A stretch of DNA of 64,000 bases, from the NCBI GenBank assembly GCA_027487515.1, contig JAIYDL010000007.1, positions 186,001-250,000 of the forward strand. The letters run 5' to 3'. Origin of the DNA: Pseudomonadota bacterium (GTDB lineage: Bacteria > Bdellovibrionota > Bacteriovoracia > Bacteriovoracales > Bacteriovoracaceae). Within the stretch, counting starts at the first letter, position 1. Every line of letters begins with the position of its first letter. The notes under the pieces were generated by a model. The model was not told the DNA's origin. It did no database searches and was given only the letters and a program-made list of their open reading frames with translations. The position numbers were made by a program, and so were the translations under genes. Shown one piece after another: positions 1 through 64,000 of the stretch.

Positions 1-1134
1 GATCGCCCAGTCGAGGGAGATGTGAAGTGTTTCGCCGGCGTGAGACGAGTTGGGGGGAAAAAACGAGATGGTCTGAAGATAGCGACAGAGGAGGTAGCCA
101 CTCAGAAGACCGCAAACCCCTCCCACGGCTCCTACCATCACCCCCTGGGTGAAAAAGAGTGTCACGATGTCAAACGTATCGTAGCCCATCGAGCGGAGGA
201 TGGCGATGTCCTGGCGCTTCTGGGTCACGGTCATGTTCAAGACATTATAAATTCCAAATCCTGCCACCAAGAGAATGGCAAAGATCATGGTGAACCGAAG
301 CGTCGTTTGCATCTTGATCACCGACAGAATGTTAACATTCTGCTGATCCCAACTTTCGACTTTTTCTGGGCTAATCCGGGACCAATCCTGGGCGATGCTC
401 CCGGCCTGGGAATAGTCCTTGAGCCGCACGGCAATCTCCGTCACTCGGTTCGGGGTACCATTCATTCTCTGAACATCATTGAGTGCGGCGTAGGCCTGCA
501 GATCACTTCCTCGGTTCCCCGAGATGAAGCGTCCGACCACTTTCATCGGAGTGGAATCTCGCCCACCGATCGAAACGAGGACAACTTGATCCTTGGCCGC
601 TCCGATCCGCTTCATGAGTTCATCCCCCATGATGACGCGATTCCCTCCACCGGCGATGTCAGAAAACTTTCCATCCACCATGGACTTCGCAATGCTCGTC
701 ACCTGAGCTTGCTGAAGAGGATCGCAGCCGGTGAGCACAGCGGAAACGGAGTTCTTAGCCAACGTAAACAAGACGGGAGCGCTTATTAACGGAGAAAATG
801 CTCTTACCCTTTGATCGGCACGAAGTCTCTGGTACCAGGCCTGAGGATCTTGAACTTCAAGGTAACCTAGAAGGCCTGAGGGAGGAGACACCCACTGAAC
901 GTAGGCGTGTTTATAAAAAGCCTCATCTAGGCCATGCTCCGTCAAAACATCTTGCCGCGCCTGGATATGGATCTGGGCAGAGTTATCGATGAGCTGCTGC
1001 ACCATGTAGTTTTGAAATCCGAGGAAGAAGCCGGAGACACCAACGTAGGTCATCGTTCCAAGGAATACCCCAAGCAAAGTAAAGATAGTTTGCTTTCTTC
1101 GCTCGAGTAAGTACCGAAAAGCTAAAAAAATCAT
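1..1134 (-). CDS. FtsX/MacB-type ABC transporter permease (3' end outside window)
   Basis: An open frame runs from ATG at 1134 to the left edge without a stop, so the C-terminus is missing. The visible part, about 378 residues, starts MIFLAFRYLLERRKQTIF, followed by a first membrane segment and a long periplasmic domain (about residues 45-270). A second membrane segment (FTMIFAILLVAGFGIYNVL) and a third follow, with the FtsX-typical stretch TQKRQDIAILRSMGY between them. That is the layout of LolC/E and MacB permeases. An AGAGG-like ribosome site precedes the ATG. It lies 98 bases after the HlyD-type adaptor gene, so a tripartite export system or lipoprotein-sorting-like complex is likely; the ATPase would lie outside the window. 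Substrate unknown. Confidence 0.85.
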   Translation of the reverse strand, partial: MIFLAFRYLLERRKQTIFTLLGVFLGTMTYVGVSGFFLGFQNYMVQQLIDNSAQIHIQARQDVLTEHGLDEAFYKHAYVQWVSPPSGLLGYLEVQDPQAWYQRLRADQRVRAFSPLISAPVLFTLAKNSVSAVLTGCDPLQQAQVTSIAKSMVDGKFSDIAGGGNRVIMGDELMKRIGAAKDQVVLVSIGGRDSTPMKVVGRFISGNRGSDLQAYAALNDVQRMNGTPNRVTEIAVRLKDYSQAGSIAQDWSRISPEKVESWDQQNVNILSVIKMQTTLRFTMIFAILLVAGFGIYNVLNMTVTQKRQDIAILRSMGYDTFDIVTLFFTQGVMVGAVGGVCGLLSGYLLCRYLQTISFFPPNSSHAGETLHISLDWAI

Positions 1135-1232
1135 GCCGACCTCTTAAATCTACGTCCCGGACCACTTCTTAAAACAAACTCCCCCCAAAGACTGATTTGC
1201 AAATGTTACGCCAGGCGCTTCAGAGGGAAGCT

Positions 1233-2051
1233 CTAGTCAGCGGTATCTCGCTTGAGCAGAACGCGATCGCCGACTTTCACATCCCCAGAAATCACCTCGG
1301 CGAACGCCCCGTTTACAATTCCAGTCTTAACGTTTAAGAGTTTCATGGGACTTCGGCCTCTCTTGATCCTAACCTTACCGTCATCCAAGGCTTCGACTGG
1401 GATCACGATCGCATTCTGTTTCTCCTCGAGGGTGATCGCCACGTCAGCTGTCATATCGGGAAGAATCCGACCAGGAAGAGTTGAAACATTGATACGTGCC
1501 AAGAAGCTATTCTCCGAGGAGTAAACGGATTCGACGACACCGGTGTAGCTGTTATCTCGAATCGAATCGAAGCTCATGATCACTTTTTGACCTTTGAGCA
1601 CTCTCAGGGCGCCCTGCTGCTCTAGGGAGACGACGAGGTACCTATCAAGAAGGTTAACCAGGGAAAGAGCGGAAACATTGGTAAACACATTTTCCCCAAC
1701 TTTAAACGGTAAAGCAGTGATGGTCCCTGGGAACGGCGCTCTATAAGTCGTGCCATCAATCTTCAAGAGGCTTTCGCCTTTTGTAACGAAGTCCCCCTCT
1801 TTTACGAAGAGGTCATCGATTCTGCTAACGACCCCAAGCTTCAGATGGTAGCTGTGAGCGGCGGTTACCGTGCCGATGCCGTAGACCGAGCGGACGATGG
1901 TGCTCAAGCGAAGAGGAGAAGAAAGAGTCCCCGAGGAGCGTTTGACGATGACAGTTACTGCGGACGCAAGTCCCAAGAGAGCGACGAAGAGCCCACTGCT
2001 TAAGACCTTGTGACTCTGAACCAAGGTTATGATCATTCTTATGATGCCCAT
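1233..2051 (-). CDS. HlyD-family periplasmic adaptor (membrane fusion protein)
   Basis: About 272 residues. One N-terminal membrane anchor (about residues 15-35) is followed by a short lipoyl-like hairpin whose halves are marked by VKEGDFVTKGESLLKI and YRAPFPGTITALPFKVGENV. Beta-barrel and C-terminal membrane-proximal domains follow (DGKVRIKRG, GDVKVGDRVLLK). There is almost no coiled coil between the lipoyl halves, so this is a short MacA/YknX-like adaptor that links an inner-membrane pump to the envelope. I chose ATG 2051 because a GGGGTGG element lies five bases upstream; GTG 2060 and ATG 2042 are alternatives. It precedes the FtsX-type permease gene on the same strand and presumably works with it. 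Confidence 0.85.
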   Translation of the reverse strand: MGIIRMIITLVQSHKVLSSGLFVALLGLASAVTVIVKRSSGTLSSPLRLSTIVRSVYGIGTVTAAHSYHLKLGVVSRIDDLFVKEGDFVTKGESLLKIDGTTYRAPFPGTITALPFKVGENVFTNVSALSLVNLLDRYLVVSLEQQGALRVLKGQKVIMSFDSIRDNSYTGVVESVYSSENSFLARINVSTLPGRILPDMTADVAITLEEKQNAIVIPVEALDDGKVRIKRGRSPMKLLNVKTGIVNGAFAEVISGDVKVGDRVLLKRDTAD

Positions 2052-2381
2052 CGCGCCCACCCCAAACTCTGCGTCCGCCAGGAAGCTTTAAGACGATGCA
2101 ACTTAGTGCTACGAAACCCTACCCTGAGTAAAGAATGACGAACATCAAGAGGACCTAAATTAACTTTGATTTTAGTCTTACATTCATCCGTCAAAGGATG
2201 GGATTACAAACGAGAAGAGAGTATTTCCATGCTGAGACGGGACAATCCTTCGTGTGGACTGGAGTGCCATCGCTTGACCTCTTTCATCCAAAAGAAAGAC
2301 CTGCTGATCAGTTAAATCCATGAAGAGAACCAGAAACATCAATTTTTGTATTGATTGACCAATTTATGCTATAAAACAGGA
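2052..2381. other. Divergent intergenic region, 330 bases
   Basis: This region separates the adaptor gene (leftward) from the GFA gene (rightward). I see no convincing ORF or RNA gene. The right end holds the promoter-like element described at 2367-2375. It is more AT-rich than the flanking export genes. Confidence 0.5.
2367..2375 (+). promoter_or_regulatory. Extended -10 element, probable leaderless start for the GFA gene
   Basis: TGC precedes TATAAA (2370-2375), an extended -10 box. Only six bases separate it from ATG 2382, so transcription should begin at or next to the start codon. A weak -35 (TTGTAT) lies 18 bases upstream. Confidence 0.45.
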
Positions 2382-2762
2382 ATGAAGATCAATCAGACGC
2401 ACAAGGCATCTTGCCACTGCAAGGCCGTTTTATTCGAACTCTATTTGCCCAGGGGACTTGAGAATCCCAGAAGGTGCGACTGCTCTATGTGCAGAATGCG
2501 AGGGGCGATTGCGGCCTCTGTCTCGTTGGAGAACTTGACGATCCTTCAAGGTCAAGACAAGCTCACTCTTTACCAATTCAACACCATGACCGCCAAACAC
2601 TACTTCTGCTCAATCTGTGGGATTTACACACACCATCAAAGAAGATCGAACCCCAAGGAGTTTGGGTTCAACATCGCCTGCCTAGAAGGAGTAAACCCTT
2701 TCGAATTATCTTATGTTCCCGTGATGGATGGTGTTAATCACCCTGCAGATCGAGAAAATTAA
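2382..2762 (+). CDS. GFA (glutathione-dependent formaldehyde-activating-like) / CENP-V domain protein
   Basis: About 126 residues, normal for single-domain GFA proteins. Zinc-ligand cysteines occur in the family pattern: ASCHCKAV near the N-terminus, RRCDCSMCRMRG about 25 residues later, and HYFCSICGIYTHHQ in the middle. The fold binds zinc through these Cys pairs; despite the name, most members have no proven activity, so the substrate is unknown. An in-frame TTG at 2355 would add nine residues, but it falls inside the promoter and ATG 2382 fits the family start. The gene stands alone. Confidence 0.85.
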   Translation: MKINQTHKASCHCKAVLFELYLPRGLENPRRCDCSMCRMRGAIAASVSLENLTILQGQDKLTLYQFNTMTAKHYFCSICGIYTHHQRRSNPKEFGFNIACLEGVNPFELSYVPVMDGVNHPADREN

Positions 2763-2922
2763 AAGTCCTCGCCCACTCGATCCAGATTATAATTGCCTAA
2801 GACCGCCCATTTTACCAAAGGGGTTTGCCAATCGCAGGATTCGGGATCCTTAGCTCAAAAAACAATCCGTACACAGGAGGTAAATTTCGAAATAAATGAC
2901 AGAAGATCCTTAATCCGTCAGG

Positions 2923-3375
2923 CTACCTTTTATGAAAAAGTCGAAAAGGCTGGACAATGTTTACGCTTTTAAGACCTATCAACTCTTTTCTACCTTTTAA
3001 CTCAGACAAGCAACTCTTAAACTCTTGAGACATCTGAACCTCCCTCGTCGAGAACTCAAAATAATCTATGTCTCCATTCACAGAGTACCCGGCAACAAAG
3101 CATAAATTGAAAGAATGATTCTTGTTCGTTCTTTCCATTTCGTCCTCGTAGCATCTCTTTACCGTGGGCTCCAAACTTAACATGCGGGCAAAGATATCAT
3201 CTTCCAAGATCTTCCTCTCAACTACCGGTGGATTAGAACTCTTCTTCAAATAGGCTAACGACTCTGAGGAGCAGACTTTATCAGCTAAAAATGGAGGAAT
3301 CGAATCTTCAACTCTCAAAGATGAGCATGCGGCCAGAGTAAACAGAAGCAGCAAAAAAATACTTTCATCTGTCAT
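2923..3375 (-). CDS. Lipoprotein with AgmX/PglI-type C-terminal region (hypothetical)
   Basis: About 150 residues. A signal peptide ends in lipobox LAAC, so the mature protein is probably anchored in the outer membrane. The C-terminal half (NLCFVAGYSVNGDIDYFEF, then a cysteine and a short helix) resembles the TonB-like AgmX/PglI C-terminal domain of myxobacterial and Bdellovibrio envelope proteins; this is recalled similarity, moderate at best. ATG 3375 puts the signal peptide at the very N-terminus; TTG 3396 is the alternative. A -10-like TATTGT lies eight bases before this ATG, but AGGAG is also close. It lies 51 bases downstream of the next lipoprotein gene and may be co-transcribed with it. 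Confidence 0.6.
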   Translation of the reverse strand: MTDESIFLLLLFTLAACSSLRVEDSIPPFLADKVCSSESLAYLKKSSNPPVVERKILEDDIFARMLSLEPTVKRCYEDEMERTNKNHSFNLCFVAGYSVNGDIDYFEFSTREVQMSQEFKSCLSELKGRKELIGLKSVNIVQPFRLFHKR

Positions 3376-3426
3376 GACTCCTGACAATAGCGGCAAATCA
3401 AACCTAACGACGAGGACTTTCAGAAA

Positions 3427-4062
3427 CTATCTAACAGTTCTAATTACAGCCTTCTTGAAGACCTCGATTTCATCAATGATGAGTCTCTGGCCACTGACCA
3501 GTTGCTTAACATGAAAAGTCACGATCACTTGCTTATCAGATGAAGTTTTACTCACCAGATAGCAATGATTCTCCTTAGGTTTGATCTCGCTCGAAGAGGG
3601 CCCATCCTGAAGAGATCTAAATGCATCTGTATAGGAAAGCCAAAACATTGGATCTCTTTGCCTGTCTGAAGCAGCTGGGTAACCGCTACCAGTATCCTGA
3701 TACGAATTTTTTATATCTTTACATGAGATCTCACCAAGATCAATTATGGACGCCAATTCACCGACGGCTTGGACTGTTCCCAAGTTATTCTCTCCGTTCC
3801 CAAACTCTACCGAAAGACCATAACCATACTGATGAGTTAAATTGAAAAAGTCATATCGGCAGCTATCATTAGCACAGTCTGTGCTATCTCCGAGTCTATG
3901 AGTAAGAGTTACTTCTGACGGGACTCTACCACCCGCAACGGAGGAAGGGATCCGGTTAGAGACCTCATCCCGACGAGCAAGGGTGCCTTTCGAATCTTGC
4001 TTTTTGACTCCAGCGCAGGATGATAAGATTAATGCTGCCGCAAGAAATGGAACGTATTTCAT
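3427..4062 (-). CDS. Hypothetical lipoprotein
   Basis: 211 residues beginning with a short signal peptide and lipobox LSSC, so an exported lipoprotein is likely. The mature part is polar with four cysteines in its middle, possibly paired as disulfides, and a C-terminal beta-strand pattern. I recognise no domain. GGAG six bases before ATG 4062 supports the start. It precedes the AgmX-like lipoprotein gene on the same strand. The surroundings are AT-richer than the window average, which fits accessory DNA. Confidence 0.6.
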   Translation of the reverse strand: MKYVPFLAAALILSSCAGVKKQDSKGTLARRDEVSNRIPSSVAGGRVPSEVTLTHRLGDSTDCANDSCRYDFFNLTHQYGYGLSVEFGNGENNLGTVQAVGELASIIDLGEISCKDIKNSYQDTGSGYPAASDRQRDPMFWLSYTDAFRSLQDGPSSSEIKPKENHCYLVSKTSSDKQVIVTFHVKQLVSGQRLIIDEIEVFKKAVIRTVR

Positions 4063-4413
4063 AGGTGTCTCCGTTTAAGTTTTTATTCTTTTCGGAAAAC
4101 GAACTAATTTCTTTAGAATTTTGACACTTAATACAACTTCAGTCCTGATCTTAGAGAGTTACCAGAAACTGTAAATGCTGGCTTTCATTTGTACTTAATC
4201 CTGACAAAAGTGATAAACAAGTTAGCAGTACATCCTTTACAGCGGTGAGTTTTTCTTTCTTCTATCCAGGCACTTGTGTCAGACATAAAGTAAAAACCTA
4301 AAATGCTGATGGGTTTAATAAAAACACTAAAAAGCGACTGATCGAATGAGCTCTCAGCCGCTTTAGGATACTTTTTCTTAGGTGCTCGTTTTGCTAACCG
4401 CTTGTAGGATCAT
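4063..4413. other. Intergenic region, 351 bases
   Basis: AT-rich stretch between two leftward genes. It contains the terminator at 4325-4364 for the upstream TIGR02147 operon and must contain the promoter for the lipoprotein gene starting at 4062. I could not pick a convincing -35/-10 pair, and I see no ORF or RNA gene. Confidence 0.5.
4325..4364 (-). terminator. Rho-independent terminator of the TIGR02147 operon
   Basis: An 11-bp inverted repeat (4331-4341 with 4354-4364, one mismatch) has the core AAAGCG/CGCTTT and CTGA/TCAG. Read on the minus strand, the stem is followed by a T-rich run. It lies 50 bases past the stop of the gene at 4414. Confidence 0.65.
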
Positions 4414-5358
4414 TTAAAGATCTTCCATGGAACGTATTTCACCACAGGTGAAGGTCTCCATATCGATGGAGTCATCCGGGTCAAATCCTGTCCATCCGAT
4501 CTTCATTGCTTCCGTTGAAAACCCAAGCAGCAAGACTTCATCACCATCGATCTTTGAAACGAGGTCATATTCCGTGTAAATGTCGGCTTGATCGTTAACT
4601 CTTGTTACGGGAAAGATGTCTGAACTTGCCTTCACAATGGCATACTTCTCCGAAAAGATTCTGTGTCCGTTTAGAACGGTAAACAGAAATTTCCATTCGT
4701 TATTCCCCTTGGGGATCGCAAAAAACTCCGTTATCTTTTCACTGCTTGTGGAGCAGAGATAAGTGCCAACCGTTTCTGAAATATTCAAGGGGAAATCGGC
4801 CCTGAAGTTATCGGAGAGAAGTTTCGCAACAGAGCGTCTTACGTAGCGAGAATTAGTGACCCCTGTCGCTCTGTCCATGTAGTAGAGAATCTCATGCAAA
4901 AGAAGCCCTAACCTATTGAGATCATCAAAGCTCTTGTAAATATCCGAGTTGATGAACAATTTCTTTTGGTTGTAGAAGTTTGCAACCTGCTCGATTTTAC
5001 AGTTTCTAGGGATAGAAATGTGAAGGGAATCATTGATCGGCTCTAGCTCCACTCCAGGAGGAAGCATGACGATATTGTCTTTAATCGTATAAATAATAGA
5101 CCAGATTCCAAAGTTTGGGGCCTCTTTGAATACATCCGCGATCACTTGATTAAATTTTTGATCTATCGTTCCGGGCAGGTCGGAATACCTTAAGCCTCCC
5201 AAGACCCGACCTTCATAAATGTCGAGCAGTTCAGCACTTCTAATTGATCCATCCGCATTCCTGCAGACAACACCACTGCCACCGTTACCTCTTTCATTTC
5301 CACCATAACTAGTCAGAGACAAGAAAATCACCGATAGCACTAAAAGAATTTTTTTCAC
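4414..5358 (-). CDS. Secreted hypothetical protein of a Bdellovibrio-type family
   Basis: 314 residues with a signal peptide of about 19 residues. The mature protein opens NERGNGGSGVVCRNADGSI, a start I associate with exported proteins of Bdellovibrionota. The middle carries LLHEILYYMDRATGVTNSRYVRR; the HE is reminiscent of a metallopeptidase helix but lacks the second histidine of HExxH, so activity is doubtful. Two further cysteines near the C-terminus could form disulfides. Its ATG overlaps the stop of the TIGR02147 gene by four bases (ATGA), so the two are translationally coupled and probably act together. Function unknown. Confidence 0.7.
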   Translation of the reverse strand: MKKILLVLSVIFLSLTSYGGNERGNGGSGVVCRNADGSIRSAELLDIYEGRVLGGLRYSDLPGTIDQKFNQVIADVFKEAPNFGIWSIIYTIKDNIVMLPPGVELEPINDSLHISIPRNCKIEQVANFYNQKKLFINSDIYKSFDDLNRLGLLLHEILYYMDRATGVTNSRYVRRSVAKLLSDNFRADFPLNISETVGTYLCSTSSEKITEFFAIPKGNNEWKFLFTVLNGHRIFSEKYAIVKASSDIFPVTRVNDQADIYTEYDLVSKIDGDEVLLLGFSTEAMKIGWTGFDPDDSIDMETFTCGEIRSMEDL

Positions 5359-6146
5359 GACAGACCTCTCTCCTTAATTGAACTTGTAATTGGATATAGC
5401 TGGATTGCAAGCTGATACACTCCTGACCGGTGGCCTTCTTTGGCAAGTGCTGCCATTTTTTGACGGAATTCTCTAATTATTGATTTAACTTTAGGAAGTT
5501 TTTCTGGGTCTAGGGCGAACATGATTGAAGAGAAGTCTCGTTCTTCAACACCAATGGATTCGATCTTTTCTTTTCCCATCTCAAGAGTCTCAATGTGACC
5601 CTTGCGAAGGGCGATGCTGGTTACGTCTTCAGTCGTTCTAACTCTCGCGTGAGATTTTTCATACCCATTCACACCATGAGTTAGGAGGCCACAGGTCAAG
5701 AGATTAGTTAAAACCACTTCCGCTCTGTTGAGAGGAATCCCCAATCGGCTCGCAATGCCACGGGCATGGGGTTTAAAATCATCGACATCAAACAGGGTTA
5801 AAACTGCGTAATGCTCCCATTCAGAGATGACGTTGAAATAGGATTCATCCAGCATAAACCTTTCGTCAGACTCGTCGACCTTGATGGCATCGATGGCGGA
5901 TTTGCCATGATTCAAACTTTCAACGAACAGCGCTTTTTCTTTTGGGCCAAGGGCGAGCTTATTTACAATTTGAGAGCACTTACCGAGCGGAAGTCCTCTC
6001 TTGCCATTAAAGACCATGCTTATGGTCGCAGCGTGAACACCTAAATCCCGTGCGTAGGCCCTTAAGGAGTACATGGGAGAACGTCTCTGTTTTTGGGAGA
6101 AGTCCTCTTTCAGTTTTTGAATATAGTACGGAACACTTTGTTGCAT
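5355..6146 (-). CDS. TIGR02147-family (DUF4423) regulator
   Basis: 263 residues. The N-terminal helix-turn-helix region includes SLRAYARDLGVHAATISMVF and the GKRGLPL stretch; the middle and C-terminal part match the DUF4423 pattern of this family (ISEWEHYAVLTLFDV, ISRGIPLNRAE-like segment, and a closing REFRQKMAALA). The family is abundant in Fibrobacter and Bdellovibrio and is thought to be cytoplasmic DNA-binding regulators; targets are unknown. It lies first in an operon with the secreted protein gene and overlaps it by four bases. The start lies six bases after a -10-like element with no ribosome site, suggesting a leaderless message. Confidence 0.85.
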   Translation of the reverse strand: MQQSVPYYIQKLKEDFSQKQRRSPMYSLRAYARDLGVHAATISMVFNGKRGLPLGKCSQIVNKLALGPKEKALFVESLNHGKSAIDAIKVDESDERFMLDESYFNVISEWEHYAVLTLFDVDDFKPHARGIASRLGIPLNRAEVVLTNLLTCGLLTHGVNGYEKSHARVRTTEDVTSIALRKGHIETLEMGKEKIESIGVEERDFSSIMFALDPEKLPKVKSIIREFRQKMAALAKEGHRSGVYQLAIQLYPITSSIKERGLS

Positions 6147-6152
6147 GAATCT

Positions 6153-6161
6153 ATTCTACCA
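6153..6161 (-). promoter_or_regulatory. Extended -10 (TGG TAGAAT) directly before the TIGR02147 gene
   Basis: On the minus strand TGG TAGAAT ends six bases before ATG 6146. No Shine-Dalgarno motif fits in this space, so a leaderless transcript is likely. I see no clear -35, as is common for extended -10 promoters. Confidence 0.5.
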
Positions 6162-6398
6162 ATCCAGTTTGCGTATGGGTAGGACCTTGGTAACAAAGTG
6201 TTACCACTCAAAGCAACAGCGCTTCGCCTTGCATTATTTTATGCCAAATTATCATTTCGGGTCAGTATCCAAAAACCATCATCGGTTGCATCGGATGTGA
6301 CTCTGAGTGCGCTGGGAAGCTGAAGAGTGAGAGGTTTAACCAGTGCGAAGAGAAAATCGGGGCACTCGATTGCCGGATCTAGCAACACCCTACCCTAA

Positions 6399-6749
6399 CT
6401 AGCGCACTTCACAGTTCACAGATAACCTCGGACCATTTGGAATATTCAAGTCTGTGAAAGCTTCCGGATGATTTTCTGTTGGGATCCGCGCTGTCGTAAA
6501 AAGAATGTTTCTTCTGTCTTTTTTAATAAAAGTATAAAGCGTCGTTAGCTCAAAATGCCACTTAACTTCAAACTCATAACCTTTAAAAACAGTTGTGAAC
6601 GTTTTCTCTTGATTCGTGACGGATGCTAAATCCATCGGTTGCCGCTCAATAGACATTCCTGTTTCTTGGTACCAAGCCTCGCAGACTAGTTCTCCTGCTA
6701 AACAATTGAGACAGATCATTGAAATTAAAAACATGAGTGTGATTTTCAT
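6399..6749 (-). CDS. Small secreted hypothetical protein
   Basis: 116 residues with an N-terminal signal peptide of about 18 residues. The mature part has a cysteine near each end (LVCEAW and the C-terminal VNCEVR), which could pair, and a pattern of alternating strands, suggesting a small periplasmic or secreted beta-rich domain. I recognise no family. It stands alone in AT-rich DNA with no obvious operon partner. Confidence 0.55.
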   Translation of the reverse strand: MKITLMFLISMICLNCLAGELVCEAWYQETGMSIERQPMDLASVTNQEKTFTTVFKGYEFEVKWHFELTTLYTFIKKDRRNILFTTARIPTENHPEAFTDLNIPNGPRLSVNCEVR

Positions 6750-6948
6750 AATTAATATTTATGCCAACTTCGTAAGAATGCGCAACAGATTAGAGATTAA
6801 ATGCTTACTGTGGCCAACGCCCCTTTGCCTTTAAGATAAAAGCGTTCGAGAGTCCTTTCATTTAGAACTAAATCTTTCCGAATTTCTTTGAGTAAAAAAT
6901 CAAGACCGCCGAGATCGGACTCTTTTGCATGTGCCATTTGTGATCAAC

Positions 6949-7320
6949 CTAAAAAGGTTTGCGACAAACAGCTTCAACGTTTTGTCCATCAGGGTCTAAA
7001 ACAAACGCTGCATAATAATTAGGTCCATGCCGTTCACGTAAACCTGGAGCTCCATTATCAATTCCTCCTGCCAGCAATGCAGCCTTGTGGAATTGATCTA
7101 CTTGCTCGTGAGATTCGGCAACGAAAGCAAGATGAAAAACTGGTTGTGTCTTTTGCGCATCATTCGCTAACCAAAAATCAAGTCGATCACCAATACCAAA
7201 TCCAGAAACATCATTCCCAAACTCTTTGGCAAGACGGTACCCTAATGGTGAAAGTGCAGCTTGATAAAAACTCTTACTCTTTTCGTAATTAGATGAGGAA
7301 AGTGTGAGGTGATCGATCAT
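6949..7320 (-). CDS. VOC-superfamily (glyoxalase/dioxygenase-like) protein
   Basis: 123 residues, the usual length of a single-domain VOC protein. It begins MIDHLTLSSSNYEKSKSFY, where the His after Ile-Asp is the first metal-ligand position, and ends with FVLDPDGQNVEAVCR, the family's closing strand with its metal-site Glu. VFHLAFVAES in the middle supplies a further histidine. Related proteins include glyoxalases, antibiotic-resistance proteins and dioxygenases, so the substrate cannot be given. It is monocistronic, next to tRNA-Arg. Confidence 0.85.
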   Translation of the reverse strand: MIDHLTLSSSNYEKSKSFYQAALSPLGYRLAKEFGNDVSGFGIGDRLDFWLANDAQKTQPVFHLAFVAESHEQVDQFHKAALLAGGIDNGAPGLRERHGPNYYAAFVLDPDGQNVEAVCRKPF

Positions 7321-7367
7321 GAAGAGAATTCCCTGATCAGTTAGAGAGCATTCACTTTAGCTGAAAA

Positions 7368-7444
7368 TGGCGCACTGGACAGGACTCGAACCTGTGACCT
7401 ACCGATTAGAAATCGGTTGCTCTATCCAGCTGAGCTACCGGTGC
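7368..7444 (-). tRNA. tRNA-Arg (anticodon UCU)
   Basis: 77 bases with CCA encoded. Acceptor stem GCACCGG/CCAGTGC (one C-A mismatch), D-arm GCTC-GAGC, anticodon stem ACCGA/TCGGT with loop TTTCTAA, T-arm ACAGG-TTCGAGT-CCTGT, discriminator G. It reads AGA codons. It stands alone between the VOC gene and rsgA and marks the right edge of the AT-richer accessory stretch, a common place for integration. Confidence 0.95.
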
Positions 7445-7561
7445 GCGGAGATTCCAGAACTGTAAAAAGCCATTGATTCCAAGGGGTTTCGAGGATCTGG
7501 ATTTGAGCGATCACTTTAATGTCCCTTATGAAACTTGTCAATCGATGGCACCGGCTTTTTG

Positions 7562-7570
7562 TGGTACCTT
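7562..7570 (+). promoter_or_regulatory. Extended -10 (TGG TACCTT) directly before rsgA
   Basis: TGG TACCTT ends six bases before ATG 7577 and there is no Shine-Dalgarno sequence, so rsgA is a candidate leaderless gene. Confidence 0.4.
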
Positions 7571-7576
7571 GTCAAA

Positions 7577-8545
7577 ATGACCATCCGCGCCCGCATTTTC
7601 CGTTCATCCAAAAGACATTTCGACTGCCAGCGCGAGGACACCAAGGAAGTCGTTCAGGCCACCGCCCTGGCGATGCTTCTTAAAGGTGAAGATCACCTCG
7701 TGGTCGGAGACTGGGTCGAGCTCTCCCCTCCTCCCGTAGGAGGCGAGGAATGGAAGATTGAACGGACGGAAGAAAGATCCAACGCGATCTTTCGAAACCT
7801 CCCCCGAGAACAGAAGAAAAAAGTCATCGCTGCCAACGTGGACGTCATGCTCGTGGTGATGAGCGCTGGAAAGCCATCCTATAAGCGCGGCCTCGTTGAC
7901 CGCTACCTCGTGCGCTCCGATTACTGGAATGTCCCGGCCTACGTTGTGTTTAATAAAATGGACATGCACGATCCGGAAGAGTTTGACCTCACCTACGAAG
8001 CCCAACGCCTCCAATGGCTGAACGTCAAATGCTTCGAAGTTTCTGCGGAAGACCCCACCTACAAGCCACGCTACCTGGCCCACGGTTTCGAAGACCTCCA
8101 CCGGGATCTTCTCGGGAAGACAACGATCCTTCTCGGACACTCTGGTGTTGGAAAGAGCCGGCTCATCACGGCGCTCTCCAGGGGCCGCGTCGAACTCTTA
8201 AGTGGTGAGTTAGGAAAAGTTGGCAAAGGCGCCCACACAACGACCTGGGCCGAGCTCATCGACGCCGAAGACTTCACGCTCATCGATTCCCCCGGAGTTC
8301 GCTCTATGTCTCTGGGTGACCTGACGAAGCAAGACCTTCTCTACTGCTTTTCGGACATCAATGAGTGGTCGACGAAGTGCCGGTTCTCGAGCTCGTGCCA
8401 GCACGACTCGAGCTCGAAGGGGTGCTTTTTCCAGGAGCTCGATCAAATGAAAAGAGAGGATCTGATGATCCTCTCCCGCTTAGATTCTTACATGCGAATT
8501 CTCGATGAGGTTTCGAACATCCCCGACTGGCAGAAGAAAACCTAG
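7577..8545 (+). CDS. rsgA: Ribosome small-subunit biogenesis GTPase RsgA
   Basis: 322 residues. An N-terminal OB-fold is followed by the circularly permuted GTPase domain in the diagnostic G4-G1-G3 order: NKMD near residue 125, P-loop GHSGVGKS near 187-194, DSPG near 236. The C-terminal zinc-binding region has cysteines and a histidine (CFSDINEWSTKCRFSSSCQH, then C). RsgA assists late maturation of the 30S subunit in the cytoplasm. ATG 7577 fits the family's N-terminus; TTG 7535 is less likely. Its stop codon shares a CTAG palindrome with the convergent small lipoprotein gene. Confidence 0.95.
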   Translation: MTIRARIFRSSKRHFDCQREDTKEVVQATALAMLLKGEDHLVVGDWVELSPPPVGGEEWKIERTEERSNAIFRNLPREQKKKVIAANVDVMLVVMSAGKPSYKRGLVDRYLVRSDYWNVPAYVVFNKMDMHDPEEFDLTYEAQRLQWLNVKCFEVSAEDPTYKPRYLAHGFEDLHRDLLGKTTILLGHSGVGKSRLITALSRGRVELLSGELGKVGKGAHTTTWAELIDAEDFTLIDSPGVRSMSLGDLTKQDLLYCFSDINEWSTKCRFSSSCQHDSSSKGCFFQELDQMKREDLMILSRLDSYMRILDEVSNIPDWQKKT

Positions 8546-8682
8546 CGCGCGAAGTTGGCCCGCTCGTAGTAACCGTGTGCCTTTTCGTGCTCATCAACGG
8601 ACGAGATGCCTCGGTCGTTGTGATAAGATGCGCAGCTGACCATTAAACCTAAAACGAAAAATAGGGCGACTGTTTTAGCCAT
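8542..8682 (-). CDS. 46-residue putative lipoprotein
   Basis: A short frame starting at ATG 8682 with a strong GGAGG six bases upstream. It encodes a signal peptide (MAKTVALFFVLGLMVSC) with lipobox MVSC, then about 30 polar residues (ASYHNDRGISSVDEHEK and a short tail). The strong ribosome site plus a proper lipoprotein signal make it likely to be real despite its size. Its TAG stop overlaps the rsgA TAG by two bases in a tail-to-tail CTAG. Function unknown; it resembles entericidin-sized surface lipoproteins only in length. Confidence 0.7.
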   Translation of the reverse strand: MAKTVALFFVLGLMVSCASYHNDRGISSVDEHEKAHGYYERANFAR

Positions 8683-8792
8683 GGGATGCCTCCAGAAGGG
8701 GTTTGTCCACCTGTTTACCCTATCGGTTTAATCGGCTTTTACCTTAGGAAAATCTTCTCTCCGAGATCCGCGTTGAGTTTCCAGGGCTTACC

Positions 8793-9404
8793 TCAGATAG
8801 GGACATCAGACGATGAAGGCCGAAGCGGTTTGCGCCCATCCTTCGGGGTTCCACTCGCCTTCGCTCGAAGGAACGGAAACTGGACCAGGATTCGACCATC
8901 TTTTTGATCGATCTTTACCTTCGAACCGTCACAGTCAGAGGGCACGGAGACACTGTTGGAGAAACTGGCCGAAGTGATACCGTTCCCAGATCTTTCTTCG
9001 TGCTTCCCTTTTACGGTGACGAGGTTGTCTGCGACATTAATGTCCAACTGATCTTTTGGATTCTGGGGGGTGATGGCGAGGGTTCGGCCTGAAGCATTTT
9101 CTACCCATTCCATTTTCAAGCTCGAGCCCTGCCGAAGACCCATCTTCCCAGGTGCACTGAATGAATCCTTCAGGAGGTCATTCATCATCCCCTCCATGTC
9201 GCCGAACATGTCCTGATCAGGGCCCGAGTCGCTCAGGAGATTCTCCATCATCCTCCGGTGCATCTCCATCCGGAGCTTCATGACCCGATCAACGTGCGTC
9301 GCTTGCTGGTCGTCCACTGAGTTCGTCCCTTGTTGCCCAAGGAGTGCTCCCGCCCAGAAGACAATCATAAACATTACCGCAAGCACGGCGTACATTCGTC
9401 TCAT
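8793..9404 (-). CDS. Exported/membrane-anchored alpha-crystallin (Hsp20)-like protein
   Basis: 203 residues. The N-terminal 24 residues form a hydrophobic signal or anchor. A methionine- and acid-rich segment (about 40-85) follows, then an Hsp20-like beta-sandwich: LDINVADNLVTVKGKHEERS, SASFSNSVSVPSDCDGSKVK and DGRILVQFPF match the IEVEDNVLTIKGE, SFSRSFTLP and NGVLTVTLPK landmarks of small heat-shock proteins. Hsp20 proteins are normally cytoplasmic holdases, so an exported copy points to periplasmic folding protection. It lies eight bases after the BtuF-like gene on the same strand. The fold call is moderately sure, the location is inferred. Confidence 0.65.
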   Translation of the reverse strand: MRRMYAVLAVMFMIVFWAGALLGQQGTNSVDDQQATHVDRVMKLRMEMHRRMMENLLSDSGPDQDMFGDMEGMMNDLLKDSFSAPGKMGLRQGSSLKMEWVENASGRTLAITPQNPKDQLDINVADNLVTVKGKHEERSGNGITSASFSNSVSVPSDCDGSKVKIDQKDGRILVQFPFLRAKASGTPKDGRKPLRPSSSDVPI

Positions 9405-9412
9405 ATCTTCTA

Positions 9413-10198
9413 CTATGGGAGTGAATCAGTGCTCGTCAAGGTCGCTAGGGCTTTAATTTTTTCAAGCATTTGATCAAGGCCATCCACGAAGAGGGCAGGC
9501 CCGGGCTGGAGAAACACCGCAGGATCGAGTTCCCAGACCTGGTGGTTCTGAACTGCGCTGACTCCGGGGTACCGGTGAAAAAAGGAGTCGAGCTTAACCT
9601 TTTTTCCGCACCAGCAACCGAAGATGATCTCGGGATCAAGGGCCCTGACCTCTTCATCCGTCACTTCCCGGTCTCGAGCAAGAGGCCCGGCCTTATGAGC
9701 AAAGATGTTCACCCCACCACAGGCCTCGATGAGCTCTGAAACCCAACCGATTCCACTGTAGCGCGGATGATCCCATTCTTCGAAATAAACTCGAGGCTTC
9801 TTTGGGAACCTAGCACTTAAGCCGCGAACCTCCTGAAGCTTGCGCCGGAAGCCGGCCACCAAGTCACTCGCCTTTTGCTCCTCCCCGATGATTCGTCCCA
9901 GGAGAAGATTATTCTCAAGGATCTCCGCCAAAGAGCGCTGGTTCGTGACCAGCACCGAGAGCCCTCGACCGATCAGCTCGGCGGCAATCTCCCGCTGAAG
10001 ATCGGAGAAGCCGATCACCAGGTCTGGTCCCAGAACCACGATCTTTTCGATGTCAGAGCGAATGAATTGGCTCACCACCGGATGACACTTCGCTTCGGGA
10101 GGACGTTCTACGTATTGGCTAACTCCGGCGATCACATCGGATCTGCCAAGAAGGTAGAACGTCTCGACGGTTTCTTCAGTGAGGCATATAATTCTCAT
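9413..10198 (-). CDS. BtuF-like periplasmic-binding-fold protein without signal peptide
   Basis: About 261 residues. The order of motifs is that of the helical-backbone cobalamin/iron-siderophore binding proteins: RIICLTEETVETFYLLG, DVIAGVSQYV, KIVVLGPDLVIGFSD, IYFEEWDHPRY-like segment (VYFEEWDHPRYSGIG), and DPEIIFGCWCG. There is no signal peptide or lipobox, so it is likely cytoplasmic; signal-less relatives are common and often just named cobalamin-binding protein. ATG 10198 is preferred over ATG 10210 because TATGAT lies seven bases upstream. It is divergent from the DsbD-like gene; the Hsp20-like gene follows. Confidence 0.75.
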   Translation of the reverse strand: MRIICLTEETVETFYLLGRSDVIAGVSQYVERPPEAKCHPVVSQFIRSDIEKIVVLGPDLVIGFSDLQREIAAELIGRGLSVLVTNQRSLAEILENNLLLGRIIGEEQKASDLVAGFRRKLQEVRGLSARFPKKPRVYFEEWDHPRYSGIGWVSELIEACGGVNIFAHKAGPLARDREVTDEEVRALDPEIIFGCWCGKKVKLDSFFHRYPGVSAVQNHQVWELDPAVFLQPGPALFVDGLDQMLEKIKALATLTSTDSLP

Positions 10199-10205
10199 AC
10201 CGCTA

Positions 10206-10211
10206 ATCATA
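10206..10211 (-). promoter_or_regulatory. -10 element TATGAT before the BtuF-like gene
   Basis: On the minus strand TATGAT ends seven bases before ATG 10198, in a gap of only 23 bases between divergent genes. No ribosome site is present; a leaderless message is likely. Confidence 0.45.
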
Positions 10212-10221
10212 AAGGATTCTT

Positions 10222-12321
10222 ATGTTGAAAGCCATTTTTCTCCTCCTCATCTCCCTGACGGCCTGGGGGGCAGACGAGCACGCAACCTTCTCCGTCCAGC
10301 GTTGGCAGAAGAAGCTGGTGGTGACCATCAATCACGATGAGGGGTGGCACACTTACTGGAAGAATCCTGGGGACGCGGGGATTGCCTCGACGTTTAAATT
10401 CACCCCAGAAACCAAGGCCCACGAGTGGCCCGCACCCAAGAAATACGTGGAGGCCGGCGACATCGTGACCATCGGATACGGGGGCGTGAAGCACTTCTTC
10501 TTCGACGACCCTGCCGGTGCCATCGACCTCCAGGTCGGTGTCCTCATCTGCAAGGACATCTGCATCCCTGGTGAGGCGAAGCTCAAACTTGCCGCCAAAG
10601 AGGACTTCGTCGCCAGCCGGATGGCCAAACCGTTTGACCCAGCCACCCTCGAAGCGGCCTTCAAAGAGCTCCCCCTCGAAACGACGCTTCCCTCAACGCT
10701 TGAGTTCTACCTCACGAGAGCGAAGGGTCAGCCGAACCTCACCCTTCACTACAGCTTAAAAAATGTGAAGATCCCAAGCCTTCCCAAGGAAATGAACTTC
10801 CTGACTCCCTTTCCGCAAGCCCCCTGGGGATTTAAGCGCGAGTCTCTCTTCTATAAGGACGGGACCCTCTACGGAAAAACAGAAATTGAATGGGACGGAG
10901 AATACCAAGAACCGCCGGTCTCACTCCCAGAGTCTGGAAAATTTGAGCGCCCGTACCGACTCCAGTTTCTCCTCAACGCTCCGGGCTCAACCTCTGTGAC
11001 CGTTGTGACCTTGGCCGCAGAGAACTTCTCCCTTGGGTCTCCAACCCTTAACGAGTTCTACAAAAATCTTCCGCCCTTCACCGGCAAAGGCTCGGTCGCC
11101 GCCGGTACAGTCACGGACGATGAAGGGAGTCTTTTTAAGTACCTCCTCTTCGCCTTCCTCGGGGGCCTCATCCTCAATCTGATGCCCTGTGTGCTCCCGG
11201 TGATCTCCCTGAAACTCTTTGGACTCATCCAGCACAAGGGCCTACCGCAGAGGAAAATCCTCTCCCACAACCTCAGCTACACGGCCGGTGTGATCTCGAC
11301 GTTCATGGTTCTGGCCGGAGTGATCGCTGGCATCAAGATCAGCGGAGAAGAAATTGGCTGGGGCTTCCAGCTCCAGTCTCCGGCCTTCATCCTCGTCATG
11401 ATGCTGATCCTCTTCATCCTCTCGCTGAACCTCTTCGGGCTCTTCGAGTTCGCAACTCCGGGAGGCTCGAAGCTCGGCTCAGCGGAGCTCAAGGATGGTC
11501 TTGCGGGTGACTTCTTTTCAGGAATCCTCACCACGATCCTCTCCACTCCCTGCTCGGCCCCGTTCCTGGGAACTGCCCTGACCTTCGCTTTTACCACGTC
11601 GACGGCGAACATCTTCCTGATGTTTTTCTTCATCGGGCTGGGCCTCGCGTCACCGTTTCTCATGACGGCCGCGGTGCCCTCCGCTCTGAACATTTTCCCG
11701 CGGCCCGGCGCCTGGATGGAGAAGCTTAAATACTTCCTCGGTCTCTCCCTCCTCCTCACCGTCATCTGGCTCTACGATGTCTTCGTGTCCCTGGTGAACT
11801 TCGACCTCATCAGCTGGCGCCTGAACCTCCTCTTTGCCCTTTGGTTTTTCGCATTCTTCTTCGTCCAGAAGATCTCCCGATCGTGGGTTGCGAAGGCACT
11901 CGTGTTTGCGTTGCCCCTGGGACTAACTTTTCTTGCCATCCAGAATCTCGAGGCTAGGCCCTCGGCCTCCTCCGAAGTTGCAGGAACACAAAGTGAGTGG
12001 GCCCCGTGGTCTGAATCCAAGCTCGAGGGCGAGAAAGGGAAACTCGTGTTCATGGATTTCACGGCCGAGTGGTGCCTTACCTGCAAGGTGAATAAAAAAC
12101 TCGTCCTCGAAACAGACGGGTTCCGGAAGCTCGCGGAGAAGTACAACCTTGTTCTCGTGCGCGCGGACTGGACAAAACGGGATGACAACATCACCCAGTT
12201 TCTCAAGCGCTTCAAGGTCGTCGGAGTTCCCGCCTACTTCGTCCAGAAACCGGACGGAACGATCCTTTCCCTCGGTGAAACAATTTCCGTGGGAAAAATT
12301 GAGAGTCACCTGAAACTCTAG
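10222..12321 (+). CDS. ScsB/DsbD-family transmembrane thiol:disulfide reductase
   Basis: 699 residues. Signal peptide (about 1-17); a periplasmic N-domain with the redox pair CKDIC near residue 113; a DsbD-type membrane core with two conserved Cys-Pro regions (NLMPCVLPVISLKLFG near 327 and LSTPCSAPFLGTALTF near 437); and a C-terminal thioredoxin domain with WCLTCK near 616. It passes electrons from cytoplasmic thioredoxin across the membrane to periplasmic partners, serving disulfide correction, cytochrome c maturation or copper tolerance. The N-domain looks like ScsB rather than E. coli DsbD. An AAAGGA site precedes ATG 10222. The neighbouring exported Hsp20-like gene hints at an envelope-folding theme. 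Confidence 0.9.
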   Translation: MLKAIFLLLISLTAWGADEHATFSVQRWQKKLVVTINHDEGWHTYWKNPGDAGIASTFKFTPETKAHEWPAPKKYVEAGDIVTIGYGGVKHFFFDDPAGAIDLQVGVLICKDICIPGEAKLKLAAKEDFVASRMAKPFDPATLEAAFKELPLETTLPSTLEFYLTRAKGQPNLTLHYSLKNVKIPSLPKEMNFLTPFPQAPWGFKRESLFYKDGTLYGKTEIEWDGEYQEPPVSLPESGKFERPYRLQFLLNAPGSTSVTVVTLAAENFSLGSPTLNEFYKNLPPFTGKGSVAAGTVTDDEGSLFKYLLFAFLGGLILNLMPCVLPVISLKLFGLIQHKGLPQRKILSHNLSYTAGVISTFMVLAGVIAGIKISGEEIGWGFQLQSPAFILVMMLILFILSLNLFGLFEFATPGGSKLGSAELKDGLAGDFFSGILTTILSTPCSAPFLGTALTFAFTTSTANIFLMFFFIGLGLASPFLMTAAVPSALNIFPRPGAWMEKLKYFLGLSLLLTVIWLYDVFVSLVNFDLISWRLNLLFALWFFAFFFVQKISRSWVAKALVFALPLGLTFLAIQNLEARPSASSEVAGTQSEWAPWSESKLEGEKGKLVFMDFTAEWCLTCKVNKKLVLETDGFRKLAEKYNLVLVRADWTKRDDNITQFLKRFKVVGVPAYFVQKPDGTILSLGETISVGKIESHLKL

Positions 12322-12327
12322 GTCCTC

Positions 12328-13353
12328 TTAGTCCTCGAACTTCGGCGGGAGGAGCATGATCTCTTGGACCACTTTACGAGGATCCGCGTCCTCGTACAAA
12401 ACAGCGTAAAGGCCTGAGAAGATCAGGGCCCGGATGCCCATCTTTTGCGCTAAGAAGTACGCTGCCTTGGTGGTTTTATAACCTTCAACGACACTCTTCG
12501 AGCTCGCGATGATCTCTTCTGGGCGGCGGCCCTTGGCGAGTTCAATCCCAAAAGTCTTGTTTCGAGACAGCTCCCCCGTGGTCGTGAGAATCAAGTCTCC
12601 CATGCCCGAGGGCCCATAGAACGTTTCAGGCCGAGCGCCAAAAACTGCTCCGAAGCGAAGCATCTCCACAATCCCCCGCGTGAGAAGGGCCGCACGAGTA
12701 TTATGGTTATACCCTAGACCCTCGAGGATCCCACCCGCAATCGCGATGACGTTCTTCAGCGATCCTCCCAGGAGAACACCCTTCACGTCCGTCGTCGGTA
12801 CGGCCTTGAAGAAGTCCGTTCCGAGCATGTCGCAGATGTGGAGAAGATTCTCGCGGGATTCACCAGCGAGGGAGACGAGAGTGATCTGTTTATCGATGAT
12901 CTCTTTGGCGAAGGAGGGGCCCGAAAGGTAGGTGAGCTGGGAGCGGTAGGCATCGAAGTGAGACTTGAAGAGTTCGTCCGGGAGTTTGAGCGTTTCGTGA
13001 TCGATGCCCTTCGCGAGATTGACGAGACAGATCCCGCGGTCAAAGAGGGAGCGAAGCTCGGGTTCATTCCGGAGGCAGAAGTCTTCGATCGCCGACATCG
13101 GAAGCCCCGACACAATCAGCTCGATCCCTCCGTCCGAAAGCGCCTCCACCTCCGCCCAGGTGCGGGCGGCGCGAATCGTTTCCGGTAACTTCTGGCCCGG
13201 GAGGTAGGTTGCGTTCTCCCCACGGTTTATTTCTTGGTAAGTTTCTTCAGACCGGACAAGAACGATCACTTTTTGGAAGTTCTGTGTCAGAACAAACCCG
13301 ATCGCAGTCCCGAAGGCACCGCCGCCAAGAACCAAGGCCGTTTTATATTTCAT
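12328..13353 (-). CDS. gpsA: NAD(P)-dependent glycerol-3-phosphate dehydrogenase
   Basis: About 341 residues. The nucleotide-binding motif ALVLGGGAFGTAIG lies at the N-terminus, and the family segments LAKGIDHETLKLPDEL, YLSGPSFAKEI, LGGSLKNVIAIAGGI with the catalytic lysine, and FYGPSGMGDLILT follow in order. The enzyme reduces dihydroxyacetone phosphate to sn-glycerol 3-phosphate for phospholipid synthesis in the cytoplasm. ATG 13353 with AGAGG upstream is preferred over 13383, because the longer form would overlap the preceding gene and add ten unconserved residues. It lies 13 bases after the DUF493 gene in the same operon. Confidence 0.95.
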   Translation of the reverse strand: MKYKTALVLGGGAFGTAIGFVLTQNFQKVIVLVRSEETYQEINRGENATYLPGQKLPETIRAARTWAEVEALSDGGIELIVSGLPMSAIEDFCLRNEPELRSLFDRGICLVNLAKGIDHETLKLPDELFKSHFDAYRSQLTYLSGPSFAKEIIDKQITLVSLAGESRENLLHICDMLGTDFFKAVPTTDVKGVLLGGSLKNVIAIAGGILEGLGYNHNTRAALLTRGIVEMLRFGAVFGARPETFYGPSGMGDLILTTTGELSRNKTFGIELAKGRRPEEIIASSKSVVEGYKTTKAAYFLAQKMGIRALIFSGLYAVLYEDADPRKVVQEIMLLPPKFED

Positions 13354-13366
13354 GGGACCTCTGAAG

Positions 13367-13621
13367 TTATAAGCTGATGACACCTTTAATAGTACTCATG
13401 AGCGAGTAAATCTCGAGAACTTCTTGGGCACTGGCCATAAGTTTCCGGGCAGAGACGGAGGTGTAATTCCCATTTTTAGAAGGAGTCTCTTGGATTCGGA
13501 AGCCCGGAAGCTTCTCGATGATCAGCTGCTTGTCAGCGGTCTTAATGATGAACTTAAACTCGTAGTAATCAGGCCATTGGTAGCTTTCCTCAAGGAGTGC
13601 CTTAAACTTCTCATTATCCAT
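13367..13621 (-). CDS. YbeD-like DUF493 protein
   Basis: 84 residues from ATG 13621, which has GGAG about seven bases upstream; an in-frame ATG at 13651 would add ten residues beginning with the same MDN. The pattern YQWPDYYEFKFIIKTADKQ, SKNGNYTSVSARKLMASAQEVL and the closing IYSLMSTIKGVISL fits the ferredoxin-like DUF493/YbeD family, small cytoplasmic regulatory-type domains of unknown role. It is followed closely by gpsA and likely co-transcribed. Confidence 0.75.
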   Translation of the reverse strand: MDNEKFKALLEESYQWPDYYEFKFIIKTADKQLIIEKLPGFRIQETPSKNGNYTSVSARKLMASAQEVLEIYSLMSTIKGVISL

Positions 13622-13784
13622 ACTCTCTCCACTTTCCTCAAAATTATCCATCCCAACTCGCCGTTATTCCAAAAGCCCGGAGCGATTTCAAGACCTTAGT
13701 GATGTCACGGCCATTAACTTTATTTAGACGAAGATCCGATGCAGGAAACAACGTAAAAGGCGACTGATTGCCTAGGGGGCCCCG

Positions 13785-15890
13785 ATGAAAGTATGGATGC
13801 TGATTGTTCTTACCTTGCCCTATTCGGCGTTTTCCTCAGAATTTTCCCACATCAAACTAAAACCGGAATTCGAGCAACATCTTACCCGATCCCCTACAAA
13901 AAGTAACGCTCCTCTCGTGAAGCAAGTCCAGGCCCTCAAAGCGCAGAGTTCTCAATCCCTCACCCCATCGCTGCCTGGAGGATCGCTCCAGTCACGCATG
14001 CTCTCTGCCCTCCTGGGGGCATCGAGTCCCGCACCCGTTGATGGAGAAGAGTCTCCCCTCTATGAAGAAATCCGCCGGCACCTCGAGGCCTCCCACCGAA
14101 CCATCGGTCTTTCTGAGGTACAAACCCTTAATCGATTAAATCAACAGTTCAATCTCGGGACATCTAACTTTTCGGGATTCTCCTGGCAGCGCCCCTTCGG
14201 CGTGGTCCAGGTCTACGCCGATCGGCAAGTGACGCCGAATATTTTCGCAGAAAACTGGTTGGTCATGGATACCTTCACCTTTGAGGTAGAAGCTTCAACT
14301 TTCCTTGAGCGCCTCTCGGAAGCAGGTCTCTCGGCCATGTCGGCCACCGAAATCGGCGCTTTCGCAGGCATCAAGTTTCGAAGGGCCTACACCTACTGGC
14401 ACTACGCCGCCTCTTACCAGGAGGGACTCTCCGCCGACTTCAGTCGCCTCTTCCTCCCTTTCCTTTCCTTCAACCAAGACTTCATGGAAAAAATGGGCAA
14501 CGAGGAAATCTTAAAGCGCGAAGACGTCTGGACCGCGAGTGCGGGGGGCCTCATCACGACTCCTCCGTTATACAACGTCTCGTTTAGCGCGGGAGTCCTT
14601 GCCGAGTACGATTTCCAGAACGTCACGAGCATGCAGAGCACTCAGGCGGGCAACCATCGCTACATCGTCGGAGTTCAGTCGAAGAAGAAAGCTACCGTTG
14701 GAGCAACGCTCGAACTCCAGCTTGATTTTTTTAAACTCCTGAAGCTCACCCTCCTCCGCTATGACATCAACTATGAGTACGCCTCAGGAAAAGAGTTTTC
14801 GCTGGGATTTAAGCCGGACCAGTGGGTGAAGGTCAAGAGTGACTCAGGGCTTGGCGGGGAACTGCGGTCGATCCTGAAAGGGACCGGAGCCATAAAACAA
14901 CTCGAGCCCTACGTGGTAAGGCTCGATGAGTCCAGTTCTTCTGCACTTGAGCAACGCGGAAGCCTTTTGATCTGGGGCCGACTCCAGAAACAGAAAACGG
15001 AACAGATCCGGGTCATTAAAGACGATGTCGTGAAGGTCTTCTACAAGAACTACGCCCAAAATGTCAGGGCCGTGCAGAACGTCGTGAGTCGCCTCTTCTC
15101 GGCCATCGTGTATAAGCTTTTAAAACTTCCGTTGGCCGTGAATAACGCCGCCGTTTTTTCCAAACAATTTACCATCGAGTACGAAGCCTCCCACCCCCAA
15201 GCGACGGATCCCAAGCTGATCCGAGTAGACAACGCTGAGCAATTCTCCTTCGTGATCTCCCAGTACTACAGTGCCGCCCGCACGGATCGGTGGGTCGACC
15301 GCCGGTTCAAGAACGACCTCGTCTGGTTCGCAGATAACTACACGACCTTGCCGAAGACCTTCAAGGAGGACATTCAAAACGAAGTGCTCAAAGGACCGAT
15401 GATGATCGAAAGCAACGTGCGCGTTGAGAAGAGCGGCTTCACCTACCTCATCGCAGCACCCGTGGACAGTGTCTTTGGCCTCCTCGTGCGTGTCTGCGGT
15501 TCCGAGAAAGCCCGGCAGTGGACGACGGAGAGTTCCCGCCGAGACCTCCTCCTCGAAACGCAGTCCGGGGCCGAGAAGTGTGTGAAGGACCTGGGCCTCA
15601 CCTTCGTTGCCTTCAAATCCGATTATGCCAATAACTTCCTCAAGCCATCGCTGGCGAAGTTTAAAGAGTTCATGACGAAGTACTATAAGAAATCAAAAAA
15701 CATCGCGGACATTCAGGCCCTGTTTGGAGCAGAGAACACATTTGTGAACGGCCGACTCCAGGCCCAAACGAGCGTCGGCGTCGCCTTCAACACAACCTTT
15801 TCCGCTGGACAATTCCGGGGCCTCGGAGTTATTGATACGTTTAAACGCAAAACCGGCGGCAGGACACCTGCCAGCATCGTAAGTGAGTGA
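13785..15890 (+). CDS. Large secreted hypothetical protein
   Basis: 701 residues with a signal peptide of about 17 residues (cleavage after AFSS). The mature chain is soluble, with many aromatic and alternating-hydrophobic stretches between residues 130 and 330, a basic central part, and two or three cysteines near residues 568-605. No repeats or catalytic motif that I recognise. The last codons overlap the start of the Sua5-type gene by four bases (GTGA), so both are translated from one message, although their locations in the cell differ. AGGGGG stands before ATG 13785. Possibly an envelope protein particular to this lineage. Confidence 0.65.
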   Translation: MKVWMLIVLTLPYSAFSSEFSHIKLKPEFEQHLTRSPTKSNAPLVKQVQALKAQSSQSLTPSLPGGSLQSRMLSALLGASSPAPVDGEESPLYEEIRRHLEASHRTIGLSEVQTLNRLNQQFNLGTSNFSGFSWQRPFGVVQVYADRQVTPNIFAENWLVMDTFTFEVEASTFLERLSEAGLSAMSATEIGAFAGIKFRRAYTYWHYAASYQEGLSADFSRLFLPFLSFNQDFMEKMGNEEILKREDVWTASAGGLITTPPLYNVSFSAGVLAEYDFQNVTSMQSTQAGNHRYIVGVQSKKKATVGATLELQLDFFKLLKLTLLRYDINYEYASGKEFSLGFKPDQWVKVKSDSGLGGELRSILKGTGAIKQLEPYVVRLDESSSSALEQRGSLLIWGRLQKQKTEQIRVIKDDVVKVFYKNYAQNVRAVQNVVSRLFSAIVYKLLKLPLAVNNAAVFSKQFTIEYEASHPQATDPKLIRVDNAEQFSFVISQYYSAARTDRWVDRRFKNDLVWFADNYTTLPKTFKEDIQNEVLKGPMMIESNVRVEKSGFTYLIAAPVDSVFGLLVRVCGSEKARQWTTESSRRDLLLETQSGAEKCVKDLGLTFVAFKSDYANNFLKPSLAKFKEFMTKYYKKSKNIADIQALFGAENTFVNGRLQAQTSVGVAFNTTFSAGQFRGLGVIDTFKRKTGGRTPASIVSE

Positions 15891-16828
15891 GCTTGAAAAC
15901 CGTCGACGTAGCCGAGGCACGAACCCTTCTCCAGCGCGGAGACGTGGTGGCCATTCCCACGGAGACGGTTTACGGGCTCGGTGGCTGGATCCACTCGGAG
16001 TCGGGACTTCGGAAAATTTTTTCCATCAAAGAGCGACCATTCTTTGATCCTCTGATCGTCCACGTCGCTTCCCCGGCCTCGGCAAGATCTCTCGCCAAAG
16101 AATGGACCGAGGTTCACGAGGCCCTGGCACGGACCTGCTGGCCAGGACCACTGACGTTGATCGCGCCCAAGACTTCTGAAATCAATCCTCTCATCACCTC
16201 GGGCCTCGACTCGGTCGGGCTGCGCTGCCCTCGGCATGCGGTGGCCCTGCAATTGCTTTCCGGGATCGAGGGTGGCATCGCGGCCCCCAGCGCGAACAAG
16301 TTCGGCAAAACCTCCCCGACCACAAGCGCTCACGTTTACGCAGAATTTGGGGCCGGAGTCAGTATCCTCGAGGGGGGCCCTTCGGAGATTGGGATCGAGT
16401 CCACCGTGGCCGGTGTCGTCGGCAACCGAGTGGAGATCTACCGTCCAGGTTTTTACACCGCCTCCATGCTCCGAAAACTCCTGGCAGAGCAAGGCGTAAT
16501 GGTGGACGTCGTCTACGCCGTGAGCCCGGTAGCGCCAGGACAACTCAAGCATCACTACATGCCTAAGATTCCCTTGGTCATCGTGCCTGAGGGATTTAGC
16601 TGGAAACAAGACCCTCTTCTCGTGTCGGTCCCTTTCCGAAATCCGGTTCTGTGGCAACAGCCGGCGTCGGCCGCAGTCGCGAGCCGGGAGCTCTATCAGA
16701 AAATGCGGGAGTTTGATGCCGCCGGGTTTGATATCATCTTTGCTGAACGACGGCCGGAGCACGATGCTGAGGAATGGGGTGGGATCTGGAATCGGCTCGA
16801 GAAGGCGAAGACCCAGAATCTGGTTTAA
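15887..16828 (+). CDS. L-threonylcarbamoyladenylate synthase (Sua5 type)
   Basis: 313 residues. The YrdC domain has AIPTETVYGLGG, KERPFFDPLIVHV, CWPGPLTLI, VGLRCPRH and AAPSANKFGKTSPTT. A linker with SPVAPGQLKHHYMPK leads into the shorter C-terminal Sua5 domain (about 205-313), so it is the two-domain Sua5 rather than the short TsaC. It makes threonylcarbamoyl-AMP from threonine, bicarbonate and ATP for t6A37 on ANN-reading tRNAs. The GTG start overlaps the upstream stop by four bases. Confidence 0.93.
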   Translation: MSLKTVDVAEARTLLQRGDVVAIPTETVYGLGGWIHSESGLRKIFSIKERPFFDPLIVHVASPASARSLAKEWTEVHEALARTCWPGPLTLIAPKTSEINPLITSGLDSVGLRCPRHAVALQLLSGIEGGIAAPSANKFGKTSPTTSAHVYAEFGAGVSILEGGPSEIGIESTVAGVVGNRVEIYRPGFYTASMLRKLLAEQGVMVDVVYAVSPVAPGQLKHHYMPKIPLVIVPEGFSWKQDPLLVSVPFRNPVLWQQPASAAVASRELYQKMREFDAAGFDIIFAERRPEHDAEEWGGIWNRLEKAKTQNLV

Positions 16829-16839
16829 GGCCCTCCTGA

Positions 16840-16881
16840 AAATGAAAAGGGGATGCGGTAAGACGTGTCCCTCGCATCCCC
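16840..16881 (-). terminator. Terminator of the large secreted protein gene
   Basis: Perfect 9-bp inverted repeat GGGGATGCG (16849-16857) / CGCATCCCC (16873-16881). On the minus strand the stem is followed by TTTTCATTTTC. It lies 29 bases past the stop at 16911 and sits between convergent genes, so it may also serve the Sua5 gene. Confidence 0.75.
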
Positions 16882-16910
16882 TAGATAAGAACCTACGGTA
16901 CTGATCGAAC

Positions 16911-19900
16911 CTACTTCGTTAGCATAAACGCATCAACTTCCAAGTTTGATTTTATGGACAACTGCTGTGCCCCGAGAGGTAGAGATCCAAGGTCAAAACT
17001 CTGCGTAGACCACGCCCAAGAAGTTCCGGATGATATGTTCCCAACCACCTCGGGGCCTCCGTTTACTGAGACCTTTAGAACCCCGGTCGAGACGCCTGCG
17101 GGATAGCGGCTTCGGATGATGAGCTTATTCGCGGCGGCATCGGAAACAGTGACAGGATATCTGTAGGACACGGAGTCGCTCATTTGAGTGTACAAAGTTC
17201 CCGATGGGTCAACCATGACGGCCGGAATCGGACTCCCCATGGACACTTCTCCCTCTGCTTCAATTAACTTACCCTGTGTTTCTGAAAACACTTCCCCACT
17301 CCCATTAATGACCATACCAATCGTACCACTGCGAATGTCCCAGATGCCGGAGTCACGAGCTGACTTCACGTATGGGCTAAGGAAAGTATGAGTCAGGTGG
17401 GCTGGGCTAGCGTTTATCGGGGTTCCATCGATCAATGAGAGGGGCTGGAGACGATTTAAGTTTTCATAAAATTCGATAACCGCAGGGTTGTCGTTTCGCT
17501 CGTAGAGTAAGACCAACGCATCCAACTCCACTCCTTCTTTCCGGAAAAGAACCCTGATCGTGTGCGCTCCTTGTGTGAGGTTGATGCGGTTTACTGCACC
17601 GGGGAAAACCTTCACATCCTGCCAGGCCAGGTTTTGAGAAGCCCCTGGAAGAGGAGCAGTAAAAGCACCGCCTGAGTCAACATGGATCCAAATGTTTGAA
17701 GCATTCCGGACTCTCGCCTTCAGATAGTAAGTCCCAGAAGTTTGAACGTTAAAACTAAACTCTAGACCCGCGCCATAGGAAGCACTGGTGAGGGTATGCC
17801 GATTGTGGGCTTCCTGCTTGGACTCATTAGGGGTCCAGTTACTTAAACTGAGGTTGCTGGCGTGAAAGTTCCGTGGGTTGGATGTGCGAGTCGGCAACAA
17901 GCTCGAATCGGCCAGGATCACCGAATCTAAAAAAATATCGCGAGGCTGGAGCGCCGAGCGCATGGATTGCTGAAGGGTGGCCTTATTGTTGCCATAAGAC
18001 AATGTGCTGGTTTCAAAAATTTCATTCTTAAACGTTTCAAAGCTATCCGTGGTACCTCCTTGCCGCTCAAAATTCTTACTCTCAGCGACGACGACGGCAA
18101 CGGGAGAAAACTTATCCGAAGTAAGAACTAAATCTTTAACGAAATAACTTTCTTCTCTTACCTGCTTGTGTAGCGCCGGATTAGTATGGACGGTTGGATT
18201 ATAACCAGGCTTAACCACAAATGTGCTGTTCAATGGTTTGACCCAGACGAATGTGCTACCGGCCGGCGATTTCAAAAATACGCCCCTATTAGGATCGAGG
18301 GCATAAGAGAAGAGACTCGAAAACTCCATATCACTTTGCATTCGAGTATCATCCTCAACCGTATCCCAAAGCTGAGTTACTGTGTTGAGTCTTTTTTCGA
18401 CCATCCGGTCGGAGCTAAGGAAAACGGGTTTATACTCTATGCCTTGATCAATCCTAGTTGATGGAATTTGGACTGGATTTAGGGAGTGGTCTATGACAGT
18501 TTCCTGGGTCGTTGTTCCATTCCAATTAAACAAGTAACAATTCCTTAGATTCTGAATCGTAGGATCATTAAGGAGATACTGGTAAATGTGATTCTGATAA
18601 ATCATGGCGTTCTTCTTCTGAACACCGTACGACTGATCAAAGCATTGTCCTTCCTTCGGGGCAAAAAAGATCTGCGGCACATTCTCACCGATAGACTCCT
18701 GATTGCCTTCATTAACGTACATCGCAAGGCTTCTAGCTTCTGAGCCATTCTTTGCGTATCTTTGGTTATTGTAATCGAGTAAGTTACTTCCGAGCGAGAA
18801 TGATGGTGAAACATAGGTCGTCCGAAACACGCTTTTTGTCGGATCTATCAATTTCGTATTCGCGCTACTCACGACCCCTGGAACCCGTGCCGAGACTTCG
18901 TATGGAGATGTGATCGGTGGTTTGTTCCAAATCTCCCATACGGCCTCCGGTGGGTAATAGTCAGAGGTGAGAATAGGCAAATTAATAATGTCTGCCTGGG
19001 TTGTGACGACGTTTGACTGTTTAATGTAGTATCTAAAGAAAGCAGTGTAGGTATTCCACACGGCTCTTTGAGGAGGATCTTTCCGGCTTTGAGATCCGCC
19101 ACGCATACCGTTGGGTAGACTTTCGGAAGCGGCCATCGCGAAGTTCAAATCCAGGAGGTTTTTAAGCTTACTTTTTAAGTTCGAGTCTTCCGAAAAATCC
19201 ATCAGGTTATAGACCGCTGCCAGAGTATACTTCCCATACTTTGCGGAATTGAATTCAAGAAAAAAGCCGTGCTTCACTCTCAGATCCACATAGTGATCCC
19301 AGTGTTCTCTCCATTCTTCGAGCATTTGAGTCGGTGTCTTTCCATTGCCCTCGAGGAGAGGACGATCTTTGTAGTCGTCTTCATTTGCGAGGGCCTGTGC
19401 CGCGAGGTAGAACATCGACTGCGTTGTTAGGATGTGATTCTCGGAATCATCTGCCCAAGTTTGATCTACGCCCGCGGGCCCGTTTCCTGCTGCCACTTCA
19501 AAAGCTGTCGTCGATCGCTCAAGGATGTACCAAAAGTAATCAAGAACCTTGCTCCTCAGCGTCGGAGATATTGCGAAGCTCGAATGTTCCTGGCCCAAAT
19601 TCTCGGACAGATAAAACATCCGAACCATCGCCGGCCAATGGATCAGGTTTGAACAAGCTTTTGAGAGGTACCCTGAAGTATTTTTACATTGCAGCAGATC
19701 AGCATCAAGGAAAGCTTCTGTTTCTGCATTTTTAATTGGGTAAGCGGTGTTTTTCAGTACAATTGCGGCGACGTTCTTAACGAACCCTTTGGTCATGAGA
19801 GGCCCGGTGTTAGCGGGAACTCGATTGATATACTCTAAAGCATACACTTGTTTCAGGTTCGCGACTGTTGTCGTCGGAGGACAACCGAGACCCACGCAAG

Positions 19901-20036
19901 AAAACTTATTCTTCGCGGTAGCGTACGTGCCATCGAAGGCCCGCAGGGTGGGGACAGTGGCCGAAACTCCAGAAGTGAGGGCAAAAAGACTGAAGACAAA
20001 TCCAAAAAATCGTCGTGAGCTAGAATTCAAAAACAT
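16911..20036 (-). CDS. Very large secreted protein, toroid-like N-part with carbohydrate-binding-like C-terminal domains
   Basis: About 1041 residues from ATG 20036, preceded by AGGAG eight bases upstream. Signal peptide ends near FALTSGVSA. Residues about 30-370 are helix-rich with SENHILTTQSMFYLAAQAL and ETWREHWDHYVDLR-like helices, which recalls the (alpha/alpha)-toroid of polysaccharide lyases. A long beta-rich region follows. Two C-terminal beta-domains (about 770-850 and 935-1040) with YYLKARVRN, DVKVFPGAV, LTQGAHTIRVLF and LIEAEGEVSMG, SFDLGSLPLGAQQL look like CBM35/CBM-type sugar-binding modules, both ending in an ELDALVLL / EVDAFMLTK-like strand. A secreted polysaccharide-acting enzyme is my best guess. 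The gene is more AT-rich than neighbours. Confidence 0.6.
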   Translation of the reverse strand: MFLNSSSRRFFGFVFSLFALTSGVSATVPTLRAFDGTYATAKNKFSCVGLGCPPTTTVANLKQVYALEYINRVPANTGPLMTKGFVKNVAAIVLKNTAYPIKNAETEAFLDADLLQCKNTSGYLSKACSNLIHWPAMVRMFYLSENLGQEHSSFAISPTLRSKVLDYFWYILERSTTAFEVAAGNGPAGVDQTWADDSENHILTTQSMFYLAAQALANEDDYKDRPLLEGNGKTPTQMLEEWREHWDHYVDLRVKHGFFLEFNSAKYGKYTLAAVYNLMDFSEDSNLKSKLKNLLDLNFAMAASESLPNGMRGGSQSRKDPPQRAVWNTYTAFFRYYIKQSNVVTTQADIINLPILTSDYYPPEAVWEIWNKPPITSPYEVSARVPGVVSSANTKLIDPTKSVFRTTYVSPSFSLGSNLLDYNNQRYAKNGSEARSLAMYVNEGNQESIGENVPQIFFAPKEGQCFDQSYGVQKKNAMIYQNHIYQYLLNDPTIQNLRNCYLFNWNGTTTQETVIDHSLNPVQIPSTRIDQGIEYKPVFLSSDRMVEKRLNTVTQLWDTVEDDTRMQSDMEFSSLFSYALDPNRGVFLKSPAGSTFVWVKPLNSTFVVKPGYNPTVHTNPALHKQVREESYFVKDLVLTSDKFSPVAVVVAESKNFERQGGTTDSFETFKNEIFETSTLSYGNNKATLQQSMRSALQPRDIFLDSVILADSSLLPTRTSNPRNFHASNLSLSNWTPNESKQEAHNRHTLTSASYGAGLEFSFNVQTSGTYYLKARVRNASNIWIHVDSGGAFTAPLPGASQNLAWQDVKVFPGAVNRINLTQGAHTIRVLFRKEGVELDALVLLYERNDNPAVIEFYENLNRLQPLSLIDGTPINASPAHLTHTFLSPYVKSARDSGIWDIRSGTIGMVINGSGEVFSETQGKLIEAEGEVSMGSPIPAVMVDPSGTLYTQMSDSVSYRYPVTVSDAAANKLIIRSRYPAGVSTGVLKVSVNGGPEVVGNISSGTSWAWSTQSFDLGSLPLGAQQLSIKSNLEVDAFMLTK

Positions 20037-20146
20037 GGGTAATCTCCTGATACCCAATATTATCAGACTCCAAAATTCTGCAATTAATTTTTTGGATATT
20101 TTTTCTAGGGTTAAGAAGGAAGTGCCCCTATCTCCTCCACCTCGAT

Positions 20147-20716
20147 CTACCGAAAGAAAAAACCCAGCTTCTTGAGCGTGAACACGATCACCGAAAAGCT
20201 CAGTACCACGATCACGAACTTCCGGAAGTTCACGAGAAGGTTTGCGTAGTCGTCCCGGGCGAGGTCCCCTGGGATGTTATGCTGGTCAAGGATCGCGATG
20301 ACTCTCTCGACGGAATTGTCTGCGATCAGGAACACGTCGCCCTTGCTGGTGTGAATCGCGATGATGTGCTTTGGGTGCAAGAGTTTGTAGGTCTTCACGT
20401 CGTCGTAGCGGATCTCTCGGTTCATGAAAGGAAGACCACGGTTGAAGCGGAATCCTTTCTCGCAGAACGCGGCCCCTCGGATGAAGGCGTAGTAAATGGC
20501 CGGGACAATGATTAAGAAAAGGAACGCGATCGCTTCACCGGGGTAGCGGTAGTGGTACTGGATCACGTCGATGATCCGGAAGCGACCATCGGCCTGGAAA
20601 TTTTCGTACGTGTACGTGTTCAGGACAAAGTCATTCAGAAAGAAGACAACGATCGCCAGAACGGTGAGACGAAACAGGTTGAGCATCGAGGTCTTGTAAA
20701 GCTTCTTCCCAAGCAT
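20147..20716 (-). CDS. Inner-membrane protein at the end of the Kdo operon
   Basis: 189 residues. Hydrophobic segments near residues 12-32, 62-82 and 165-185; the stretch between the second and third (about 85-155) has a strand-rich pattern (IIAIHTSKGDVFLIAD) like a bacterial PH-type or DUF-type cytoplasmic domain. Its ATG shares one base with the kdsC stop (TAATG), so it is translationally coupled to Kdo synthesis. It could act in LPS assembly, but that rests on position only. I do not recognise the family. Confidence 0.6.
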   Translation of the reverse strand: MLGKKLYKTSMLNLFRLTVLAIVVFFLNDFVLNTYTYENFQADGRFRIIDVIQYHYRYPGEAIAFLFLIIVPAIYYAFIRGAAFCEKGFRFNRGLPFMNREIRYDDVKTYKLLHPKHIIAIHTSKGDVFLIADNSVERVIAILDQHNIPGDLARDDYANLLVNFRKFVIVVLSFSVIVFTLKKLGFFFR

Positions 20717-21252
20717 TAGAAATCCTCGTTTTCAGGAAAAATTCCTTGGACGTAGCGGAGCAGATCGATGACCTCCCTGGCGCAGCCCTTCCCGCTCTCG
20801 CGCTTGGTGACGTAGTCGACGATCGAGAGAACTTCTTCGCAGGTGTTGGGAACCGTGGCAGAGAAGCCGGCCTTCTTTAGTAGAGGAATGTCAAAGAGCT
20901 CGTCCCCCATGTAGAGCACCTCAGAGGCGTCAACCTGGTAGCGGCGGATCACATCTTTGAACGCTTCTCTCTTGTCCTCGTTCCCAGCGTAGCAAAAATC
21001 TAGTCCCAACTGCTCGACCCGCTTTTGGACCGAGACACTGTTGCCGCCGGTGATCACGCCGACCTTCAGGCCCGCCTTCATCAAGAGCTTCATCCCATAA
21101 CCATCGTAGATGTTAAAGGTTCGGTTAAAGCCCACTTCATCATTGGCCCACCAGACGTGGGTGTCCGTGAGAATCCCGTCGAGGTCAAAGACCGCGACCT
21201 TTATCTTCCGAAGCTTGGCCTCAAACCTCTTGGCCGTCTCTCTTTGGCTCAT
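20716..21252 (-). CDS. kdsC: 3-deoxy-D-manno-octulosonate 8-phosphate phosphatase
   Basis: 178 residues, the usual size of KdsC. HAD phosphatase motif I is VFDLDGILTDTHVWW; motif II lies in KVGVITGGNS, the lysine in GNEDKREAFKDV, and motif III in VLYMGDELFDIPLLKKAG. The short sequence without a cap domain is typical of the tetrameric KdsC group. It hydrolyses Kdo-8-phosphate to Kdo. It overlaps kdsA by four bases and the following membrane protein gene by one. Confidence 0.95.
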   Translation of the reverse strand: MSQRETAKRFEAKLRKIKVAVFDLDGILTDTHVWWANDEVGFNRTFNIYDGYGMKLLMKAGLKVGVITGGNSVSVQKRVEQLGLDFCYAGNEDKREAFKDVIRRYQVDASEVLYMGDELFDIPLLKKAGFSATVPNTCEEVLSIVDYVTKRESGKGCAREVIDLLRYVQGIFPENEDF

Positions 21253-22055
21253 TCTGTCACCGCTCGGCGGATCTTGAGAAGCTTTTCAACGATGCCCTTT
21301 ACGGAATCGAGCGGAAGTGCGGTCGCAGCATCCGACAGCGCCTTTTCAGGAACGGGATGACATTCCATGAAGATCCCGTCTGCTCCGGCGGCCACTGCAG
21401 CTCTGGCGAGGACGAGGATCTGTTCACGCTTTCCGCCAGTCGCGGTCCCTAGCCCCCCCGGTCGCTGCACGCAATGGGTAGCATCGTGGACGGTCCGCAC
21501 ACCGAAGGACTTCATGATCTGGAACGAGGCCATGTCGACGACAAGGTTATTGTACCCGAACGACGACCCACGCTCCGTCAGAATGATCTTTTCTTTGGGA
21601 AGAAAGTGCGACGCCTTGTCGACGATGTTCTTCGTTTCTTCCGGGGAAAGGAACTGACCCTTTTTCACCTTCAGCTCACGGTCGTACTTTTTGCACGCCT
21701 CTGCACCGGCGAAGATCATGTCGGTCTGCCGGCAGAGGAAGGCCGGAACCTGAAGCACGCTCACAGCTTGCGCGACGGGAACGGCCTGGTCTGGGGTGTG
21801 AAAATCAGTGAGCGTGGGGAGCCCGTACTCTTTGTTGATCATTTGAAGAATCTTCAGGCCTTCGTCGATGCCAGGGCCCCGGTAAGAGGTGAACGACGAG
21901 CGGTTCGCCTTATCGAAAGAGCCCTTGAAATGTAGGTTGATCTCCGCCCGAAACGGGTCCAGATCCTTCAGCAGTTTCTCCGTGATCTGGCGGGCAAGGT
22001 CTGCGCTCTCGATCACACAGGGGCCGATATAGAAATCCATCTTTGTCATAGTCAT
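21249..22055 (-). CDS. kdsA: 3-deoxy-8-phosphooctulonate synthase
   Basis: 268 residues. Family segments appear in order: YIGPCVIESADLARQI, FKGSFDKANRSS, RGPGIDEGLKIL, GLPTLTDFHT, VLQVPAFLCRQTD, VKKGQFLSPEE, LTERGSSFGYNNLVVDM, DATHCVQRPGG and FMECHPVPEKALSD. It condenses phosphoenolpyruvate with arabinose-5-phosphate to Kdo-8-phosphate. The cysteine in GPCVIES suggests the metal-dependent subclass. It begins three bases after pyrG and overlaps kdsC by four. Confidence 0.96.
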   Translation of the reverse strand: MTMTKMDFYIGPCVIESADLARQITEKLLKDLDPFRAEINLHFKGSFDKANRSSFTSYRGPGIDEGLKILQMINKEYGLPTLTDFHTPDQAVPVAQAVSVLQVPAFLCRQTDMIFAGAEACKKYDRELKVKKGQFLSPEETKNIVDKASHFLPKEKIILTERGSSFGYNNLVVDMASFQIMKSFGVRTVHDATHCVQRPGGLGTATGGKREQILVLARAAVAAGADGIFMECHPVPEKALSDAATALPLDSVKGIVEKLLKIRRAVTE

Positions 22056-22058
22056 TCC

Positions 22059-23654
22059 TTATAGTTTAGCGCTCGCCTTCACGAAGGAGGCGAAGATTGG
22101 GTGAGGCTGGAAAGGTGTCGATTTAAACTCCGGGTGATACTGGCAGGCCAGGAAGAACGGATGGTCCGCGAGTTCGATCACCTCGACCAAGTTCAGGGCC
22201 GGGTTTTTTCCCGAGACGATGAGACCCCGCTCGGTCAACTGCTTCACGAAGTCATTGTTGACCTCAAGCCGGTGACGGTGCCGCTCGCTGATGGTCGTGG
22301 TGCCGTAGACCTTCTGGCCTAGGGAGCCGGGGGCGAAGACACATTCGTAAGCGCCGAGCCGCATGCTCCCCCCTTTCTGGGCTTCCCGTTGTCCCGTCAT
22401 GTAGTGGACGACGAAGTTCCCCTTCTCGGAGAATTCCATGGAGGTCGCGTCCTTCATGCCGACCACGTTGCGCGCGAACTCGATGACCGAGAGCTGAAGG
22501 CCCAAGCAGATCCCGAAGAAAGGCTTCTTCTTCTCTCGCGCGAACTGGATCGCCTTGATTTTTCCTTCGGTGCCTCGGGAGCCGAACCCGCCGGGAACGA
22601 GGATGCCGTCAACCTTCTCGAGGAGATCAGACTTGACGCCTTTTTCGAGGTCTTCGGCGTCGATGTAGATCCGGTTCAGTTTCACCTGGTTGACGATCGC
22701 CGCGTGCCGAAGTGCTTCGTCGAGGGACTTATACGACTCGATCAGCTCGGTGTATTTACCGACGATCCCGATGTTGACTTCCTTCAGCGGGTTCTCGGCG
22801 TTGAAGATCACGCGATTGACTTCGTCCATCTTGGGCTCCGTCGTCCACATCCCGAGGAGCTCGGTGATCCGGCGATCGAGGCCCTGGTCGTTGAAGGCCT
22901 TCGGAACTTTATAGATGAGGTCGAGGTCAATGGATTGAAACACGTTTTGCTTCGGAACATTACAGAAGAGGGAGATCTTATCAAGGATGGCCTGATCAAT
23001 CTCGCGGTCGGCGCGGCAGAGGACCACGTCGGGAAATAGTCCGATCGAGCGCATTTCTTTCACCGAATGCTGCGCGGGCTTCGACTTCAATTCTCCGGCG
23101 GCTTCGATGTACGGTACGAGGACCAGGTGGATGAAGATCACGTTCTCTTTGCCAACGTCGAGAGCGAACTGCCGGATGGATTCGAGGAAAGGAAGGGACT
23201 CGATGTCTCCGACCGTTCCCCCGATCTCACCGATCAGGAGGTCACAGTCCCGGGCCGCGACGTGGATCCGCCGCTTGATCTCGTCGGTGATGTGCGGTAC
23301 CACCTGCACGGTTTTCCCGAGGTACTTTCCTTCGCGCTCGTTTTCGATGACCTGGAGGTAAACTTTCCCGGTCGTAAAATTATTCTCCCGGGTTAACTTC
23401 AAGCTCGTGAAGCGCTCATAGTGACCGAGGTCCAGATCCGTCTCCGCACCGTCGTCGGTGACAAAGACCTCCCCGTGCTGAGTCGGACTCATCGTGCCAG
23501 GGTCCACGTTGATGTAGGGATCCATCTTGAGCATGTTAATCTTAATGCCCCGGCGCTCGAGGAGGCAGCCGATGCTGGCGGCGGCGAGGCCCTTCCCGAG
23601 CGAGCTCGTCACACCACCCGTGATAAAAATGTACTTCTTGTTGTGCTTGTTCAA
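22059..23654 (-). CDS. pyrG: CTP synthase
   Basis: 531 residues. The N-terminal synthetase domain has KYIFITGGVTSSLGKGL with the nucleotide-binding loop, MDPYINVDPGTMSPTQHGEVFV and GGTVGDIES. The C-terminal class-I glutamine amidotransferase domain has the nucleophile motif FFGICLGLQL and the His-Glu pair in YHPEFKS. It aminates UTP to CTP. Its place between kdsB and kdsA is telling: KdsB consumes CTP to activate Kdo, so the operon supplies both parts of CMP-Kdo. It overlaps kdsB by four bases. Confidence 0.97.
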   Translation of the reverse strand: MNKHNKKYIFITGGVTSSLGKGLAAASIGCLLERRGIKINMLKMDPYINVDPGTMSPTQHGEVFVTDDGAETDLDLGHYERFTSLKLTRENNFTTGKVYLQVIENEREGKYLGKTVQVVPHITDEIKRRIHVAARDCDLLIGEIGGTVGDIESLPFLESIRQFALDVGKENVIFIHLVLVPYIEAAGELKSKPAQHSVKEMRSIGLFPDVVLCRADREIDQAILDKISLFCNVPKQNVFQSIDLDLIYKVPKAFNDQGLDRRITELLGMWTTEPKMDEVNRVIFNAENPLKEVNIGIVGKYTELIESYKSLDEALRHAAIVNQVKLNRIYIDAEDLEKGVKSDLLEKVDGILVPGGFGSRGTEGKIKAIQFAREKKKPFFGICLGLQLSVIEFARNVVGMKDATSMEFSEKGNFVVHYMTGQREAQKGGSMRLGAYECVFAPGSLGQKVYGTTTISERHRHRLEVNNDFVKQLTERGLIVSGKNPALNLVEVIELADHPFFLACQYHPEFKSTPFQPHPIFASFVKASAKL

Positions 23655-24385
23655 AAGAGTGCCCCTTCTACTTTTTTTATATCATCCGGAACGTCGACGC
23701 CGATGAGTTTCTGGGTGGTGAGAATCGCTCCGAGGGTCATCCGATTCTCGAGGGCGCGGAGCTGCTCGAGTTTCTCAAGCCCCTCGAGCCGCGACTGCGG
23801 GAGTTTCACAAACGCCGAGAGCACCGCTGGCCGGTAGCTATAAACTCCGATGTGTTGGTACCAACTGTAGGGTCCTCCCCCGTCTCGGTCATAGGGCAGC
23901 GATTGCCGTGAAAAATAGAGGCACTGCCGTGATCCGGGGGCGTAAACGGCCTTCACGACGTTCGGGTTGTGAAAGTCCTCTTCACTCGTCGACCGCTCCC
24001 GTAGAAGGGTCGCCACGTCGAACCCACTCGCAAGGTGGAACTCAGCTAGCTCCCTCAACACGCTCCCGTTTAAGAGCGGCTCATCGCCTTGGACGTTGAT
24101 GACTAGGTCTAAAGATCTACTCCGGAGGAAGCGCTCGTACCCAAGGGCAATCCGCTCGGAACCCGAGGGAACGTCGTCGTCCACTCGGAGCACGGATCCT
24201 CCGAAGCTTCGGACGTGCTCCTCGATCCCGGGGTGATCGGTCACCACGTGACTCTCGAAGCCGCTCAGCTGGCAGTTTTCAAACACGCGCTCGATCATGG
24301 ACCTCCCCTTGATCTGCGCCAGCGGTTTCCCCGGGAAGCGCGAAGAAGCAAAGCGAGCGGGAATGAGGATCGCAACTCTTGCCAT
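23651..24385 (-). CDS. kdsB: 3-deoxy-manno-octulosonate cytidylyltransferase (CMP-Kdo synthetase)
   Basis: 244 residues. The N-terminus reads VAILIPARFASSRFPGKPL, the signature of KdsB, followed by VVTDHPGIEEHVRSFGG, VINVQGDEPLL with the metal-binding Asp, and YFSRQSLPYDRDGG. It transfers CMP from CTP to Kdo before attachment to lipid A. It is the first gene of the operon kdsB-pyrG-kdsA-kdsC-membrane protein, all joined by overlaps of one to four bases or a 3-base gap. A promoter candidate lies 36 bases upstream. Confidence 0.96.
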   Translation of the reverse strand: MARVAILIPARFASSRFPGKPLAQIKGRSMIERVFENCQLSGFESHVVTDHPGIEEHVRSFGGSVLRVDDDVPSGSERIALGYERFLRSRSLDLVINVQGDEPLLNGSVLRELAEFHLASGFDVATLLRERSTSEEDFHNPNVVKAVYAPGSRQCLYFSRQSLPYDRDGGGPYSWYQHIGVYSYRPAVLSAFVKLPQSRLEGLEKLEQLRALENRMTLGAILTTQKLIGVDVPDDIKKVEGALF

Positions 24386-24420
24386 AAGGACTCTACCTAC
24401 AAATAAAAAATTGACCCCTC

Positions 24421-24449
24421 ATCCTACGTTTTTTGATGGTATCCGACAA
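24421..24449 (-). promoter_or_regulatory. Promoter candidate of the Kdo operon
   Basis: On the minus strand TTGTCG (24444-24449), a 17-base spacer, and TAGGAT (24421-24426), 35 bases before the kdsB ATG. The spacing is ideal; the boxes are each four of six to the sigma-70 consensus. Confidence 0.5.
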
Positions 24450-24491
24450 TCAATTGAGGGGGAAATTCAAGTTCCCGTAAATCAATTCCCA

Positions 24492-24500
24492 TGCTAGCCT
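24492..24500 (+). promoter_or_regulatory. Extended -10 (TGC TAGCCT) before the small secreted protein gene
   Basis: TGC TAGCCT ends seven bases before ATG 24508; no Shine-Dalgarno sequence is visible, so a leaderless transcript is possible. Confidence 0.35.
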
Positions 24501-24507
24501 CATTTAT

Positions 24508-24852
24508 ATGAAGAGCATTCTTACTGTCATAGTTTTGGCGCTATCGACGGCAGCGTATTCACAGGATGAGGCGCTGCTGCAAGATCCCGTCACCAAACCA
24601 GTGCTCAGCCAACGGTGCCGAGAGTTATTTAAAGAGCGGGCCGATAAAATTAAGGTCCAGCAGCGGCTCAACGGACTCCTCCAGCGGAACGAAGAGCTCC
24701 TCCGGAAATCTCCCAAGGCCAAGAGCACGGTCCACGCCCGACTCAATTCCACACGGGTGAAGATCCGGAACGAACTCTACTTGACGAATCTCCAGGTGGA
24801 ATCGATGGAGGAAACAATCGTCCGCTCCGGTTGCCCCGGTCTGTCTCTTTAA
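24508..24852 (+). CDS. Small secreted coiled-coil-like protein
   Basis: 114 residues with a signal peptide of about 18 residues (ends AAYS). The mature part is almost entirely helical and charged (RCRELFKERADKIKVQQRL onward), with heptad-like leucines, and has single cysteines near each end. It precedes the TolC-family gene by 77 bases on the same strand, so a link with envelope export is possible. A separate promoter seems to drive TolC. I recognise no family. Confidence 0.6.
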   Translation: MKSILTVIVLALSTAAYSQDEALLQDPVTKPVLSQRCRELFKERADKIKVQQRLNGLLQRNEELLRKSPKAKSTVHARLNSTRVKIRNELYLTNLQVESMEETIVRSGCPGLSL

Positions 24853-24861
24853 GAATCTGAT

Positions 24862-24891
24862 TTTACTTCTCCAAAACTCTAGTGCTAAACT
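24862..24891 (+). promoter_or_regulatory. Promoter candidate of the TolC-family gene
   Basis: TTTACT (24862-24867), an 18-base spacer, then TGC TAAACT (hexamer 24886-24891), 38 bases before the TTG start. Confidence 0.5.
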
Positions 24892-24929
24892 TTACCCGCA
24901 CACAGTAATCAGGTTTCGGGAGACGCGCT

Positions 24930-26459
24930 TTGGAGAAGGCCCTAGTTCTATTTTTTCTGCTCATCGGCGGTCAAGCTGTCTTTGCTCAGGACGAAGACCT
25001 CTCGGCCCTTGAGACGGCGATCGATGAAGACCGCCTCGGTACGACCAAAGAAACTCCCGGTGCCGAACCGGATGCCAACGCCGGAGATAACCGCCCGAAG
25101 AGGTGGACCCGGAAAGACAACATCGATCCCAAGGACACTGAAACTCAGGGACGAGTGCTCGACCTCCGGTCGGTCATCGAAGAGGGCTTTCGGCGAAATC
25201 CTTTTGAGCGTATCCGGGGCCAACAGCGCGAGCAGATTGAGCTTCTGAAGACCGATGTCTGGCAGAAGTTCTGGCTCCCCAAGGTCTCCTTAGAGCTCGA
25301 CACCAGCAACCACAGAATCGACCGGTTCCATGAGTCGAATCAATCGTCTACTGGAATGGGTGCCCAGCAAGCTCCCACCGGAAGCCTCGGTCTCGTCATC
25401 GACCGCTACACACTCTTCAACTGGGGCCGAGACTATCTCCAGTACCAAAACGAGCGACAGACCCTGAACCGATCCAACCAGCAGCTGAGCGAAGCGCGAC
25501 GGAGATTGAAGTTCAGCCTCATCAACCAGTATTTCAACATGATTCGGACGAAGGAAATTAAACGCATCCGCCAGGAACAGCTGCGGCAGACCTCCTTCAT
25601 TCATCGCCTCGCGCGAGAAAAACTCCAGCTCAGAAAAATCCGCGCCCAGGAATATTATCAAACACGCTCAGAGTACCTTCGATCCCAGACGGAGTATCAG
25701 GAATCCCTGTATGACGTGGGTCTCCAGGAAGAAGACATGGCGAATCTTCTGGGTGACGAGTGGCGAGGGTCATACCGCACTGTGGAGCAACTCAAGTACG
25801 TCGCCGTCTCCACCTCCCTGGATGAGGCGCTAAAGCTCGCGGAGGAGCAGTCCGTTGATTTCCGGGACGCGAAGCTCGCCTACGACAACGCCAGCAGGAG
25901 CTACGAGCGAGCGCTCAAAGAGAACCTTCCCCTCCCGGAGTTTAGCTTCAACCTCGGAACCTACCGGACGGGCTTTGATCCCAACGGAACCACTTGGCAG
26001 TACCAGACGGCCTCCGGGAACCGAAACATCGAGCTCGTCGCCGCGATCGACATGCGCTGGACCCTTCTCGGTGAGGGGGGCTTCTTTAATTCGCGGGTGA
26101 ACCAGCAGGCGTACCTCAACAAGCGGATCGCAGAGATAAACTTCTTCAACGTAAAACGGCTTCTCGAGGTCAAGCTTCGAACCATTTACAAGACCCTTCG
26201 CTTCCTCGAGCAGAAGGTGGAGATCGCAAGCTTCCAACACAAAAACGCTCAGAGTAACTACGATTCAGTCCTCGACAATTACATCGCAGGCCGGGCCACC
26301 TACGCCGACATCAAGTTCGCCGTCGATAACCTCGTGATCTCCCATGTGAACTCCGAGAACGTGAAATACGAGCACCTCCTGAAAAAGCTCGAACTCGCCG
26401 ACTACATGGGGCTCGAGGACTTTCCCGGAGAAAACTTCGAGCAGCTGGCGCAGAGGTAA
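24930..26459 (+). CDS. TolC-family outer-membrane efflux protein
   Basis: 509 residues from TTG 24930, chosen because GGGAG lies seven bases upstream and the signal peptide (ends VFAQ) begins there. Two long internally similar halves with alternating coiled-coil and strand segments follow: LRSVIEEGFRRNPFERIRGQQ, and later SLDEALKLAEEQSVDFRDAKLAYDNA, the usual opening of the second OEP half. The linker of about 75 residues after the signal peptide is acidic. It would form the trimeric channel of a type I or RND exporter, yet no pump genes are adjacent. Its stop lies three bases before the beta-barrel gene. Confidence 0.85.
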   Translation: MEKALVLFFLLIGGQAVFAQDEDLSALETAIDEDRLGTTKETPGAEPDANAGDNRPKRWTRKDNIDPKDTETQGRVLDLRSVIEEGFRRNPFERIRGQQREQIELLKTDVWQKFWLPKVSLELDTSNHRIDRFHESNQSSTGMGAQQAPTGSLGLVIDRYTLFNWGRDYLQYQNERQTLNRSNQQLSEARRRLKFSLINQYFNMIRTKEIKRIRQEQLRQTSFIHRLAREKLQLRKIRAQEYYQTRSEYLRSQTEYQESLYDVGLQEEDMANLLGDEWRGSYRTVEQLKYVAVSTSLDEALKLAEEQSVDFRDAKLAYDNASRSYERALKENLPLPEFSFNLGTYRTGFDPNGTTWQYQTASGNRNIELVAAIDMRWTLLGEGGFFNSRVNQQAYLNKRIAEINFFNVKRLLEVKLRTIYKTLRFLEQKVEIASFQHKNAQSNYDSVLDNYIAGRATYADIKFAVDNLVISHVNSENVKYEHLLKKLELADYMGLEDFPGENFEQLAQR

Positions 26460-26462
26460 CAC

Positions 26463-27218
26463 ATGAGCTACATCTTCCTCCTCCTTTTCCCTCTGAGTGC
26501 TTTCGCCGATTTCTACGACCTCCCCGAAGAGGAGCTCAATCCCGATTCAGAAGAAGTTCTCATCAGGAAACCCGAGAAGTACCTTCGCCACGAGAGCATG
26601 ATCTACGACCTCGACACGGACCTCGGGATCAAGGATCAGCGCCGCTACACGGGTGAGGACCGGAACCGACTCTCCATCTCCGGCCACGTGTCCGGGAACT
26701 ACGAGCAGTTCGGAGATCTCTTCGGCGGAGACATCGCCTACCTCAGACGATCGACGCGGTACCATCAACTGTGGTGGGGGGCCCAGTTCTTCCAGCACCG
26801 CACGTACTTCGATGCGATCACCCAGAACCCGGCGAACCGAGGAACGAACAGCGACGGGAGCTTCCGGCGCCCGGGAGACGTTCGAAACACTGTCATGGCA
26901 GCGGGCCTCGGCGTGGGCCACCGGTTCAAGCTTCTCCTCGATTTTTTTCCCACCGAGGACGTCTACGAAAACATCGATGTCTTCGTGAACGGAGTCCAGC
27001 TCAATGAGTCGTTCATCGACCGTGAGTACCGAGGGTATGGCCTCACGGCCAACTATGGTATCCACAAACGAACGAGCACGAGTTTTTTCTGGGGTGGGAA
27101 AATGTCCTACAACTTCGCTAGCGTCACTAGAAGACCCATCGCTAACGAACCGAAGCGGGCCCGGAGTCTTACTCTTGGTTGGCTTTCCTTCGCCCTTGAG
27201 CTGGGGATCTTTTTCTAG
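26463..27218 (+). CDS. Putative outer-membrane beta-barrel protein
   Basis: 251 residues, signal peptide ending at AFAD. The mature part starts acidic, then shows alternating polar/hydrophobic strands (RLSISGHVSGNYEQF, YHQLWWGAQFFQHRTYF, TSTSFFWGGKMSYNFA) and ends in aromatic residues (LELGIFF), a typical end for barrels inserted by BamA. It starts three bases after the TolC-family gene, so they form an operon and may work in the same envelope system. Family not recognised. Confidence 0.6.
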   Translation: MSYIFLLLFPLSAFADFYDLPEEELNPDSEEVLIRKPEKYLRHESMIYDLDTDLGIKDQRRYTGEDRNRLSISGHVSGNYEQFGDLFGGDIAYLRRSTRYHQLWWGAQFFQHRTYFDAITQNPANRGTNSDGSFRRPGDVRNTVMAAGLGVGHRFKLLLDFFPTEDVYENIDVFVNGVQLNESFIDREYRGYGLTANYGIHKRTSTSFFWGGKMSYNFASVTRRPIANEPKRARSLTLGWLSFALELGIFF

Positions 27219-27224
27219 TCCTTC

Positions 27225-27836
27225 TTAACGGATCTCGGAGATCACGTGGTCTTGTCCAGAGAAGAGGCTCTGTTCCTGCTTGATGTAGGCCTTCGCTTCT
27301 TCGACATTGCTGAAGACACCGAGACTAACCCGATACCAGGTTCCTTTATCCGCGATTTTCACTTCGTTAATGATGGGGCTATAACCGCGCACGGTAAACC
27401 CCTCCGCAAACTGCTTCGCTTCGTCGAGGGTATTGTAGGAGCCTAGTTGAATCGTAAATTTCCCTGCCATCGTCGAACTCATCTTATTTTCTGAATCCGC
27501 GGGAGTACTCATCGGCGTCGCCGGCTTGTCATCGGAGGAGAACTTCTCTAGCTCATCTGAAAGCCGAGTCTTTGATTCATCCATCAGCTTCTTAAGCTTT
27601 TCTTCATCGCTAAGTTTGGCGTCTTGAGAGACCGTCGCTTCGGCATCCTCTTCGACGGAAGATTTGAGCTCCACGGTCTTCTCATCCTCGGGCTTGAGCC
27701 CCGCTTCATTAAATGCAAGCTTCCGTCCTAAGCGGATGCCCAATGTGAAGCTCGTAATAATCAAAACCACTACAAAGATCAAAACCAGGATGATTTCTTT
27801 CTTTTCAAAAATGATGACTTTATTATTTTCTTCCAT
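27225..27836 (-). CDS. SPOR-domain inner-membrane protein
   Basis: 203 residues. A cytoplasmic basic tail precedes one membrane segment (about 14-36), then an acidic, low-complexity linker (about 45-120) and a C-terminal SPOR domain (about 125-200) with FTIQLGSYNTLDEAKQFAEGF and WYRVSLGVFSNVEEAKAYI. SPOR domains bind denuded peptidoglycan at division sites, so a cell-division or wall role such as FtsN-like or DedD-like is likely; the exact partner is not evident. It converges with the barrel gene and diverges from the pilus operon. Confidence 0.85.
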   Translation of the reverse strand: MEENNKVIIFEKKEIILVLIFVVVLIITSFTLGIRLGRKLAFNEAGLKPEDEKTVELKSSVEEDAEATVSQDAKLSDEEKLKKLMDESKTRLSDELEKFSSDDKPATPMSTPADSENKMSSTMAGKFTIQLGSYNTLDEAKQFAEGFTVRGYSPIINEVKIADKGTWYRVSLGVFSNVEEAKAYIKQEQSLFSGQDHVISEIR

Positions 27837-27842
27837 GTCAAT

Positions 27843-27848
27843 ATTTTA
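27843..27848 (-). promoter_or_regulatory. -10 element TAAAAT before the SPOR gene
   Basis: On the minus strand TAAAAT ends six bases before ATG 27836; no ribosome site fits in between. Candidate leaderless start. Confidence 0.5.
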
Positions 27849-27974
27849 GGGGTTTACCCCATTTTGCGCCACACATTTTCATACTTGAACAAAACACTCT
27901 CCTAGCTCCCCCACCCCCCTGACACCCTCAAGCGAGACCCGTAAAACGAGGACCTAACCCTAACGGAGGCACCT

Positions 27975-28157
27975 ATGAAGACAATTCTAAAAAACCAACA
28001 AGGCCAAGGGATCATGGAGTACGTCATTATCTCTAGCCTCATCGGCATCTGTTGCCTGGTAGCGGTCAAACAGTTCGGAGAAGTCATCCAGAAGCGGATC
28101 GAGAACATGAAGTCTCAGGTCGCAAACGAAATCTCTCTCAAGGACGCGCGTCGGTGA
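27975..28157 (+). CDS. Flp-type (class IVb) pilin
   Basis: 60 residues, the size of Flp pilins. A short basic leader ends in QGQG, with cleavage expected after the glycine, and the mature N-terminus is IMEYVIISSLIGICCLVAV: Glu at position 3 after cleavage, then Tyr and a hydrophobic helix, as in Flp. A hydrophilic tail follows. GGAGG lies five bases before the ATG. It is the first gene of the Tad-like operon, overlapping the next gene by four bases. It should be the main subunit of the pilus; the prepilin peptidase is not in this window. Confidence 0.8.
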   Translation: MKTILKNQQGQGIMEYVIISSLIGICCLVAVKQFGEVIQKRIENMKSQVANEISLKDARR

Positions 28158-28426
28158 GTGCTCTCTCTACTGCCGCTGCACTTGCGCTCCTGATCACTCT
28201 GGGTGCTCAGGCAGTAGAGTTCCAGCGGAGCACTGTCTGCAGGCAAGAGGCCTGGCTCCGCTCGGTTGAACTTCTGACCGAGGCGAAGCTCTCTCGGCCC
28301 CGGCCACAGAGCGGAACACTCCTCAGAAAGTGCGCCACACGGATCTGGCGATTGGGTGACAGGGCCATTTGGCAACGGTTCGCTAAAACGCATCAGGTGG
28401 AGCTCAACCTCCCGGGGCCGTTATGA
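28154..28426 (+). CDS. Small exported protein of the pilus locus
   Basis: 90 residues from GTG 28154, whose GTGA overlaps the pilin stop. A hydrophobic N-terminus (SALSTAAALALLITLGAQAVEF) could be a signal peptide or a pseudopilin-like helix; the remainder is basic with two cysteines that may pair. It overlaps the following gene by four bases (ATGA). A minor pilus subunit is plausible by position and N-terminal shape, but I do not recognise the family. Confidence 0.6.
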   Translation: MSALSTAAALALLITLGAQAVEFQRSTVCRQEAWLRSVELLTEAKLSRPRPQSGTLLRKCATRIWRLGDRAIWQRFAKTHQVELNLPGPL

Positions 28427-28986
28427 ATCAGCGTGGGGACGTATCTCTTGTCGCAGTATCGCTTCTCTTCGCCATGACCGGCCTCCTTACTCTGGCCTCC
28501 GTTGAACTTCAAAGATCGTTTCGACTCCTCGAACGCAGAACAGAACTCTTCCTCTGCGTGCGAGAGCTGAACGGAGAACTCAACGAGTTACTTCGGGTCT
28601 CCGGGCAGGCCAACTGGGGGATCCGAAACGCTCAGCGGGCCTCCGTGCTTGCGATCTTCATCCCCGGTCTCCAAGGAGCTGCAGCGGGTGCGGAGAAGGT
28701 TAAATCTCTCCTGCAGCAGTTTCAAAATGCCAAGATCGCTTTGTACCTTAAGCACATTTTGCACCTTCAGAGGCGCGGTTGCCCCCTCGATCCTCGAATG
28801 CTCGGAACTCCCTTCGGATTGAACCGGGATCACGAGGGGGCCTTGCGGTTAAAGGAGAGAACATGGACTTACAGATACTTCTCAAGCCCCTATCTACTCA
28901 GCGTGGAGAGCAAAGCGCGAAACTGGGAGGCCATAAATCCGAAGCTCGAGTATCAGTCCACCGAGAAACGGGCGAGATCACCCTGA
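28423..28986 (+). CDS. TadE/TadG-like pseudopilin of the pilus locus
   Basis: 187 residues. The N-terminus MNQRGDVSLVAVSLLFAMTG resembles the cleavage region and hydrophobic helix of TadE/TadG-type proteins (short basic leader, Gly, then a membrane helix). Two cysteines in the mature part (FLCVREL and RGCPLD) may pair. Start overlaps the previous stop by four bases. Its last 124 bases also encode the beginning of the next gene in another frame. Call is by position and N-terminal pattern. Confidence 0.6.
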   Translation: MNQRGDVSLVAVSLLFAMTGLLTLASVELQRSFRLLERRTELFLCVRELNGELNELLRVSGQANWGIRNAQRASVLAIFIPGLQGAAAGAEKVKSLLQQFQNAKIALYLKHILHLQRRGCPLDPRMLGTPFGLNRDHEGALRLKERTWTYRYFSSPYLLSVESKARNWEAINPKLEYQSTEKRARSP

Positions 28987-29129
28987 CACTTGTTCTGGTC
29001 CTACTCATCGCGAGCGGCCTGTTCGCGGCACTCTTGTGGTTGAACGTCCATTTCGAAAAGAAAACGAAGGAGCATTTGCGTGACTTTCAAAATGATTGGA
29101 AAACTCTGGAAGCGAGATACAAAACCTAA
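28863..29129 (+). CDS. Small TadE-like membrane protein with long upstream overlap
   Basis: 88 residues from ATG 28863, which has a textbook AAGGAG five bases upstream (28852-28857). About 40 hydrophilic residues precede the helix TLTLVLVLLIASGLFAALLWL, and a charged helix follows (EKKTKEHLRDFQNDWKTLE). RETGEITLTLVL is a plausible prepilin-type cleavage context. The first 124 bases are shared, in another frame, with the preceding gene. No later ATG, GTG or TTG would shorten it before the hydrophobic stretch, so the long overlap appears real. Its end overlaps the next gene by 50 bases. Confidence 0.6.
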   Translation: MDLQILLKPLSTQRGEQSAKLGGHKSEARVSVHRETGEITLTLVLVLLIASGLFAALLWLNVHFEKKTKEHLRDFQNDWKTLEARYKT

Positions 29130-29511
29130 GCTGTGGTGGGTGAAGCTCGGTCTCGCTTTAGTTGTGTCGAACATCTTTTTCTACCTCCTCTTCGGGAGTC
29201 CCCCTCAAGCAACTCCAGCTCCGTTGCAGTCCCCTCGGTCCGGGTGGGTTGAGGTCCAGATCGAGGCCGAATTACAGACACCGTTTCAGGTTGGAAAAAA
29301 AGTTCTCATCATCAACCGAAGTCAACGATTAAAAGTTGAAGGGGTGCTAGATGGTGAGAGGCACGAAGAGCACAACAAGCTCACATTCTTGGTTCAAGAA
29401 AAAGATGCTCCTGTGCTTTTCCTTTACCGAGATTGGGAAATTGTACCGTTCCTGAGAAACCTCACTCTCACGACCTTCACAAAAGGAAGAACACATGAAA
29501 TTTCTTATTAG
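29080..29511 (+). CDS. Membrane-anchored protein of the pilus locus (possible CpaB/RcpC counterpart)
   Basis: 143 residues from GTG 29080, with AAGGAG seven bases upstream; ATG 29092 is the alternative. A single membrane helix (about 20-40) is followed by a periplasmic beta-rich domain (VEVQIEAELQTPFQVGKKVLII, then LTFLVQEKDAPVLFLY). CpaB/RcpC proteins have the same anchor plus beta-domain layout and sit just before the secretin gene, but this one is shorter and I see no clear SAF motif, so the equivalence is tentative. Confidence 0.5.
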   Translation: MTFKMIGKLWKRDTKPKLWWVKLGLALVVSNIFFYLLFGSPPQATPAPLQSPRSGWVEVQIEAELQTPFQVGKKVLIINRSQRLKVEGVLDGERHEEHNKLTFLVQEKDAPVLFLYRDWEIVPFLRNLTLTTFTKGRTHEISY

Positions 29512-29782
29512 CATACTTCTAACTTTGGAAGTCGCACTCGCAGCACCGATCAACATCAGCTACGAAGGTGAGAGAGAAGATGCGCAGATCTACTTGAAAA
29601 TTTTTGAAGAGGATTACCTGATTCCCCGAGAGCTGATCGGACTGATCCCCGCAGAAGATTGTGGGAAGGTGAAGGTCCAAGGTAAAATAGATCTCTGTAT
29701 AAACGACAACGGAGACTTATTAGTAGTCTCCGTTGATCGTGCGTTTATTGAAGAGTCTTTGAAAGTCTTCCGAGCCCCTTAG
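29495..29782 (+). CDS. Small periplasmic protein of the pilus locus
   Basis: 95 residues with a signal peptide ending in ALAA. The mature part has a hydrophilic, acidic, beta-type pattern and two cysteines (EDCGKVKV and DLCINDNG) that could form a disulfide. AAGGA stands before ATG 29495, and the gene overlaps its predecessor by 17 bases. By position it could assist the secretin, as pilotins or RcpB-like proteins do, but it has no lipobox. No family recognised. Confidence 0.55.
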   Translation: MKFLISILLTLEVALAAPINISYEGEREDAQIYLKIFEEDYLIPRELIGLIPAEDCGKVKVQGKIDLCINDNGDLLVVSVDRAFIEESLKVFRAP

Positions 29783-29795
29783 GAGGAGCTATGAA

Positions 29796-30020
29796 TTACT
29801 TCGTCGTAGCTTTCTTAGTTACTTTCTTTGTGACTTTCGCAGCTTTCGGTGCGGCAGCTTTTGTAGCTTTCGGTGCCTTCGGAGCAGCAGCAGTAGCTTC
29901 TTCATGGATAGCAAACTTAGGAGTCGTGCCCTTATTCCGGTTTGCGGCCTTTCTTTTCGCACCCATAGCTCTGTGCTTAGCTTTACGACGGTTTTCGGTT
30001 ACTGCGGTTCTAGAAGCCAT
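29796..30020 (-). CDS. Histone H1-like, Ala/Lys/Pro-rich DNA-binding protein
   Basis: 74 residues. The N-terminal half is basic (RTAVTENRRKAKHRAMGAKR, then NRNKGTTPKFAIHE) and the tail is a repetitive Ala-Lys-Pro-Thr sequence (PKAPKATKAAAPKAAK and on), as in eukaryotic H1 tails and bacterial H1-like proteins. It should bind and compact DNA. GGAG stands eight bases before ATG 30020, supporting translation. It is read against the pilus operon, between the small periplasmic protein and the secretin, and lies wholly antisense to an N-terminal extension that the secretin frame could have from ATG 29791. Confidence 0.8.
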   Translation of the reverse strand: MASRTAVTENRRKAKHRAMGAKRKAANRNKGTTPKFAIHEEATAAAPKAPKATKAAAPKAAKVTKKVTKKATTK

Positions 30021-30044
30021 AGGGATCTCCTCAAAGAAAAATCA

Positions 30045-30050
30045 TAAGTT
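30045..30050 (+). promoter_or_regulatory. Possible -10 (TAAGTT) before the secretin
   Basis: TAAGTT ends seven bases before ATG 30058, which has no ribosome site. Weak on its own, but the spacing matches the other leaderless candidates in this window. Confidence 0.25.
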
Positions 30051-30057
30051 ATCAAAA

Positions 30058-31338
30058 ATGAAGCTCCTCAATGTAACGGTAACCCTTTTACTTGTCAAAA
30101 CCTTCCTGTGTTTGCCCGTCGCGGCAAATGCATCGATGTTGTCAAGTGACATCATCCTCGCCAAGGGGGAACAAAAAGAATTGTCCCCCGGTGCCTTGAC
30201 CAACTTTTCCGTGGGGAACCCCGAGGTGATTTCCTATAAATACATGCCAAAGCAAGGAAAGCTACTGATCAAGGGGAAAAAAGTCGGTTTCACAGACCTC
30301 GTGATTTGGAACAAGGAGGGAAAACAGGTCTACAGCATCTACGTGCTCTCGAAGCAGAAGTTCCTGAAGACCTTCCAACTCGCAGACGCTCTGAAGAATT
30401 TGAATCTCACGATCGACATTAAAGGGCCGGTCATGACAGCTTCGGGCTCTCTTACCGACTTCTCTGATTACCTCTACTTACAAAAAATCCGAGCGCAATT
30501 CCAGGAACAGGTGTTTTTTAAGATAACGATCTCAAGAGACCTTCGAAACCACATCATTGGCCAGCTCTACCATAAACTCTACGCGAACGGCTTTTCCAGC
30601 GTCGCCTGTCAGCTCGATTGGCTCGACATCACCTGCTACTACGAGGGACAGAAAAACGAGGGCCTCCTGAAGCAGCTGGCGAGCTTTTATCGAGTGACGT
30701 TCATAGCCCAGGACTCGCGCCAACAGCGTCGGAACTACCGCCTAAAACTTAAACTCATACAGGTCGAGCAAATGGATGGGCGCGAGATCCATCTTGGCCT
30801 AGATAAGCTCTCCGGAAACATCTCCGACCTCTTCGAATTTGGGCTACGGAGGCTCATCGATAACAACGCAGTCCTCCTGGCCAGGTCTAAGCTTGATCTC
30901 TCGACCTTGGCTGAGCCGGAGCTTGTGGCGAACCTCAACGCCAATCAGCTCGTCGAGATTGGGTCTCAAATCCCCTATCAAAATGTTTCCGTCCAAGGGA
31001 CGGCAGTCATCGCCCCGATCGACTGGCGCTTCGCAGGGCTAAAGATCAAGACAAAACTCTCCGAGTCCTACGGAAAGCTCCTCCTCGACTACGAAACTGA
31101 GTTCTCAAGGCCCGTCGACCAGGCCATCAGCGGAAGCAAGGAGGTCTCATCGGCATTCCTCGAGGTCGGTGTGCCATTGAAGATTTTTCAAATCGGATTC
31201 CAAACCTCGAGCCGGGATCGACGGGGGATCCCTCTCATTTCCGAGATTCCCGTGCTTCGGCACCTCTTTGAATCAAAGTCAGACCAGAAAACCTATAAAC
31301 ACATCTACGGGTACGCAGTGCTCGAAGAGGCCAACTAG
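30058..31338 (+). CDS. Secretin of a Tad-like pilus (CpaC/RcpA family)
   Basis: 426 residues from ATG 30058, where a signal peptide begins (KLLNVTVTLLLVKTFLCLPV, cleaved near VAANA). An N-terminal pilus-assembly domain has LAKGEQKELSPGALTNFSVGN and GFTDLVIWNKEGK. A middle region with a cysteine pair follows, and the C-terminal secretin gate has VANLNANQLVEIGSQIPYQN, GLKIKTKLSESYGKLLLDYE and the closing RGIPLISEIPVLRHLFES. It forms the outer-membrane pore for the Flp pilus. The frame stays open upstream to ATG 29791, which has AGGAGG four bases before it, so a form with 89 extra residues cannot be excluded. It is followed one base later by the ATPase gene. Confidence 0.85.
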   Translation: MKLLNVTVTLLLVKTFLCLPVAANASMLSSDIILAKGEQKELSPGALTNFSVGNPEVISYKYMPKQGKLLIKGKKVGFTDLVIWNKEGKQVYSIYVLSKQKFLKTFQLADALKNLNLTIDIKGPVMTASGSLTDFSDYLYLQKIRAQFQEQVFFKITISRDLRNHIIGQLYHKLYANGFSSVACQLDWLDITCYYEGQKNEGLLKQLASFYRVTFIAQDSRQQRRNYRLKLKLIQVEQMDGREIHLGLDKLSGNISDLFEFGLRRLIDNNAVLLARSKLDLSTLAEPELVANLNANQLVEIGSQIPYQNVSVQGTAVIAPIDWRFAGLKIKTKLSESYGKLLLDYETEFSRPVDQAISGSKEVSSAFLEVGVPLKIFQIGFQTSSRDRRGIPLISEIPVLRHLFESKSDQKTYKHIYGYAVLEEAN

Positions 31339-31339
31339 C

Positions 31340-32449
31340 ATGCTGAGCCTATTTGCCGGTGAAGTACAGCCCCTCCCTTCCGCGGAGGCACGGAGTCGCT
31401 CACGAGAAATTTTGGTCTCGGCACTCAACAAAGGGAGCATCCCGGCTTGGGAAACTCATCAGACAGAGCTCCCCGCAATGACCCAGGAAGACCTTACAGT
31501 CGTGGAGGAGAGCTTCCGAAAGCTCACCTCCTGGACCTTCCTTCCCGAGCTCCTGGAAGAAAAGGCAACAGAGTTTCTCTTCCACGCACCTGACCTGATT
31601 CAGATCATTCAGACTAGCGGTCAGCGGAAGGTTAGCTCGGTCCCTCTCTGCGATGAAGACTGGCAACTTTGGCTCGAAATCATCTCTCTCGCCTTCCATC
31701 AAAACTGGAACCTGCGGCACCCATTTGCGAGTTTCTACGGCAAACTCTTCGGTGCCTCCTACCGCATGAGTCTTGTTCACGGCTCGACTTCCCCCGAGGG
31801 ACGCTCGAAACTCGTCCTGCGGAGACTGGCCGAGACTCCGTTCCAGCTTTCCGACTTCGGTGGTGCGGGCCTTCTCGCGGAACTCGTCCAACAGAAAAAA
31901 AACATCCTCATTGCCGGGGCCACGGCTTCAGGCAAAACATCCTTGCTCGCAAGCTTAACCAGTTCCTTTAAACCCACGGAGCACGTGGTCGTCCTCGAGG
32001 ATACTTTTGAGATCTTTTCCCATCATCCTTACCTCACCCGGTTCCTCGCGGGATCGACGCCGGAAACGGAGCTTAAGGCCTATCTGTCCTATAGTCTTCG
32101 ATTAAGTCCGGACCGAATCTTGTTGGGAGAAATGCGCTCCCACGAGGTGATTCCATTTATGCTCGCCATGAACACCGGACATCGCGGGCTCATGGGGACG
32201 ATTCACGCAGCAAGTGCCGCCGATGCGATTAATCGTGTCGCCCTGCTATTCTCTCTGTATGCCGGTGAAGGGGGGTTAAACTTTGACCGGGTCATAGAAC
32301 TCGTGTGTCGAAACTTGGAGTACGTGGTCTTCATGGAACAGCGTAGAGTCACAGAGGTCATCCGGATCCTTGGATCGGATCGGGGTGTCCCTTTTTATGA
32401 AACCATCATCGCCGGGGGCCCTGGAATTTGTCCGGACGATCCACCGTAA
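31340..32449 (+). CDS. TadA/CpaF-family pilus secretion ATPase
   Basis: 369 residues from ATG 31340, one base after the secretin stop. The N-terminal helical domain leads into the RecA-like core: Walker A IAGATASGKTSLLASL (near residue 195-205), VVVLEDTFEIF as the Asp box, RILLGEMRSHEVIPFM as the Walker B region, and MGTIHAASAADAINR with the conserved His. It drives Flp pilus assembly from the cytoplasm. Only the ATPase and secretin of the machine are here; TadB/C may be the GspF-like gene at 35.2-36.1 kb, and TadZ and a prepilin peptidase are not seen. Confidence 0.88.
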   Translation: MLSLFAGEVQPLPSAEARSRSREILVSALNKGSIPAWETHQTELPAMTQEDLTVVEESFRKLTSWTFLPELLEEKATEFLFHAPDLIQIIQTSGQRKVSSVPLCDEDWQLWLEIISLAFHQNWNLRHPFASFYGKLFGASYRMSLVHGSTSPEGRSKLVLRRLAETPFQLSDFGGAGLLAELVQQKKNILIAGATASGKTSLLASLTSSFKPTEHVVVLEDTFEIFSHHPYLTRFLAGSTPETELKAYLSYSLRLSPDRILLGEMRSHEVIPFMLAMNTGHRGLMGTIHAASAADAINRVALLFSLYAGEGGLNFDRVIELVCRNLEYVVFMEQRRVTEVIRILGSDRGVPFYETIIAGGPGICPDDPP

Positions 32450-32547
32450 ACTCTTTTGACAGGTGGAGACGAGGTTTATGGATTTCTCTTATGTTATTTG
32501 CGCTTGAAGCATCCAAGGCCGGCACGAAGATTGCTCAGCAATAAACC

Positions 32548-33417
32548 ATGAGAAACACATTCGCCTTAATCTTACTCGTCACCTCGACCTCCTCCTTTGC
32601 CCAGACGGCAGTTCGGAGGTACTGTGAAGAACTTCCCATCGATAGCACTATTCGCGTCGTGGTACCACAGTATCGAAGTAAGACGACGACCCAGAAGTAT
32701 AGCCTTCGCCGGGCGGGCCGAAACGTCTACGACGTCTTCATGAACCTTGAGTTTAGACCAGCTCGCACTTTCGACGGCCCGGCCGAAGAGAGAGTTCAGC
32801 TAAACGACCGCTACAAGCGGGCCATGAACAGCTGCTTCCGCCAGTTTGAGTCTACCCTTAAAGACGAGCACGATCGACAACTGAGGCTCCACATCTATGA
32901 TCGTGAAGTTCATCACCTTCAGGATGCACCGCCCTTAGTTCGAATAGATGTCAAAGGGGTGAATCACCGCTCGAACAGTGGGGCCTACGCTCGGAACATC
33001 GATTGTGAAACAATGATTCACGAAGCCTTCCATCTCCTCGGACTCATTGACGAATATGAAGAGCAATGGATGGGCTATAATCATAATTTTTTCTCGTTGG
33101 GTTTTAGACCCTTCGTCGCCGTAGACAGTGCCAGGGTGAGACCCGCATTCGATTGCCGCGCCATAGGCCCATCAGATTCAGTCATGCATAACCAGTGGGT
33201 CCTAGGCAGAGGTCAGGGGCTGTATTCGGCACACGTGAACATGATCATCTATCCTCACTGCCAGGAGAAAAACGAAAAATACCTTTCCTGCGCTCGGTTT
33301 GCTTATCGAACGAGTTTTCAAAACAATAACGGTGCCATTGCTCTACGGGACTGCTCAAAGCAGGTCCCAGAGTATTGTAGGAATGAAGACTGGCTTCGAG
33401 TCGGAAGAGACAACTAA
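32548..33417 (+). CDS. Secreted metallopeptidase-like protein (HExxH)
   Basis: 289 residues, signal peptide ending at SFAQ. The zinc-binding motif MIHEAFHLLGLIDEYEEQW lies near residues 156-174: H158, E159 and H162, with a glycine and an Asp-Glu-Tyr downstream as third-ligand candidates. Eight or more cysteines in the mature part suggest disulfides. RYKRAMNSCFRQF and the C-terminal FAYRTSFQNNNGAIALRDC are unassigned. A secreted peptidase is the best reading, though the family is not named. It follows the ATPase gene by 98 bases with no ribosome site in view. Confidence 0.65.
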   Translation: MRNTFALILLVTSTSSFAQTAVRRYCEELPIDSTIRVVVPQYRSKTTTQKYSLRRAGRNVYDVFMNLEFRPARTFDGPAEERVQLNDRYKRAMNSCFRQFESTLKDEHDRQLRLHIYDREVHHLQDAPPLVRIDVKGVNHRSNSGAYARNIDCETMIHEAFHLLGLIDEYEEQWMGYNHNFFSLGFRPFVAVDSARVRPAFDCRAIGPSDSVMHNQWVLGRGQGLYSAHVNMIIYPHCQEKNEKYLSCARFAYRTSFQNNNGAIALRDCSKQVPEYCRNEDWLRVGRDN

Positions 33418-33475
33418 TCTGGCAAGGCCTTTACACAGGGCCTAGGAAATGAGTCTGTACCAGAGAAGGAAGAGT

Positions 33476-33505
33476 GACGAAGTCCCGATCAAGCGAGACT
33501 TCGTC
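33476..33505 (-). terminator. Hairpin after ettA
   Basis: 9-bp inverted repeat GACGAAGTC (33476-33484) / GACTTCGTC (33497-33505), eight bases past the ettA stop on the minus strand. No strong T-run follows, so termination may be factor-dependent. It also lies 58 bases after the metallopeptidase gene on the plus strand. Confidence 0.45.
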
Positions 33506-33512
33506 GGAGTCT

Positions 33513-35195
33513 CTAATCTCGTGTCAGTTTCTTGTACGTGATGCGCTGAGGGACATCGGCCTTGTCTCCAAGACGGCGACGAAGATCCTCATGGTAATCC
33601 TGGAAATTCCCCTCAAACCAAGTCACCTTTGAATCACCTTCGAAAGCGAGGATGTGCGTGCAAATCCTGTCGAGGAAGTAGCGATCGTGGGAGATGACAA
33701 CAGCGCAGCCTGCGAAATCGAGGAGCGCACGCTCTAGTGCTTGCAGAGTGTTCACGTCCAAATCGTTGGTCGGCTCATCGAGGAGAAGAACGTTTCCTTC
33801 TTCCTTAAGCATCTTTGCGAGGTGAACGCGATTTTTTTCTCCTCCGGAGAGCTCCTTGATCCGTTTCGATTGATCTTCCCCCGAGAAGTTAAATCGGGAG
33901 ATGTAGGCACGGGCATTCACTTCACGGTTCCCTAGTTTTAAAAGGTCGAGGCCTCCGGCGATCTCATGGAGAATCGTTGAATCTGAGGTCATCTCTCTGG
34001 ACTGATCGATGTACGATAGCTTCACCGTTTCCCCAACTTTGAAGGTTCCACCATCCGGCTCGATCTGCCCGGTGATCATCTTGAAGAGAGTGGTTTTACC
34101 GGCCCCATTGGGACCAATGATCCCCACAATGCCCCCTGGAGGAAGCTTAAAGGAAAGGCCCTCATAAAGGATCTTGTCACCGAAGGCCTTCGTGATGCCA
34201 TTGGCCTCAATGACGATGTCCCCGAGCCGAGGCCCCGGTGGGATGAAGAGATCGTTCGTCTCGTTTCTCTTCTCCTTAGACTCCGAAAGCATCTTATCGT
34301 AGTTCGTAATCCGCGCCTTGGACTTCGCCTGCCGTGCCTTCGGGGATGATCGAATCCATTCGAGCTCTTCTTGCATCTTCTTTTGCCGTTGCGACTCCTG
34401 CTTTTCCTCGACCGCAAGACGGTTCGTCTTCTGCTCGAGCCAGCTAGAGTAGTTTCCTTCCCACGGTATGCCATGACCTCGATCGAGCTCGAGGATCCAG
34501 CCGGCGACGTGGTCGAGGAAGTAGCGATCGTGGGTGATGGCGATGACCGTTCCTTTGTAGGCCTGGAGGTGTCGCTCTAGCCAAAGGACGGTTTCCGCAT
34601 CGAGGTGGTTGGTGGGCTCATCAAGGAGGAGGACGTCAGGCTCGGAGAGGAGCAAGCGGCAGAGCGCCACACGCCGTTTTTCACCCCCAGAGAGCACTCC
34701 ACACTTCTGATCGGAGGGAGGGCAACGGAGCGCCTCCATGGCGAGCTCGAGTCGTGAATCGAGGTCCCAAATGTTTTGAGCGTCCATCTTGTCCTGGAGG
34801 GAGGATTGCTCGTCGAGAAGTTTGTTCATCTCCTCTTCGCTCATCTCATCGCCAAGCTTCATGTTAACTTCTTCGTAGCGCTGGGCAACGGCAACCAGTT
34901 CGGCCAGGCCCTCCTGAACGACGTCCTTGACCGTTTTCTCTGGGTCCAGTTTCGGGTCCTGCTCAAGGTAGCCAAAACTAACGCCTTTGGAGGAGTTCAC
35001 ATCACCGATGTAATCCTTATCCACGCCAGCGATGATTTTGAGGAGTGAAGACTTACCGGAACCGTTTAAACCGAGGACACCGATTTTTGCCCCGTAAAAA
35101 AATGAGAGGGAGATGTCGCGAAGCACCTGCTTCTTTGGAGGATAGACCTTCCCAACCTTGTGCATGGAAAAGATAATCTTGTGGCCACCGGACAT
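33513..35195 (-). CDS. ettA: Energy-dependent translational throttle protein EttA (ABC-F)
   Basis: 560 residues, close to the 555 of E. coli EttA. Two ABC domains: Walker A GLNGSGKSSLLK and GPNGAGKTTLFK; signature LSGGEKRRVALC and LSGGEKNRVHLA; Walker B VLLLDEPTNHLD and VLLLDEPTNDLD. Between them lies the ABC-F linker (LEQKTNRLAVEEKQESQRQK and IRSSPKARQAKSK). It binds the ribosomal E site and gates elongation by ATP/ADP ratio; there are no membrane segments. AAGGA precedes ATG 35195. Confidence 0.95.
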   Translation of the reverse strand: MSGGHKIIFSMHKVGKVYPPKKQVLRDISLSFFYGAKIGVLGLNGSGKSSLLKIIAGVDKDYIGDVNSSKGVSFGYLEQDPKLDPEKTVKDVVQEGLAELVAVAQRYEEVNMKLGDEMSEEEMNKLLDEQSSLQDKMDAQNIWDLDSRLELAMEALRCPPSDQKCGVLSGGEKRRVALCRLLLSEPDVLLLDEPTNHLDAETVLWLERHLQAYKGTVIAITHDRYFLDHVAGWILELDRGHGIPWEGNYSSWLEQKTNRLAVEEKQESQRQKKMQEELEWIRSSPKARQAKSKARITNYDKMLSESKEKRNETNDLFIPPGPRLGDIVIEANGITKAFGDKILYEGLSFKLPPGGIVGIIGPNGAGKTTLFKMITGQIEPDGGTFKVGETVKLSYIDQSREMTSDSTILHEIAGGLDLLKLGNREVNARAYISRFNFSGEDQSKRIKELSGGEKNRVHLAKMLKEEGNVLLLDEPTNDLDVNTLQALERALLDFAGCAVVISHDRYFLDRICTHILAFEGDSKVTWFEGNFQDYHEDLRRRLGDKADVPQRITYKKLTRD

Positions 35196-35241
35196 GGGTA
35201 TTCCTTTTGAATTTTTAGGAGCTCTTTTCTTAACATATCCA

Positions 35242-36111
35242 CTACATCAAGGCCATCAGATCGCGGAGCAGGCAAAAGATAAAAGCAAGGTAGGAGGGCA
35301 TGTAGACCAGCCCCAGGAGGGCAAGTTTAATGACCATGAGTCGTTTCGAAAAAAGCTCGAAGTGCCAGGTCTCAAGAAACCGAAGTTCCTCCATCATGTA
35401 CTTCACATCGTCATCGTAACTTACGCCCAGTTTGAGCGTCTTCTGGCAGGTATCGCGGAGCTTCTCGGCCAGAATTCCCAGCTTCGGTGTCCGGACCTCT
35501 TTGAGCCTTTCAATCTCAGCGAGCGCCATGATGTCGGCCCGGGCGATGGGAAGCCGTGATAACGACTTTAGGACGAAAAGCATTTTCCAGAGCGTTCCGA
35601 TGTCACCGAAGTACCGGCGTCGAAGCCATTTAAGGGTGATCGGGAGCACGCTAAGACCGATGAGTTGCCAAACGAGAATGCCTGTAAGGTGAAGCGTGGG
35701 GACCGCGATTTCAACCAGCTGTAGGGCAACGAAGATAAAGGCCCAGGTGAGACCCATGAAGAGGAGAACCTGGAGGTAAATTCCTAGACATGTTTCTCGG
35801 ATCTTTCGCTCGAACTGCTGGTCTCTCTGGAGGCCCTCGCGCAAGAAGAGGAGAGAATCATGGTACTGCCCTCCCATGCGGCGGGCCATTTTTAGCAGGA
35901 TCTCGATGATCTCGCTGTAATACTTATAGCGCGGCAAGTTGAGCTGGAGTCCGAGGTCAGGGCGATTTCCCCATTGAAACCGCTTTAACCATTCCTCCAG
36001 TTGGGTGGCAGGATCAGGTTGGATAATCAGACCTCGAGGATCAAGGCCGCCGGGCCTCTCAACCCAATAAATCAGCGTTGCGATCATGATGACGTACAAA
36101 CAGTAGGACAT
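35242..36111 (-). CDS. GspF/TadC-like polytopic membrane protein
   Basis: 289 residues. Hydrophobic segments near residues 2-15, 108-130, 137-158 and 263-285 enclose a cytoplasmic domain (KYYSEIIEILLKMARRMGGQYHDSL and LSRLPIARADIMALAE), which resembles the T2SSF-type repeat of TadB/TadC/GspF proteins. That would fit the pilus locus about 3 kb away on the other strand, which lacks a platform protein. The pattern is weaker than in typical TadC. GGAG stands before ATG 36111; it diverges from a gene with a strong promoter. Confidence 0.5.
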   Translation of the reverse strand: MSYCLYVIMIATLIYWVERPGGLDPRGLIIQPDPATQLEEWLKRFQWGNRPDLGLQLNLPRYKYYSEIIEILLKMARRMGGQYHDSLLFLREGLQRDQQFERKIRETCLGIYLQVLLFMGLTWAFIFVALQLVEIAVPTLHLTGILVWQLIGLSVLPITLKWLRRRYFGDIGTLWKMLFVLKSLSRLPIARADIMALAEIERLKEVRTPKLGILAEKLRDTCQKTLKLGVSYDDDVKYMMEELRFLETWHFELFSKRLMVIKLALLGLVYMPSYLAFIFCLLRDLMALM

Positions 36112-36151
36112 TAAACGGCTCCGGATTTAACCAGAGGAGTACTACGTTCGA

Positions 36152-36181
36152 TTGACAGCGCGCAACGCGTTGGCATACCTT
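36152..36181 (+). promoter_or_regulatory. Strong promoter ending seven bases before ATG 36189
   Basis: Consensus -35 TTGACA (36152-36157), 18-base spacer, -10 TACCTT (36176-36181). The predicted start of transcription is at or next to ATG 36189, and no ribosome site exists, so this gene is a strong candidate for a leaderless message. The same promoter would feed the rlmI and ABC exporter genes. Confidence 0.7.
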
Positions 36182-36188
36182 GAACCCC

Positions 36189-36491
36189 ATGACTTCACTT
36201 CTGAAAGATGGGCTTATTAAGCCAGCTTCTCCCCGAGATACGTTCCTGGCCGGCTTCGAGGATCAGCTCTCATCGATGAAAGACGTGGTGGAGGTCGAAC
36301 GGCTGATGAAGAAGCTTCAATTCCTGGGCCTTCACTTTGATCCGTTCCAGGAGGAAACTGAGAGCGAATGCGACACGATTCTGGAACAGCTCGGTCTAAA
36401 GGACCTGACTTCCAATCCCTACGAGTCGACCAACATTCTCCTTCGGCTTCTTGATAAGACAGAAGAAAAACTAAACACCCTCAAGCAATAA
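36189..36491 (+). CDS. Hypothetical 100-residue acidic protein
   Basis: 100 residues, helix-rich and acidic, without signal peptide or membrane segment, so likely cytoplasmic. Leucine-rich amphipathic helices (LEQLGLKDL, ILLRLLDKTEEKLNTLKQ) suggest a small coiled-coil or helical-bundle protein. It leads the rightward operon with rlmI and the exporter, 16 bases before rlmI. The promoter is excellent and the codon use matches its neighbours. Family not recognised. Confidence 0.6.
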   Translation: MTSLLKDGLIKPASPRDTFLAGFEDQLSSMKDVVEVERLMKKLQFLGLHFDPFQEETESECDTILEQLGLKDLTSNPYESTNILLRLLDKTEEKLNTLKQ

Positions 36492-36507
36492 CTCTAGCGG
36501 AAGACAA

Positions 36508-37719
36508 ATGGACAAAATCCCAGAATGCCTGATCCATCCGGTGTCGATCAAGCTTCTGCGCCAAGGCCATCCTTGGATCACAGCGGATACCTTTTCTAGC
36601 CGGTTTCCCCGCCAATCTGAATTCGTGATTGGCCTTGATGATCGGAGGAGACCGCTCGCCCTCCTCCTGCATGACCCCCACCACAAGAGTGTGAAGGCCC
36701 GAGTCTGGAGCACGAAGTTTCCTTTTGATCGAGAGGCCCAGCACTTCACCGCGAGTGTGCAGGCACGGCTGGACCTTGCGTTTGAAAAGCGCATCCACTC
36801 CAAGGTGCAGCTCAAGCGAGAGAACTACTACCTGGCCTTCGGAGAGGCGGATCAGCTCCCGGGCCTTTTCATCCTCCGGCTCCAGGACCGAGTTCTCATT
36901 CAGTTCTACACGGGCCTCTGGGTACGCTACAAGCAAGTCATCGCGACCACGATCCAGGAAGTCTTTCCAGAGATTAAATCCGAGAACGTCTGGTTCCAAC
37001 TAAGAGGGGAAACAAAAGAGCTTCAGAAGTTACCTCAGAACGCTCTCGAGCCAACCCGCCGCGACGAATTTCACCTTTCTGAATTCGGAGTCCAGTACCT
37101 CATTCGGATCGGAGCGACCTACGACCATGGGCTGTACACTGACATGAGTTCAGTTCGGCAGGCCCTGGGTGGACTCATCTTTCCGGGTGCGAGAGTTCTC
37201 AACCTTTACAGCTACACTGGAGCTTTCTCTCTCTGGGCCCTGAAACACGGCGCGGGGAATGTTGTCTCGGTGGACCTCTCTCCGAAGTACATTGAGTGGC
37301 TCCAAAACAACCTTGCCTTGAACCCCGACCTTGACCACACGAAGCATGAAGCGGTGGTGAAGAGCACGGACCAAGCGCTCGGCGATCTGCGAGGGCTCAA
37401 GCGGACCTTCGATGTCATCATCTGTGATCCTCCCTCTTCCTCTTCGGATGGGGCGAAGCGAACATCTGCGATCAAGGCCTACCGCGAGCTTCTGAGTAAA
37501 ATGGATCTCCTGCTGGAGAAGGGAGGAAAAGCGGTGCTTTTCCTTAACACCCATCAGGTGAGTCAGGAGAAGTTTGAAAAAACGCTCCGAGAGTATCTCA
37601 CGGAACTCAAGCTTACCTACAAGCTCTCGACCCGGCTGCACCTCGGTGAGGACTGCCCGACGCTCAAAGGGTTCCCCGAAGGAAACTACCTGAAAGGTAT
37701 CGTTTTGGAGAAGCAATGA
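36508..37719 (+). CDS. rlmI: 23S rRNA (cytosine-C5)-methyltransferase, RlmI type
   Basis: 403 residues. N-terminal PUA-like domain (IKLLRQGHPWITADTF), a central EEHEE domain (GEADQLPGLFILRLQD), and a Rossmann methyltransferase domain with VLNLYSYTGAFSLWALKHGA as the SAM loop, VSVDLSPKYIEW, and DPPSSSSDG, followed by LFLNTHQVSQEKFEKTLRE. The order is that of RlmI/YccW, which methylates C1962 of 23S rRNA. The symbol is by family pattern; the target base was not checked. The stop overlaps the ABC ATPase start by four bases (ATGA). Confidence 0.85.
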   Translation: MDKIPECLIHPVSIKLLRQGHPWITADTFSSRFPRQSEFVIGLDDRRRPLALLLHDPHHKSVKARVWSTKFPFDREAQHFTASVQARLDLAFEKRIHSKVQLKRENYYLAFGEADQLPGLFILRLQDRVLIQFYTGLWVRYKQVIATTIQEVFPEIKSENVWFQLRGETKELQKLPQNALEPTRRDEFHLSEFGVQYLIRIGATYDHGLYTDMSSVRQALGGLIFPGARVLNLYSYTGAFSLWALKHGAGNVVSVDLSPKYIEWLQNNLALNPDLDHTKHEAVVKSTDQALGDLRGLKRTFDVIICDPPSSSSDGAKRTSAIKAYRELLSKMDLLLEKGGKAVLFLNTHQVSQEKFEKTLREYLTELKLTYKLSTRLHLGEDCPTLKGFPEGNYLKGIVLEKQ

Positions 37720-38639
37720 TTGCGGTCAAGGGGCTTCGGAAGACGTTCACGACTCACGTCAAGGAGCCGGGGCTTGCCGGCTCCTTCAAGGCACTCTTTA
37801 ATCGGCAAACAGTGACGAAGGATGCACTGAAGTCCATCGACCTGGAGATTCAGCAAGGGGAGATCATCGGTCTCATCGGGGCCAACGGTGCGGGGAAAAC
37901 CACGCTCGTAAAAATCCTCGCCGGCATCGTGCATCCGACGGCCGGCGAAGCGACGGTGCTTGGGTTTAGGCCCTGGGAGCGGAACAACGAGTACCGCCGA
38001 CAGATGTGCCTGATCATGGGACAGAAAGCCCAGGTGTGGTGGGATCTTCCGGCCCTCGATAGCTTTCTCTTGCTCAAAGAGATCTATCAAATCGACGACC
38101 GACTCTACCGGGAGAACATCGAGTTCCTTGCGGAAACCCTGATGGTGAAGGATCAGCTCAAGACTCAGGTCAGGAAGCTCTCGCTGGGAGAGAGGATGAA
38201 AGTGGAGCTCATGGCCGCACTCCTGCACCGCCCACGAGTGATTTTTCTCGATGAGCCGACCATCGGGCTGGATCTGTCGGCGCAGAAAGCCGTGCGAGAA
38301 TTCCTCAAGAAGTATCAGCAAGAGTTTCGGCCGGTGACGATCCTCACGTCTCACTACATGGAAGATATCAAAGAGCTCTGCCCGCGGATCGTGATCATGA
38401 AAGAGGGCTCCTTCGTGTACGACGGCTCTCTCACCCAGGTTCAGCGGATGCTCGGTGATGAGAAGTGCCTCAGCATCACCACGCGGGAGAGCACGTTTAA
38501 GGTCACTGTCCCACGGCAGGACCTCGGGGCAAGGACCGCGGAGATTTTCAGTCAAAACGATGTGCTCGATCTAAACATCCAGGATCCGTCCATCGAAGAC
38601 GTCATCGAATCCATCATGAAGAACGGAGTCTCGGTGTGA
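37716..38639 (+). CDS. ABC-2 exporter ATP-binding protein
   Basis: 307 residues. Walker A GLIGANGAGKTTLVKILAG, Q-loop MCLIMGQKAQVWWDL, signature KLSLGERMKVELMA, Walker B RVIFLDEPTIGLDLSA, and the H-loop in ILTSHYMEDIKEL. The C-terminal part (about 240-307) is the extra domain of DUF990-linked ATPases. It starts by an ATGA overlap with rlmI and ends by a GTGA overlap with the first permease. Energises export of an unknown substrate. Confidence 0.92.
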   Translation: MIAVKGLRKTFTTHVKEPGLAGSFKALFNRQTVTKDALKSIDLEIQQGEIIGLIGANGAGKTTLVKILAGIVHPTAGEATVLGFRPWERNNEYRRQMCLIMGQKAQVWWDLPALDSFLLLKEIYQIDDRLYRENIEFLAETLMVKDQLKTQVRKLSLGERMKVELMAALLHRPRVIFLDEPTIGLDLSAQKAVREFLKKYQQEFRPVTILTSHYMEDIKELCPRIVIMKEGSFVYDGSLTQVQRMLGDEKCLSITTRESTFKVTVPRQDLGARTAEIFSQNDVLDLNIQDPSIEDVIESIMKNGVSV

Positions 38640-39424
38640 CCTGGTGGAGGTTCCTGGCCGCGGCAGAGCTCAGAAAAATCCTCGCCTTCCGGGCGGACTT
38701 CTGGGTCACGTTCATCGGGCAAGCACTAGTCCAACTTTTGATCGCCCGGGCCCTCTGGCAAAGCATCTTCGCGGCGAACGAGACCGGGGTCATGAACGGC
38801 TTCACTCTCCAAACGATGACTCTCTATTATCTCATCGTTCCGATCGGACAGAAGATCCTCACCGGAGAAAACGTCGGGTTCCTTTCGCGGGAAATCTACG
38901 ATGGGACGTTTAGTCGCTACCTCATTTACCCCCTCTCTTTTTTTCAGTACAAGGCGACGACCTACCTCACCCACAGTGCGTTCTACGGAATCCAACTCGT
39001 ACTTATTTTTTCTGTCTACAATCTCCTCACAGGGACCACGGGTTTCACGACTCTGGTCCCTGGGATCCTCCTGTTCCTCGTGGCGGCGTTCGCCTACATG
39101 AGCATTGCGATGATCGTGGAACTTCTGGCGTTGTGGGCGGATAACATCTGGTCACTGATGGTGTTAGTGCGCTTCTTCTGCCTGTTTTTTGGGGGAGGCT
39201 ATGTCCCCCTCACCTTCTTCCCAGAGACCGTCCAAAGGGCCCTCGTCTATACCCCATTCCCGTACCTCGTGAGCCTCCCGGTCAGGACGACGATGGGATT
39301 GGCCCAGACCCATGAAATTGTCCGAGGCTCTCTCGTCTTACTGCTCTGGGCCCTGCTGTTTCACCTCGGCGCCCAACTGATCTGGACTCGAGGTCAGTAC
39401 AAGTACACCGGAGTTGGCATCTGA
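38636..39424 (+). CDS. ABC-2 family permease, DUF990-type (first)
   Basis: 262 residues from GTG 38636, overlapping the ATPase stop by four bases. About six membrane segments; an N-terminal FLAAAELRKILAFRADFW amphipathic helix leads in, as is typical of this family, and FTLQTMTLYYLIVPIGQKIL and GGGYVPLTFFPETVQRALVYTPFPYL match the conserved parts. It forms half of a heterodimeric membrane channel with the next gene. Confidence 0.88.
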   Translation: MTWWRFLAAAELRKILAFRADFWVTFIGQALVQLLIARALWQSIFAANETGVMNGFTLQTMTLYYLIVPIGQKILTGENVGFLSREIYDGTFSRYLIYPLSFFQYKATTYLTHSAFYGIQLVLIFSVYNLLTGTTGFTTLVPGILLFLVAAFAYMSIAMIVELLALWADNIWSLMVLVRFFCLFFGGGYVPLTFFPETVQRALVYTPFPYLVSLPVRTTMGLAQTHEIVRGSLVLLLWALLFHLGAQLIWTRGQYKYTGVGI

Positions 39425-40209
39425 AGCGGTACCTGCGGCTCTACATCTTTTTCCTACGGTTTTCATTTTCTAAGGCGCTTGAGTTTCGCCTCGATTTCAC
39501 GTTTCGCATCGTCATGGATCTCATTTACTACGCGGTCAACATCGCCTTCTTCAAGGTCCTCTTTCTCCACACAGAACTCATCGGCGGCTGGTCCTCCGAG
39601 CAGATGATGGTGTTCGTGGGCTCTTACCTCCTGGTCGACGCTGTGAACATGACCGTGTTCTCGACGAACATGTGGTGGCTCCCGTTTTACATTAACCGCG
39701 GGGAGCTGGACTACTACCTAACCCGCCCTATTTCTCCGCTCTTCTTCCTTTCACTTCGAGAGTTTGCAGCAAATTCTTTCGTGAATCTTTTGGTCGCTCT
39801 GGGCATCTTCATCCATGCCATTGCCGTTTACTCGGGACCGTGGGAATTCGGGCACCTCGTGGGTCTGGTCTTACTGCTTGTGAATGGAGTCTTAATCTTC
39901 TATTGCATCCAAATGCTCATGATCATCCCCGTCTTCTGGACCCAGAGTGCGCGTGGCTTCGTTGATCTCTTCTACACTCTCGGCATTGCGATGGAGAGGC
40001 CCGATCGCATCTACCGTGGCTGGCTCCGGGTGTTCTTCACGGTGATCATGCCCTTCGCTCTCATCGCGTCCTACCCTGCGCGGATTTTCCTCGAAGGATT
40101 CACCCCAGAAGTCTTATTTCATCTCACGGCAGTCAGCGCAGGATTATGGATCATCATGCTAGGCCTGTGGAGGCTCGGGCTTCGGAACTACGCGAGTGCG
40201 AGCTCCTAG
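39421..40209 (+). CDS. ABC-2 family permease, DUF990-type (second), probable CTG start
   Basis: 262 residues if started at CTG 39421, exactly the length of its partner permease. The codons before the first ATG (39514) encode KRYLRLYIFFLRFSFSKAL and EFRLDFTFRIV, the family's conserved N-terminal helix, so they belong to the protein. No ATG, GTG or TTG exists in frame upstream before the preceding gene's membrane region; CTG 39421 overlaps the upstream stop as CTGA and has GGAG seven bases upstream. About six membrane segments. A start at 39514 would lose 31 conserved residues. Confidence 0.85.
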   Translation: MKRYLRLYIFFLRFSFSKALEFRLDFTFRIVMDLIYYAVNIAFFKVLFLHTELIGGWSSEQMMVFVGSYLLVDAVNMTVFSTNMWWLPFYINRGELDYYLTRPISPLFFLSLREFAANSFVNLLVALGIFIHAIAVYSGPWEFGHLVGLVLLLVNGVLIFYCIQMLMIIPVFWTQSARGFVDLFYTLGIAMERPDRIYRGWLRVFFTVIMPFALIASYPARIFLEGFTPEVLFHLTAVSAGLWIIMLGLWRLGLRNYASASS

Positions 40210-40508
40210 AAGGCCCTGACCTTTCCCGTGAGAATGTCCCAGAACATGCGAAAGTCTCCAATGAGACTGTAGAAGGGATGCTTAAACGTCGCTGGGCGAT
40301 TCTTCTCATACATGAAGTGTCCGAGCCAAGCGAACCCGTAGCCGACGATCGGTAAGAGTAAAAGCGTCAGCAAATTTCCTGTGAAGAAAAAAAGGAGCAT
40401 GAGAGAAATGACTCCACAAGTTCCAACGAAGTGAAGTTTGCGGCACGTTGAATTTGAGTGCTCCCGTAGGTAATAGGGGTAGAAGTCTCTAAAGCTTTTA
40501 AATTCCAT
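40206..40508 (-). CDS. Mpo1-like (DUF962/YGL010w) membrane protein
   Basis: 100 residues from ATG 40508, with GAGGAG nine bases upstream; an in-frame start at 40550 would add 14 residues. The motif FKSFRDFYPYYLREHSNSTC, LHFVGTCG and the helix pair that follows, then GHFMYEKNRPATFKHPFYSL, match DUF962. Yeast Mpo1 is an Fe(II) dioxygenase of the phytosphingosine alpha-oxidation pathway; the bacterial members' substrates are not settled. Its end overlaps the convergent permease stop by four bases. Confidence 0.85.
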   Translation of the reverse strand: MEFKSFRDFYPYYLREHSNSTCRKLHFVGTCGVISLMLLFFFTGNLLTLLLLPIVGYGFAWLGHFMYEKNRPATFKHPFYSLIGDFRMFWDILTGKVRAF

Positions 40509-40619
40509 TCCGCGCGGCTCCTCGTGGTAATTAATGATAAGGCCTAACAAAGCGATTTCTCAAGAATTTTTATTTTTTAAGTTTTATCCGAGTAGTCCGA
40601 TAAGGATTGCGAGGTTCTT

Positions 40620-41432
40620 TTGAAGCACATACTTGTTCTTGCACTCATCCTACTGCCGTCGATCTGCCCTGCTGAGGACTGCGTCTCCTGTCCTCCTGAG
40701 CCCTCGGTAGGCAGGCAGAATGGCCCTTCGTGGCCCATCGAATTTACTCAAATCCGCAGGACAAACTTGGAACGGAATCCTAACGCAACGTTTTGCCGAC
40801 GACCGGTCGAACTCGTGGACACCATCGTCATTCACCACTCTGAAACTCCATCAACCCATACGACTGAACGGATAAACGACTTCCATCTTTCTCGAGGAAC
40901 GGCCCAGGACCCCTGGCTCATGATCGCCTACTCCTATGCCATCAATAGCCCGTACCCAGGGGCATCCACACCGGCAACCGTCGTGAGTGAGGGAAGGCCC
41001 CTCGATATCGTCGGGTCTCACGCTGGAACCGGGGTTCTGGTTCCGATGAACCGAGACCAGCAGCGCCTCTGGAACCAGGGGCGAGTGGTTTGTGGACGAG
41101 AAGGTGGACCGTTCAGGGTCGATCCCTCCCATGTCAGTGGGAACCAGATCAAGGCCAATTTTACGACCATCGGAATTGTGGTGATCGGAAACTACTCTCC
41201 GTTTTCGAGATCGAATCCGAACGGCTACTCAGCTAGATCCCCGAGAAATCCTACCCGAGAGACGCAGGACCTCATTGCGAGACTCTCCTGTCAGCTCCAG
41301 AAGAAGTATCCGGGGATGCGGAACATTAAGTGGCACAGTTACTACCACCCGACGAGCTGCCCTGGAACCATCATCAACTACATCGGGCAGATCAAAACTC
41401 TAGCAAGGAGCTACGGATGCACGTTCAACTAG
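40620..41432 (+). CDS. Secreted N-acetylmuramoyl-L-alanine amidase (Amidase_2/PGRP fold)
   Basis: 270 residues from TTG 40620, which has GAGG upstream and begins a signal peptide (ends CPAE). DTIVIHHSETPS supplies the first zinc histidine, DIVGSHAGTG the second region and IKWHSYYHPTSCPGTII the third histidine and the cysteine/aspartate position; NFTTIGIVVIGNY fits the family's core strand. It should cut the lactyl-peptide bond of peptidoglycan outside the cytoplasm, in wall recycling or prey/host attack. Two small exported proteins follow with overlaps, forming one operon. Confidence 0.8.
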   Translation: MKHILVLALILLPSICPAEDCVSCPPEPSVGRQNGPSWPIEFTQIRRTNLERNPNATFCRRPVELVDTIVIHHSETPSTHTTERINDFHLSRGTAQDPWLMIAYSYAINSPYPGASTPATVVSEGRPLDIVGSHAGTGVLVPMNRDQQRLWNQGRVVCGREGGPFRVDPSHVSGNQIKANFTTIGIVVIGNYSPFSRSNPNGYSARSPRNPTRETQDLIARLSCQLQKKYPGMRNIKWHSYYHPTSCPGTIINYIGQIKTLARSYGCTFN

Positions 41433-41815
41433 TGGCCCTGATGCTGCTCCTTGGAGCCTTCGCTGCGCAAGCGGCAGACGATAAAGGCATGAGTGACCTC
41501 TTCAAGAAATACGACCAGGTTATGGAGCAGAAGAGAATAGAATTGATCGACGAAGTCTTTTCTCAGCGCTTTCTCCGGGAGAGCGGCGGGAAAAAAGACC
41601 TCGTGGAAAAGATCAAGGACCTCGGAGCTTCGGCCGCACGGCAAGAGACCGTGTTAACCTGGAGGAAGGGTCTTAAGGGAGAGGTCTACTTCGCGCGCCT
41701 CCGTGAAGCTTACCAAGAAAAGTCAAAGGCCCCGGACACCGGTGGGTCGGAGTTCATCGTGATTAAAGAAAACGGAACACTCAAAATAGACGGGACGATC
41801 AGCGATGGGAATTAA
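41417..41815 (+). CDS. Small secreted protein of the amidase operon
   Basis: 132 residues from ATG 41417, with a perfect AAGGAG six bases upstream. Signal peptide ends AQAA. The mature part is helical and charged to about residue 75 (MSDLFKKYDQVMEQKRIELI), then strand-like with FIVIKENGTLKIDGTI at the end. It overlaps the amidase gene by 16 bases and the following lipoprotein gene by 11. An accessory or regulator of the amidase is possible by position only. Confidence 0.65.
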   Translation: MHVQLVALMLLLGAFAAQAADDKGMSDLFKKYDQVMEQKRIELIDEVFSQRFLRESGGKKDLVEKIKDLGASAARQETVLTWRKGLKGEVYFARLREAYQEKSKAPDTGGSEFIVIKENGTLKIDGTISDGN

Positions 41816-42119
41816 ACTTCTGTGTGCGGGGCTCTTACTCCTGACGGGGTGTGGAAACAACATCCAGCTCAAAGGGAACAAGCTTGAAAGCATGAACGCA
41901 TCGCGATCTGCCACGAGCTACGAAAAAGACGGGACTCTCACCAAGAGCGGCCAGACGACCGTCCTCGCTCAGGGCCGGACGTACACCGTCAGTCCCTACA
42001 GTTCGAAGCAGGCGATGGATTTCATCGCCGGGCTCCCCCAGGGGGCCCAGGTTCCCATCATCTACACCGGTGGGACACAAAGCACGACGATCGTCTTGGA
42101 GAACATCCGACGTCGATGA
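41805..42119 (+). CDS. Small lipoprotein of the amidase operon
   Basis: 104 residues. Short signal peptide with lipobox LTGC. The mature part is polar and basic, rich in Ser/Thr/Gly, with a repeating strand pattern (TVLAQGRTYTVSPYSS, VPIIYTGGTQSTTIVL). No family recognised. The start overlaps the preceding gene by 11 bases. It is the last gene of the operon. Confidence 0.6.
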   Translation: MGIKLLCAGLLLLTGCGNNIQLKGNKLESMNASRSATSYEKDGTLTKSGQTTVLAQGRTYTVSPYSSKQAMDFIAGLPQGAQVPIIYTGGTQSTTIVLENIRRR

Positions 42120-42121
42120 AA

Positions 42122-42147
42122 GGGGCCCCACCGATTGCTGAGGCCCC
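42122..42147 (-). terminator. Hairpin between convergent operons
   Basis: GGGGCC (42122-42127) pairs with GGCCCC (42142-42147) around a 14-base loop. On the minus strand TTTC follows, only a weak T-run; on the plus strand none. It lies between the lipoprotein stop (42119) and the HhH gene stop (42159). Confidence 0.45.
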
Positions 42148-42158
42148 GGAGATGATCA

Positions 42159-43262
42159 TTAGTTTCTAACGGACTCGGTTTCAACGGCATCCGAGAGCGC
42201 CGAGCTGTAGAAGAGGCTGTTCACTTTATTGAGCCGGGCGCGGACGTAGTAGCGCTTCCCTTTCACGAGCTGGGCCACAGGAAACGTCTTGGAGATGCTC
42301 GTGTTGTTCCGGAGGAGTTCCTTCACCGGGCCCGCGACGACCTCGGAGCAGTTCCCGAAGAAGCCCTGGCGGCAGAGCTCAAAGGTCACTTCAATCTGAG
42401 CATCCTTATCTTCCACCGAGAACTTCGAAGGAACCACGAGGTTCCAGGCGAAGTTTCCAGCAGAGTCCTTCGTGAGGGCCTTGGTGATCTCATTCACCGG
42501 GAGCGCGCGCTTGAGCCGCTTTCCTTCCACTTCGAGGACAGTGCCACTCCGGTCGATGGTCGCAGAGTACTCGTTGCTGCCAGTGGCAGAGTAGCGAACG
42601 TCCGCGGCTTCAGTTCCGACGTTTACGGTAAGTGTGTCCGTCTCGAAAGACTGGAGGAGTTGATTTTTGACATCGATCACGATGTTCCTCCGGACGTAGT
42701 GGGAGAGAGTTTTGAATTCCTGAACCGAGACTTGGTTACAAACAGATTCGACGGTACGGCAGCTTCTTTCCGAACCATACCCAAGACTAATCATGTTGTC
42801 GTAGCCGTAGACTTCCAGCACCTGGCCTGCGAATTTATAGTTAAAGCCTCGGGCCCCGAGCTGCGTCTCGATCCGACGGATCGTACGCCCGAAGTCGGCC
42901 CAGGAGTTCGGCTTTGAGGTGAGGAGATTGTTCTGAACGATCTTTTCCGCGATTGAAGGACCGATGCCTCTGATGGCGCGAGCAAGAGCGGCGGCTTTTT
43001 CGGACTGTTTGACGTTGAAGAAATTCTCCCAGTTCCCTGAAGACCCATCTCCGGATTCGGAAGAACACTGCGGCACCCGGCAAATGACCTGTTCGACGAC
43101 GATCCGGTCTTCCACTCGGTAAAGGGGCACGGAAAAGACAGACTCAAGGGAAGTCGTATCTTGCTTAATGGAGAAGGTCTTCGAGTCGCGGCCAATTTCG
43201 AAGCGCTGAGCGAAGGCATCTAAAGAGACGATAGCAAAGGCAAGAAGAAGAAGGTTTTTCAT
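42159..43262 (-). CDS. Secreted protein with a helix-hairpin-helix motif
   Basis: 367 residues with a signal peptide ending in DAFAQ. Near residues 95-130 lies ALARAIRGIGPSIAEKIVQN, a helix-hairpin-helix (the GIG turn and flanking helices) like that of ComEA and other secreted DNA-binding proteins. Cysteine pairs flank it (ICRVPQC, RSCRTVESVCNQ). The C-terminal half is beta-rich with a pair of cysteines in LCRQGFFGNC, perhaps an Fn3-like domain. Extracytoplasmic nucleic-acid or protein binding is inferred. AGGA eight bases upstream supports ATG 43262. Confidence 0.6.
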   Translation of the reverse strand: MKNLLLLAFAIVSLDAFAQRFEIGRDSKTFSIKQDTTSLESVFSVPLYRVEDRIVVEQVICRVPQCSSESGDGSSGNWENFFNVKQSEKAAALARAIRGIGPSIAEKIVQNNLLTSKPNSWADFGRTIRRIETQLGARGFNYKFAGQVLEVYGYDNMISLGYGSERSCRTVESVCNQVSVQEFKTLSHYVRRNIVIDVKNQLLQSFETDTLTVNVGTEAADVRYSATGSNEYSATIDRSGTVLEVEGKRLKRALPVNEITKALTKDSAGNFAWNLVVPSKFSVEDKDAQIEVTFELCRQGFFGNCSEVVAGPVKELLRNNTSISKTFPVAQLVKGKRYYVRARLNKVNSLFYSSALSDAVETESVRN

Positions 43263-43360
43263 ATAAGAGTCCTATGAAGAGTTGAAAGTGGCCCTTCATA
43301 GCATCGATCGATGAGCAGGAGTTAGGGATTGTAAGCTTGAGAATTTTTTACAGGGTCAAA

Positions 43361-43389
43361 AATAAAAAATGGCCCTTCGAGAGGGCCAT
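43361..43389 (-). terminator. Terminator of the nuo operon
   Basis: Perfect 8-bp repeat ATGGCCCT (43369-43376) / AGGGCCAT (43382-43389) with a 5-base loop. On the minus strand it is followed by TTTTTATTTTTG. It lies 12 bases past the nuoI stop. Confidence 0.85.
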
Positions 43390-43400
43390 AGGGAGTAGAT

Positions 43401-43910
43401 CTAAGATTTTACGATCCGGTCTCTCCAAGCGATGACGTCGGGAGCGAGGTAATCATACTTCATTCCATCAATCGTATACTGGGAAAACTCGTAATCGAGA
43501 GAGTGAGTTAAGCATTCGGTCGGACAAACCGTCGTGCAAAGACCACAGTAACAGCAAAGGGCCGTATCAATCGTAAACTGCGTCAGCTTTAAACGGATCG
43601 CCTGACCGTTGGAGGTCTTCTTGATCTCCGTGCCTTCGGGAAGTTTTTCGGAAGCAATGTAGATGCAGTCAACCGGACAGGCCATAGCGCATTGGGTACA
43701 GCTGATGCAGTTTTGGACATCGTTAAACAAACGCATCCGCGCTCGCTCGGGGAGGACTTCGCGGACCTCCGGGTACTCGATTGACACGGGCTTCACCGCC
43801 CAGACGTAGCGGAAGGTGATCCACATGCCCTTCACGGTCGTAGAGATTCCGTTGAACAGGCCACTGAAGTACTCTTTGAAAGAATTTGTCTCTTGTACAG
43901 TAGTACTCAT
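43401..43910 (-). CDS. nuoI: NADH-quinone oxidoreductase subunit I
   Basis: 169 residues. Two 4Fe-4S ferredoxin motifs, CISCTQCAMACPVDC and ALCCYCGLCTTVCPTEC, carry the eight cysteines that hold clusters N6a and N6b. It passes electrons toward the quinone site in the peripheral arm of complex I. Start overlaps nuoD by four bases. Direct nuoD-nuoI contact without nuoE-nuoH is unusual. Confidence 0.93.
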   Translation of the reverse strand: MSTTVQETNSFKEYFSGLFNGISTTVKGMWITFRYVWAVKPVSIEYPEVREVLPERARMRLFNDVQNCISCTQCAMACPVDCIYIASEKLPEGTEIKKTSNGQAIRLKLTQFTIDTALCCYCGLCTTVCPTECLTHSLDYEFSQYTIDGMKYDYLAPDVIAWRDRIVKS

Positions 43911-45082
43911 CGGTCCACCTCTCCTAGTACGATGTCGATTGAACCCACGGTCGCAACGAAGTCAGCGATCATCTGACCCGGAGCAACCCTAGGAAGCATT
44001 GAGACGTGCGTGAAGCACGGAGATTTAACTTTTAACCGGTACGGCTGCTTAGCATCACCCTCAGAAACAAGGTGGAATGCTAACTCTCCGCGAGGACACT
44101 CATGCCGAAGATAAATCTCGCCTTTCGGGAGCTTGATGATCTTCGGAACTTTGCCCATGACTGGACCCGGCTCGAGCTTGGCGAGGACTTGGCGGATGAT
44201 CTTGATGGATTCGACAACCTCGCGCATGCGAACGTAGTACCGGTTCCAGCAGTCCCCGACTTGCCCAACTTCACCGGTCCCTACAGGAACGTTAAAGTCG
44301 AACTCAGGGTACAGCGAGTAAGGGACATTCTTTCGAAGGTCCCAGCTCAAACCTGATCCTCGAAGAACCGGACCAGAAGCGCCGTAATCGAAACAGTCCT
44401 GGAGTGAGTAGACGCCGACATTGGCCGTCCGCTGCACGAAGATTTTATTCATGGAAACGAGCTCGTGGTACTTCTTAGCTTCCTCTTCCATGGTGTCACA
44501 AAAAGTAGCGACCCGGTCGAGTTGTTCGCTCGTCCAGTCGTTCCAGACTCCGCCGACCCAGATGTAATTATAGAGAAGCCTCGCTCCGGAAACTTCCTCG
44601 AAGAGCCGGAGGATCTTTTCTCGCTCCTCGAAGGCGTAGAGGAAAGGAGTGAACGCACCAAGATCGAGCGCGTACGTTCCGAAGGCCATGAGGTGAGAAC
44701 CAATCCGCTGAAGCTCGGCGGTGAGGATCCGAAGGAGCTCACCGCGCCGAGGCACTTCAGTCCCCAGCATTTTCTCAACGGCCGCCACGTAGGTCCATTC
44801 CATGTTCATGGACGCAAGGTAATCCAACCGATCGACGAACGGGATGACACCGCGGAAGTCGAGATTTTCGGAATGCTTTTCCATGCAACGGTGTAGGTAC
44901 CCGAGGTGAGGAATGGCGTGGGCGACGACCTCCGAGTCCGTCCAGATCTCGATCCGAAGAACACCGTGGGTCGCCGGATGCTGCGGCCCCATGTTCAAGG
45001 TCAAGAGGTCTGACTTGAGCTGTTCGGTTTCAATATTGATGGTCGGCTTTTCCGGTTCGCCGACATCCCAACGAGTTTGCAT
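43907..45082 (-). CDS. nuoD: NADH-quinone oxidoreductase subunit D
   Basis: 391 residues. TLNMGPQHPATHGVLRIE opens the subunit, with HLGYLHRCMEKHSENL and the later HECPRGELAFHLVSEG and FVATVGSIDIVLGEVDR segments as in the 49-kDa/NuoD family. It helps form the quinone-binding site with NuoB. Fourteen bases separate its start from the nuoC stop; it overlaps nuoI by four. Confidence 0.96.
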   Translation of the reverse strand: MQTRWDVGEPEKPTINIETEQLKSDLLTLNMGPQHPATHGVLRIEIWTDSEVVAHAIPHLGYLHRCMEKHSENLDFRGVIPFVDRLDYLASMNMEWTYVAAVEKMLGTEVPRRGELLRILTAELQRIGSHLMAFGTYALDLGAFTPFLYAFEEREKILRLFEEVSGARLLYNYIWVGGVWNDWTSEQLDRVATFCDTMEEEAKKYHELVSMNKIFVQRTANVGVYSLQDCFDYGASGPVLRGSGLSWDLRKNVPYSLYPEFDFNVPVGTGEVGQVGDCWNRYYVRMREVVESIKIIRQVLAKLEPGPVMGKVPKIIKLPKGEIYLRHECPRGELAFHLVSEGDAKQPYRLKVKSPCFTHVSMLPRVAPGQMIADFVATVGSIDIVLGEVDR

Positions 45083-45096
45083 ATGTGTCTACCCTC

Positions 45097-45681
45097 TTAT
45101 TGAGCTTTTGCTTGTTGCGCTTTCTTGATCATGTCCTGGCGGACGATGAACTCGCGGTCATCGAAGTTCATCTTCCCATCCGGATAAACGCTCATTCCGT
45201 TGTAGTCCTTCTGGGCCACGTAGTCTTTCCGGAGGGGCCAGCCCTGCCAATCGTCTGGGCAAAGAATCCGCCGCAGGTCCGGATGGTTGTTGAACCGAAT
45301 TCCGAACATGTCATAGACCTCGCGCTCCTGAAAATTAGCGGCGGGGTAGAGCCTCACGATCGAATCGACTGCTGGAGCGACACGGTCCGTGAGCCTGACC
45401 TTGAGGATCAGGTCTCGGGGACTGGCCGGATCGTAGTGAGTGAGCATGTAGCACACTTCCATGTGCTCGAGGTAGTCGACTCCGCTGATCACGTGGAGAG
45501 AATTGAATGGAAGTTCGCTGTTGGTCTTCAAGAACTCCACGACGCTGAAGATCTTAGCTGCTTCGACCGTCACGCTTCCGTCGAGCTTCTTCGTGTCTTC
45601 TGGAAGGAACGCAGTCGCATTCGCTCCGGAGACGTGCCGGTTGATGAGCTCGGCGACTTTAGCCACATCGATGTTAAGCAT
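45097..45681 (-). CDS. nuoC: NADH-quinone oxidoreductase subunit C
   Basis: 194 residues from ATG 45681, which overlaps the nuoB stop by eight bases and is preferred to the longer 45720 frame running into nuoB. Family segments: [50 protein letters not shown] and [13 protein letters not shown]-like ending ([13 protein letters not shown]). It is part of the peripheral arm. Not fused to NuoD. Confidence 0.94.
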
Positions 45682-46156
45682 GCTTGACCCACTTGTTACG
45701 GAGCAGACGTTCGTTGGCAATCTTCTTCTGGAGAGTCATGACACCTTCGATGAGGGCCTCTGGACGAGGAGGGCATCCTGGAACATATACGTCGACAGGG
45801 ACGACCTCATCGACGCCCTTGAGAACGTGGTAGCCGTGCTGCCAGTACGGGCCACCCTTGTTCGCGCACGAGCCCATGGAAATGACGTACTTTGGTTCGG
45901 CCATTTGCTCGTAAAGAACTTTCACCCGAGACGCCATCTTCAACGTCACCGTGCCGGCGACGATCATGAGATCCGCTCTCCGAGGCGTGGCCATGAAAGC
46001 TCCGCATCCGAAACGCTCAAGGTCGTATTTTGAAGCACCCGTGGCCATCATTTCAATTGCGCAGCAAGCGAGACCAAAGGTCATAGGCCAGAGAGAATTT
46101 TTTCGGCCCCAGTTCAGAAAATCGTCAAGGGTCGTAAGGACAACACCATCTTGCAT
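45674..46156 (-). CDS. nuoB: NADH-quinone oxidoreductase subunit B
   Basis: 160 residues. Cysteines for cluster N2 are in LACCAIEMM (two), MGSCAN and [12 protein letters not shown], all present. [14 protein letters not shown] opens the domain. GGAG stands eight bases before ATG 46156, and a strong promoter lies 40 bases upstream. It is the first gene; no nuoA precedes it, as the next gene upstream is an unrelated secreted protein. Confidence 0.95.
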
Positions 46157-46195
46157 GGAGGGACTCCGATTCGATGAAAAAGAAATATCACCTAT

Positions 46196-46224
46196 TTGTA
46201 CCTTCAGGCGGATTTTTCGTCAAT
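46196..46224 (-). promoter_or_regulatory. Sigma-70-type promoter of nuoBCDI
   Basis: On the minus strand TTGACG (46219-46224), exactly 17 bases, then TACAAA (46196-46201). The leader before nuoB would be about 33 bases and contains GGAG. Confidence 0.7.
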
Positions 46225-46298
46225 GAAACGGATGGGATTTCCAAGAATTAGCTAAGGGATTTGAGAGACAAAATAGCTTTGTCTAAGTGTGACCGGGC

Positions 46299-47219
46299 TT
46301 ACTTTTGGGCACAGCGAGATGAATAAGTTTGAACAAATTTGCTGTGTCCATCATCTTCGGAGGCCGGACCTCGCTTCGGTCCCTGCTGCATGTAGGCGAG
46401 GCGCTTGCGGTCATTCTCACAAACCTTATTGATAACCAGGTCATATTCCATGAGTGCAGCGATCGGGTATGGAACACCGTAGGCCGAAGAAATAAAATTT
46501 ATTTTTTCCGCCTTGATGTCAGCGAAAGAGCCCGCGATATCCCGTTTTTGTAGCTGAGAACGGAACCCGTCGTAGTAGGAACCAATGTGATAGAAAAGCT
46601 CCACGGCCCGGGTGTAGGAGAGTTCACCGGAACCATCTTCAATCCTCTGGCAGTTAGACCGACTCCGGACGTTCCGAGAAAAGAGTTCTCGGAGGACTCG
46701 GCACTCGGTTAGGAAGGCCTGGACCTCCCCTCCACCGCCTTCGATGGTGGATTTAATGAAATCCTTGGCGTTGAAGGATTCCGAGTACGGGTTAAAGCTT
46801 TCCCGGTAAACATAGTGGGTGAGTTCATGGGCAAGGTCTAGGATGGCGTCGTCCCAGGGAAGACTTCGGTTGATGTACACTACTGACCGGGACTCGTAGA
46901 TCACGTGTTCCGGAGAGTGAGGTGAAAACTTCCTCACAAGAGTCGTGTCGGTCAGAGACCCGTCCCCGACCTTAATCACATCGTCCAAAAGAAGACCCGA
47001 TCTGGACGCTTTGTACTGGGCTTCCTTTATGAGCTTCTCGCCGGTCTTCGAACGGCCTAGGAGCTCGAGGAGCTTCTTCAGGTTGAGCTCTTGCGAGGAT
47101 GTGTAGTCCATCCAGGATCGAGACGCACTCATGGACCCCTCAACGTGGATCGTTTTCTCTACCAGTGCGGTTGCCGCTAGCGGGAGGGTGACGAGGAATG
47201 TGAGCAGTAGCATCTTCAT
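46299..47219 (-). CDS. Secreted protein with HExxH motif
   Basis: 306 residues with a signal peptide ending near AATALV. DLAHELTHYVYRESFNPYSE contains H131-E132-x-x-H135; a third ligand could be a later Glu, perhaps in EGGGGEVQAFLTECRVL. This looks like a zinc metallopeptidase-type protein of the kind in which HExxH is followed by an E/Q-rich helix, but I cannot name the family. The ATG is immediately preceded by a stable hairpin. A C-terminal CSRCAQK-like cysteine tail is present. It lies upstream of nuoB, not coupled to it. Confidence 0.65.
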   Translation of the reverse strand: MKMLLLTFLVTLPLAATALVEKTIHVEGSMSASRSWMDYTSSQELNLKKLLELLGRSKTGEKLIKEAQYKASRSGLLLDDVIKVGDGSLTDTTLVRKFSPHSPEHVIYESRSVVYINRSLPWDDAILDLAHELTHYVYRESFNPYSESFNAKDFIKSTIEGGGGEVQAFLTECRVLRELFSRNVRSRSNCQRIEDGSGELSYTRAVELFYHIGSYYDGFRSQLQKRDIAGSFADIKAEKINFISSAYGVPYPIAALMEYDLVINKVCENDRKRLAYMQQGPKRGPASEDDGHSKFVQTYSSRCAQK

Positions 47220-47241
47220 TACCCTGCTCTTCGGCAGGGTA
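47220..47241 (-). other. Hairpin abutting the start of the HExxH gene
   Basis: TACCCTGC/GCAGGGTA with a 6-base loop lies directly before ATG 47219. The only ribosome-site-like bases (AGGG) are inside the stem, so it may limit translation; it could also be the terminator of the lipoprotein operon that ends at 47269. Confidence 0.5.
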
Positions 47242-47268
47242 AAGGAGAACTCGAGCCAAAAGTGCTAT

Positions 47269-48921
47269 CTAATTCCTGAGACGGAAGGTGAAAATCGTCT
47301 TATCTGACCCTTTCACTTCGAAGCTTCCGAGATTCTGAGATGGAGCGTCCGGGGCCTTCTCCCCCGTGTACGTCCCAACAGCTACTTGGTACTTCCCTGG
47401 GGCCAGCTTTACCTCGGTCATGCGGAGGGCCTGGGGCAGAGTTGTCCAGTGTCGCGTGTCGGCCTTCTCTAAGGCGGCGATCCCCTTGGAGGCCCCCACG
47501 TAGGTCGCCATGGCCGCAGTTTTCGCCAAGAAGTCACCGCCATTCCCACTGGCGCCGTTAACCGAGCGGTAGACCTTGAAAGCTGCGACGATGGCCAGGA
47601 GATGTCGGATTGCAACCCGCGTCCCGGTTTTTACATAGCGGGCCACAGCGTCTTCCTCGAGGACGACACGAGCGAGGTCTCCGTTTTCGGTAACGATCGG
47701 GAGAGGCCGGCGCTCAACGACGGTGCCCTTCCCATCGAGCACAAAGAGTTCACGGCGCTGGAGCCTGGGAACCTCTTCGATCATCGGGAGCTCAAATTCT
47801 ACCGCCGCTTCCTGGACCGCAAAACGGGTGGCAGTGTGAGCGAAAACAAAGTTTCCGGGTCCCGAGGAAGCTCCAGGAACCATGCCCAGTTTATTCATCG
47901 CAAACGCCGTCACGACTTCCGTTCCAACCGTGGCGATGAAGGCCTTCGCACTCGGATTCTCAACGGCATTGATGGCACCTTTGATCCCGAAGTTAAAGGG
48001 CTTGCCGACCTTCTGCGGAATCAGCCCCTCTTCGAAGACGAGGACAACGTTCCCGGAGCCGGCCCTCGCGTGCTTTAGGACTTCGGCCTTCGGCGCGAGG
48101 GATTTTGCAAGAGCCTCGAACTCGCCACCTCTAATCTCTTTGGTGAGGGTGAGAATCTTAAACTGGAGGAAGTCCCGGAGGTCGTCACGCAGGGGCGTGG
48201 GTACGTAAAGTTTCTCCGTCGGCTTACCCTCGCTCTCAAAGGCGCGGACGTACTCCGCGTGGGAGCGGTTAAAGACCGAGTAGATCCCGCCCTGGGTCGC
48301 TAAGACCTGGAGCGCGTCCTTGTAAAGCTGGAGGGCAATCTGGAGGTCAGTCCGGATTCCGCTCGCCTCGTGGACCTCGCCGCCAAAGACCTTCAGCAAG
48401 AGGTCCGTCGAATAGAGCGTCTTAGCCGAGGCCCCGCGTTGGAGCTCCGTGAAGTAGGTGTCCCAGGCGAGGATCGTCGCGCGGGCGCCCTGCAGGTCGA
48501 GCTTGTTTCCCCGCTTTTGGTAGCGCGAGTAGAGACTTTTTGCAAGGTAGTAGTGAGCGTAGGAGCGCTCGTAGCTCGCACCGTAGAATTCGTCGGAGGC
48601 GTCGTTGACGAGGAAGCTAGCGGCTTTGCTGCCAAGCTTTGTCGTAAACAGCCGATCGATCAATTCCAGCGAAGCCTGGAAACGGGCGATCGCCTCATCC
48701 TCATTCCCAAGAGCGAGGGCGACGCTTCCGGCCTCGAGGTGCCAGAGGAGTTCGCTTTTCTTCGCCGCTTTCAGGTCAGATGCCTCGAGCAGAGCCGAGG
48801 CCCGCGTGAAGTCCTGAGCAGCGTACGCTTCCCGGTAGTCCTTCATTTGGTCCTTCATCCGGGAGGCACAGGCCCCCAGGAGAAGAAGGATGAGGACTGG
48901 GAGGACGGAGCGGCTTACCAT
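47269..48921 (-). CDS. COG3014-type lipoprotein
   Basis: 550 residues. Lipobox LGAC gives a lipid-anchored protein. Helical TPR-like repeats cover about residues 25-200 (DYREAYAAQDFTRASALLE, LALGNEDEAIARFQASLEL), followed by a mixed domain with GNVVLVFEEGLIPQKVG, ALRMTEVKLAPGKYQVAVG and FEVKGSDKTIFTFRLRN. That order is what I associate with COG3014, lipoproteins of unknown role that often follow LpoB-type genes, as here. It overlaps the LpoB-like gene by seven bases. Confidence 0.75.
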   Translation of the reverse strand: MVSRSVLPVLILLLLGACASRMKDQMKDYREAYAAQDFTRASALLEASDLKAAKKSELLWHLEAGSVALALGNEDEAIARFQASLELIDRLFTTKLGSKAASFLVNDASDEFYGASYERSYAHYYLAKSLYSRYQKRGNKLDLQGARATILAWDTYFTELQRGASAKTLYSTDLLLKVFGGEVHEASGIRTDLQIALQLYKDALQVLATQGGIYSVFNRSHAEYVRAFESEGKPTEKLYVPTPLRDDLRDFLQFKILTLTKEIRGGEFEALAKSLAPKAEVLKHARAGSGNVVLVFEEGLIPQKVGKPFNFGIKGAINAVENPSAKAFIATVGTEVVTAFAMNKLGMVPGASSGPGNFVFAHTATRFAVQEAAVEFELPMIEEVPRLQRRELFVLDGKGTVVERRPLPIVTENGDLARVVLEEDAVARYVKTGTRVAIRHLLAIVAAFKVYRSVNGASGNGGDFLAKTAAMATYVGASKGIAALEKADTRHWTTLPQALRMTEVKLAPGKYQVAVGTYTGEKAPDAPSQNLGSFEVKGSDKTIFTFRLRN

Positions 48922-49520
48922 CCGACCTTAGATTTTTCCGAGTACTTGAAGACCTTCGTTCGGGTCCGGAGGACCTCCGTGGCCTTCTCGATGTCGGTCA
49001 TGCGCATGTTGACGGAGTATTCTTTGATCGTTTTGCCGTCACGTTTCTCGGGCTTCATGTAGACGTTGCCGAAGATCATGATGTCCGCACCGGTCTGTTT
49101 GCCGATTTTCTTCGCGGTCGCGGGGTCCACCATGCCGTCGTTCTGGTAGGTGACTTCCTTGAGGATGGTCTCCCGGGCCTGGTTGTCCACGAGCTCGAAC
49201 TCACCGGACATGGAGAGCTCATTGAGGAGCTCATCGTTGAGATCGCCGATCGGGAAATACGCCTCCGAGGTCTGATTCTGAACGTCGGCAACGAACACTT
49301 TCGGAGTTCCGAAGCGCGCCTTCATCTTGGTGAAGCCAGGGTGCGCCTTCATCTGCTTGATGACATCAGCGATGGCCTGAGAGGTGTCCGCGCTCATCCA
49401 GTTATCGGTGATCGCAAGACCCTTCTCATCGGAAGTGTTCGCATCGACGCGCTCTGCTTTAAAGCTTCCGCACGACGAGGCCAAAAGGGAAAGGGCAAGA
49501 ACCGGGGTAATGAATTTCAT
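48915..49520 (-). CDS. LpoB-like penicillin-binding protein activator lipoprotein
   Basis: 201 residues. Lipobox ASSC, AGGAG before ATG 49520. The mature domain has ARFGTPKVFVADVQNQTSEAYF, INDELLNELSMSGEFELVD and KKIGKQTGADIMIFGNVYM, matching the TolB-N-like fold of LpoB. LpoB reaches through peptidoglycan from the outer membrane to activate PBP1b. Being flanked by LPP20 and COG3014 lipoproteins, it is likely part of one envelope complex. Gene symbol withheld because the PBP partner is not seen. Confidence 0.82.
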   Translation of the reverse strand: MKFITPVLALSLLASSCGSFKAERVDANTSDEKGLAITDNWMSADTSQAIADVIKQMKAHPGFTKMKARFGTPKVFVADVQNQTSEAYFPIGDLNDELLNELSMSGEFELVDNQARETILKEVTYQNDGMVDPATAKKIGKQTGADIMIFGNVYMKPEKRDGKTIKEYSVNMRMTDIEKATEVLRTRTKVFKYSEKSKVGW

Positions 49521-49532
49521 GAGAGTCTCCTA

Positions 49533-50213
49533 TTAAACTTCACCGTGACGGGCCTTCACGAAGTCCTCGTCCAGGTTCTGCAGTGCTTTTTTGACATTTT
49601 CTTTGACCTCTGGGTCCGCTTTCTCGACGAGGTCTTCGGAAGCCTTCTCGATCGCCGTCCGGAGCCTTTCCGTCTCCATCCGGATCAGCGTCGCGCACGT
49701 GAAGCCGAAGTAGTCTTTCTTGGCCCCGAGGCTCTTTTGGTAGCTGCGCTTCTCCCAGTACGTTTTAATGACTCCGGCGCCATGGACCAGGGACTGGATG
49801 CGCTCCGAGAGGGTGTTGGAAACATAGTCGCGCATCGGCTGGGTCTTCGGATTGTTGGCGTCGATCGCCGCCGAGCCTTCGCTGGATTCCGCTAAGGATT
49901 TCTGAATGAACGTCGTGATCTCCGCAGCGATCACACTGCGCGCATTCGCCTGGGCGAGGTTGCAGGCGATTTCGCGGTTGACCTTCGGCTCGGTTTCGAA
50001 GGAGAAGAACCGGAATTTTTTGGTGTCCATGTTCTCCTGGGTCGCCCAGCCCTCCGCGTCTTCGATCCAGCCTGGGCGAACCCCATTCGTGGCGGACTCT
50101 CTGACGACGTAGTCCCGAGAGATGGTCTCGGAGTAGTCCACTTCTTTGATTTTTTTCTTTGAGGCACACGCCCCAGCGAGGACGAGGATGGTAACGGTCA
50201 CGAGTAGTTTCAT
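49533..50213 (-). CDS. LPP20-domain lipoprotein
   Basis: 226 residues from ATG 50213 (GGAG six bases upstream). Lipobox AGAC. The mature part has RPGWIEDAEGWATQENM, EIACNLAQANARSVIAAEITTFIQ and RSYQKSLGAKKDYFGFTCATLIRME, the LPP20/FlgO-like pattern in which a short domain handles a W..Y..G and conserved AEAxARxxLA helix. It precedes the LpoB-like gene by 12 bases and follows the related gene by 18. Confidence 0.75.
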   Translation of the reverse strand: MKLLVTVTILVLAGACASKKKIKEVDYSETISRDYVVRESATNGVRPGWIEDAEGWATQENMDTKKFRFFSFETEPKVNREIACNLAQANARSVIAAEITTFIQKSLAESSEGSAAIDANNPKTQPMRDYVSNTLSERIQSLVHGAGVIKTYWEKRSYQKSLGAKKDYFGFTCATLIRMETERLRTAIEKASEDLVEKADPEVKENVKKALQNLDEDFVKARHGEV

Positions 50214-50231
50214 AGAGGACTCCTTAATCAT

Positions 50232-51188
50232 TTAGTCGAGGTCGAGGTCTGCGAGGTGTTGTTCGATGTAATCTGAGAAGTAGGCCCGCACCTTAAGAAG
50301 GGCGTCTGTCTGAGTCCGGCCCGTAACGGTCTCAGAGACCGCGAGGACCTTGCGCTTCTCCCCTTGCAGGTAGCTCGTCATGTTGAGGGTGAAGGTGTAC
50401 TTCTCAAAGCCGGAGACGTTCAGGTATTCTTTGATCGAGTCGACGTTCACGGAGATCGCTTTTTCAGAGTCCCCTTTCACGATCCGAAAGCCGGCCTCAG
50501 TCAGGAGCTCGCGGAGCTTCTCCGTGAGCCACTCCGGAGCTTGTCCGATCCTCAAGGCGAGGGCCTCGTCTCGGGACTTCGCCTGCCGCCACTCCGTGAG
50601 ATTTTTCCAGCTCACTGGGCTTAGCCTCGGGGCCCCGGAGACGATCGAGAAGCGTTCGTTGAGCTTGTCTCGCTCCAAGTAAAGCCTAGTGATGCGGCGG
50701 AGGTTGGTCCGATTCCGTCGCTGCCAAAGGACACCGAGTTCGTCGTCGACCTTTTTTAACCGGCCCCCGATCAGCTCACTCGCCCTCTGGCGGTCTAGAG
50801 AGGCCAGTGCGTACGTGAGGCCTTTTTCGCGGTGATGCCTCTTCACTTCGACGGTCTCGAGGACTTGGTCAACGGATTCTTGGAGCGACCGACGGACTTC
50901 TTCACGGACAGCCCCCTGCCAGGGGTACGACTGAGTCATGGTGCTTTCTGCACTCAGTTCGGAGGTCACGCGCACCTCGAAGATACTCGCGAGGTTCTTC
51001 CGCGCCTCGGCGTCGGCCTGCCCCAGACTCCGGGCCTCCCCGGTAGCACACAGTTCACGCTCCTGAGAACACTCTTCATAGGGTGCGTAGAGCCAGGCTG
51101 GCGCCTTCTTGAGTTCATCCGTAAGCATGGGCTTAGGAGTCATAAAAGTGCACCCGCTCAAAAGGGAGAACAGCAAAATCTTATTCAT
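50232..51188 (-). CDS. LPP20-type lipoprotein, first gene of the lipoprotein operon
   Basis: 318 residues. Short signal with lipobox LSGC. APAWLYAPYEECSQERELC, then GEARSLGQADAEARKNLASIF, and TYALASLDRQRASELIGG match the LPP20 domain; a second domain (about 205-318) has LRELLTEAGFRIVKGDSEKA and a beta-rich end, like the FlgT-type half. It starts right after a promoter with eight bases in between and shares no ribosome site, so it may be translated leaderless. Part of the four-lipoprotein cluster. Confidence 0.72.
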   Translation of the reverse strand: MNKILLFSLLSGCTFMTPKPMLTDELKKAPAWLYAPYEECSQERELCATGEARSLGQADAEARKNLASIFEVRVTSELSAESTMTQSYPWQGAVREEVRRSLQESVDQVLETVEVKRHHREKGLTYALASLDRQRASELIGGRLKKVDDELGVLWQRRNRTNLRRITRLYLERDKLNERFSIVSGAPRLSPVSWKNLTEWRQAKSRDEALALRIGQAPEWLTEKLRELLTEAGFRIVKGDSEKAISVNVDSIKEYLNVSGFEKYTFTLNMTSYLQGEKRKVLAVSETVTGRTQTDALLKVRAYFSDYIEQHLADLDLD

Positions 51189-51196
51189 TCGCGAAA

Positions 51197-51225
51197 ATTG
51201 TGTCCCTCCCCCGTGTCAAAGTCAA
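51197..51225 (-). promoter_or_regulatory. Promoter of the lipoprotein operon
   Basis: On the minus strand TTGACT (51220-51225), exactly 17 bases, then CACAAT (51197-51202), ending eight bases before ATG 51188. Confidence 0.6.
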
Positions 51226-51338
51226 CGAGACTTTATCAAAGCTTATGACACGACCTGTCTCGATTGACGGGAACAAGGTGAAGCCTTACCCTGGGGCATC
51301 TGGTCCTGGGATCTTTCTGCTTAAACACGGAGGCGACT

Positions 51339-51986
51339 ATGGAACATCAGCTACCACAATTACCCTACCCCCAAACTGCTCTCGAACCGTACATTTCTTC
51401 TGAGACCGTGGCCTACCACCATGAGAAGCACCACCGGGGCTACGTGACCAAACTCAACGAGCTTATCAAGGATACTGAGTTCGAGGAAATGGAACTCAGC
51501 GACTTGATCCTTCGGTCTTCTGGTCCAGTTTATGACCAAGCCGCCCAACATTGGAATCATAGCTTTTTCTGGGAGTGTCTCAGGCCCGCCACGGCAGCGG
51601 CGCCGTCGCAAACGTTCATCCAGCGTCTAAGAGAGAACTTTGGTGGGCTCGAGGAATTCAAGCTCCGGTTCAAAGAAACCGCGGTGTCGAACTTCGGCTC
51701 TGGCTGGACTTGGCTCGTGCAAAAAGAGGACGGATCACTTGAAATTCTGAACACCTCTAACGCCGAGAATCCTCTGCGAGTCGAGTTGCGGCCCTTGTTG
51801 ACCCTGGACGTCTGGGAGCACGCGTATTACTTGGACTATCGAAACTCTCGCGCGGACTTCGTGGGCGCCTTCTGGGAGGTCGTCAACTGGGACTTCGTTG
51901 AGGCGAACCTCGAACTGAAAAGGCCCCAGCGCGAACGGGCGTTTAACCGGTCGCTGCCTTCAACGGATAGCCGACGTCCTCACTAA
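51339..51986 (+). CDS. Superoxide dismutase, iron/manganese family
   Basis: 215 residues without signal peptide, so cytoplasmic. Metal ligands are visible: His27 in AYHHEKHHRGYV, the His of AAQHWNHSFFW, and Asp/His in LLTLDVWEHAYYLDY. The Gln in AAQ and FGSGWTWLV (Thr rather than Ala) favour the iron type (sodB), though this cannot be settled by eye. GGAGG precedes ATG 51339. It dismutates superoxide to hydrogen peroxide and oxygen. The last 20 residues are an extra basic tail. Confidence 0.93.
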   Translation: MEHQLPQLPYPQTALEPYISSETVAYHHEKHHRGYVTKLNELIKDTEFEEMELSDLILRSSGPVYDQAAQHWNHSFFWECLRPATAAAPSQTFIQRLRENFGGLEEFKLRFKETAVSNFGSGWTWLVQKEDGSLEILNTSNAENPLRVELRPLLTLDVWEHAYYLDYRNSRADFVGAFWEVVNWDFVEANLELKRPQRERAFNRSLPSTDSRRPH

Positions 51987-52014
51987 AGTTTAACTTTCGC
52001 ACCCCATGGGGCCC

Positions 52015-52023
52015 TGCTATACT
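52015..52023 (+). promoter_or_regulatory. Extended -10 (TGC TATACT) before the response regulator
   Basis: TGC TATACT ends seven bases before ATG 52031; no ribosome site is present. One of the best leaderless candidates. Confidence 0.55.
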
Positions 52024-52030
52024 TCGGCAC

Positions 52031-52729
52031 ATGAAAAATTCGACAATCGTCGTTATAGAAGACGAACAAGACATCCGCGATCTTATCAGTTTTCAACTCA
52101 AGTCTGAAGGCCATGACGTCATCACCGCCGAGTCTGTAGACAAGGCAGTCTCGGCCGTGGAACGGGCCCAGGACATCGACCTCTTCATCATTGACTGGAT
52201 GCTTCCTGGAGTCATGAGTGGACTCGAGTTCACCAAGAAACTGCGGGCGCAAAAGAAATACGCCGAAACGCCCATCGTCATGATCACAGCCCTGACGCAG
52301 CCTGACAATATTGTTGCGGCCCTTGACGCCGGAGCGGATGACTACATCACAAAACCGTTTGATCTTAACGTCCTCCAAGCACGAGTCAGAGTCCAACTCC
52401 GGAACCTTGACCGGAGCGAAAAATCCCCTGAGGACTTGCTCGATTTCGGCCTCATGAAGATCGAAGTCAATAAGTGCCGGGTCCAGGTTGAGCGTGCCGA
52501 GGTCTCACTGACATCGACCGAGTTTAAGATTCTTTCAATGCTCGCGAGTAAGCCCGGTCATGTCTTCACCCGGGAGCAGTTCATTAATAACATCCAGGGT
52601 GAAAATATCTTCGTCACGGGTCGGACCATTGACACGCACATCGCGGGCCTCAGGAAAAAACTCGGAGCCGCAGCGAACATGATCGAGACAATCCGAGGGA
52701 TCGGCTACCGCTTCAAAGATGTCATCTAG
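52031..52729 (+). CDS. OmpR/PhoB-family response regulator
   Basis: 232 residues. Receiver domain with acid pocket EDEQD, phospho-acceptor Asp55 in FIIDWMLPG, Thr/Ala in MITALTQ and Lys in YITKPFD. C-terminal winged helix with LTSTEFKILSMLASKPGHVF, TREQFINNIQG, TVDTHIAGLRKKL-like (TIDTHIAGLRKKLG) and IRGIGYRF. PhoB-like. It overlaps the kinase by 11 bases, a cognate pair; the phosphate-related role of PhoB is not proven here. Confidence 0.93.
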   Translation: MKNSTIVVIEDEQDIRDLISFQLKSEGHDVITAESVDKAVSAVERAQDIDLFIIDWMLPGVMSGLEFTKKLRAQKKYAETPIVMITALTQPDNIVAALDAGADDYITKPFDLNVLQARVRVQLRNLDRSEKSPEDLLDFGLMKIEVNKCRVQVERAEVSLTSTEFKILSMLASKPGHVFTREQFINNIQGENIFVTGRTIDTHIAGLRKKLGAAANMIETIRGIGYRFKDVI

Positions 52730-54482
52730 TAGCGCCTACCCGTGGTTCTTTTTTTATCGAATCGCGCGCCTGACCTTGGTGGTCTTTCTCCCTACAATCT
52801 TTCTCATCTTGTTCCTTTACCGCTCCTCGTACCGCGCGGGCCTGATAGAACAGAACACCCATCAACTCAACGAGGAGTTGAAACTCCTCGACCACACGCT
52901 GAGACAGACTGGCCTCGACTGGCTCGAGTGGTGCAAAAAACTGCCAGTGCATCGCAACGTTCACTACTCCCTCCTCAGTTCGGACGGCTTCATCCTCTGC
53001 GATAGCCTTAACCAAGGCCGCCAGGGTGAGCGAGCTGCTGTTCTAGATGAGGTCACTGGGGCGAAGCGGGGTACCTTCGCGTTCCGTCTGGGGAAGAGCC
53101 CGGACTTCGGAAGCGAGGCGATCTTCGCCGCCCGCTCGGTGGGAGGGGAACGGGTGATCCGGAAGGTGATCCCGGTGTTCTCGCTCCGGGATAACATGGA
53201 GCGCTTCGACCGAGTGCTTTTTCTCCGGATCGTCCCTTTTGCCTTCGCGAGCTACCTGTTTTTCATTTTCCTTTTCTACCGCGCCACCAAACCGTTGGGG
53301 GCCATCCTCACGAAGGTGGAGAAATTCAAAGACGACATCCCTTTCACCCGGAACCTTACACTTTTTTACCAGCGCGACGAGTGGGGCCCCATCGAGGAAG
53401 CCCTGAACAAGGCAGACCTGCGGTTGCAGCGACAGATCCTCGAAGTGCAGACGGAGAACGAGAAGAACACGGCGATCCTAGAGTCCATCAACGACGACAT
53501 CATCGCCATCGATCGGTACGAGACCGTCCTCTTTTACAACACGAAGTTTCGGAACGATTTCATGAACCGCCGAGAGGAGAATCAGATCATCAAGAAGGTC
53601 TGGCACGTGTTCGCGGATGAGGTGCTGGTCATGTTCCGTGAGGTCTTGAAGGCCGGGGAACCGAGGTCTCTCAAGTCCATGACTTTCCCGCAGAGCACGC
53701 ACCCTCGGAGGCTCTACGATCTTACGATCACTCCGCTCAAGTCATCGAATGGCGTGGTGAGCGGGGCCCTGGGGGTTTTCTACGACGTCACGGAGTTCAA
53801 GCTGGCGGAGCAGATGCGCGTGGACTTCGTCGCCAACGTCTCCCATGAAATCCGGACCCCACTGACCTCGATCAAAGGCTTCACGCAAATCCTCCAGACC
53901 CAGACGACGAAGATCGACCCGACCCTCTACCCCTTCCTGGAGAAGATCGTCGCCAACACCGAAAGGATGATCTCGCTCTTCAACGACCTCCTGAACCTCT
54001 CGGTGATCGAGTCGAAGAACTCCCTCAATTCTGAAGAGATCCCTCTCGGAGACGTCGTCGAGGCGGTCGCAGACAACATCTCCGCGAGCTACCCGACGAA
54101 ACGGATCACCGTAAGACCTGCGTTGAGACTGGCCTCGCTGCGCGGGGACTACCGGCTCATCGAACAAGTGGTGCTCAACCTCTGCGATAACGCTTGCAAG
54201 TATTCCGGTGACTCCGTCGTCATTGAGATTACCAGCCACGAGGAAGACAAGAAAGCGTACCTCATGATCTGCGATGACGGGCCCGGGATTCCTCGCGAGC
54301 ACTTGCCGAGAATCTTCGAGCGCTTCTACCGGGTGGACGCATCAAGAGAGAGCCTGCGTGGCACTGGCCTTGGGCTGTCCATCGTCAAACAGATCGTGTC
54401 CAAGCACCGCGGGAAGATCTGGGCCGAGAGTGAGGGCTTAGGCAAAGGGACCAAGTTCATCATCGAGCTTCCGCTAGAATAG
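52719..54482 (+). CDS. Sensor histidine kinase, PhoR-like
   Basis: 587 residues. Membrane segments near 14-34 and 170-190 bracket a periplasmic sensor of about 135 residues. A HAMP-like stretch follows (FYRATKPLGAILTKVEKFK), then a PAS domain (about 245-375), HisKA with the H-box FVANVSHEIRTPLTSIKGF, and HATPase_c with LCDNACKYSGDSVV (N), DDGPGIPREHLP (G1) and GTGLGLSIVKQI (G2). It phosphorylates the overlapping response regulator. Its end overlaps the convergent gene by nine bases. Confidence 0.93.
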   Translation: MSSSSAYPWFFFYRIARLTLVVFLPTIFLILFLYRSSYRAGLIEQNTHQLNEELKLLDHTLRQTGLDWLEWCKKLPVHRNVHYSLLSSDGFILCDSLNQGRQGERAAVLDEVTGAKRGTFAFRLGKSPDFGSEAIFAARSVGGERVIRKVIPVFSLRDNMERFDRVLFLRIVPFAFASYLFFIFLFYRATKPLGAILTKVEKFKDDIPFTRNLTLFYQRDEWGPIEEALNKADLRLQRQILEVQTENEKNTAILESINDDIIAIDRYETVLFYNTKFRNDFMNRREENQIIKKVWHVFADEVLVMFREVLKAGEPRSLKSMTFPQSTHPRRLYDLTITPLKSSNGVVSGALGVFYDVTEFKLAEQMRVDFVANVSHEIRTPLTSIKGFTQILQTQTTKIDPTLYPFLEKIVANTERMISLFNDLLNLSVIESKNSLNSEEIPLGDVVEAVADNISASYPTKRITVRPALRLASLRGDYRLIEQVVLNLCDNACKYSGDSVVIEITSHEEDKKAYLMICDDGPGIPREHLPRIFERFYRVDASRESLRGTGLGLSIVKQIVSKHRGKIWAESEGLGKGTKFIIELPLE

Positions 54483-56096
54483 GTACTCGAATTCTACGGC
54501 GTAGATCGATTTCGTAAAATCAAAGTTACTCTTATCATCGGATTTGTTCCGCTGATACTCGTACTTGAGATTGCTTCTCCAGCGCTGCGCGAAGGTCCTC
54601 GAAAGCCGAACGCTCGGGTTCAACAGGAGCTCTCTTCCCCGGGCGCTGCGGTTATTGATGGGGTCTGTGGAGGTCAGCGAGAGGGCCAAACTCGGAGTGA
54701 ACCAATCCTCGAAGCGGGGGAGAATCAGGTCCGTTCTGAAGGTCAGGGCGTTCGTGTCGAAAGCTTCATTCTTCACCCGCATCATGTCATAGCTCCCGTA
54801 GAAAAGGAGCGTGGTCGACCCGAGGGACATCACCTGCTCGAAGACGAAGCTTGTGGACGTTGAATCGGAGTCGCTCAAGAAACTATCGAGGATTCGGTAC
54901 CGCAGCCGAGCGACGGACTCTCCGGAGGAGAAGAAATTGAACCGCTCCCCCACCATGAAAGCGTGGGTGCGGGAGTTGAAGTCGAACTCTTCCCGGGCGT
55001 TGACGTCCCGCCGCGCCTCACTGAAGTCGTAGTCGACCAGGAAGGAGGCGGGTTTTTTCCGGAATGTGTGCTCGTACGCAGTTCGAATCGCCGGTGCCAG
55101 GAGGTAGTTATCGTTCCGGTAGATCTCCGGTACCCGGTTGAAGTAGTGCGTGAGGTTCGCCCGAAATTCGGGGGCGATGCTGAAGTAGTTGTCCACGTAA
55201 AATGTGTAGCGACCGACGACGTCGGTCCGCGAGTACGCTGACGCTTGCTTCGACTTGGAAATGGTCGTTTCTGCGGGAGAGAAGGTGACGTTCGTGTCCT
55301 GGCCAAACTCCTGTGCGATGCGAAGGAAGTACGGAGGGATGAGCGCGGGCCGTCCGTTTCGGAGCTGGAAGAGCACGAGGTCGTACTTGCGCTGAAGCTT
55401 TACGATCTTCTCCCGGATCACCGGCCCGAGGGGAGAGTCCGGGTTCAGCGCCAGGGCCCGCTCGTACTGTGGGATGACATAGGTTTCCACGGTGCGGAAT
55501 GCGTCGATGCGCTTCTCGACCTGCTCTAGGTAAATGTCACCGATCTGCATCTCCGCAGCTTGCCGGACTTCGAATGCCTCGCCTTCCTCCAGTTTCTCGA
55601 TCGCCCGAAAGAACGTGAAGGCCTTATTGTTTTGGCCGAGCTCTTTGGAAATGAAAGCAATGTAGTACAGCGAGACCCCGCGCTTGAACTTCTTCTTGAG
55701 AGACTCGCGAAACTGGATGCGTGCTTCGGCCAGCTTCTCGGACGCGAAGAGGGCCTGGCCATACTCGTAGTTGAGATCCAGCGGAGAATAGTCGTGACTC
55801 AAGGCCCGGTCGAAACTCTCGATGGCCCCTGGATAATCCTGGGACCGGTTGTAGCAGATCCCTTTCCAGTAGGCGACGAACCCCAAGAGCTGACGCGAGA
55901 CTCCTTTGCTCTGGGAAAACTTCTGCTCAATCTCCTTCAGCTCGTCGATGACGGTCTGGTACTTACCCTGGGCGAAGAGCTCCACCGCTGAAGCGAAGAC
56001 CGTGTTATTCTGTGCCGCAGAGATGTCTGCCGTCTCCTGCGCGGTAGCAAGAGAGCAAAAGAAGAGGCATAGCATCCATGCTATCGTTTTCATCAC
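54474..56096 (-). CDS. TPR protein with C-terminal outer-membrane beta-barrel
   Basis: 540 residues. Signal peptide, then TPR-like repeats to about residue 210 (VFASAVELFAQGKYQTVIDEL, PGAIESFDRALSHDYSPLDLNYEYG), then strands with aromatic girdles to a terminal Phe (SIYAVEFEYLF), the barrel-closing signature. Such TPR-plus-barrel proteins act in polysaccharide or protein secretion; the role here is unknown. It follows the FecR-like gene by 27 bases on the same strand, so a shared surface function is likely. Confidence 0.7.
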   Translation of the reverse strand: MMKTIAWMLCLFFCSLATAQETADISAAQNNTVFASAVELFAQGKYQTVIDELKEIEQKFSQSKGVSRQLLGFVAYWKGICYNRSQDYPGAIESFDRALSHDYSPLDLNYEYGQALFASEKLAEARIQFRESLKKKFKRGVSLYYIAFISKELGQNNKAFTFFRAIEKLEEGEAFEVRQAAEMQIGDIYLEQVEKRIDAFRTVETYVIPQYERALALNPDSPLGPVIREKIVKLQRKYDLVLFQLRNGRPALIPPYFLRIAQEFGQDTNVTFSPAETTISKSKQASAYSRTDVVGRYTFYVDNYFSIAPEFRANLTHYFNRVPEIYRNDNYLLAPAIRTAYEHTFRKKPASFLVDYDFSEARRDVNAREEFDFNSRTHAFMVGERFNFFSSGESVARLRYRILDSFLSDSDSTSTSFVFEQVMSLGSTTLLFYGSYDMMRVKNEAFDTNALTFRTDLILPRFEDWFTPSLALSLTSTDPINNRSARGRELLLNPSVRLSRTFAQRWRSNLKYEYQRNKSDDKSNFDFTKSIYAVEFEYLF

Positions 56097-56123
56097 TTTC
56101 CTTGAGACAAAACCTATATCGAA

Positions 56124-57455
56124 CTACTTTGGAGTTAAAATAATTGTCGTATCCGTCACCCCCGACGCGCGTGCGGGATCGTTCACGTTGAGGATCCCGC
56201 CGGTAGGGACAAACCGGTTATCCACGGTTCCTGCCCCGGGGAGTGTCACGTCTCGAAGTGGCTTGGGGCCAAAGGCCGCCGCGGACTGACCCGGGGCAGC
56301 TGCCGGACTGCCTAAGTTCCCAGCGTTTGAGCCGATCACCACGGCTGTCGCTGAAACAATCGGTGGCGGAGGTGGCACCTGTTTCACCACAACCGCTCCT
56401 GTCGCCGTGTCTGTGACCGACACGAGGATTTTTCCTTCGTTCGTGATCTCCACGTTCTTCGGCGGCACGTAGGACCCGTCGGCACTCACCCGGCCCGCGT
56501 CCGGCGCGGGAAGAAAGGTATTCGTGTTGGGATCGAGAACCGCACCTGCTCCCGGCGGGATGACAACACCGGAATCAATGTGAACGAAGGACCCGTTGGC
56601 GGGTTTCACCAGATTTCCTTTGACGTAGCCCTCGGGGTCCCCGGCCGAGCTCCCGGAAGCGCTGGGTTCAGCAGGAGCAGTTTTCGCAGTCTCGGCGAGC
56701 TCACTTTTTAGAGAGTCGCTCGAATTGCTCACCGCTTGTCCGCTAAGGCCCTCGGGAACAACCGACTTCCCCGGCTCCGATGCAGCATTGCTCGGTGCTC
56801 GATCAGATTCCATGTCTTTGTTCTTTTCTAGCTGCTCACGCTGCTGAACGTTCAACAGCGATGGAACCGTTGGCATCGGCTTATTCGCCTCCATCACGGA
56901 AAATTCACCTGGGAAAATTCGTACCCCGCTATCGACGATCGCTTCGAGCCGCTTCGGGGAAAGTTCACCGCGATCGGTGAGCTTATTGAACACCACCTCG
57001 CCTTCGAAGAGGACGGTCGCGGTGTTCGTTCCATTGGTCGAAATCATGAAGTCCGTGCCTCGGATACCCATGACGGCGTTCTGGGTCTTGATGAAGAGCT
57101 TCGACTTATCCTTCTCTTTGATCTGGAGGTAGTCTTTCGTTACCTGCGAGCGGATCTTCCCTTTCACGAGGTCGATCACGCCAGAGTCCTTGCCACTGAA
57201 GGACTCGATCTTCATTTCCGACGAAGGCCCGATGTTCATCTGCGACTTGTCGATGAAGATGAGTTTCACAAAACTTTTCTCCGCCGTTTTGACGACGGAT
57301 CCGCTCGCGACCCAGTCATCGACCTTGAGCCTGGAGGTTTTGCCAGAACTCAAGACGTCGACCTCTCCCCGCATGAGCTTAACCATGGCCACCTTCGTTT
57401 GAGCGAAAGCAGTCGAGGTGAGGACCAAAAATAGTAAGCAGAGGATGTGGGTCAT
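56124..57455 (-). CDS. Secreted FecR-domain protein
   Basis: 443 residues from ATG 57455 (AGGA site and signal peptide ending in TAFAQ); an upstream frame would add 12 unlikely residues. FecR domain at about 25-200: GEVDVLSSGKTSRLKVDDWV, FIDKSQMNIGPSSEMKIE, AVMGIRGTDFMIS and ATVLFEGEVVFN. The rest (about 210-443) is low-complexity, rich in Pro/Ala/Gly/Ser/Thr, like a linker or wall-spanning spacer. It is not linked to a sigma factor here, so it is likely a structural or binding FecR protein paired with the TPR-barrel gene. Confidence 0.8.
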   Translation of the reverse strand: MTHILCLLFLVLTSTAFAQTKVAMVKLMRGEVDVLSSGKTSRLKVDDWVASGSVVKTAEKSFVKLIFIDKSQMNIGPSSEMKIESFSGKDSGVIDLVKGKIRSQVTKDYLQIKEKDKSKLFIKTQNAVMGIRGTDFMISTNGTNTATVLFEGEVVFNKLTDRGELSPKRLEAIVDSGVRIFPGEFSVMEANKPMPTVPSLLNVQQREQLEKNKDMESDRAPSNAASEPGKSVVPEGLSGQAVSNSSDSLKSELAETAKTAPAEPSASGSSAGDPEGYVKGNLVKPANGSFVHIDSGVVIPPGAGAVLDPNTNTFLPAPDAGRVSADGSYVPPKNVEITNEGKILVSVTDTATGAVVVKQVPPPPPIVSATAVVIGSNAGNLGSPAAAPGQSAAAFGPKPLRDVTLPGAGTVDNRFVPTGGILNVNDPARASGVTDTTIILTPK

Positions 57456-57494
57456 AGTCTTCCTAAGAGGAGGAAATAGAGTACCGTCCAATCA

Positions 57495-57500
57495 ATTATA
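57495..57500 (-). promoter_or_regulatory. -10 element TATAAT of the FecR operon
   Basis: Consensus TATAAT on the minus strand, 39 bases before ATG 57455. The -35 region is poor (TTCCGC at a 17-base spacer). Confidence 0.5.
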
Positions 57501-57718
57501 CCTCTCAGCACAATGCGCGGAAGGAAGCCAATTTTTCCACCTCCTCTCGGTAGCCTAGAACTTTATTGCCGCCAGGGCCCGTCTTGACCCTCTTTTCAAG
57601 TGACCATAAAACATGACACACTAAGCCAATATGGCTAACAATTGAGCATCCTTGTCAGAAAAAGCTTTTAAAACGCCACGAGTCAGGCATATAAGGCACC
57701 CTCATCTTTGGGGGTTAA

Positions 57719-58795
57719 ATGAAACAAGTTCTCTTGCTCACAGCAGTGTTGTGTACTCAATCCGTTTTTGCCCAGGCACAACTCAGTGTCCTCGGCGCTT
57801 GGAAAGGCTTCTCAAGTCCTGACATCTTTAATTCGGGTTTTACCCATGAGCTCTCTGCTCTCCCCCTTGAAGGTTCATTAGAGGAGGGGTCAACCAAGGC
57901 TTGGTCTGGTGACTACTGGGCCTCTAAAAAAGGAAGCATCAACATCCGTTGGAACTCGCCTCGCAAAGAAGGCTTCAATTACCGATCACCATCGAAGACA
58001 GAACTCCTGGCGATGACGCCAGAGCAAGTGGCCATGCTATCGCCTTCAGAAAAATACGACCTCTATCTCGGCAACTACGATTACCCCCTCAAGCGGATCG
58101 TCGACGGATCGGCCTCACGGACGGCCCCAGACTGGGCAGGAATTTGTCATGGCTGGGCACCGGCCTCCCTGTTCCATAACGAGCCGACTCCGAAGACGAT
58201 GACTAACCCCGATGGCATCTCGATTCCTTTCGGATCTGGAGACATCAAGGCCCTCCTGAGCTTCTTCTATGCCTTCTACCACGAAACAGATACCGACCAA
58301 ATGGGTCTTCGCTGCTACTTCGGATCGTGGATGGGCGGTGCTAAAGGATGCGCAGACGATCTCAATGCGGGTGCTTTCCACATCGTCATCAGCAACAAAC
58401 TTGGCCTTGAGAAACAAGGTTTCCTGATGGACGTTGATCGGTTCAAAGAGGTCTGGAACCAGCCTGTTGTTGGGTTTAAGTCCAAGGTCGTTGCCTATGA
58501 TCTAAGGCCACAGAGTGGGGCCGCCACGAACACTGTCCGCGAAGTGAGAATTGCCACCGAGCTCTTCTTCGTCAACGAGTCGGATCCGACCTGGGGGCCA
58601 GTGTACGGGACTAAAGATCAAATCGTTAGTAAGCGAGACCTCCAGTACCGGCTCGAGCTCGACGCAGCCGGAAGAATCATTGGCGGAGAATGGGAATCCC
58701 GGGAACGGCCTGACTTTCTCTGGAACAAGCCTGCAGCTCTGCCCCAGGAATTCACCGGCATGTTCAGCGCACTCCCAGCACTCCTCAACGACTAG
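57719..58795 (+). CDS. Transglutaminase-elicitor-like secreted protein
   Basis: 358 residues, signal peptide ending VFAQ. The segments WSGDYWASKKGSINIRW, MLSPSEKYDLYLGNY, WAGICHGWAPASLFHNEP and AGAFHIVISNKLG follow the pattern of the transglutaminase elicitor (Phytophthora GP42-like) family, in which Cys, His and Asp form the active site; Cys143 and His221 are the candidates here. The C-terminal ELFFVNESDPTWGP stretch also fits. It should be secreted and could crosslink proteins or resemble elicitors. It is followed by a small gene. Recalled family, not searched. Confidence 0.7.
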   Translation: MKQVLLLTAVLCTQSVFAQAQLSVLGAWKGFSSPDIFNSGFTHELSALPLEGSLEEGSTKAWSGDYWASKKGSINIRWNSPRKEGFNYRSPSKTELLAMTPEQVAMLSPSEKYDLYLGNYDYPLKRIVDGSASRTAPDWAGICHGWAPASLFHNEPTPKTMTNPDGISIPFGSGDIKALLSFFYAFYHETDTDQMGLRCYFGSWMGGAKGCADDLNAGAFHIVISNKLGLEKQGFLMDVDRFKEVWNQPVVGFKSKVVAYDLRPQSGAATNTVREVRIATELFFVNESDPTWGPVYGTKDQIVSKRDLQYRLELDAAGRIIGGEWESRERPDFLWNKPAALPQEFTGMFSALPALLND

Positions 58796-58806
58796 AGGGA
58801 ACGAGC

Positions 58807-59064
58807 ATGAACAACATTCCGGATAAACTTGAGAATGCGTTCCGGGTCATCTTGAACCTTGAGCACCCAGAGTCACGCATGGATAACGTTCTCTTGGCCG
58901 CGCTCAGAGAGCAGAACGAGAACCTCGAGCTTAAGTCTATTTCTCGGTCGGCACTCAAGGACCTTTTCACGAATAAACGGGTGATGATCAAGGGCCAGAG
59001 AGCGAAGTCAAATTCGAGCCTGGCCAAGGGTTCAACCTACGTGGATATCCTCGGGTTCAAGTAA
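58807..59064 (+). CDS. Hypothetical 85-residue protein
   Basis: 85 residues, no signal peptide or membrane segment, so likely cytoplasmic. Hydrophilic, helical and basic toward the C-terminus, with LENAFRVILNLEHPESRMD and NLELKSISRSALKDLFTN. An AGGGAACGAG-type site precedes ATG 58807, 11 bases after the elicitor-like gene, so it shares its message. It overlaps the convergent gene by eight bases. No family recognised. Confidence 0.55.
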   Translation: MNNIPDKLENAFRVILNLEHPESRMDNVLLAALREQNENLELKSISRSALKDLFTNKRVMIKGQRAKSNSSLAKGSTYVDILGFK

Positions 59065-59452
59065 GGCGGCAGCTCACGGTGAGCCGATACGCTTCTAAAA
59101 AAAATGTCTCTTCACCCTCCCCGCGGAGGGTGATTTTTTCCCCGATCGCTCGCGTTTCAATTCCGGTTCTGGCCTCCCGCCGGCGGAAGGCTTCGATGCT
59201 AATTTCTTCAGCACCACGCCAACCGTCGATGTGAACCGAGAGGGCGAGAGAAGTGGTTCGTTCACCCCGAGTCTCTTCGGCGTGAAATTGCTTAAGGTAA
59301 TGGGTCGTTTGTTCAGTCTCGGGGGTGCCGAGACCTACGGCGGCGATCAACCGGTCGTAGTCCGGAGCTTTGGCCAGTCCGAGTTGACAGTCATAGGCAG
59401 CAAAGGCTTGCGTGGCGACTAAAACCAAGGTCCCAAGGAGCAGCTTCTTCAT
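59057..59452 (-). CDS. Small secreted protein
   Basis: 131 residues with a signal peptide ending TQAFA. The mature domain begins AYDCQLGLAKAPDYDRL and ends with LTVSCRLT, so a disulfide between Cys near its two ends is possible. A strand-rich centre. It starts by an ATGA overlap with the next gene upstream and therefore belongs with it. No family recognised. Confidence 0.6.
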   Translation of the reverse strand: MKKLLLGTLVLVATQAFAAYDCQLGLAKAPDYDRLIAAVGLGTPETEQTTHYLKQFHAEETRGERTTSLALSVHIDGWRGAEEISIEAFRRREARTGIETRAIGEKITLRGEGEETFFLEAYRLTVSCRLT

Positions 59453-59832
59453 GTGCAGAATCCGTAGCGCTTAAGGCCCTTAACGTACTTCTGTGCCTCC
59501 TCTTTTGACTTGAGGCCCCAGGCATTCAGCTTATCCTTTCCTCGAAGCAGGATGACGTAGTTCGTTTGCCGGAGTTTCTCAAACCGAAGGACGCATTTCC
59601 GACGGCTGATCTGCTCCTCGCAGATTCCCATGTCTTGGAGGCTGATCATCTCTTCGTAGAGGGCCTCGGGAGAACTCTCTCGCAGAGGGATCTTCGAATG
59701 GATCACGTTCCCCGACGCGAATTCCATGACTCGAATTCCCATCGTCGTCCCTGGCCGGATATCGCAGGGACTCTCGGCGTAGAGCGATTCATTAAAAGAG
59801 CATAGGAGGACAAAAAAGAATAACAGTCTCAT
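59449..59832 (-). CDS. Small secreted protein with cysteine-rich mature part
   Basis: 127 residues from ATG 59832, which begins the signal peptide (ends SLYAES). The mature part has about five cysteines (DIRPGTTMGIRV, ICEEQISRRKC, and a final FCT), suggesting disulfides, and a helix near its end (KSKEEAQKYVKGLKRYG). The last 15 residues resemble a small binding helix. It overlaps the following gene by four bases. No family recognised. The upstream ATG 59856 would place eight residues before the signal. Confidence 0.55.
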   Translation of the reverse strand: MRLLFFFVLLCSFNESLYAESPCDIRPGTTMGIRVMEFASGNVIHSKIPLRESSPEALYEEMISLQDMGICEEQISRRKCVLRFEKLRQTNYVILLRGKDKLNAWGLKSKEEAQKYVKGLKRYGFCT

Positions 59833-60015
59833 GGCGATAACCTTCTCAGTGTTCATGCGTTGAGGTGATTCTAGAGAAACCCTAAAAAAGTGCCAGTTGC
59901 TCGGTAAAGGTTTACGCCGGTGTTAAAAAATTCGACAGGTGAATACTTCAACTAAACCTCGACAGCCCCTAGGAAAATCTTGTACTTACGAGGCTTGTCG
60001 TGGTCCAGTGAAGAA

Positions 60016-60483
60016 ATGAAAATTGACATCAAAAAGCGCCTCCACCATCGCCCCCCGTATCTTCTCCTCGATGAAGTGATCGAGGCTTCAGCGCTTGCGA
60101 TCCATGTTCGTAAGGTGCCTCGCCTGGAAGAGTTTTATCTCCAGGGCCACTTTCCCGGTAGCCCCGTAGTGCCCGGCGCTCTGATGCAAGAAATGACGAC
60201 CCAAGCGGCGGGACTTTTGATCAGTGAGTTTCACTCCCCCGTACCGGATTACGATTCGGAGACAACCCCCGGTCACGCGCTTGGGGTACTGCGTGCGATC
60301 CATCATGCTAAGTACCGAAAGTTTGCCAGACCTGGGGATGTGCTCGAGATCAGGGCCGAGCTCATCCTCACTGTCGAGACCTCATTCCGTTTCCGCGGCT
60401 CGATCACCGTGGGATCAACGAAGATCATGTCTAACGAATTTACCCTCATGAACATCACCGAAGCTCAGCTCCGGGGAGAATAA
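60016..60483 (+). CDS. FabZ-like hotdog dehydratase
   Basis: 155 residues from ATG 60016. The FabZ core is clear: [13 protein letters not shown], then [21 protein letters not shown] with the catalytic His and Glu positions, and [18 protein letters not shown]. FabZ removes water from 3-hydroxyacyl-ACP. As it stands away from other fatty acid genes, a specialised dehydratase or a 3-hydroxydecanoyl-type relative is possible. It is followed two bases later by the DUF2256 gene, a surprising neighbour. Confidence 0.75.
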
Positions 60484-60485
60484 GC

Positions 60486-60653
60486 TTGGCGCATAAAAAA
60501 CTTTTCCTGCCCGTGAAAGACTGTCTGGCCTGCGGAAGGCCTTTCACCTGGCGCAAGAAATGGGAGAAGGTCTGGGAAGAAGTTCGCTACTGCAGTGACC
60601 GATGCCGCGGTTCGAAGAAGAAGACTCCTCCGAAAGGGCCTAGCTCCGGTTAG
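60486..60653 (+). CDS. DUF2256 small zinc-finger-like protein
   Basis: 55 residues from TTG 60486, with GGGAG seven bases upstream. [20 protein letters not shown] and [11 protein letters not shown] match the DUF2256 pattern (Cys-x2-Cys ... Cys-x3-Cys), a small protein usually found next to cryptochrome/photolyase genes. It is convergent with the photolyase gene and overlaps its 3' end by 14 bases. The Cys pattern suggests metal binding. Function unknown; it may aid photolyase cofactor or folding. Confidence 0.85.
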
Positions 60654-62076
60654 TGTGTTTGCGGAGAATTTTTCCACTCTCTCGGACCGAGATGTCCGAT
60701 CCTCGAGCGCCGTAGAGGAGGTCCCGGGCCCGGCGTTGAGAGTCCTCCAGATTCACAATCCTTTCGGGATAGGTAACCCCGGGAACGTAACCGTAAAGGG
60801 TCGCTTCGAGGGGGGTGAGCTTCCAGGGTTCGTGGATATGATTCGGAGGCAGAACGGCCAGCTCGGGGACCCACTCACGGATGAAGCTCGCGTCCTGATC
60901 CTTTTCGAGGGATTGCTTCACGGGGTTGTAGATCCGGATGGTATTCACCCCCGTTACTCCCGCCTGCATCTGGAACTGTGGGAAGTGGATCCCTGGGTCA
61001 TAGTCAAGGAACATCCGCGCGAGATGCCGAGCTCCGGCCTGCCATGGCTGCCAGAGATGATGGGTCAGAAAGGAGACGACCATCGCTCGCATCCGGAAAT
61101 TGAGGTAGCCCGTCTGGCGCACACAGCGCATGCAAGCGTCCACGAGGGGGTACCCGGTCCTCCCCTCTTTCCAGGCGCGGTACAGGTCACGGTCAAGGTC
61201 CGTCCGAAGGTGATCGAAGCCTCGGTTCATGTTCCTGAACTCCAGCTCCTCCTCGGTTTCGAACTTCTGAATGAAATGGCAGCGCCACTGGAGTCGGGCG
61301 ATGAACTGGAGAATGTTCTTCTTCTCAGGGGCGTCTTTCAAAAGAGGAAGTGCCATCTGGTAAACCTGCCGCACAGAAAGATTTCCCCAGGCGAGATGGG
61401 CCGAGAGGCGCGAGCAGCTGTAGCGTCCCTGGGCCGGGACAGAAATGTTCTTTAAATAATCGAAGTGCCGGTGGTCAAGGAAATCTCCTAAGACTTGATG
61501 GGCCAGAGTTTCTCCACCGGCCTGGAAATCCCCAGCTCCGGAGGTCACCTCGTCCGGGAGATCCTGGGGAAGCCGAAGGCCAGTGACGTCGGCGAAGTGA
61601 ATCTTCGTAGGATCACTCGCCGCGACCGGATAGCGCATGGTCTGTGCCCATAGCCGCTCCCACTCTCGGCGGTCTCGGAGGGCCCGAACGACTCCGTTGG
61701 ATTGATACTCTTTCCAGGAGACGCCCTCCCGCCGGCACCAGCGCCGAACCGCCTTGTCTCGATCGTAGGTGACTTTCGTTCCTGTCTCTTGATGGGAGAA
61801 AAGATGCTTGATGGTAAAGGATCGAGAGATCTCGTCGAAGGCCGCAAGGACATCGAGGTGACCCCAAACAACCGGCACGAATTGGCCTAGGTCTTGGAGT
61901 GACTGGTAGGCAAAGCGCCAGTGCCGGGGATCCCAGTCATACGAGGTCCGGAGATCGGGTTCGAAACAAAAGAGTGGGATCACCGGGAGCTTTGACCGAG
62001 CCGCAGCGACGAGAGGGGCATGGTCACGCCACCGGAGGTCACGCTTGAACCAGACGACAGAAACTTCGGATCTCAT
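60640..62076 (-). CDS. Deoxyribodipyrimidine photolyase / cryptochrome
   Basis: 478 residues. N-terminal antenna domain ([26 protein letters not shown]). C-terminal FAD domain with [40 protein letters not shown] and [19 protein letters not shown], then the [13 protein letters not shown] strand. It resembles class I or related photolyases, which use blue light to repair pyrimidine dimers. Overlaps the upstream photolyase gene by four bases, so they form one operon. Repair activity inferred from family. Confidence 0.9.
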
Positions 62077-63554
62077 CTTGTGACGGTCGAAATAAAATCT
62101 GAGCCGAGGGACAGCAGGCGCTTCTTCCGGACAGGGTCCATTTTCTCGAGAGTCCGGACCATCATGTTCAGCCGAGGATTTTTACCGAAGAAGTCGCTGT
62201 GGTTACTGATGAAGCGCCAGAACAGACCGTCCCAGACATCGCACCAGTCCCCTTTTTTGTAATCGGACATTTTCAGGATGTAATTGCTCCCGGAGATGTA
62301 GGGCTTCGTGGCGAAGATCCCACCGTCCGAGAACTGCCCCATCCCATAGACATTCGGGCCCATCACCCAGTCCGCGCTATCCACGAAGAATTCCATAAAC
62401 CAGCGGTGGACCTCCCGCGGATTTAACTCGGAAAGAAGCATGACGTTCGAGAGGATCATGAGTCTCTCGATGTGATGGCAGTAGCCGTACTCATTGGCCT
62501 TCCGGATGGCGTCGTCCACGGGGGGGAGACCCGTAGTGCCGTTGTACCAGTGGTCAGTGAGTTTGCGCTCATGCCCCCAGAAGTTGCGGCGATCTTCTTC
62601 CTCCGAGAAATTCTGATAAATCCCACGGACGAATTCTCTCCAGCCCATGACTTGCCGGACGAAGCCCTCGACCGAATGGAGTGGGATCGTGGGGTCCTTC
62701 TCTCGCGCTGAGACGACGGCCGCGATGACTTCGGCGGGAGTCAGAAGTCCCGCGTTCACAGCGGGAGAAATGATCGAATGGTAGAGGAACGGCGCCCGCG
62801 GCGTAATGGAGTCCTGATAGGAACCAAAATCCCGGATATGGTGATCGACGAAGTGACGGAGGGAGCGCAGCGCCCCCTTGCGATCAACCGGCAGCCAGAA
62901 GTTCCGAGACTCGCCAGGATGGTCTGGGAACCGTGTCTCGACCAGGAGGGAAACCTCATCGACGTGATCATTCGGTGCAGTCCGCACCGGCGGTTTGTTG
63001 GTCAGAGTCTTGGGTGCTTTCTTCCGGTTCTCAGCGTCGAAGCTCCACTGCCCTCCCTCCGGCTTCCCCTTTTCGGCAAGGAGGATCTTGAGGCGCTTGC
63101 GCTCACCCTCGTAGAAGGTCTTCATGAAGGGTTTCGGGTGACGAAGGAGGTACGCCTTGAAGTCTTGCCGTGGGCAGAGGAACATGGGCGTTTCGAACAC
63201 CTCGTAGTCCACGCCCCAGTCTTTCAAGGCCTGGAGGAGTGACGCTTCAAAAAACTTGTCCTGGATCTCCCCGATGGTGACGTGCTTGATCTTCTTCTTT
63301 AAGAGGAAGGCCCGCAGCCGATCCAGGTAGGAGAGCTCGGAGAGCTCCTCATAGTGGACCGTGTGCCCGGCCGCCCGGAGTTCGTCAGCGTAGGTGCGCA
63401 TGGCCGCAAGGAAAAAGATGAGCTTATGCTTGTGGTACTTGAAGTGTGTACAGAGGCCAACGTCTTCGGCCATGAACACGGGTGCCCCGATGTAGGATTT
63501 GTAAACACTTTGGGGGAAGAGTTGGTCGCCGAGGACGACGAGGGCCTTTGTCAT
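62073..63554 (-). CDS. Cryptochrome/photolyase of the FeS-BCP/DPRP family lacking the usual Cys cluster
   Basis: 493 residues. N-terminus [13 protein letters not shown] and later [20 protein letters not shown], then [22 protein letters not shown], match the bacterial 6-4 photolyase-related family (DPRP, pfam04244-like). In iron-sulfur members a Cys-x2-Cys ... Cys segment follows at DYC..C; here the same place reads [20 protein letters not shown], with only one Cys. The 4Fe-4S cluster is thus probably absent. It is the first gene of the photolyase operon, with a leaderless-type promoter. Confidence 0.85.
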
Positions 63555-63560
63555 GTGGGG

Positions 63561-63566
63561 ATTCTA
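63561..63566 (-). promoter_or_regulatory. -10 element TAGAAT before the photolyase operon
   Basis: On the minus strand TAGAAT ends six bases before ATG 63554; no ribosome site fits. Candidate leaderless start. Confidence 0.5.
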
Positions 63567-63606
63567 AACTTATTGATGAAGGTTTGGTTCTTCCTCAGAG
63601 GAGTGT

Positions 63607-64000
63607 CTAAGATTTTTTAAATCGATGCTTGAGCCAAGGGATCAGCATCGGGAGAAGAGAGACGAAGATGACGGCAAAAATCACGATGGTGAAGTTGCGC
63701 TTGATGACCGGAATGTTGCCGAAGAAGTGACCGGCCAAGATGAAGGTGAAGACCCAAGCGATGGCACCAAAAACATTGTAGGCTAGAAACTTCTTGTAGT
63801 TCATGGATCCGATGCCAGCGACGAAGGGAGCAAAGGTCCTTACGATCGGCGCGAAGCGCGCAGCGACGATCGTGAACGAGCCCCACCGGTCATAGAATGA
63901 CTGGGTCTGAGTGAGGTAGGTGGGGTTGAAGAATCGGCTGTCTTGCCGAAAGACTTTGGGCCCGAGGTAGCGGCCGATGTGGTAGTTCACGGTATCACCC
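63607..64000 (-). CDS. DedA-family membrane protein (5' end outside window)
   Basis: The frame stays open to the right edge, so the N-terminus is missing. The codons beyond GTG 63990 read GDT before VNYHIGRYLG, matching the DedA sequence GD..NY.IGR. The visible 131 residues have FYDRWGSFTIVAARFAPIVRTFAPFVAG, the core DedA motif, GSMNYKKFLAYNVFGAIAW, and two membrane segments. DedA proteins (now linked with lipid-carrier and phosphatidylethanolamine flipping) are inner-membrane proteins. The start near the motif GD argues that about 80 residues lie outside. Confidence 0.88.
   Translation of the reverse strand, partial: GDTVNYHIGRYLGPKVFRQDSRFFNPTYLTQTQSFYDRWGSFTIVAARFAPIVRTFAPFVAGIGSMNYKKFLAYNVFGAIAWVFTFILAGHFFGNIPVIKRNFTIVIFAVIFVSLLPMLIPWLKHRFKKS

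Follow-up and report, generated by a model that had tools for sequence, protein, structure and literature searches.

Leaderless genes are a known kind in other bacteria and are predicted here for a further lineage. In Mycobacterium and other Actinobacteria, leaderless transcripts are preceded by TANNNT and transcribed from the start codon; those starts, in a different phylum, have been mapped experimentally, whereas the ones described here are predicted. The present lineage was formerly placed in the delta-Proteobacteria and has since been split off. According to a survey by Zheng et al. 2011, 8 of 33 delta-Proteobacteria have predicted leaderless genes, amounting to 5.7–20.6% of genes, with TANNNT about 12 bp before the start as in the present case (PMC3160421). 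Unlike the passages of that survey cited here, which leave its delta-proteobacterial genomes unnamed, our analysis examines conservation among orthologues. A specific account of leaderless starts in this group was not found in the literature searched, and the statement in an earlier note that the lineage lacks any description needs softening in view of the survey.

Deinococcus-Thermus, as described in the cited parts of PMC12340547, has TANNNT at the same place and carries leaderless and Shine-Dalgarno (SD) genes side by side, and both signals peak at -13/-12 in the same pipeline. About one third of D. radiodurans genes are leaderless according to that source; in the genome sampled here, strict counting puts the excess at about 8% of the non-internal genes. 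The Deinococcus-Thermus leaderless genes have moreover been tested by experiment; ours are predicted from sequence.

Candidate starts in the window

The window is the whole 64,000-nucleotide stretch of Bacteriovoracaceae DNA analysed. Eleven -10-like hexamers had been claimed 6–8 nt before ATG codons, and every one was found in its place (Table 1). TGn directly precedes five of them, as claimed (2382, 6146, 7577, 24508 and 52031), and the -35 boxes attributed to 36189 and 51188 are likewise present. All but two of the ten main hexamers, those at 2382 and 51188, match TANNNT strictly. The reported near-absence of SD motifs held up at the listed starts (0/11), as judged by a four-letter motif within -18 to -4, a range that excludes the final 3 nt before the ATG. 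The chance estimate of 1 in 64 applies to a single position; if any of three spacings may count, some 2 matches in 40 starts would be expected.

Table 1. Candidate hexamers and the control gene, with motif frequencies among orthologue upstreams (hexamer 5–9 nt before the start)
Start	Feature	Coordinates	Strand	Position	Product	Orthologue hexamers	Orthologue SD
2382	TGC-TATAAA	2370..2382	+	6 nt before ATG	GFA-family protein		
6146	extended -10 TGG-TAGAAT (6153-6158)	6146..6158	-	6 nt before ATG	DUF4423 protein, weak HTH match	strict TANNNT 6/14	1/14
7577	extended -10 TGG-TACCTT (7565-7570)	7565..7577	+	6 nt before ATG	RsgA GTPase	strict TANNNT 6/9, but 3/9 in one shifted window	2/9
10198	TATGAT	10198..10211	-	7 nt before ATG; overlaps in-frame ATG at 10210		TANNNT 5/18 distinct upstreams	9/18
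24508	extended -10 TGC-TAGCCT (24495-24500)	24495..24508	+	7 nt before ATG	114 aa, no Pfam match	TGnTAnnnT 23/23 (window included)	0/23
27836	-10 TAAAAT (27843-27848)	27836..27848	-	6 nt before ATG	SPOR-domain protein	TANNNT 21/21 distinct upstreams	0/21
30058	TAAGTT	30045..30058	+	7 nt before ATG			
36189	-10 TACCTT (36176-36181)	36176..36189	+	7 nt before ATG; TTGACA 18 bp upstream		TANNNT 25/25	0/25
51188	-10 CACAAT (51197-51202)	51188..51202	-	8 nt before ATG; TTGACT 17 bp upstream	LPP20-type lipoprotein	[TC]ANNNT 21/24, strict TANNNT 1/24	0/24
52031	extended -10 TGC-TATACT (52018-52023)	52018..52031	+	7 nt before ATG	response regulator (Response_reg + Trans_reg_C)	strict TANNNT 9/24	4/24
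63554	-10 TAGAAT (63561-63566)	63554..63566	-	6 nt before ATG	photolyase-related protein	TANNNT 12/13 closest loci	0/13
	SD-led control gene	51339..51986	+	divergent from 51188		-10 0/11	11/11

The ATG at 30058, which the earlier note had ranked as weaker, was rejected as a gene start. It is very probably an internal codon of ORF 29791-31338, whose own ATG follows GGAGGAG, because 19 of 24 congener loci have TTG in its place and an SD motif precedes the 29791-type ATG in all 24. Orthologue support covers neither 2382 nor 10198, which are kept as candidates. At 2382, AGGA abuts the ATG, outside the range of the SD test, and the comparison comprised a single close orthologue. Among 22 loci corresponding to 10198, the start lies four codons upstream (the 10210 place) in 12, three codons upstream in one, one codon upstream in one and at the 10198 place in six; two yielded no start.

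Upstream profiles of this genome and others

Upstream regions were profiled in 769 kb (23%) of this genome using a home-made gene caller, with starts picked by coding score and start codon only, and with genes classed as internal or non-internal from transcription units guessed by gene distance. TANNNT at -13/-12 was found in 36 of 187 SD-less non-internal genes versus 8.4 expected (p 6e-13), a count that includes the rejected start 30058, and in 3 of 176 SD genes; neighbouring positions of the SD-less genes showed no rise. The non-random placement proposed from the window therefore holds in the sample, as a peak in SD-less and not in SD genes. The signal lies mainly at the first genes of transcription units, internal SD-less genes having TANNNT in 8 of 104 cases (Fisher p 0.01 against the 36 of 187). 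Among 64 patterns of the form XY...Z, TA...T ranked top with a z of 10.4, the runner-up reaching 3.9. Of the 40 ATG-start matches, 15 had TG at -3 relative to the hexamer (other offsets, 0–4) and seven had TTG at -23 (other offsets, 0–3). A-richness after the start codon did not differ between TANNNT genes and SD genes.

Two other measures were set aside. A looser rule, at least four of six matches to TATAAT, gave a small excess in this genome (44 versus 27.8) and none in phylum mate G014; single control windows satisfied it in up to 0.67 of the orthologue upstreams for 27836 and 0.56 of those for 7577, and it was dropped from genome-wide counts as too loose. A three-class mixture model seeded with TANNNT recovered TG.TA.a.T at -12/-13 in non-internal genes of the sample. 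Its fractions were not used, since the background class was zero in all seven genomes and the motif was missed in D. radiodurans MP1.

Congener G003 had TANNNT at -13/-12 in 21/126 versus 6.7 expected. Two of three other Bdellovibrionota families also carried the signal, with 12/50 versus 2.4 expected in G017 and 17/126 versus 6.2 in G016; the third did so weakly if at all (G014, 7/54 versus 3.3). The same pipeline returned 8/57 versus 1.1 expected for D. radiodurans MP1, a member of a known leaderless lineage, and no signal for E. coli K-12 (3/79 versus 3.0). When patterns were ranked, TA...T was barely ahead of the others in G003 (5.4 versus 4.8) and was outranked by another pattern in G016; unrelated patterns reached 5.0 by chance in E. 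coli. Hits in G003 showed no clear enrichment of TG (3/23) or of TTG at -23 (1/23). The anti-SD is intact in congener G032, where the 16S tail reads CACCTCCTTT, and the same tail is found in G014, G016 and G017; the sequence searched from this genome and from G003 contained no 16S match.

Conservation among orthologues

Eight of the ten main starts have orthologues that tend to retain a -10-like hexamer 5–9 nt before the ATG, usually without an SD motif. Pooled over the sets for 24508, 27836, 36189, 51188 and 63554, SD motifs were present in 0 of 106 distinct upstreams. With identity of 35% or above required, 11 of 24 loci contained the control gene that runs divergently from 51188, and all 11 had the opposite arrangement (Table 1).

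The kind of hexamer retained varied from start to start. In most orthologues of 36189 an alternative, CATAAT-like hexamer overlaps the first, 9 nt before the ATG and 16 bp from TTGACA; 22 of 25 score by the four-of-six rule, 20 of these at 9 nt, and 20 of the 22 have a -35 match. At 51188 the same rule was satisfied by 19 of 24 upstreams, all 19 with a -35 match. Such matches were frequent in these two sets only, the others having 0–5 each. Upstreams of the 52031 response regulator reached at least four of six matches in 24 of 24 cases, and those of 6146, drawn from the 14 of 30 retrieved loci with at least 49% identity, in 9 of 14. The 7577 set (11 loci, 10 of them congeners, giving 9 distinct upstreams) satisfied this rule in one case of nine, and a TTGTCAATC-like block upstream is common to its members. 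For 63554, the closest loci were 13 of 80 retrieved, with 61–89% identity; in the other 67 the hexamer was not kept (11 of the 65 with a start, shifted windows giving 5–10).

Conserved blocks reach further upstream at 24508, 27836 and 52031. Because these blocks resemble regulator sites, the sigma factor acting there is uncertain. A regulon marked by the TTGCGTTA block before the 24508 orthologues was considered and rejected: the block had four matches in the genome sample, none of which, by eye, lay before TGnTAnnnT.

Predicted leaderless initiation and its alternatives

We consider it highly probable that sigma-70-type promoters in this genome give leaders of about 0–3 nt alongside a working SD system. 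At some transcription-unit starts, a vegetative (sigma-70) type promoter would have its -10 element ending 6–7 nt (range 5–9) before the start codon, and RNA polymerase would start at the A of the ATG or at most about 3 nt before it. Since such an RNA would begin at or near the first codon, the message would have no ribosome-binding leader, and ribosomes would recognise the 5'-terminal AUG instead of pairing with an SD motif. Other genes, operon-internal ones above all, would largely use SD initiation. The leaderless interpretation offered by the earlier note is supported by the profile and by orthologues at eight of ten starts; its inclusion of 30058 was wrong.

It is improbable that the hexamers are real but secondary promoters, the main mRNAs starting upstream with SD-less leaders and translation not depending on leaderless initiation. 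The upstream regions have space for further promoters, and the conserved blocks at 24508, 27836 and 52031 would suit them, but the 106 pooled upstreams imply that any longer leader would be SD-less, and the -10 peak is restricted to SD-less genes. Considerably less probable is an ordinary leader in which an A/T-rich stretch binds ribosomes or keeps the RNA unstructured, with no promoter. Bacteroidetes are among the groups with reported AT-rich pre-start signals (in the passages cited from PMC3160421), and TT...A also rises in G003, at -9; against such a feature, none of the other 63 patterns comes near TA...T in this genome, E. coli is blank at the same place in the same pipeline, TGn and TTG occur at promoter offsets in this genome, and TTGACA or TTGACT is kept 16–18 bp upstream at 36189 and 51188. 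Biased choice of starts or skewed base composition can hardly have produced the signal: the home-made caller chose at least one wrong start (30058) and SD-less upstreams, being poorer in purines, are likelier to contain TANNNT by composition, but start choice used coding score and start codon alone, flanking positions are flat in the same SD-less genes, and eight starts were fixed independently by orthologue alignments.

If leaderless initiation is the right reading, a leaderless model should be used to annotate gene starts in this group, and the two kinds of initiation would occur together within one genome in a Gram-negative setting, that of predatory bacteria and their relatives, where the anti-SD is intact. 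Bdellovibrio alternates between growth and an attack phase in which it does not replicate (PMC3627812), and such a switch in relatives could show whether one phase favours leaderless messages. The transcription start map published for B. bacteriovorus in that paper, from TAP+/- data, accepted a start only if it lay upstream of a gene, a rule that may have discarded starts exactly at the ATG. The case for leaderless initiation being old in Bdellovibrionota, used at conserved unit-first genes in three or more families and kept gene by gene across the genus, seems to us evenly balanced. The conserved unit-first genes in question comprise a response regulator, envelope proteins, RsgA and a photolyase relative. 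The GC content of the sampled genus members ranges from 0.54 to 0.41.

A -10-like hexamer before genes lacking a Shine-Dalgarno motif

From the 3.41-Mb G000 assembly (27 contigs; the window is G000:C2:186001-250000) a 769-kb sample was drawn, comprising the window and 36 further stretches (23% of the assembly). Genes were predicted with a purpose-written caller that placed each start from a codon-pair score for coding potential and from the start codon itself, upstream sequence never entering the choice; it returned 673 genes, and the 33 lying at edges were removed. Genes were considered non-internal if divergent or at least 40 nt after a same-strand gene. Shine-Dalgarno (SD) motifs were scored as any of four four-mers in the region -18 to -4, leaving the last 3 nt before the start outside the test. 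The genome-wide upstream peak called for by the earlier note was present in this sample: of 187 non-internal genes lacking SD, 36 had TANNNT (the strict rule) starting at -13 or -12, with 7.6 expected from far upstream sequence and 8.4 from flanking positions, versus 3 of 176 non-internal genes with SD. By position, the SD-less set gave 15 matches at -13 and 21 at -12, and 2–8 at each of -17 to -14 and -11 to -8. Internal genes matched in 8/104 without SD (2.2 expected) and 3/173 with SD. The 36 genes include 30058, rejected below as a start; among the ten main starts of the earlier note, 2382, 10198, 51188 and 63554 are outside the 36 because another start was called, the hexamer is not strict TANNNT, or the gene lies at an edge.

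Among SD-less non-internal genes, the same script found TANNNT at -13/-12 in 3/79 of E. coli K-12 (300 kb; 3.0 expected) and 8/57 of Deinococcus radiodurans MP1 (150 kb; 1.1 expected). Counts were 21/126 in the congener G003 (400 kb, GC 0.41; 6.7 expected) and, in other families of the phylum, 12/50 in G017 (2.4 expected), 17/126 in G016 (6.2 expected) and 7/54 in G014 (3.3 expected, p 0.05).

Judged from sequence pattern, the G000 signal is most probably a promoter, not A/T richness alone. Among 64 XY...Z patterns, TA...T was the strongest riser in G000, with z 10.4 against 3.9 for the runner-up, and led by a narrow margin in G003 (5.4 against 4.8); it also headed the ranking in G017 and MP1, came second in G016, and fell outside the top four in G014 and E. 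coli, where unrelated patterns reached 5.0. ATG-start matches in G000 carried TG at offset -3 in 15/40 and TTG at -23 in 7/40 (0–4 and 0–3, respectively, at other offsets tried); the G003 values were 3/23 and 1/23. A -10 element ending 6–7 nt before the A of ATG lies at the usual sigma-70 distance from the start point. We regard it as highly probable that promoters abut the ATG and yield leaderless messages, transcription starts being predicted. We go no higher, and the wider reading of an old leaderless mode in Bdellovibrionota, about as likely as not, is put at three families at least rather than four, because -35 and TG elements are unclear in G003, G014 is weak, and one rejected start was counted.

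Orthologue conservation at individual starts

Re-reading of the window located all eleven hexamers proposed earlier. Five end 6 nt from the ATG, another five 7 nt, and that of 51188 8 nt; the TGn described for five was seen at five, and the lack of SD reported for nearly all was borne out (0/11 in -18 to -4). For each orthologue, the upstream was read from whichever start lay closest to the aligned N-terminus; duplicates were removed, as were upstreams shifted by more than 4 codons. Every set but that of 63554 includes the copy from the window itself.

Hexamers in orthologue upstreams of eight starts (strict, TANNNT ending 5–9 nt before the start)
Start	Gene	Strict	Other rule	Region and loci of upstream elements
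6146	DUF4423 protein	6/14
7577	RsgA	6/9
24508		23/23		24465-24508; L356-L378
27836	SPOR-domain protein	21/21		27843-27890, minus; L179-L204
36189		25/25
51188	LPP20-type lipoprotein	1/24	[TC]ANNNT, 21/24
52031	response regulator	9/24	TATAAT match at >=4 positions, 24/24	51990-52031; L149-L172
63554	photolyase-related	12/13 selected

Three equally wide windows further upstream held TANNNT in 0–5 members per set across the eight sets (up to 3/9 for 7577). Under the looser rule (at least four of six positions matching TATAAT), control windows averaged 0.06–0.19, single windows reaching 0.67 (27836) and 0.56 (7577). SD was found in 0/106 pooled upstreams of the 24508, 27836, 36189, 51188 and 63554 sets, and in 1/14 (6146), 2/9 (7577) and 4/24 (52031). 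As a control, gene 51339, which diverges from 51188 and was recovered in 11/24 loci, had SD in 11/11 and a -10 at 5–9 nt in 0/11. A -35 match was common only at 36189 (20/22 scored) and 51188 (19/19), with 0–5 per set elsewhere. At 36189 the looser rule favours a hexamer 9 nt before ATG in 20/22, which would leave a leader of about 2 nt.

Sets were restricted as follows. The 6146 set holds only loci of at least 49% identity (14/30), and 11 RsgA loci gave 9 distinct upstreams. For 27836, no start was obtained at L198, L202 and L203, and L205, a fragment, was excluded. For 63554, 13 of 80 fetched loci were used, picked for identity (61–89%) after the alignment was inspected. In the remaining 67 (<=57% identity, many from other phyla) the hexamer was not kept (11/65 with a start, versus 10, 10 and 5 in shifted windows), and SD occurred in 18/65. 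Closest titled matches of the photolyase, among the best 80 of 177 relatives, were mostly Bacteriovoracaceae/Bacteriovorax MAGs with some unclassified pond MAGs, and on this basis we place G000 as a Bacteriovoracaceae-like member of Bdellovibrionota.

Further upstream elements were observed at three starts. At 24508, TTGCGTTA precedes TGnTAnnnT in 18/23 orthologue loci and is absent from the window itself; the rest of the G000 sample holds 4 matches to it, none promoter-like by eye. The SPOR-protein ATG is preceded by some 45 bp with strong conservation among congeners and no classical -35, possibly an operator or the site of another sigma factor. Directly upstream of the 52031 -10, many orthologues carry TTAACC/TTTAAC-like repeats (-35 match 5/24), which we take to resemble a PhoB-type box; this putative box may serve activation of the response regulator gene, perhaps by its own product.

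Undecided and rejected starts

The proposal of ten main leaderless-type starts is supported for the eight with conservation in orthologues and is undecided for 10198 and 2382. The 10198 hexamer overlaps an in-frame ATG at 10210, also picked by the gene caller; 12/22 orthologous loci begin at the 10210-type position, and upstreams show TANNNT in 5/18 and SD in 9/18. Three relatives (L355; L354 and L337, one genome; L336) have no in-frame ATG at the 10210-type place and TAAGAT or TATGAT 8–9 nt before ATG, so this gene may be leaderless in some species. At 10198-10222 two divergent gene starts lie ~11–24 bp apart, one gene's hexamer being on the complement of the region with the other's AAGGA. 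For 2382 there is one close orthologue, and AGGA abuts the ATG. The weaker candidate, 30058, is very probably not a start: its codon is TTG in 19/24 loci, and ATG 29791 is preceded by GGAGGAG, with SD at the matching ATG in 24/24. The N-terminal part of this ORF (29791-30058; L304-L327) is poorly conserved and variable in length; SD and a mostly MNY start are common to the loci.

Extent, mechanism and precedent

Strict TANNNT excess among SD-less genes in G000 amounts to ~28/363 non-internal genes (8%) and ~33/640 overall (5%). This is probably a lower bound on the leaderless share, because the strict pattern overlooks variants like CACAAT and TATAAA and some starts will have been miscalled. 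For MP1 the equivalent count is ~9% of non-internal genes, whereas PMC12340547 reports a TANNNT leaderless motif for about one third of the genes of D. radiodurans; by analogy, the true G000 share may amount to two to three times what was counted.

RNA synthesis would begin on the A of ATG or no more than ~3 nt away. PMC10783764 describes recognition of a 5'-terminal AUG by ribosome-bound initiator tRNA, which IF2 favours. From sequence, the SD system is apparently intact. The 16S of the congener G032 ends in CACCTCCTTT; a 16S match sought in G000 and G003 gave none.

Leaderless genes here appear to be of a known kind in a lineage for which no specific description was found. By title and abstract start, no paper among the matches listed treats them in the Bdellovibrio/Bacteriovorax group, the Bacteriovorax match being a reference title only. 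Transcription start sites of B. bacteriovorus are mapped in PMC3627812, whose main text has no word beginning with 'leader'. The earlier note knew of no description for this lineage; this stands for a specific account and falls short in that leaderless genes are predicted in 8/33 delta-Proteobacteria (PMC3160421, in part). PMC12340547 also surveys phyla, in a supplementary figure.

Two compositional observations were made. Sampled GC is 0.543 in G000 versus 0.407 in G003, 0.14 apart in one tool-assigned genus, with start-abutting hexamers kept at the same genes. Within the window, 2001-8000 has GC 0.42–0.45 versus 0.46–0.58 elsewhere, with a tRNA-Arg alongside at 7368-7444, and is possibly an acquired segment.
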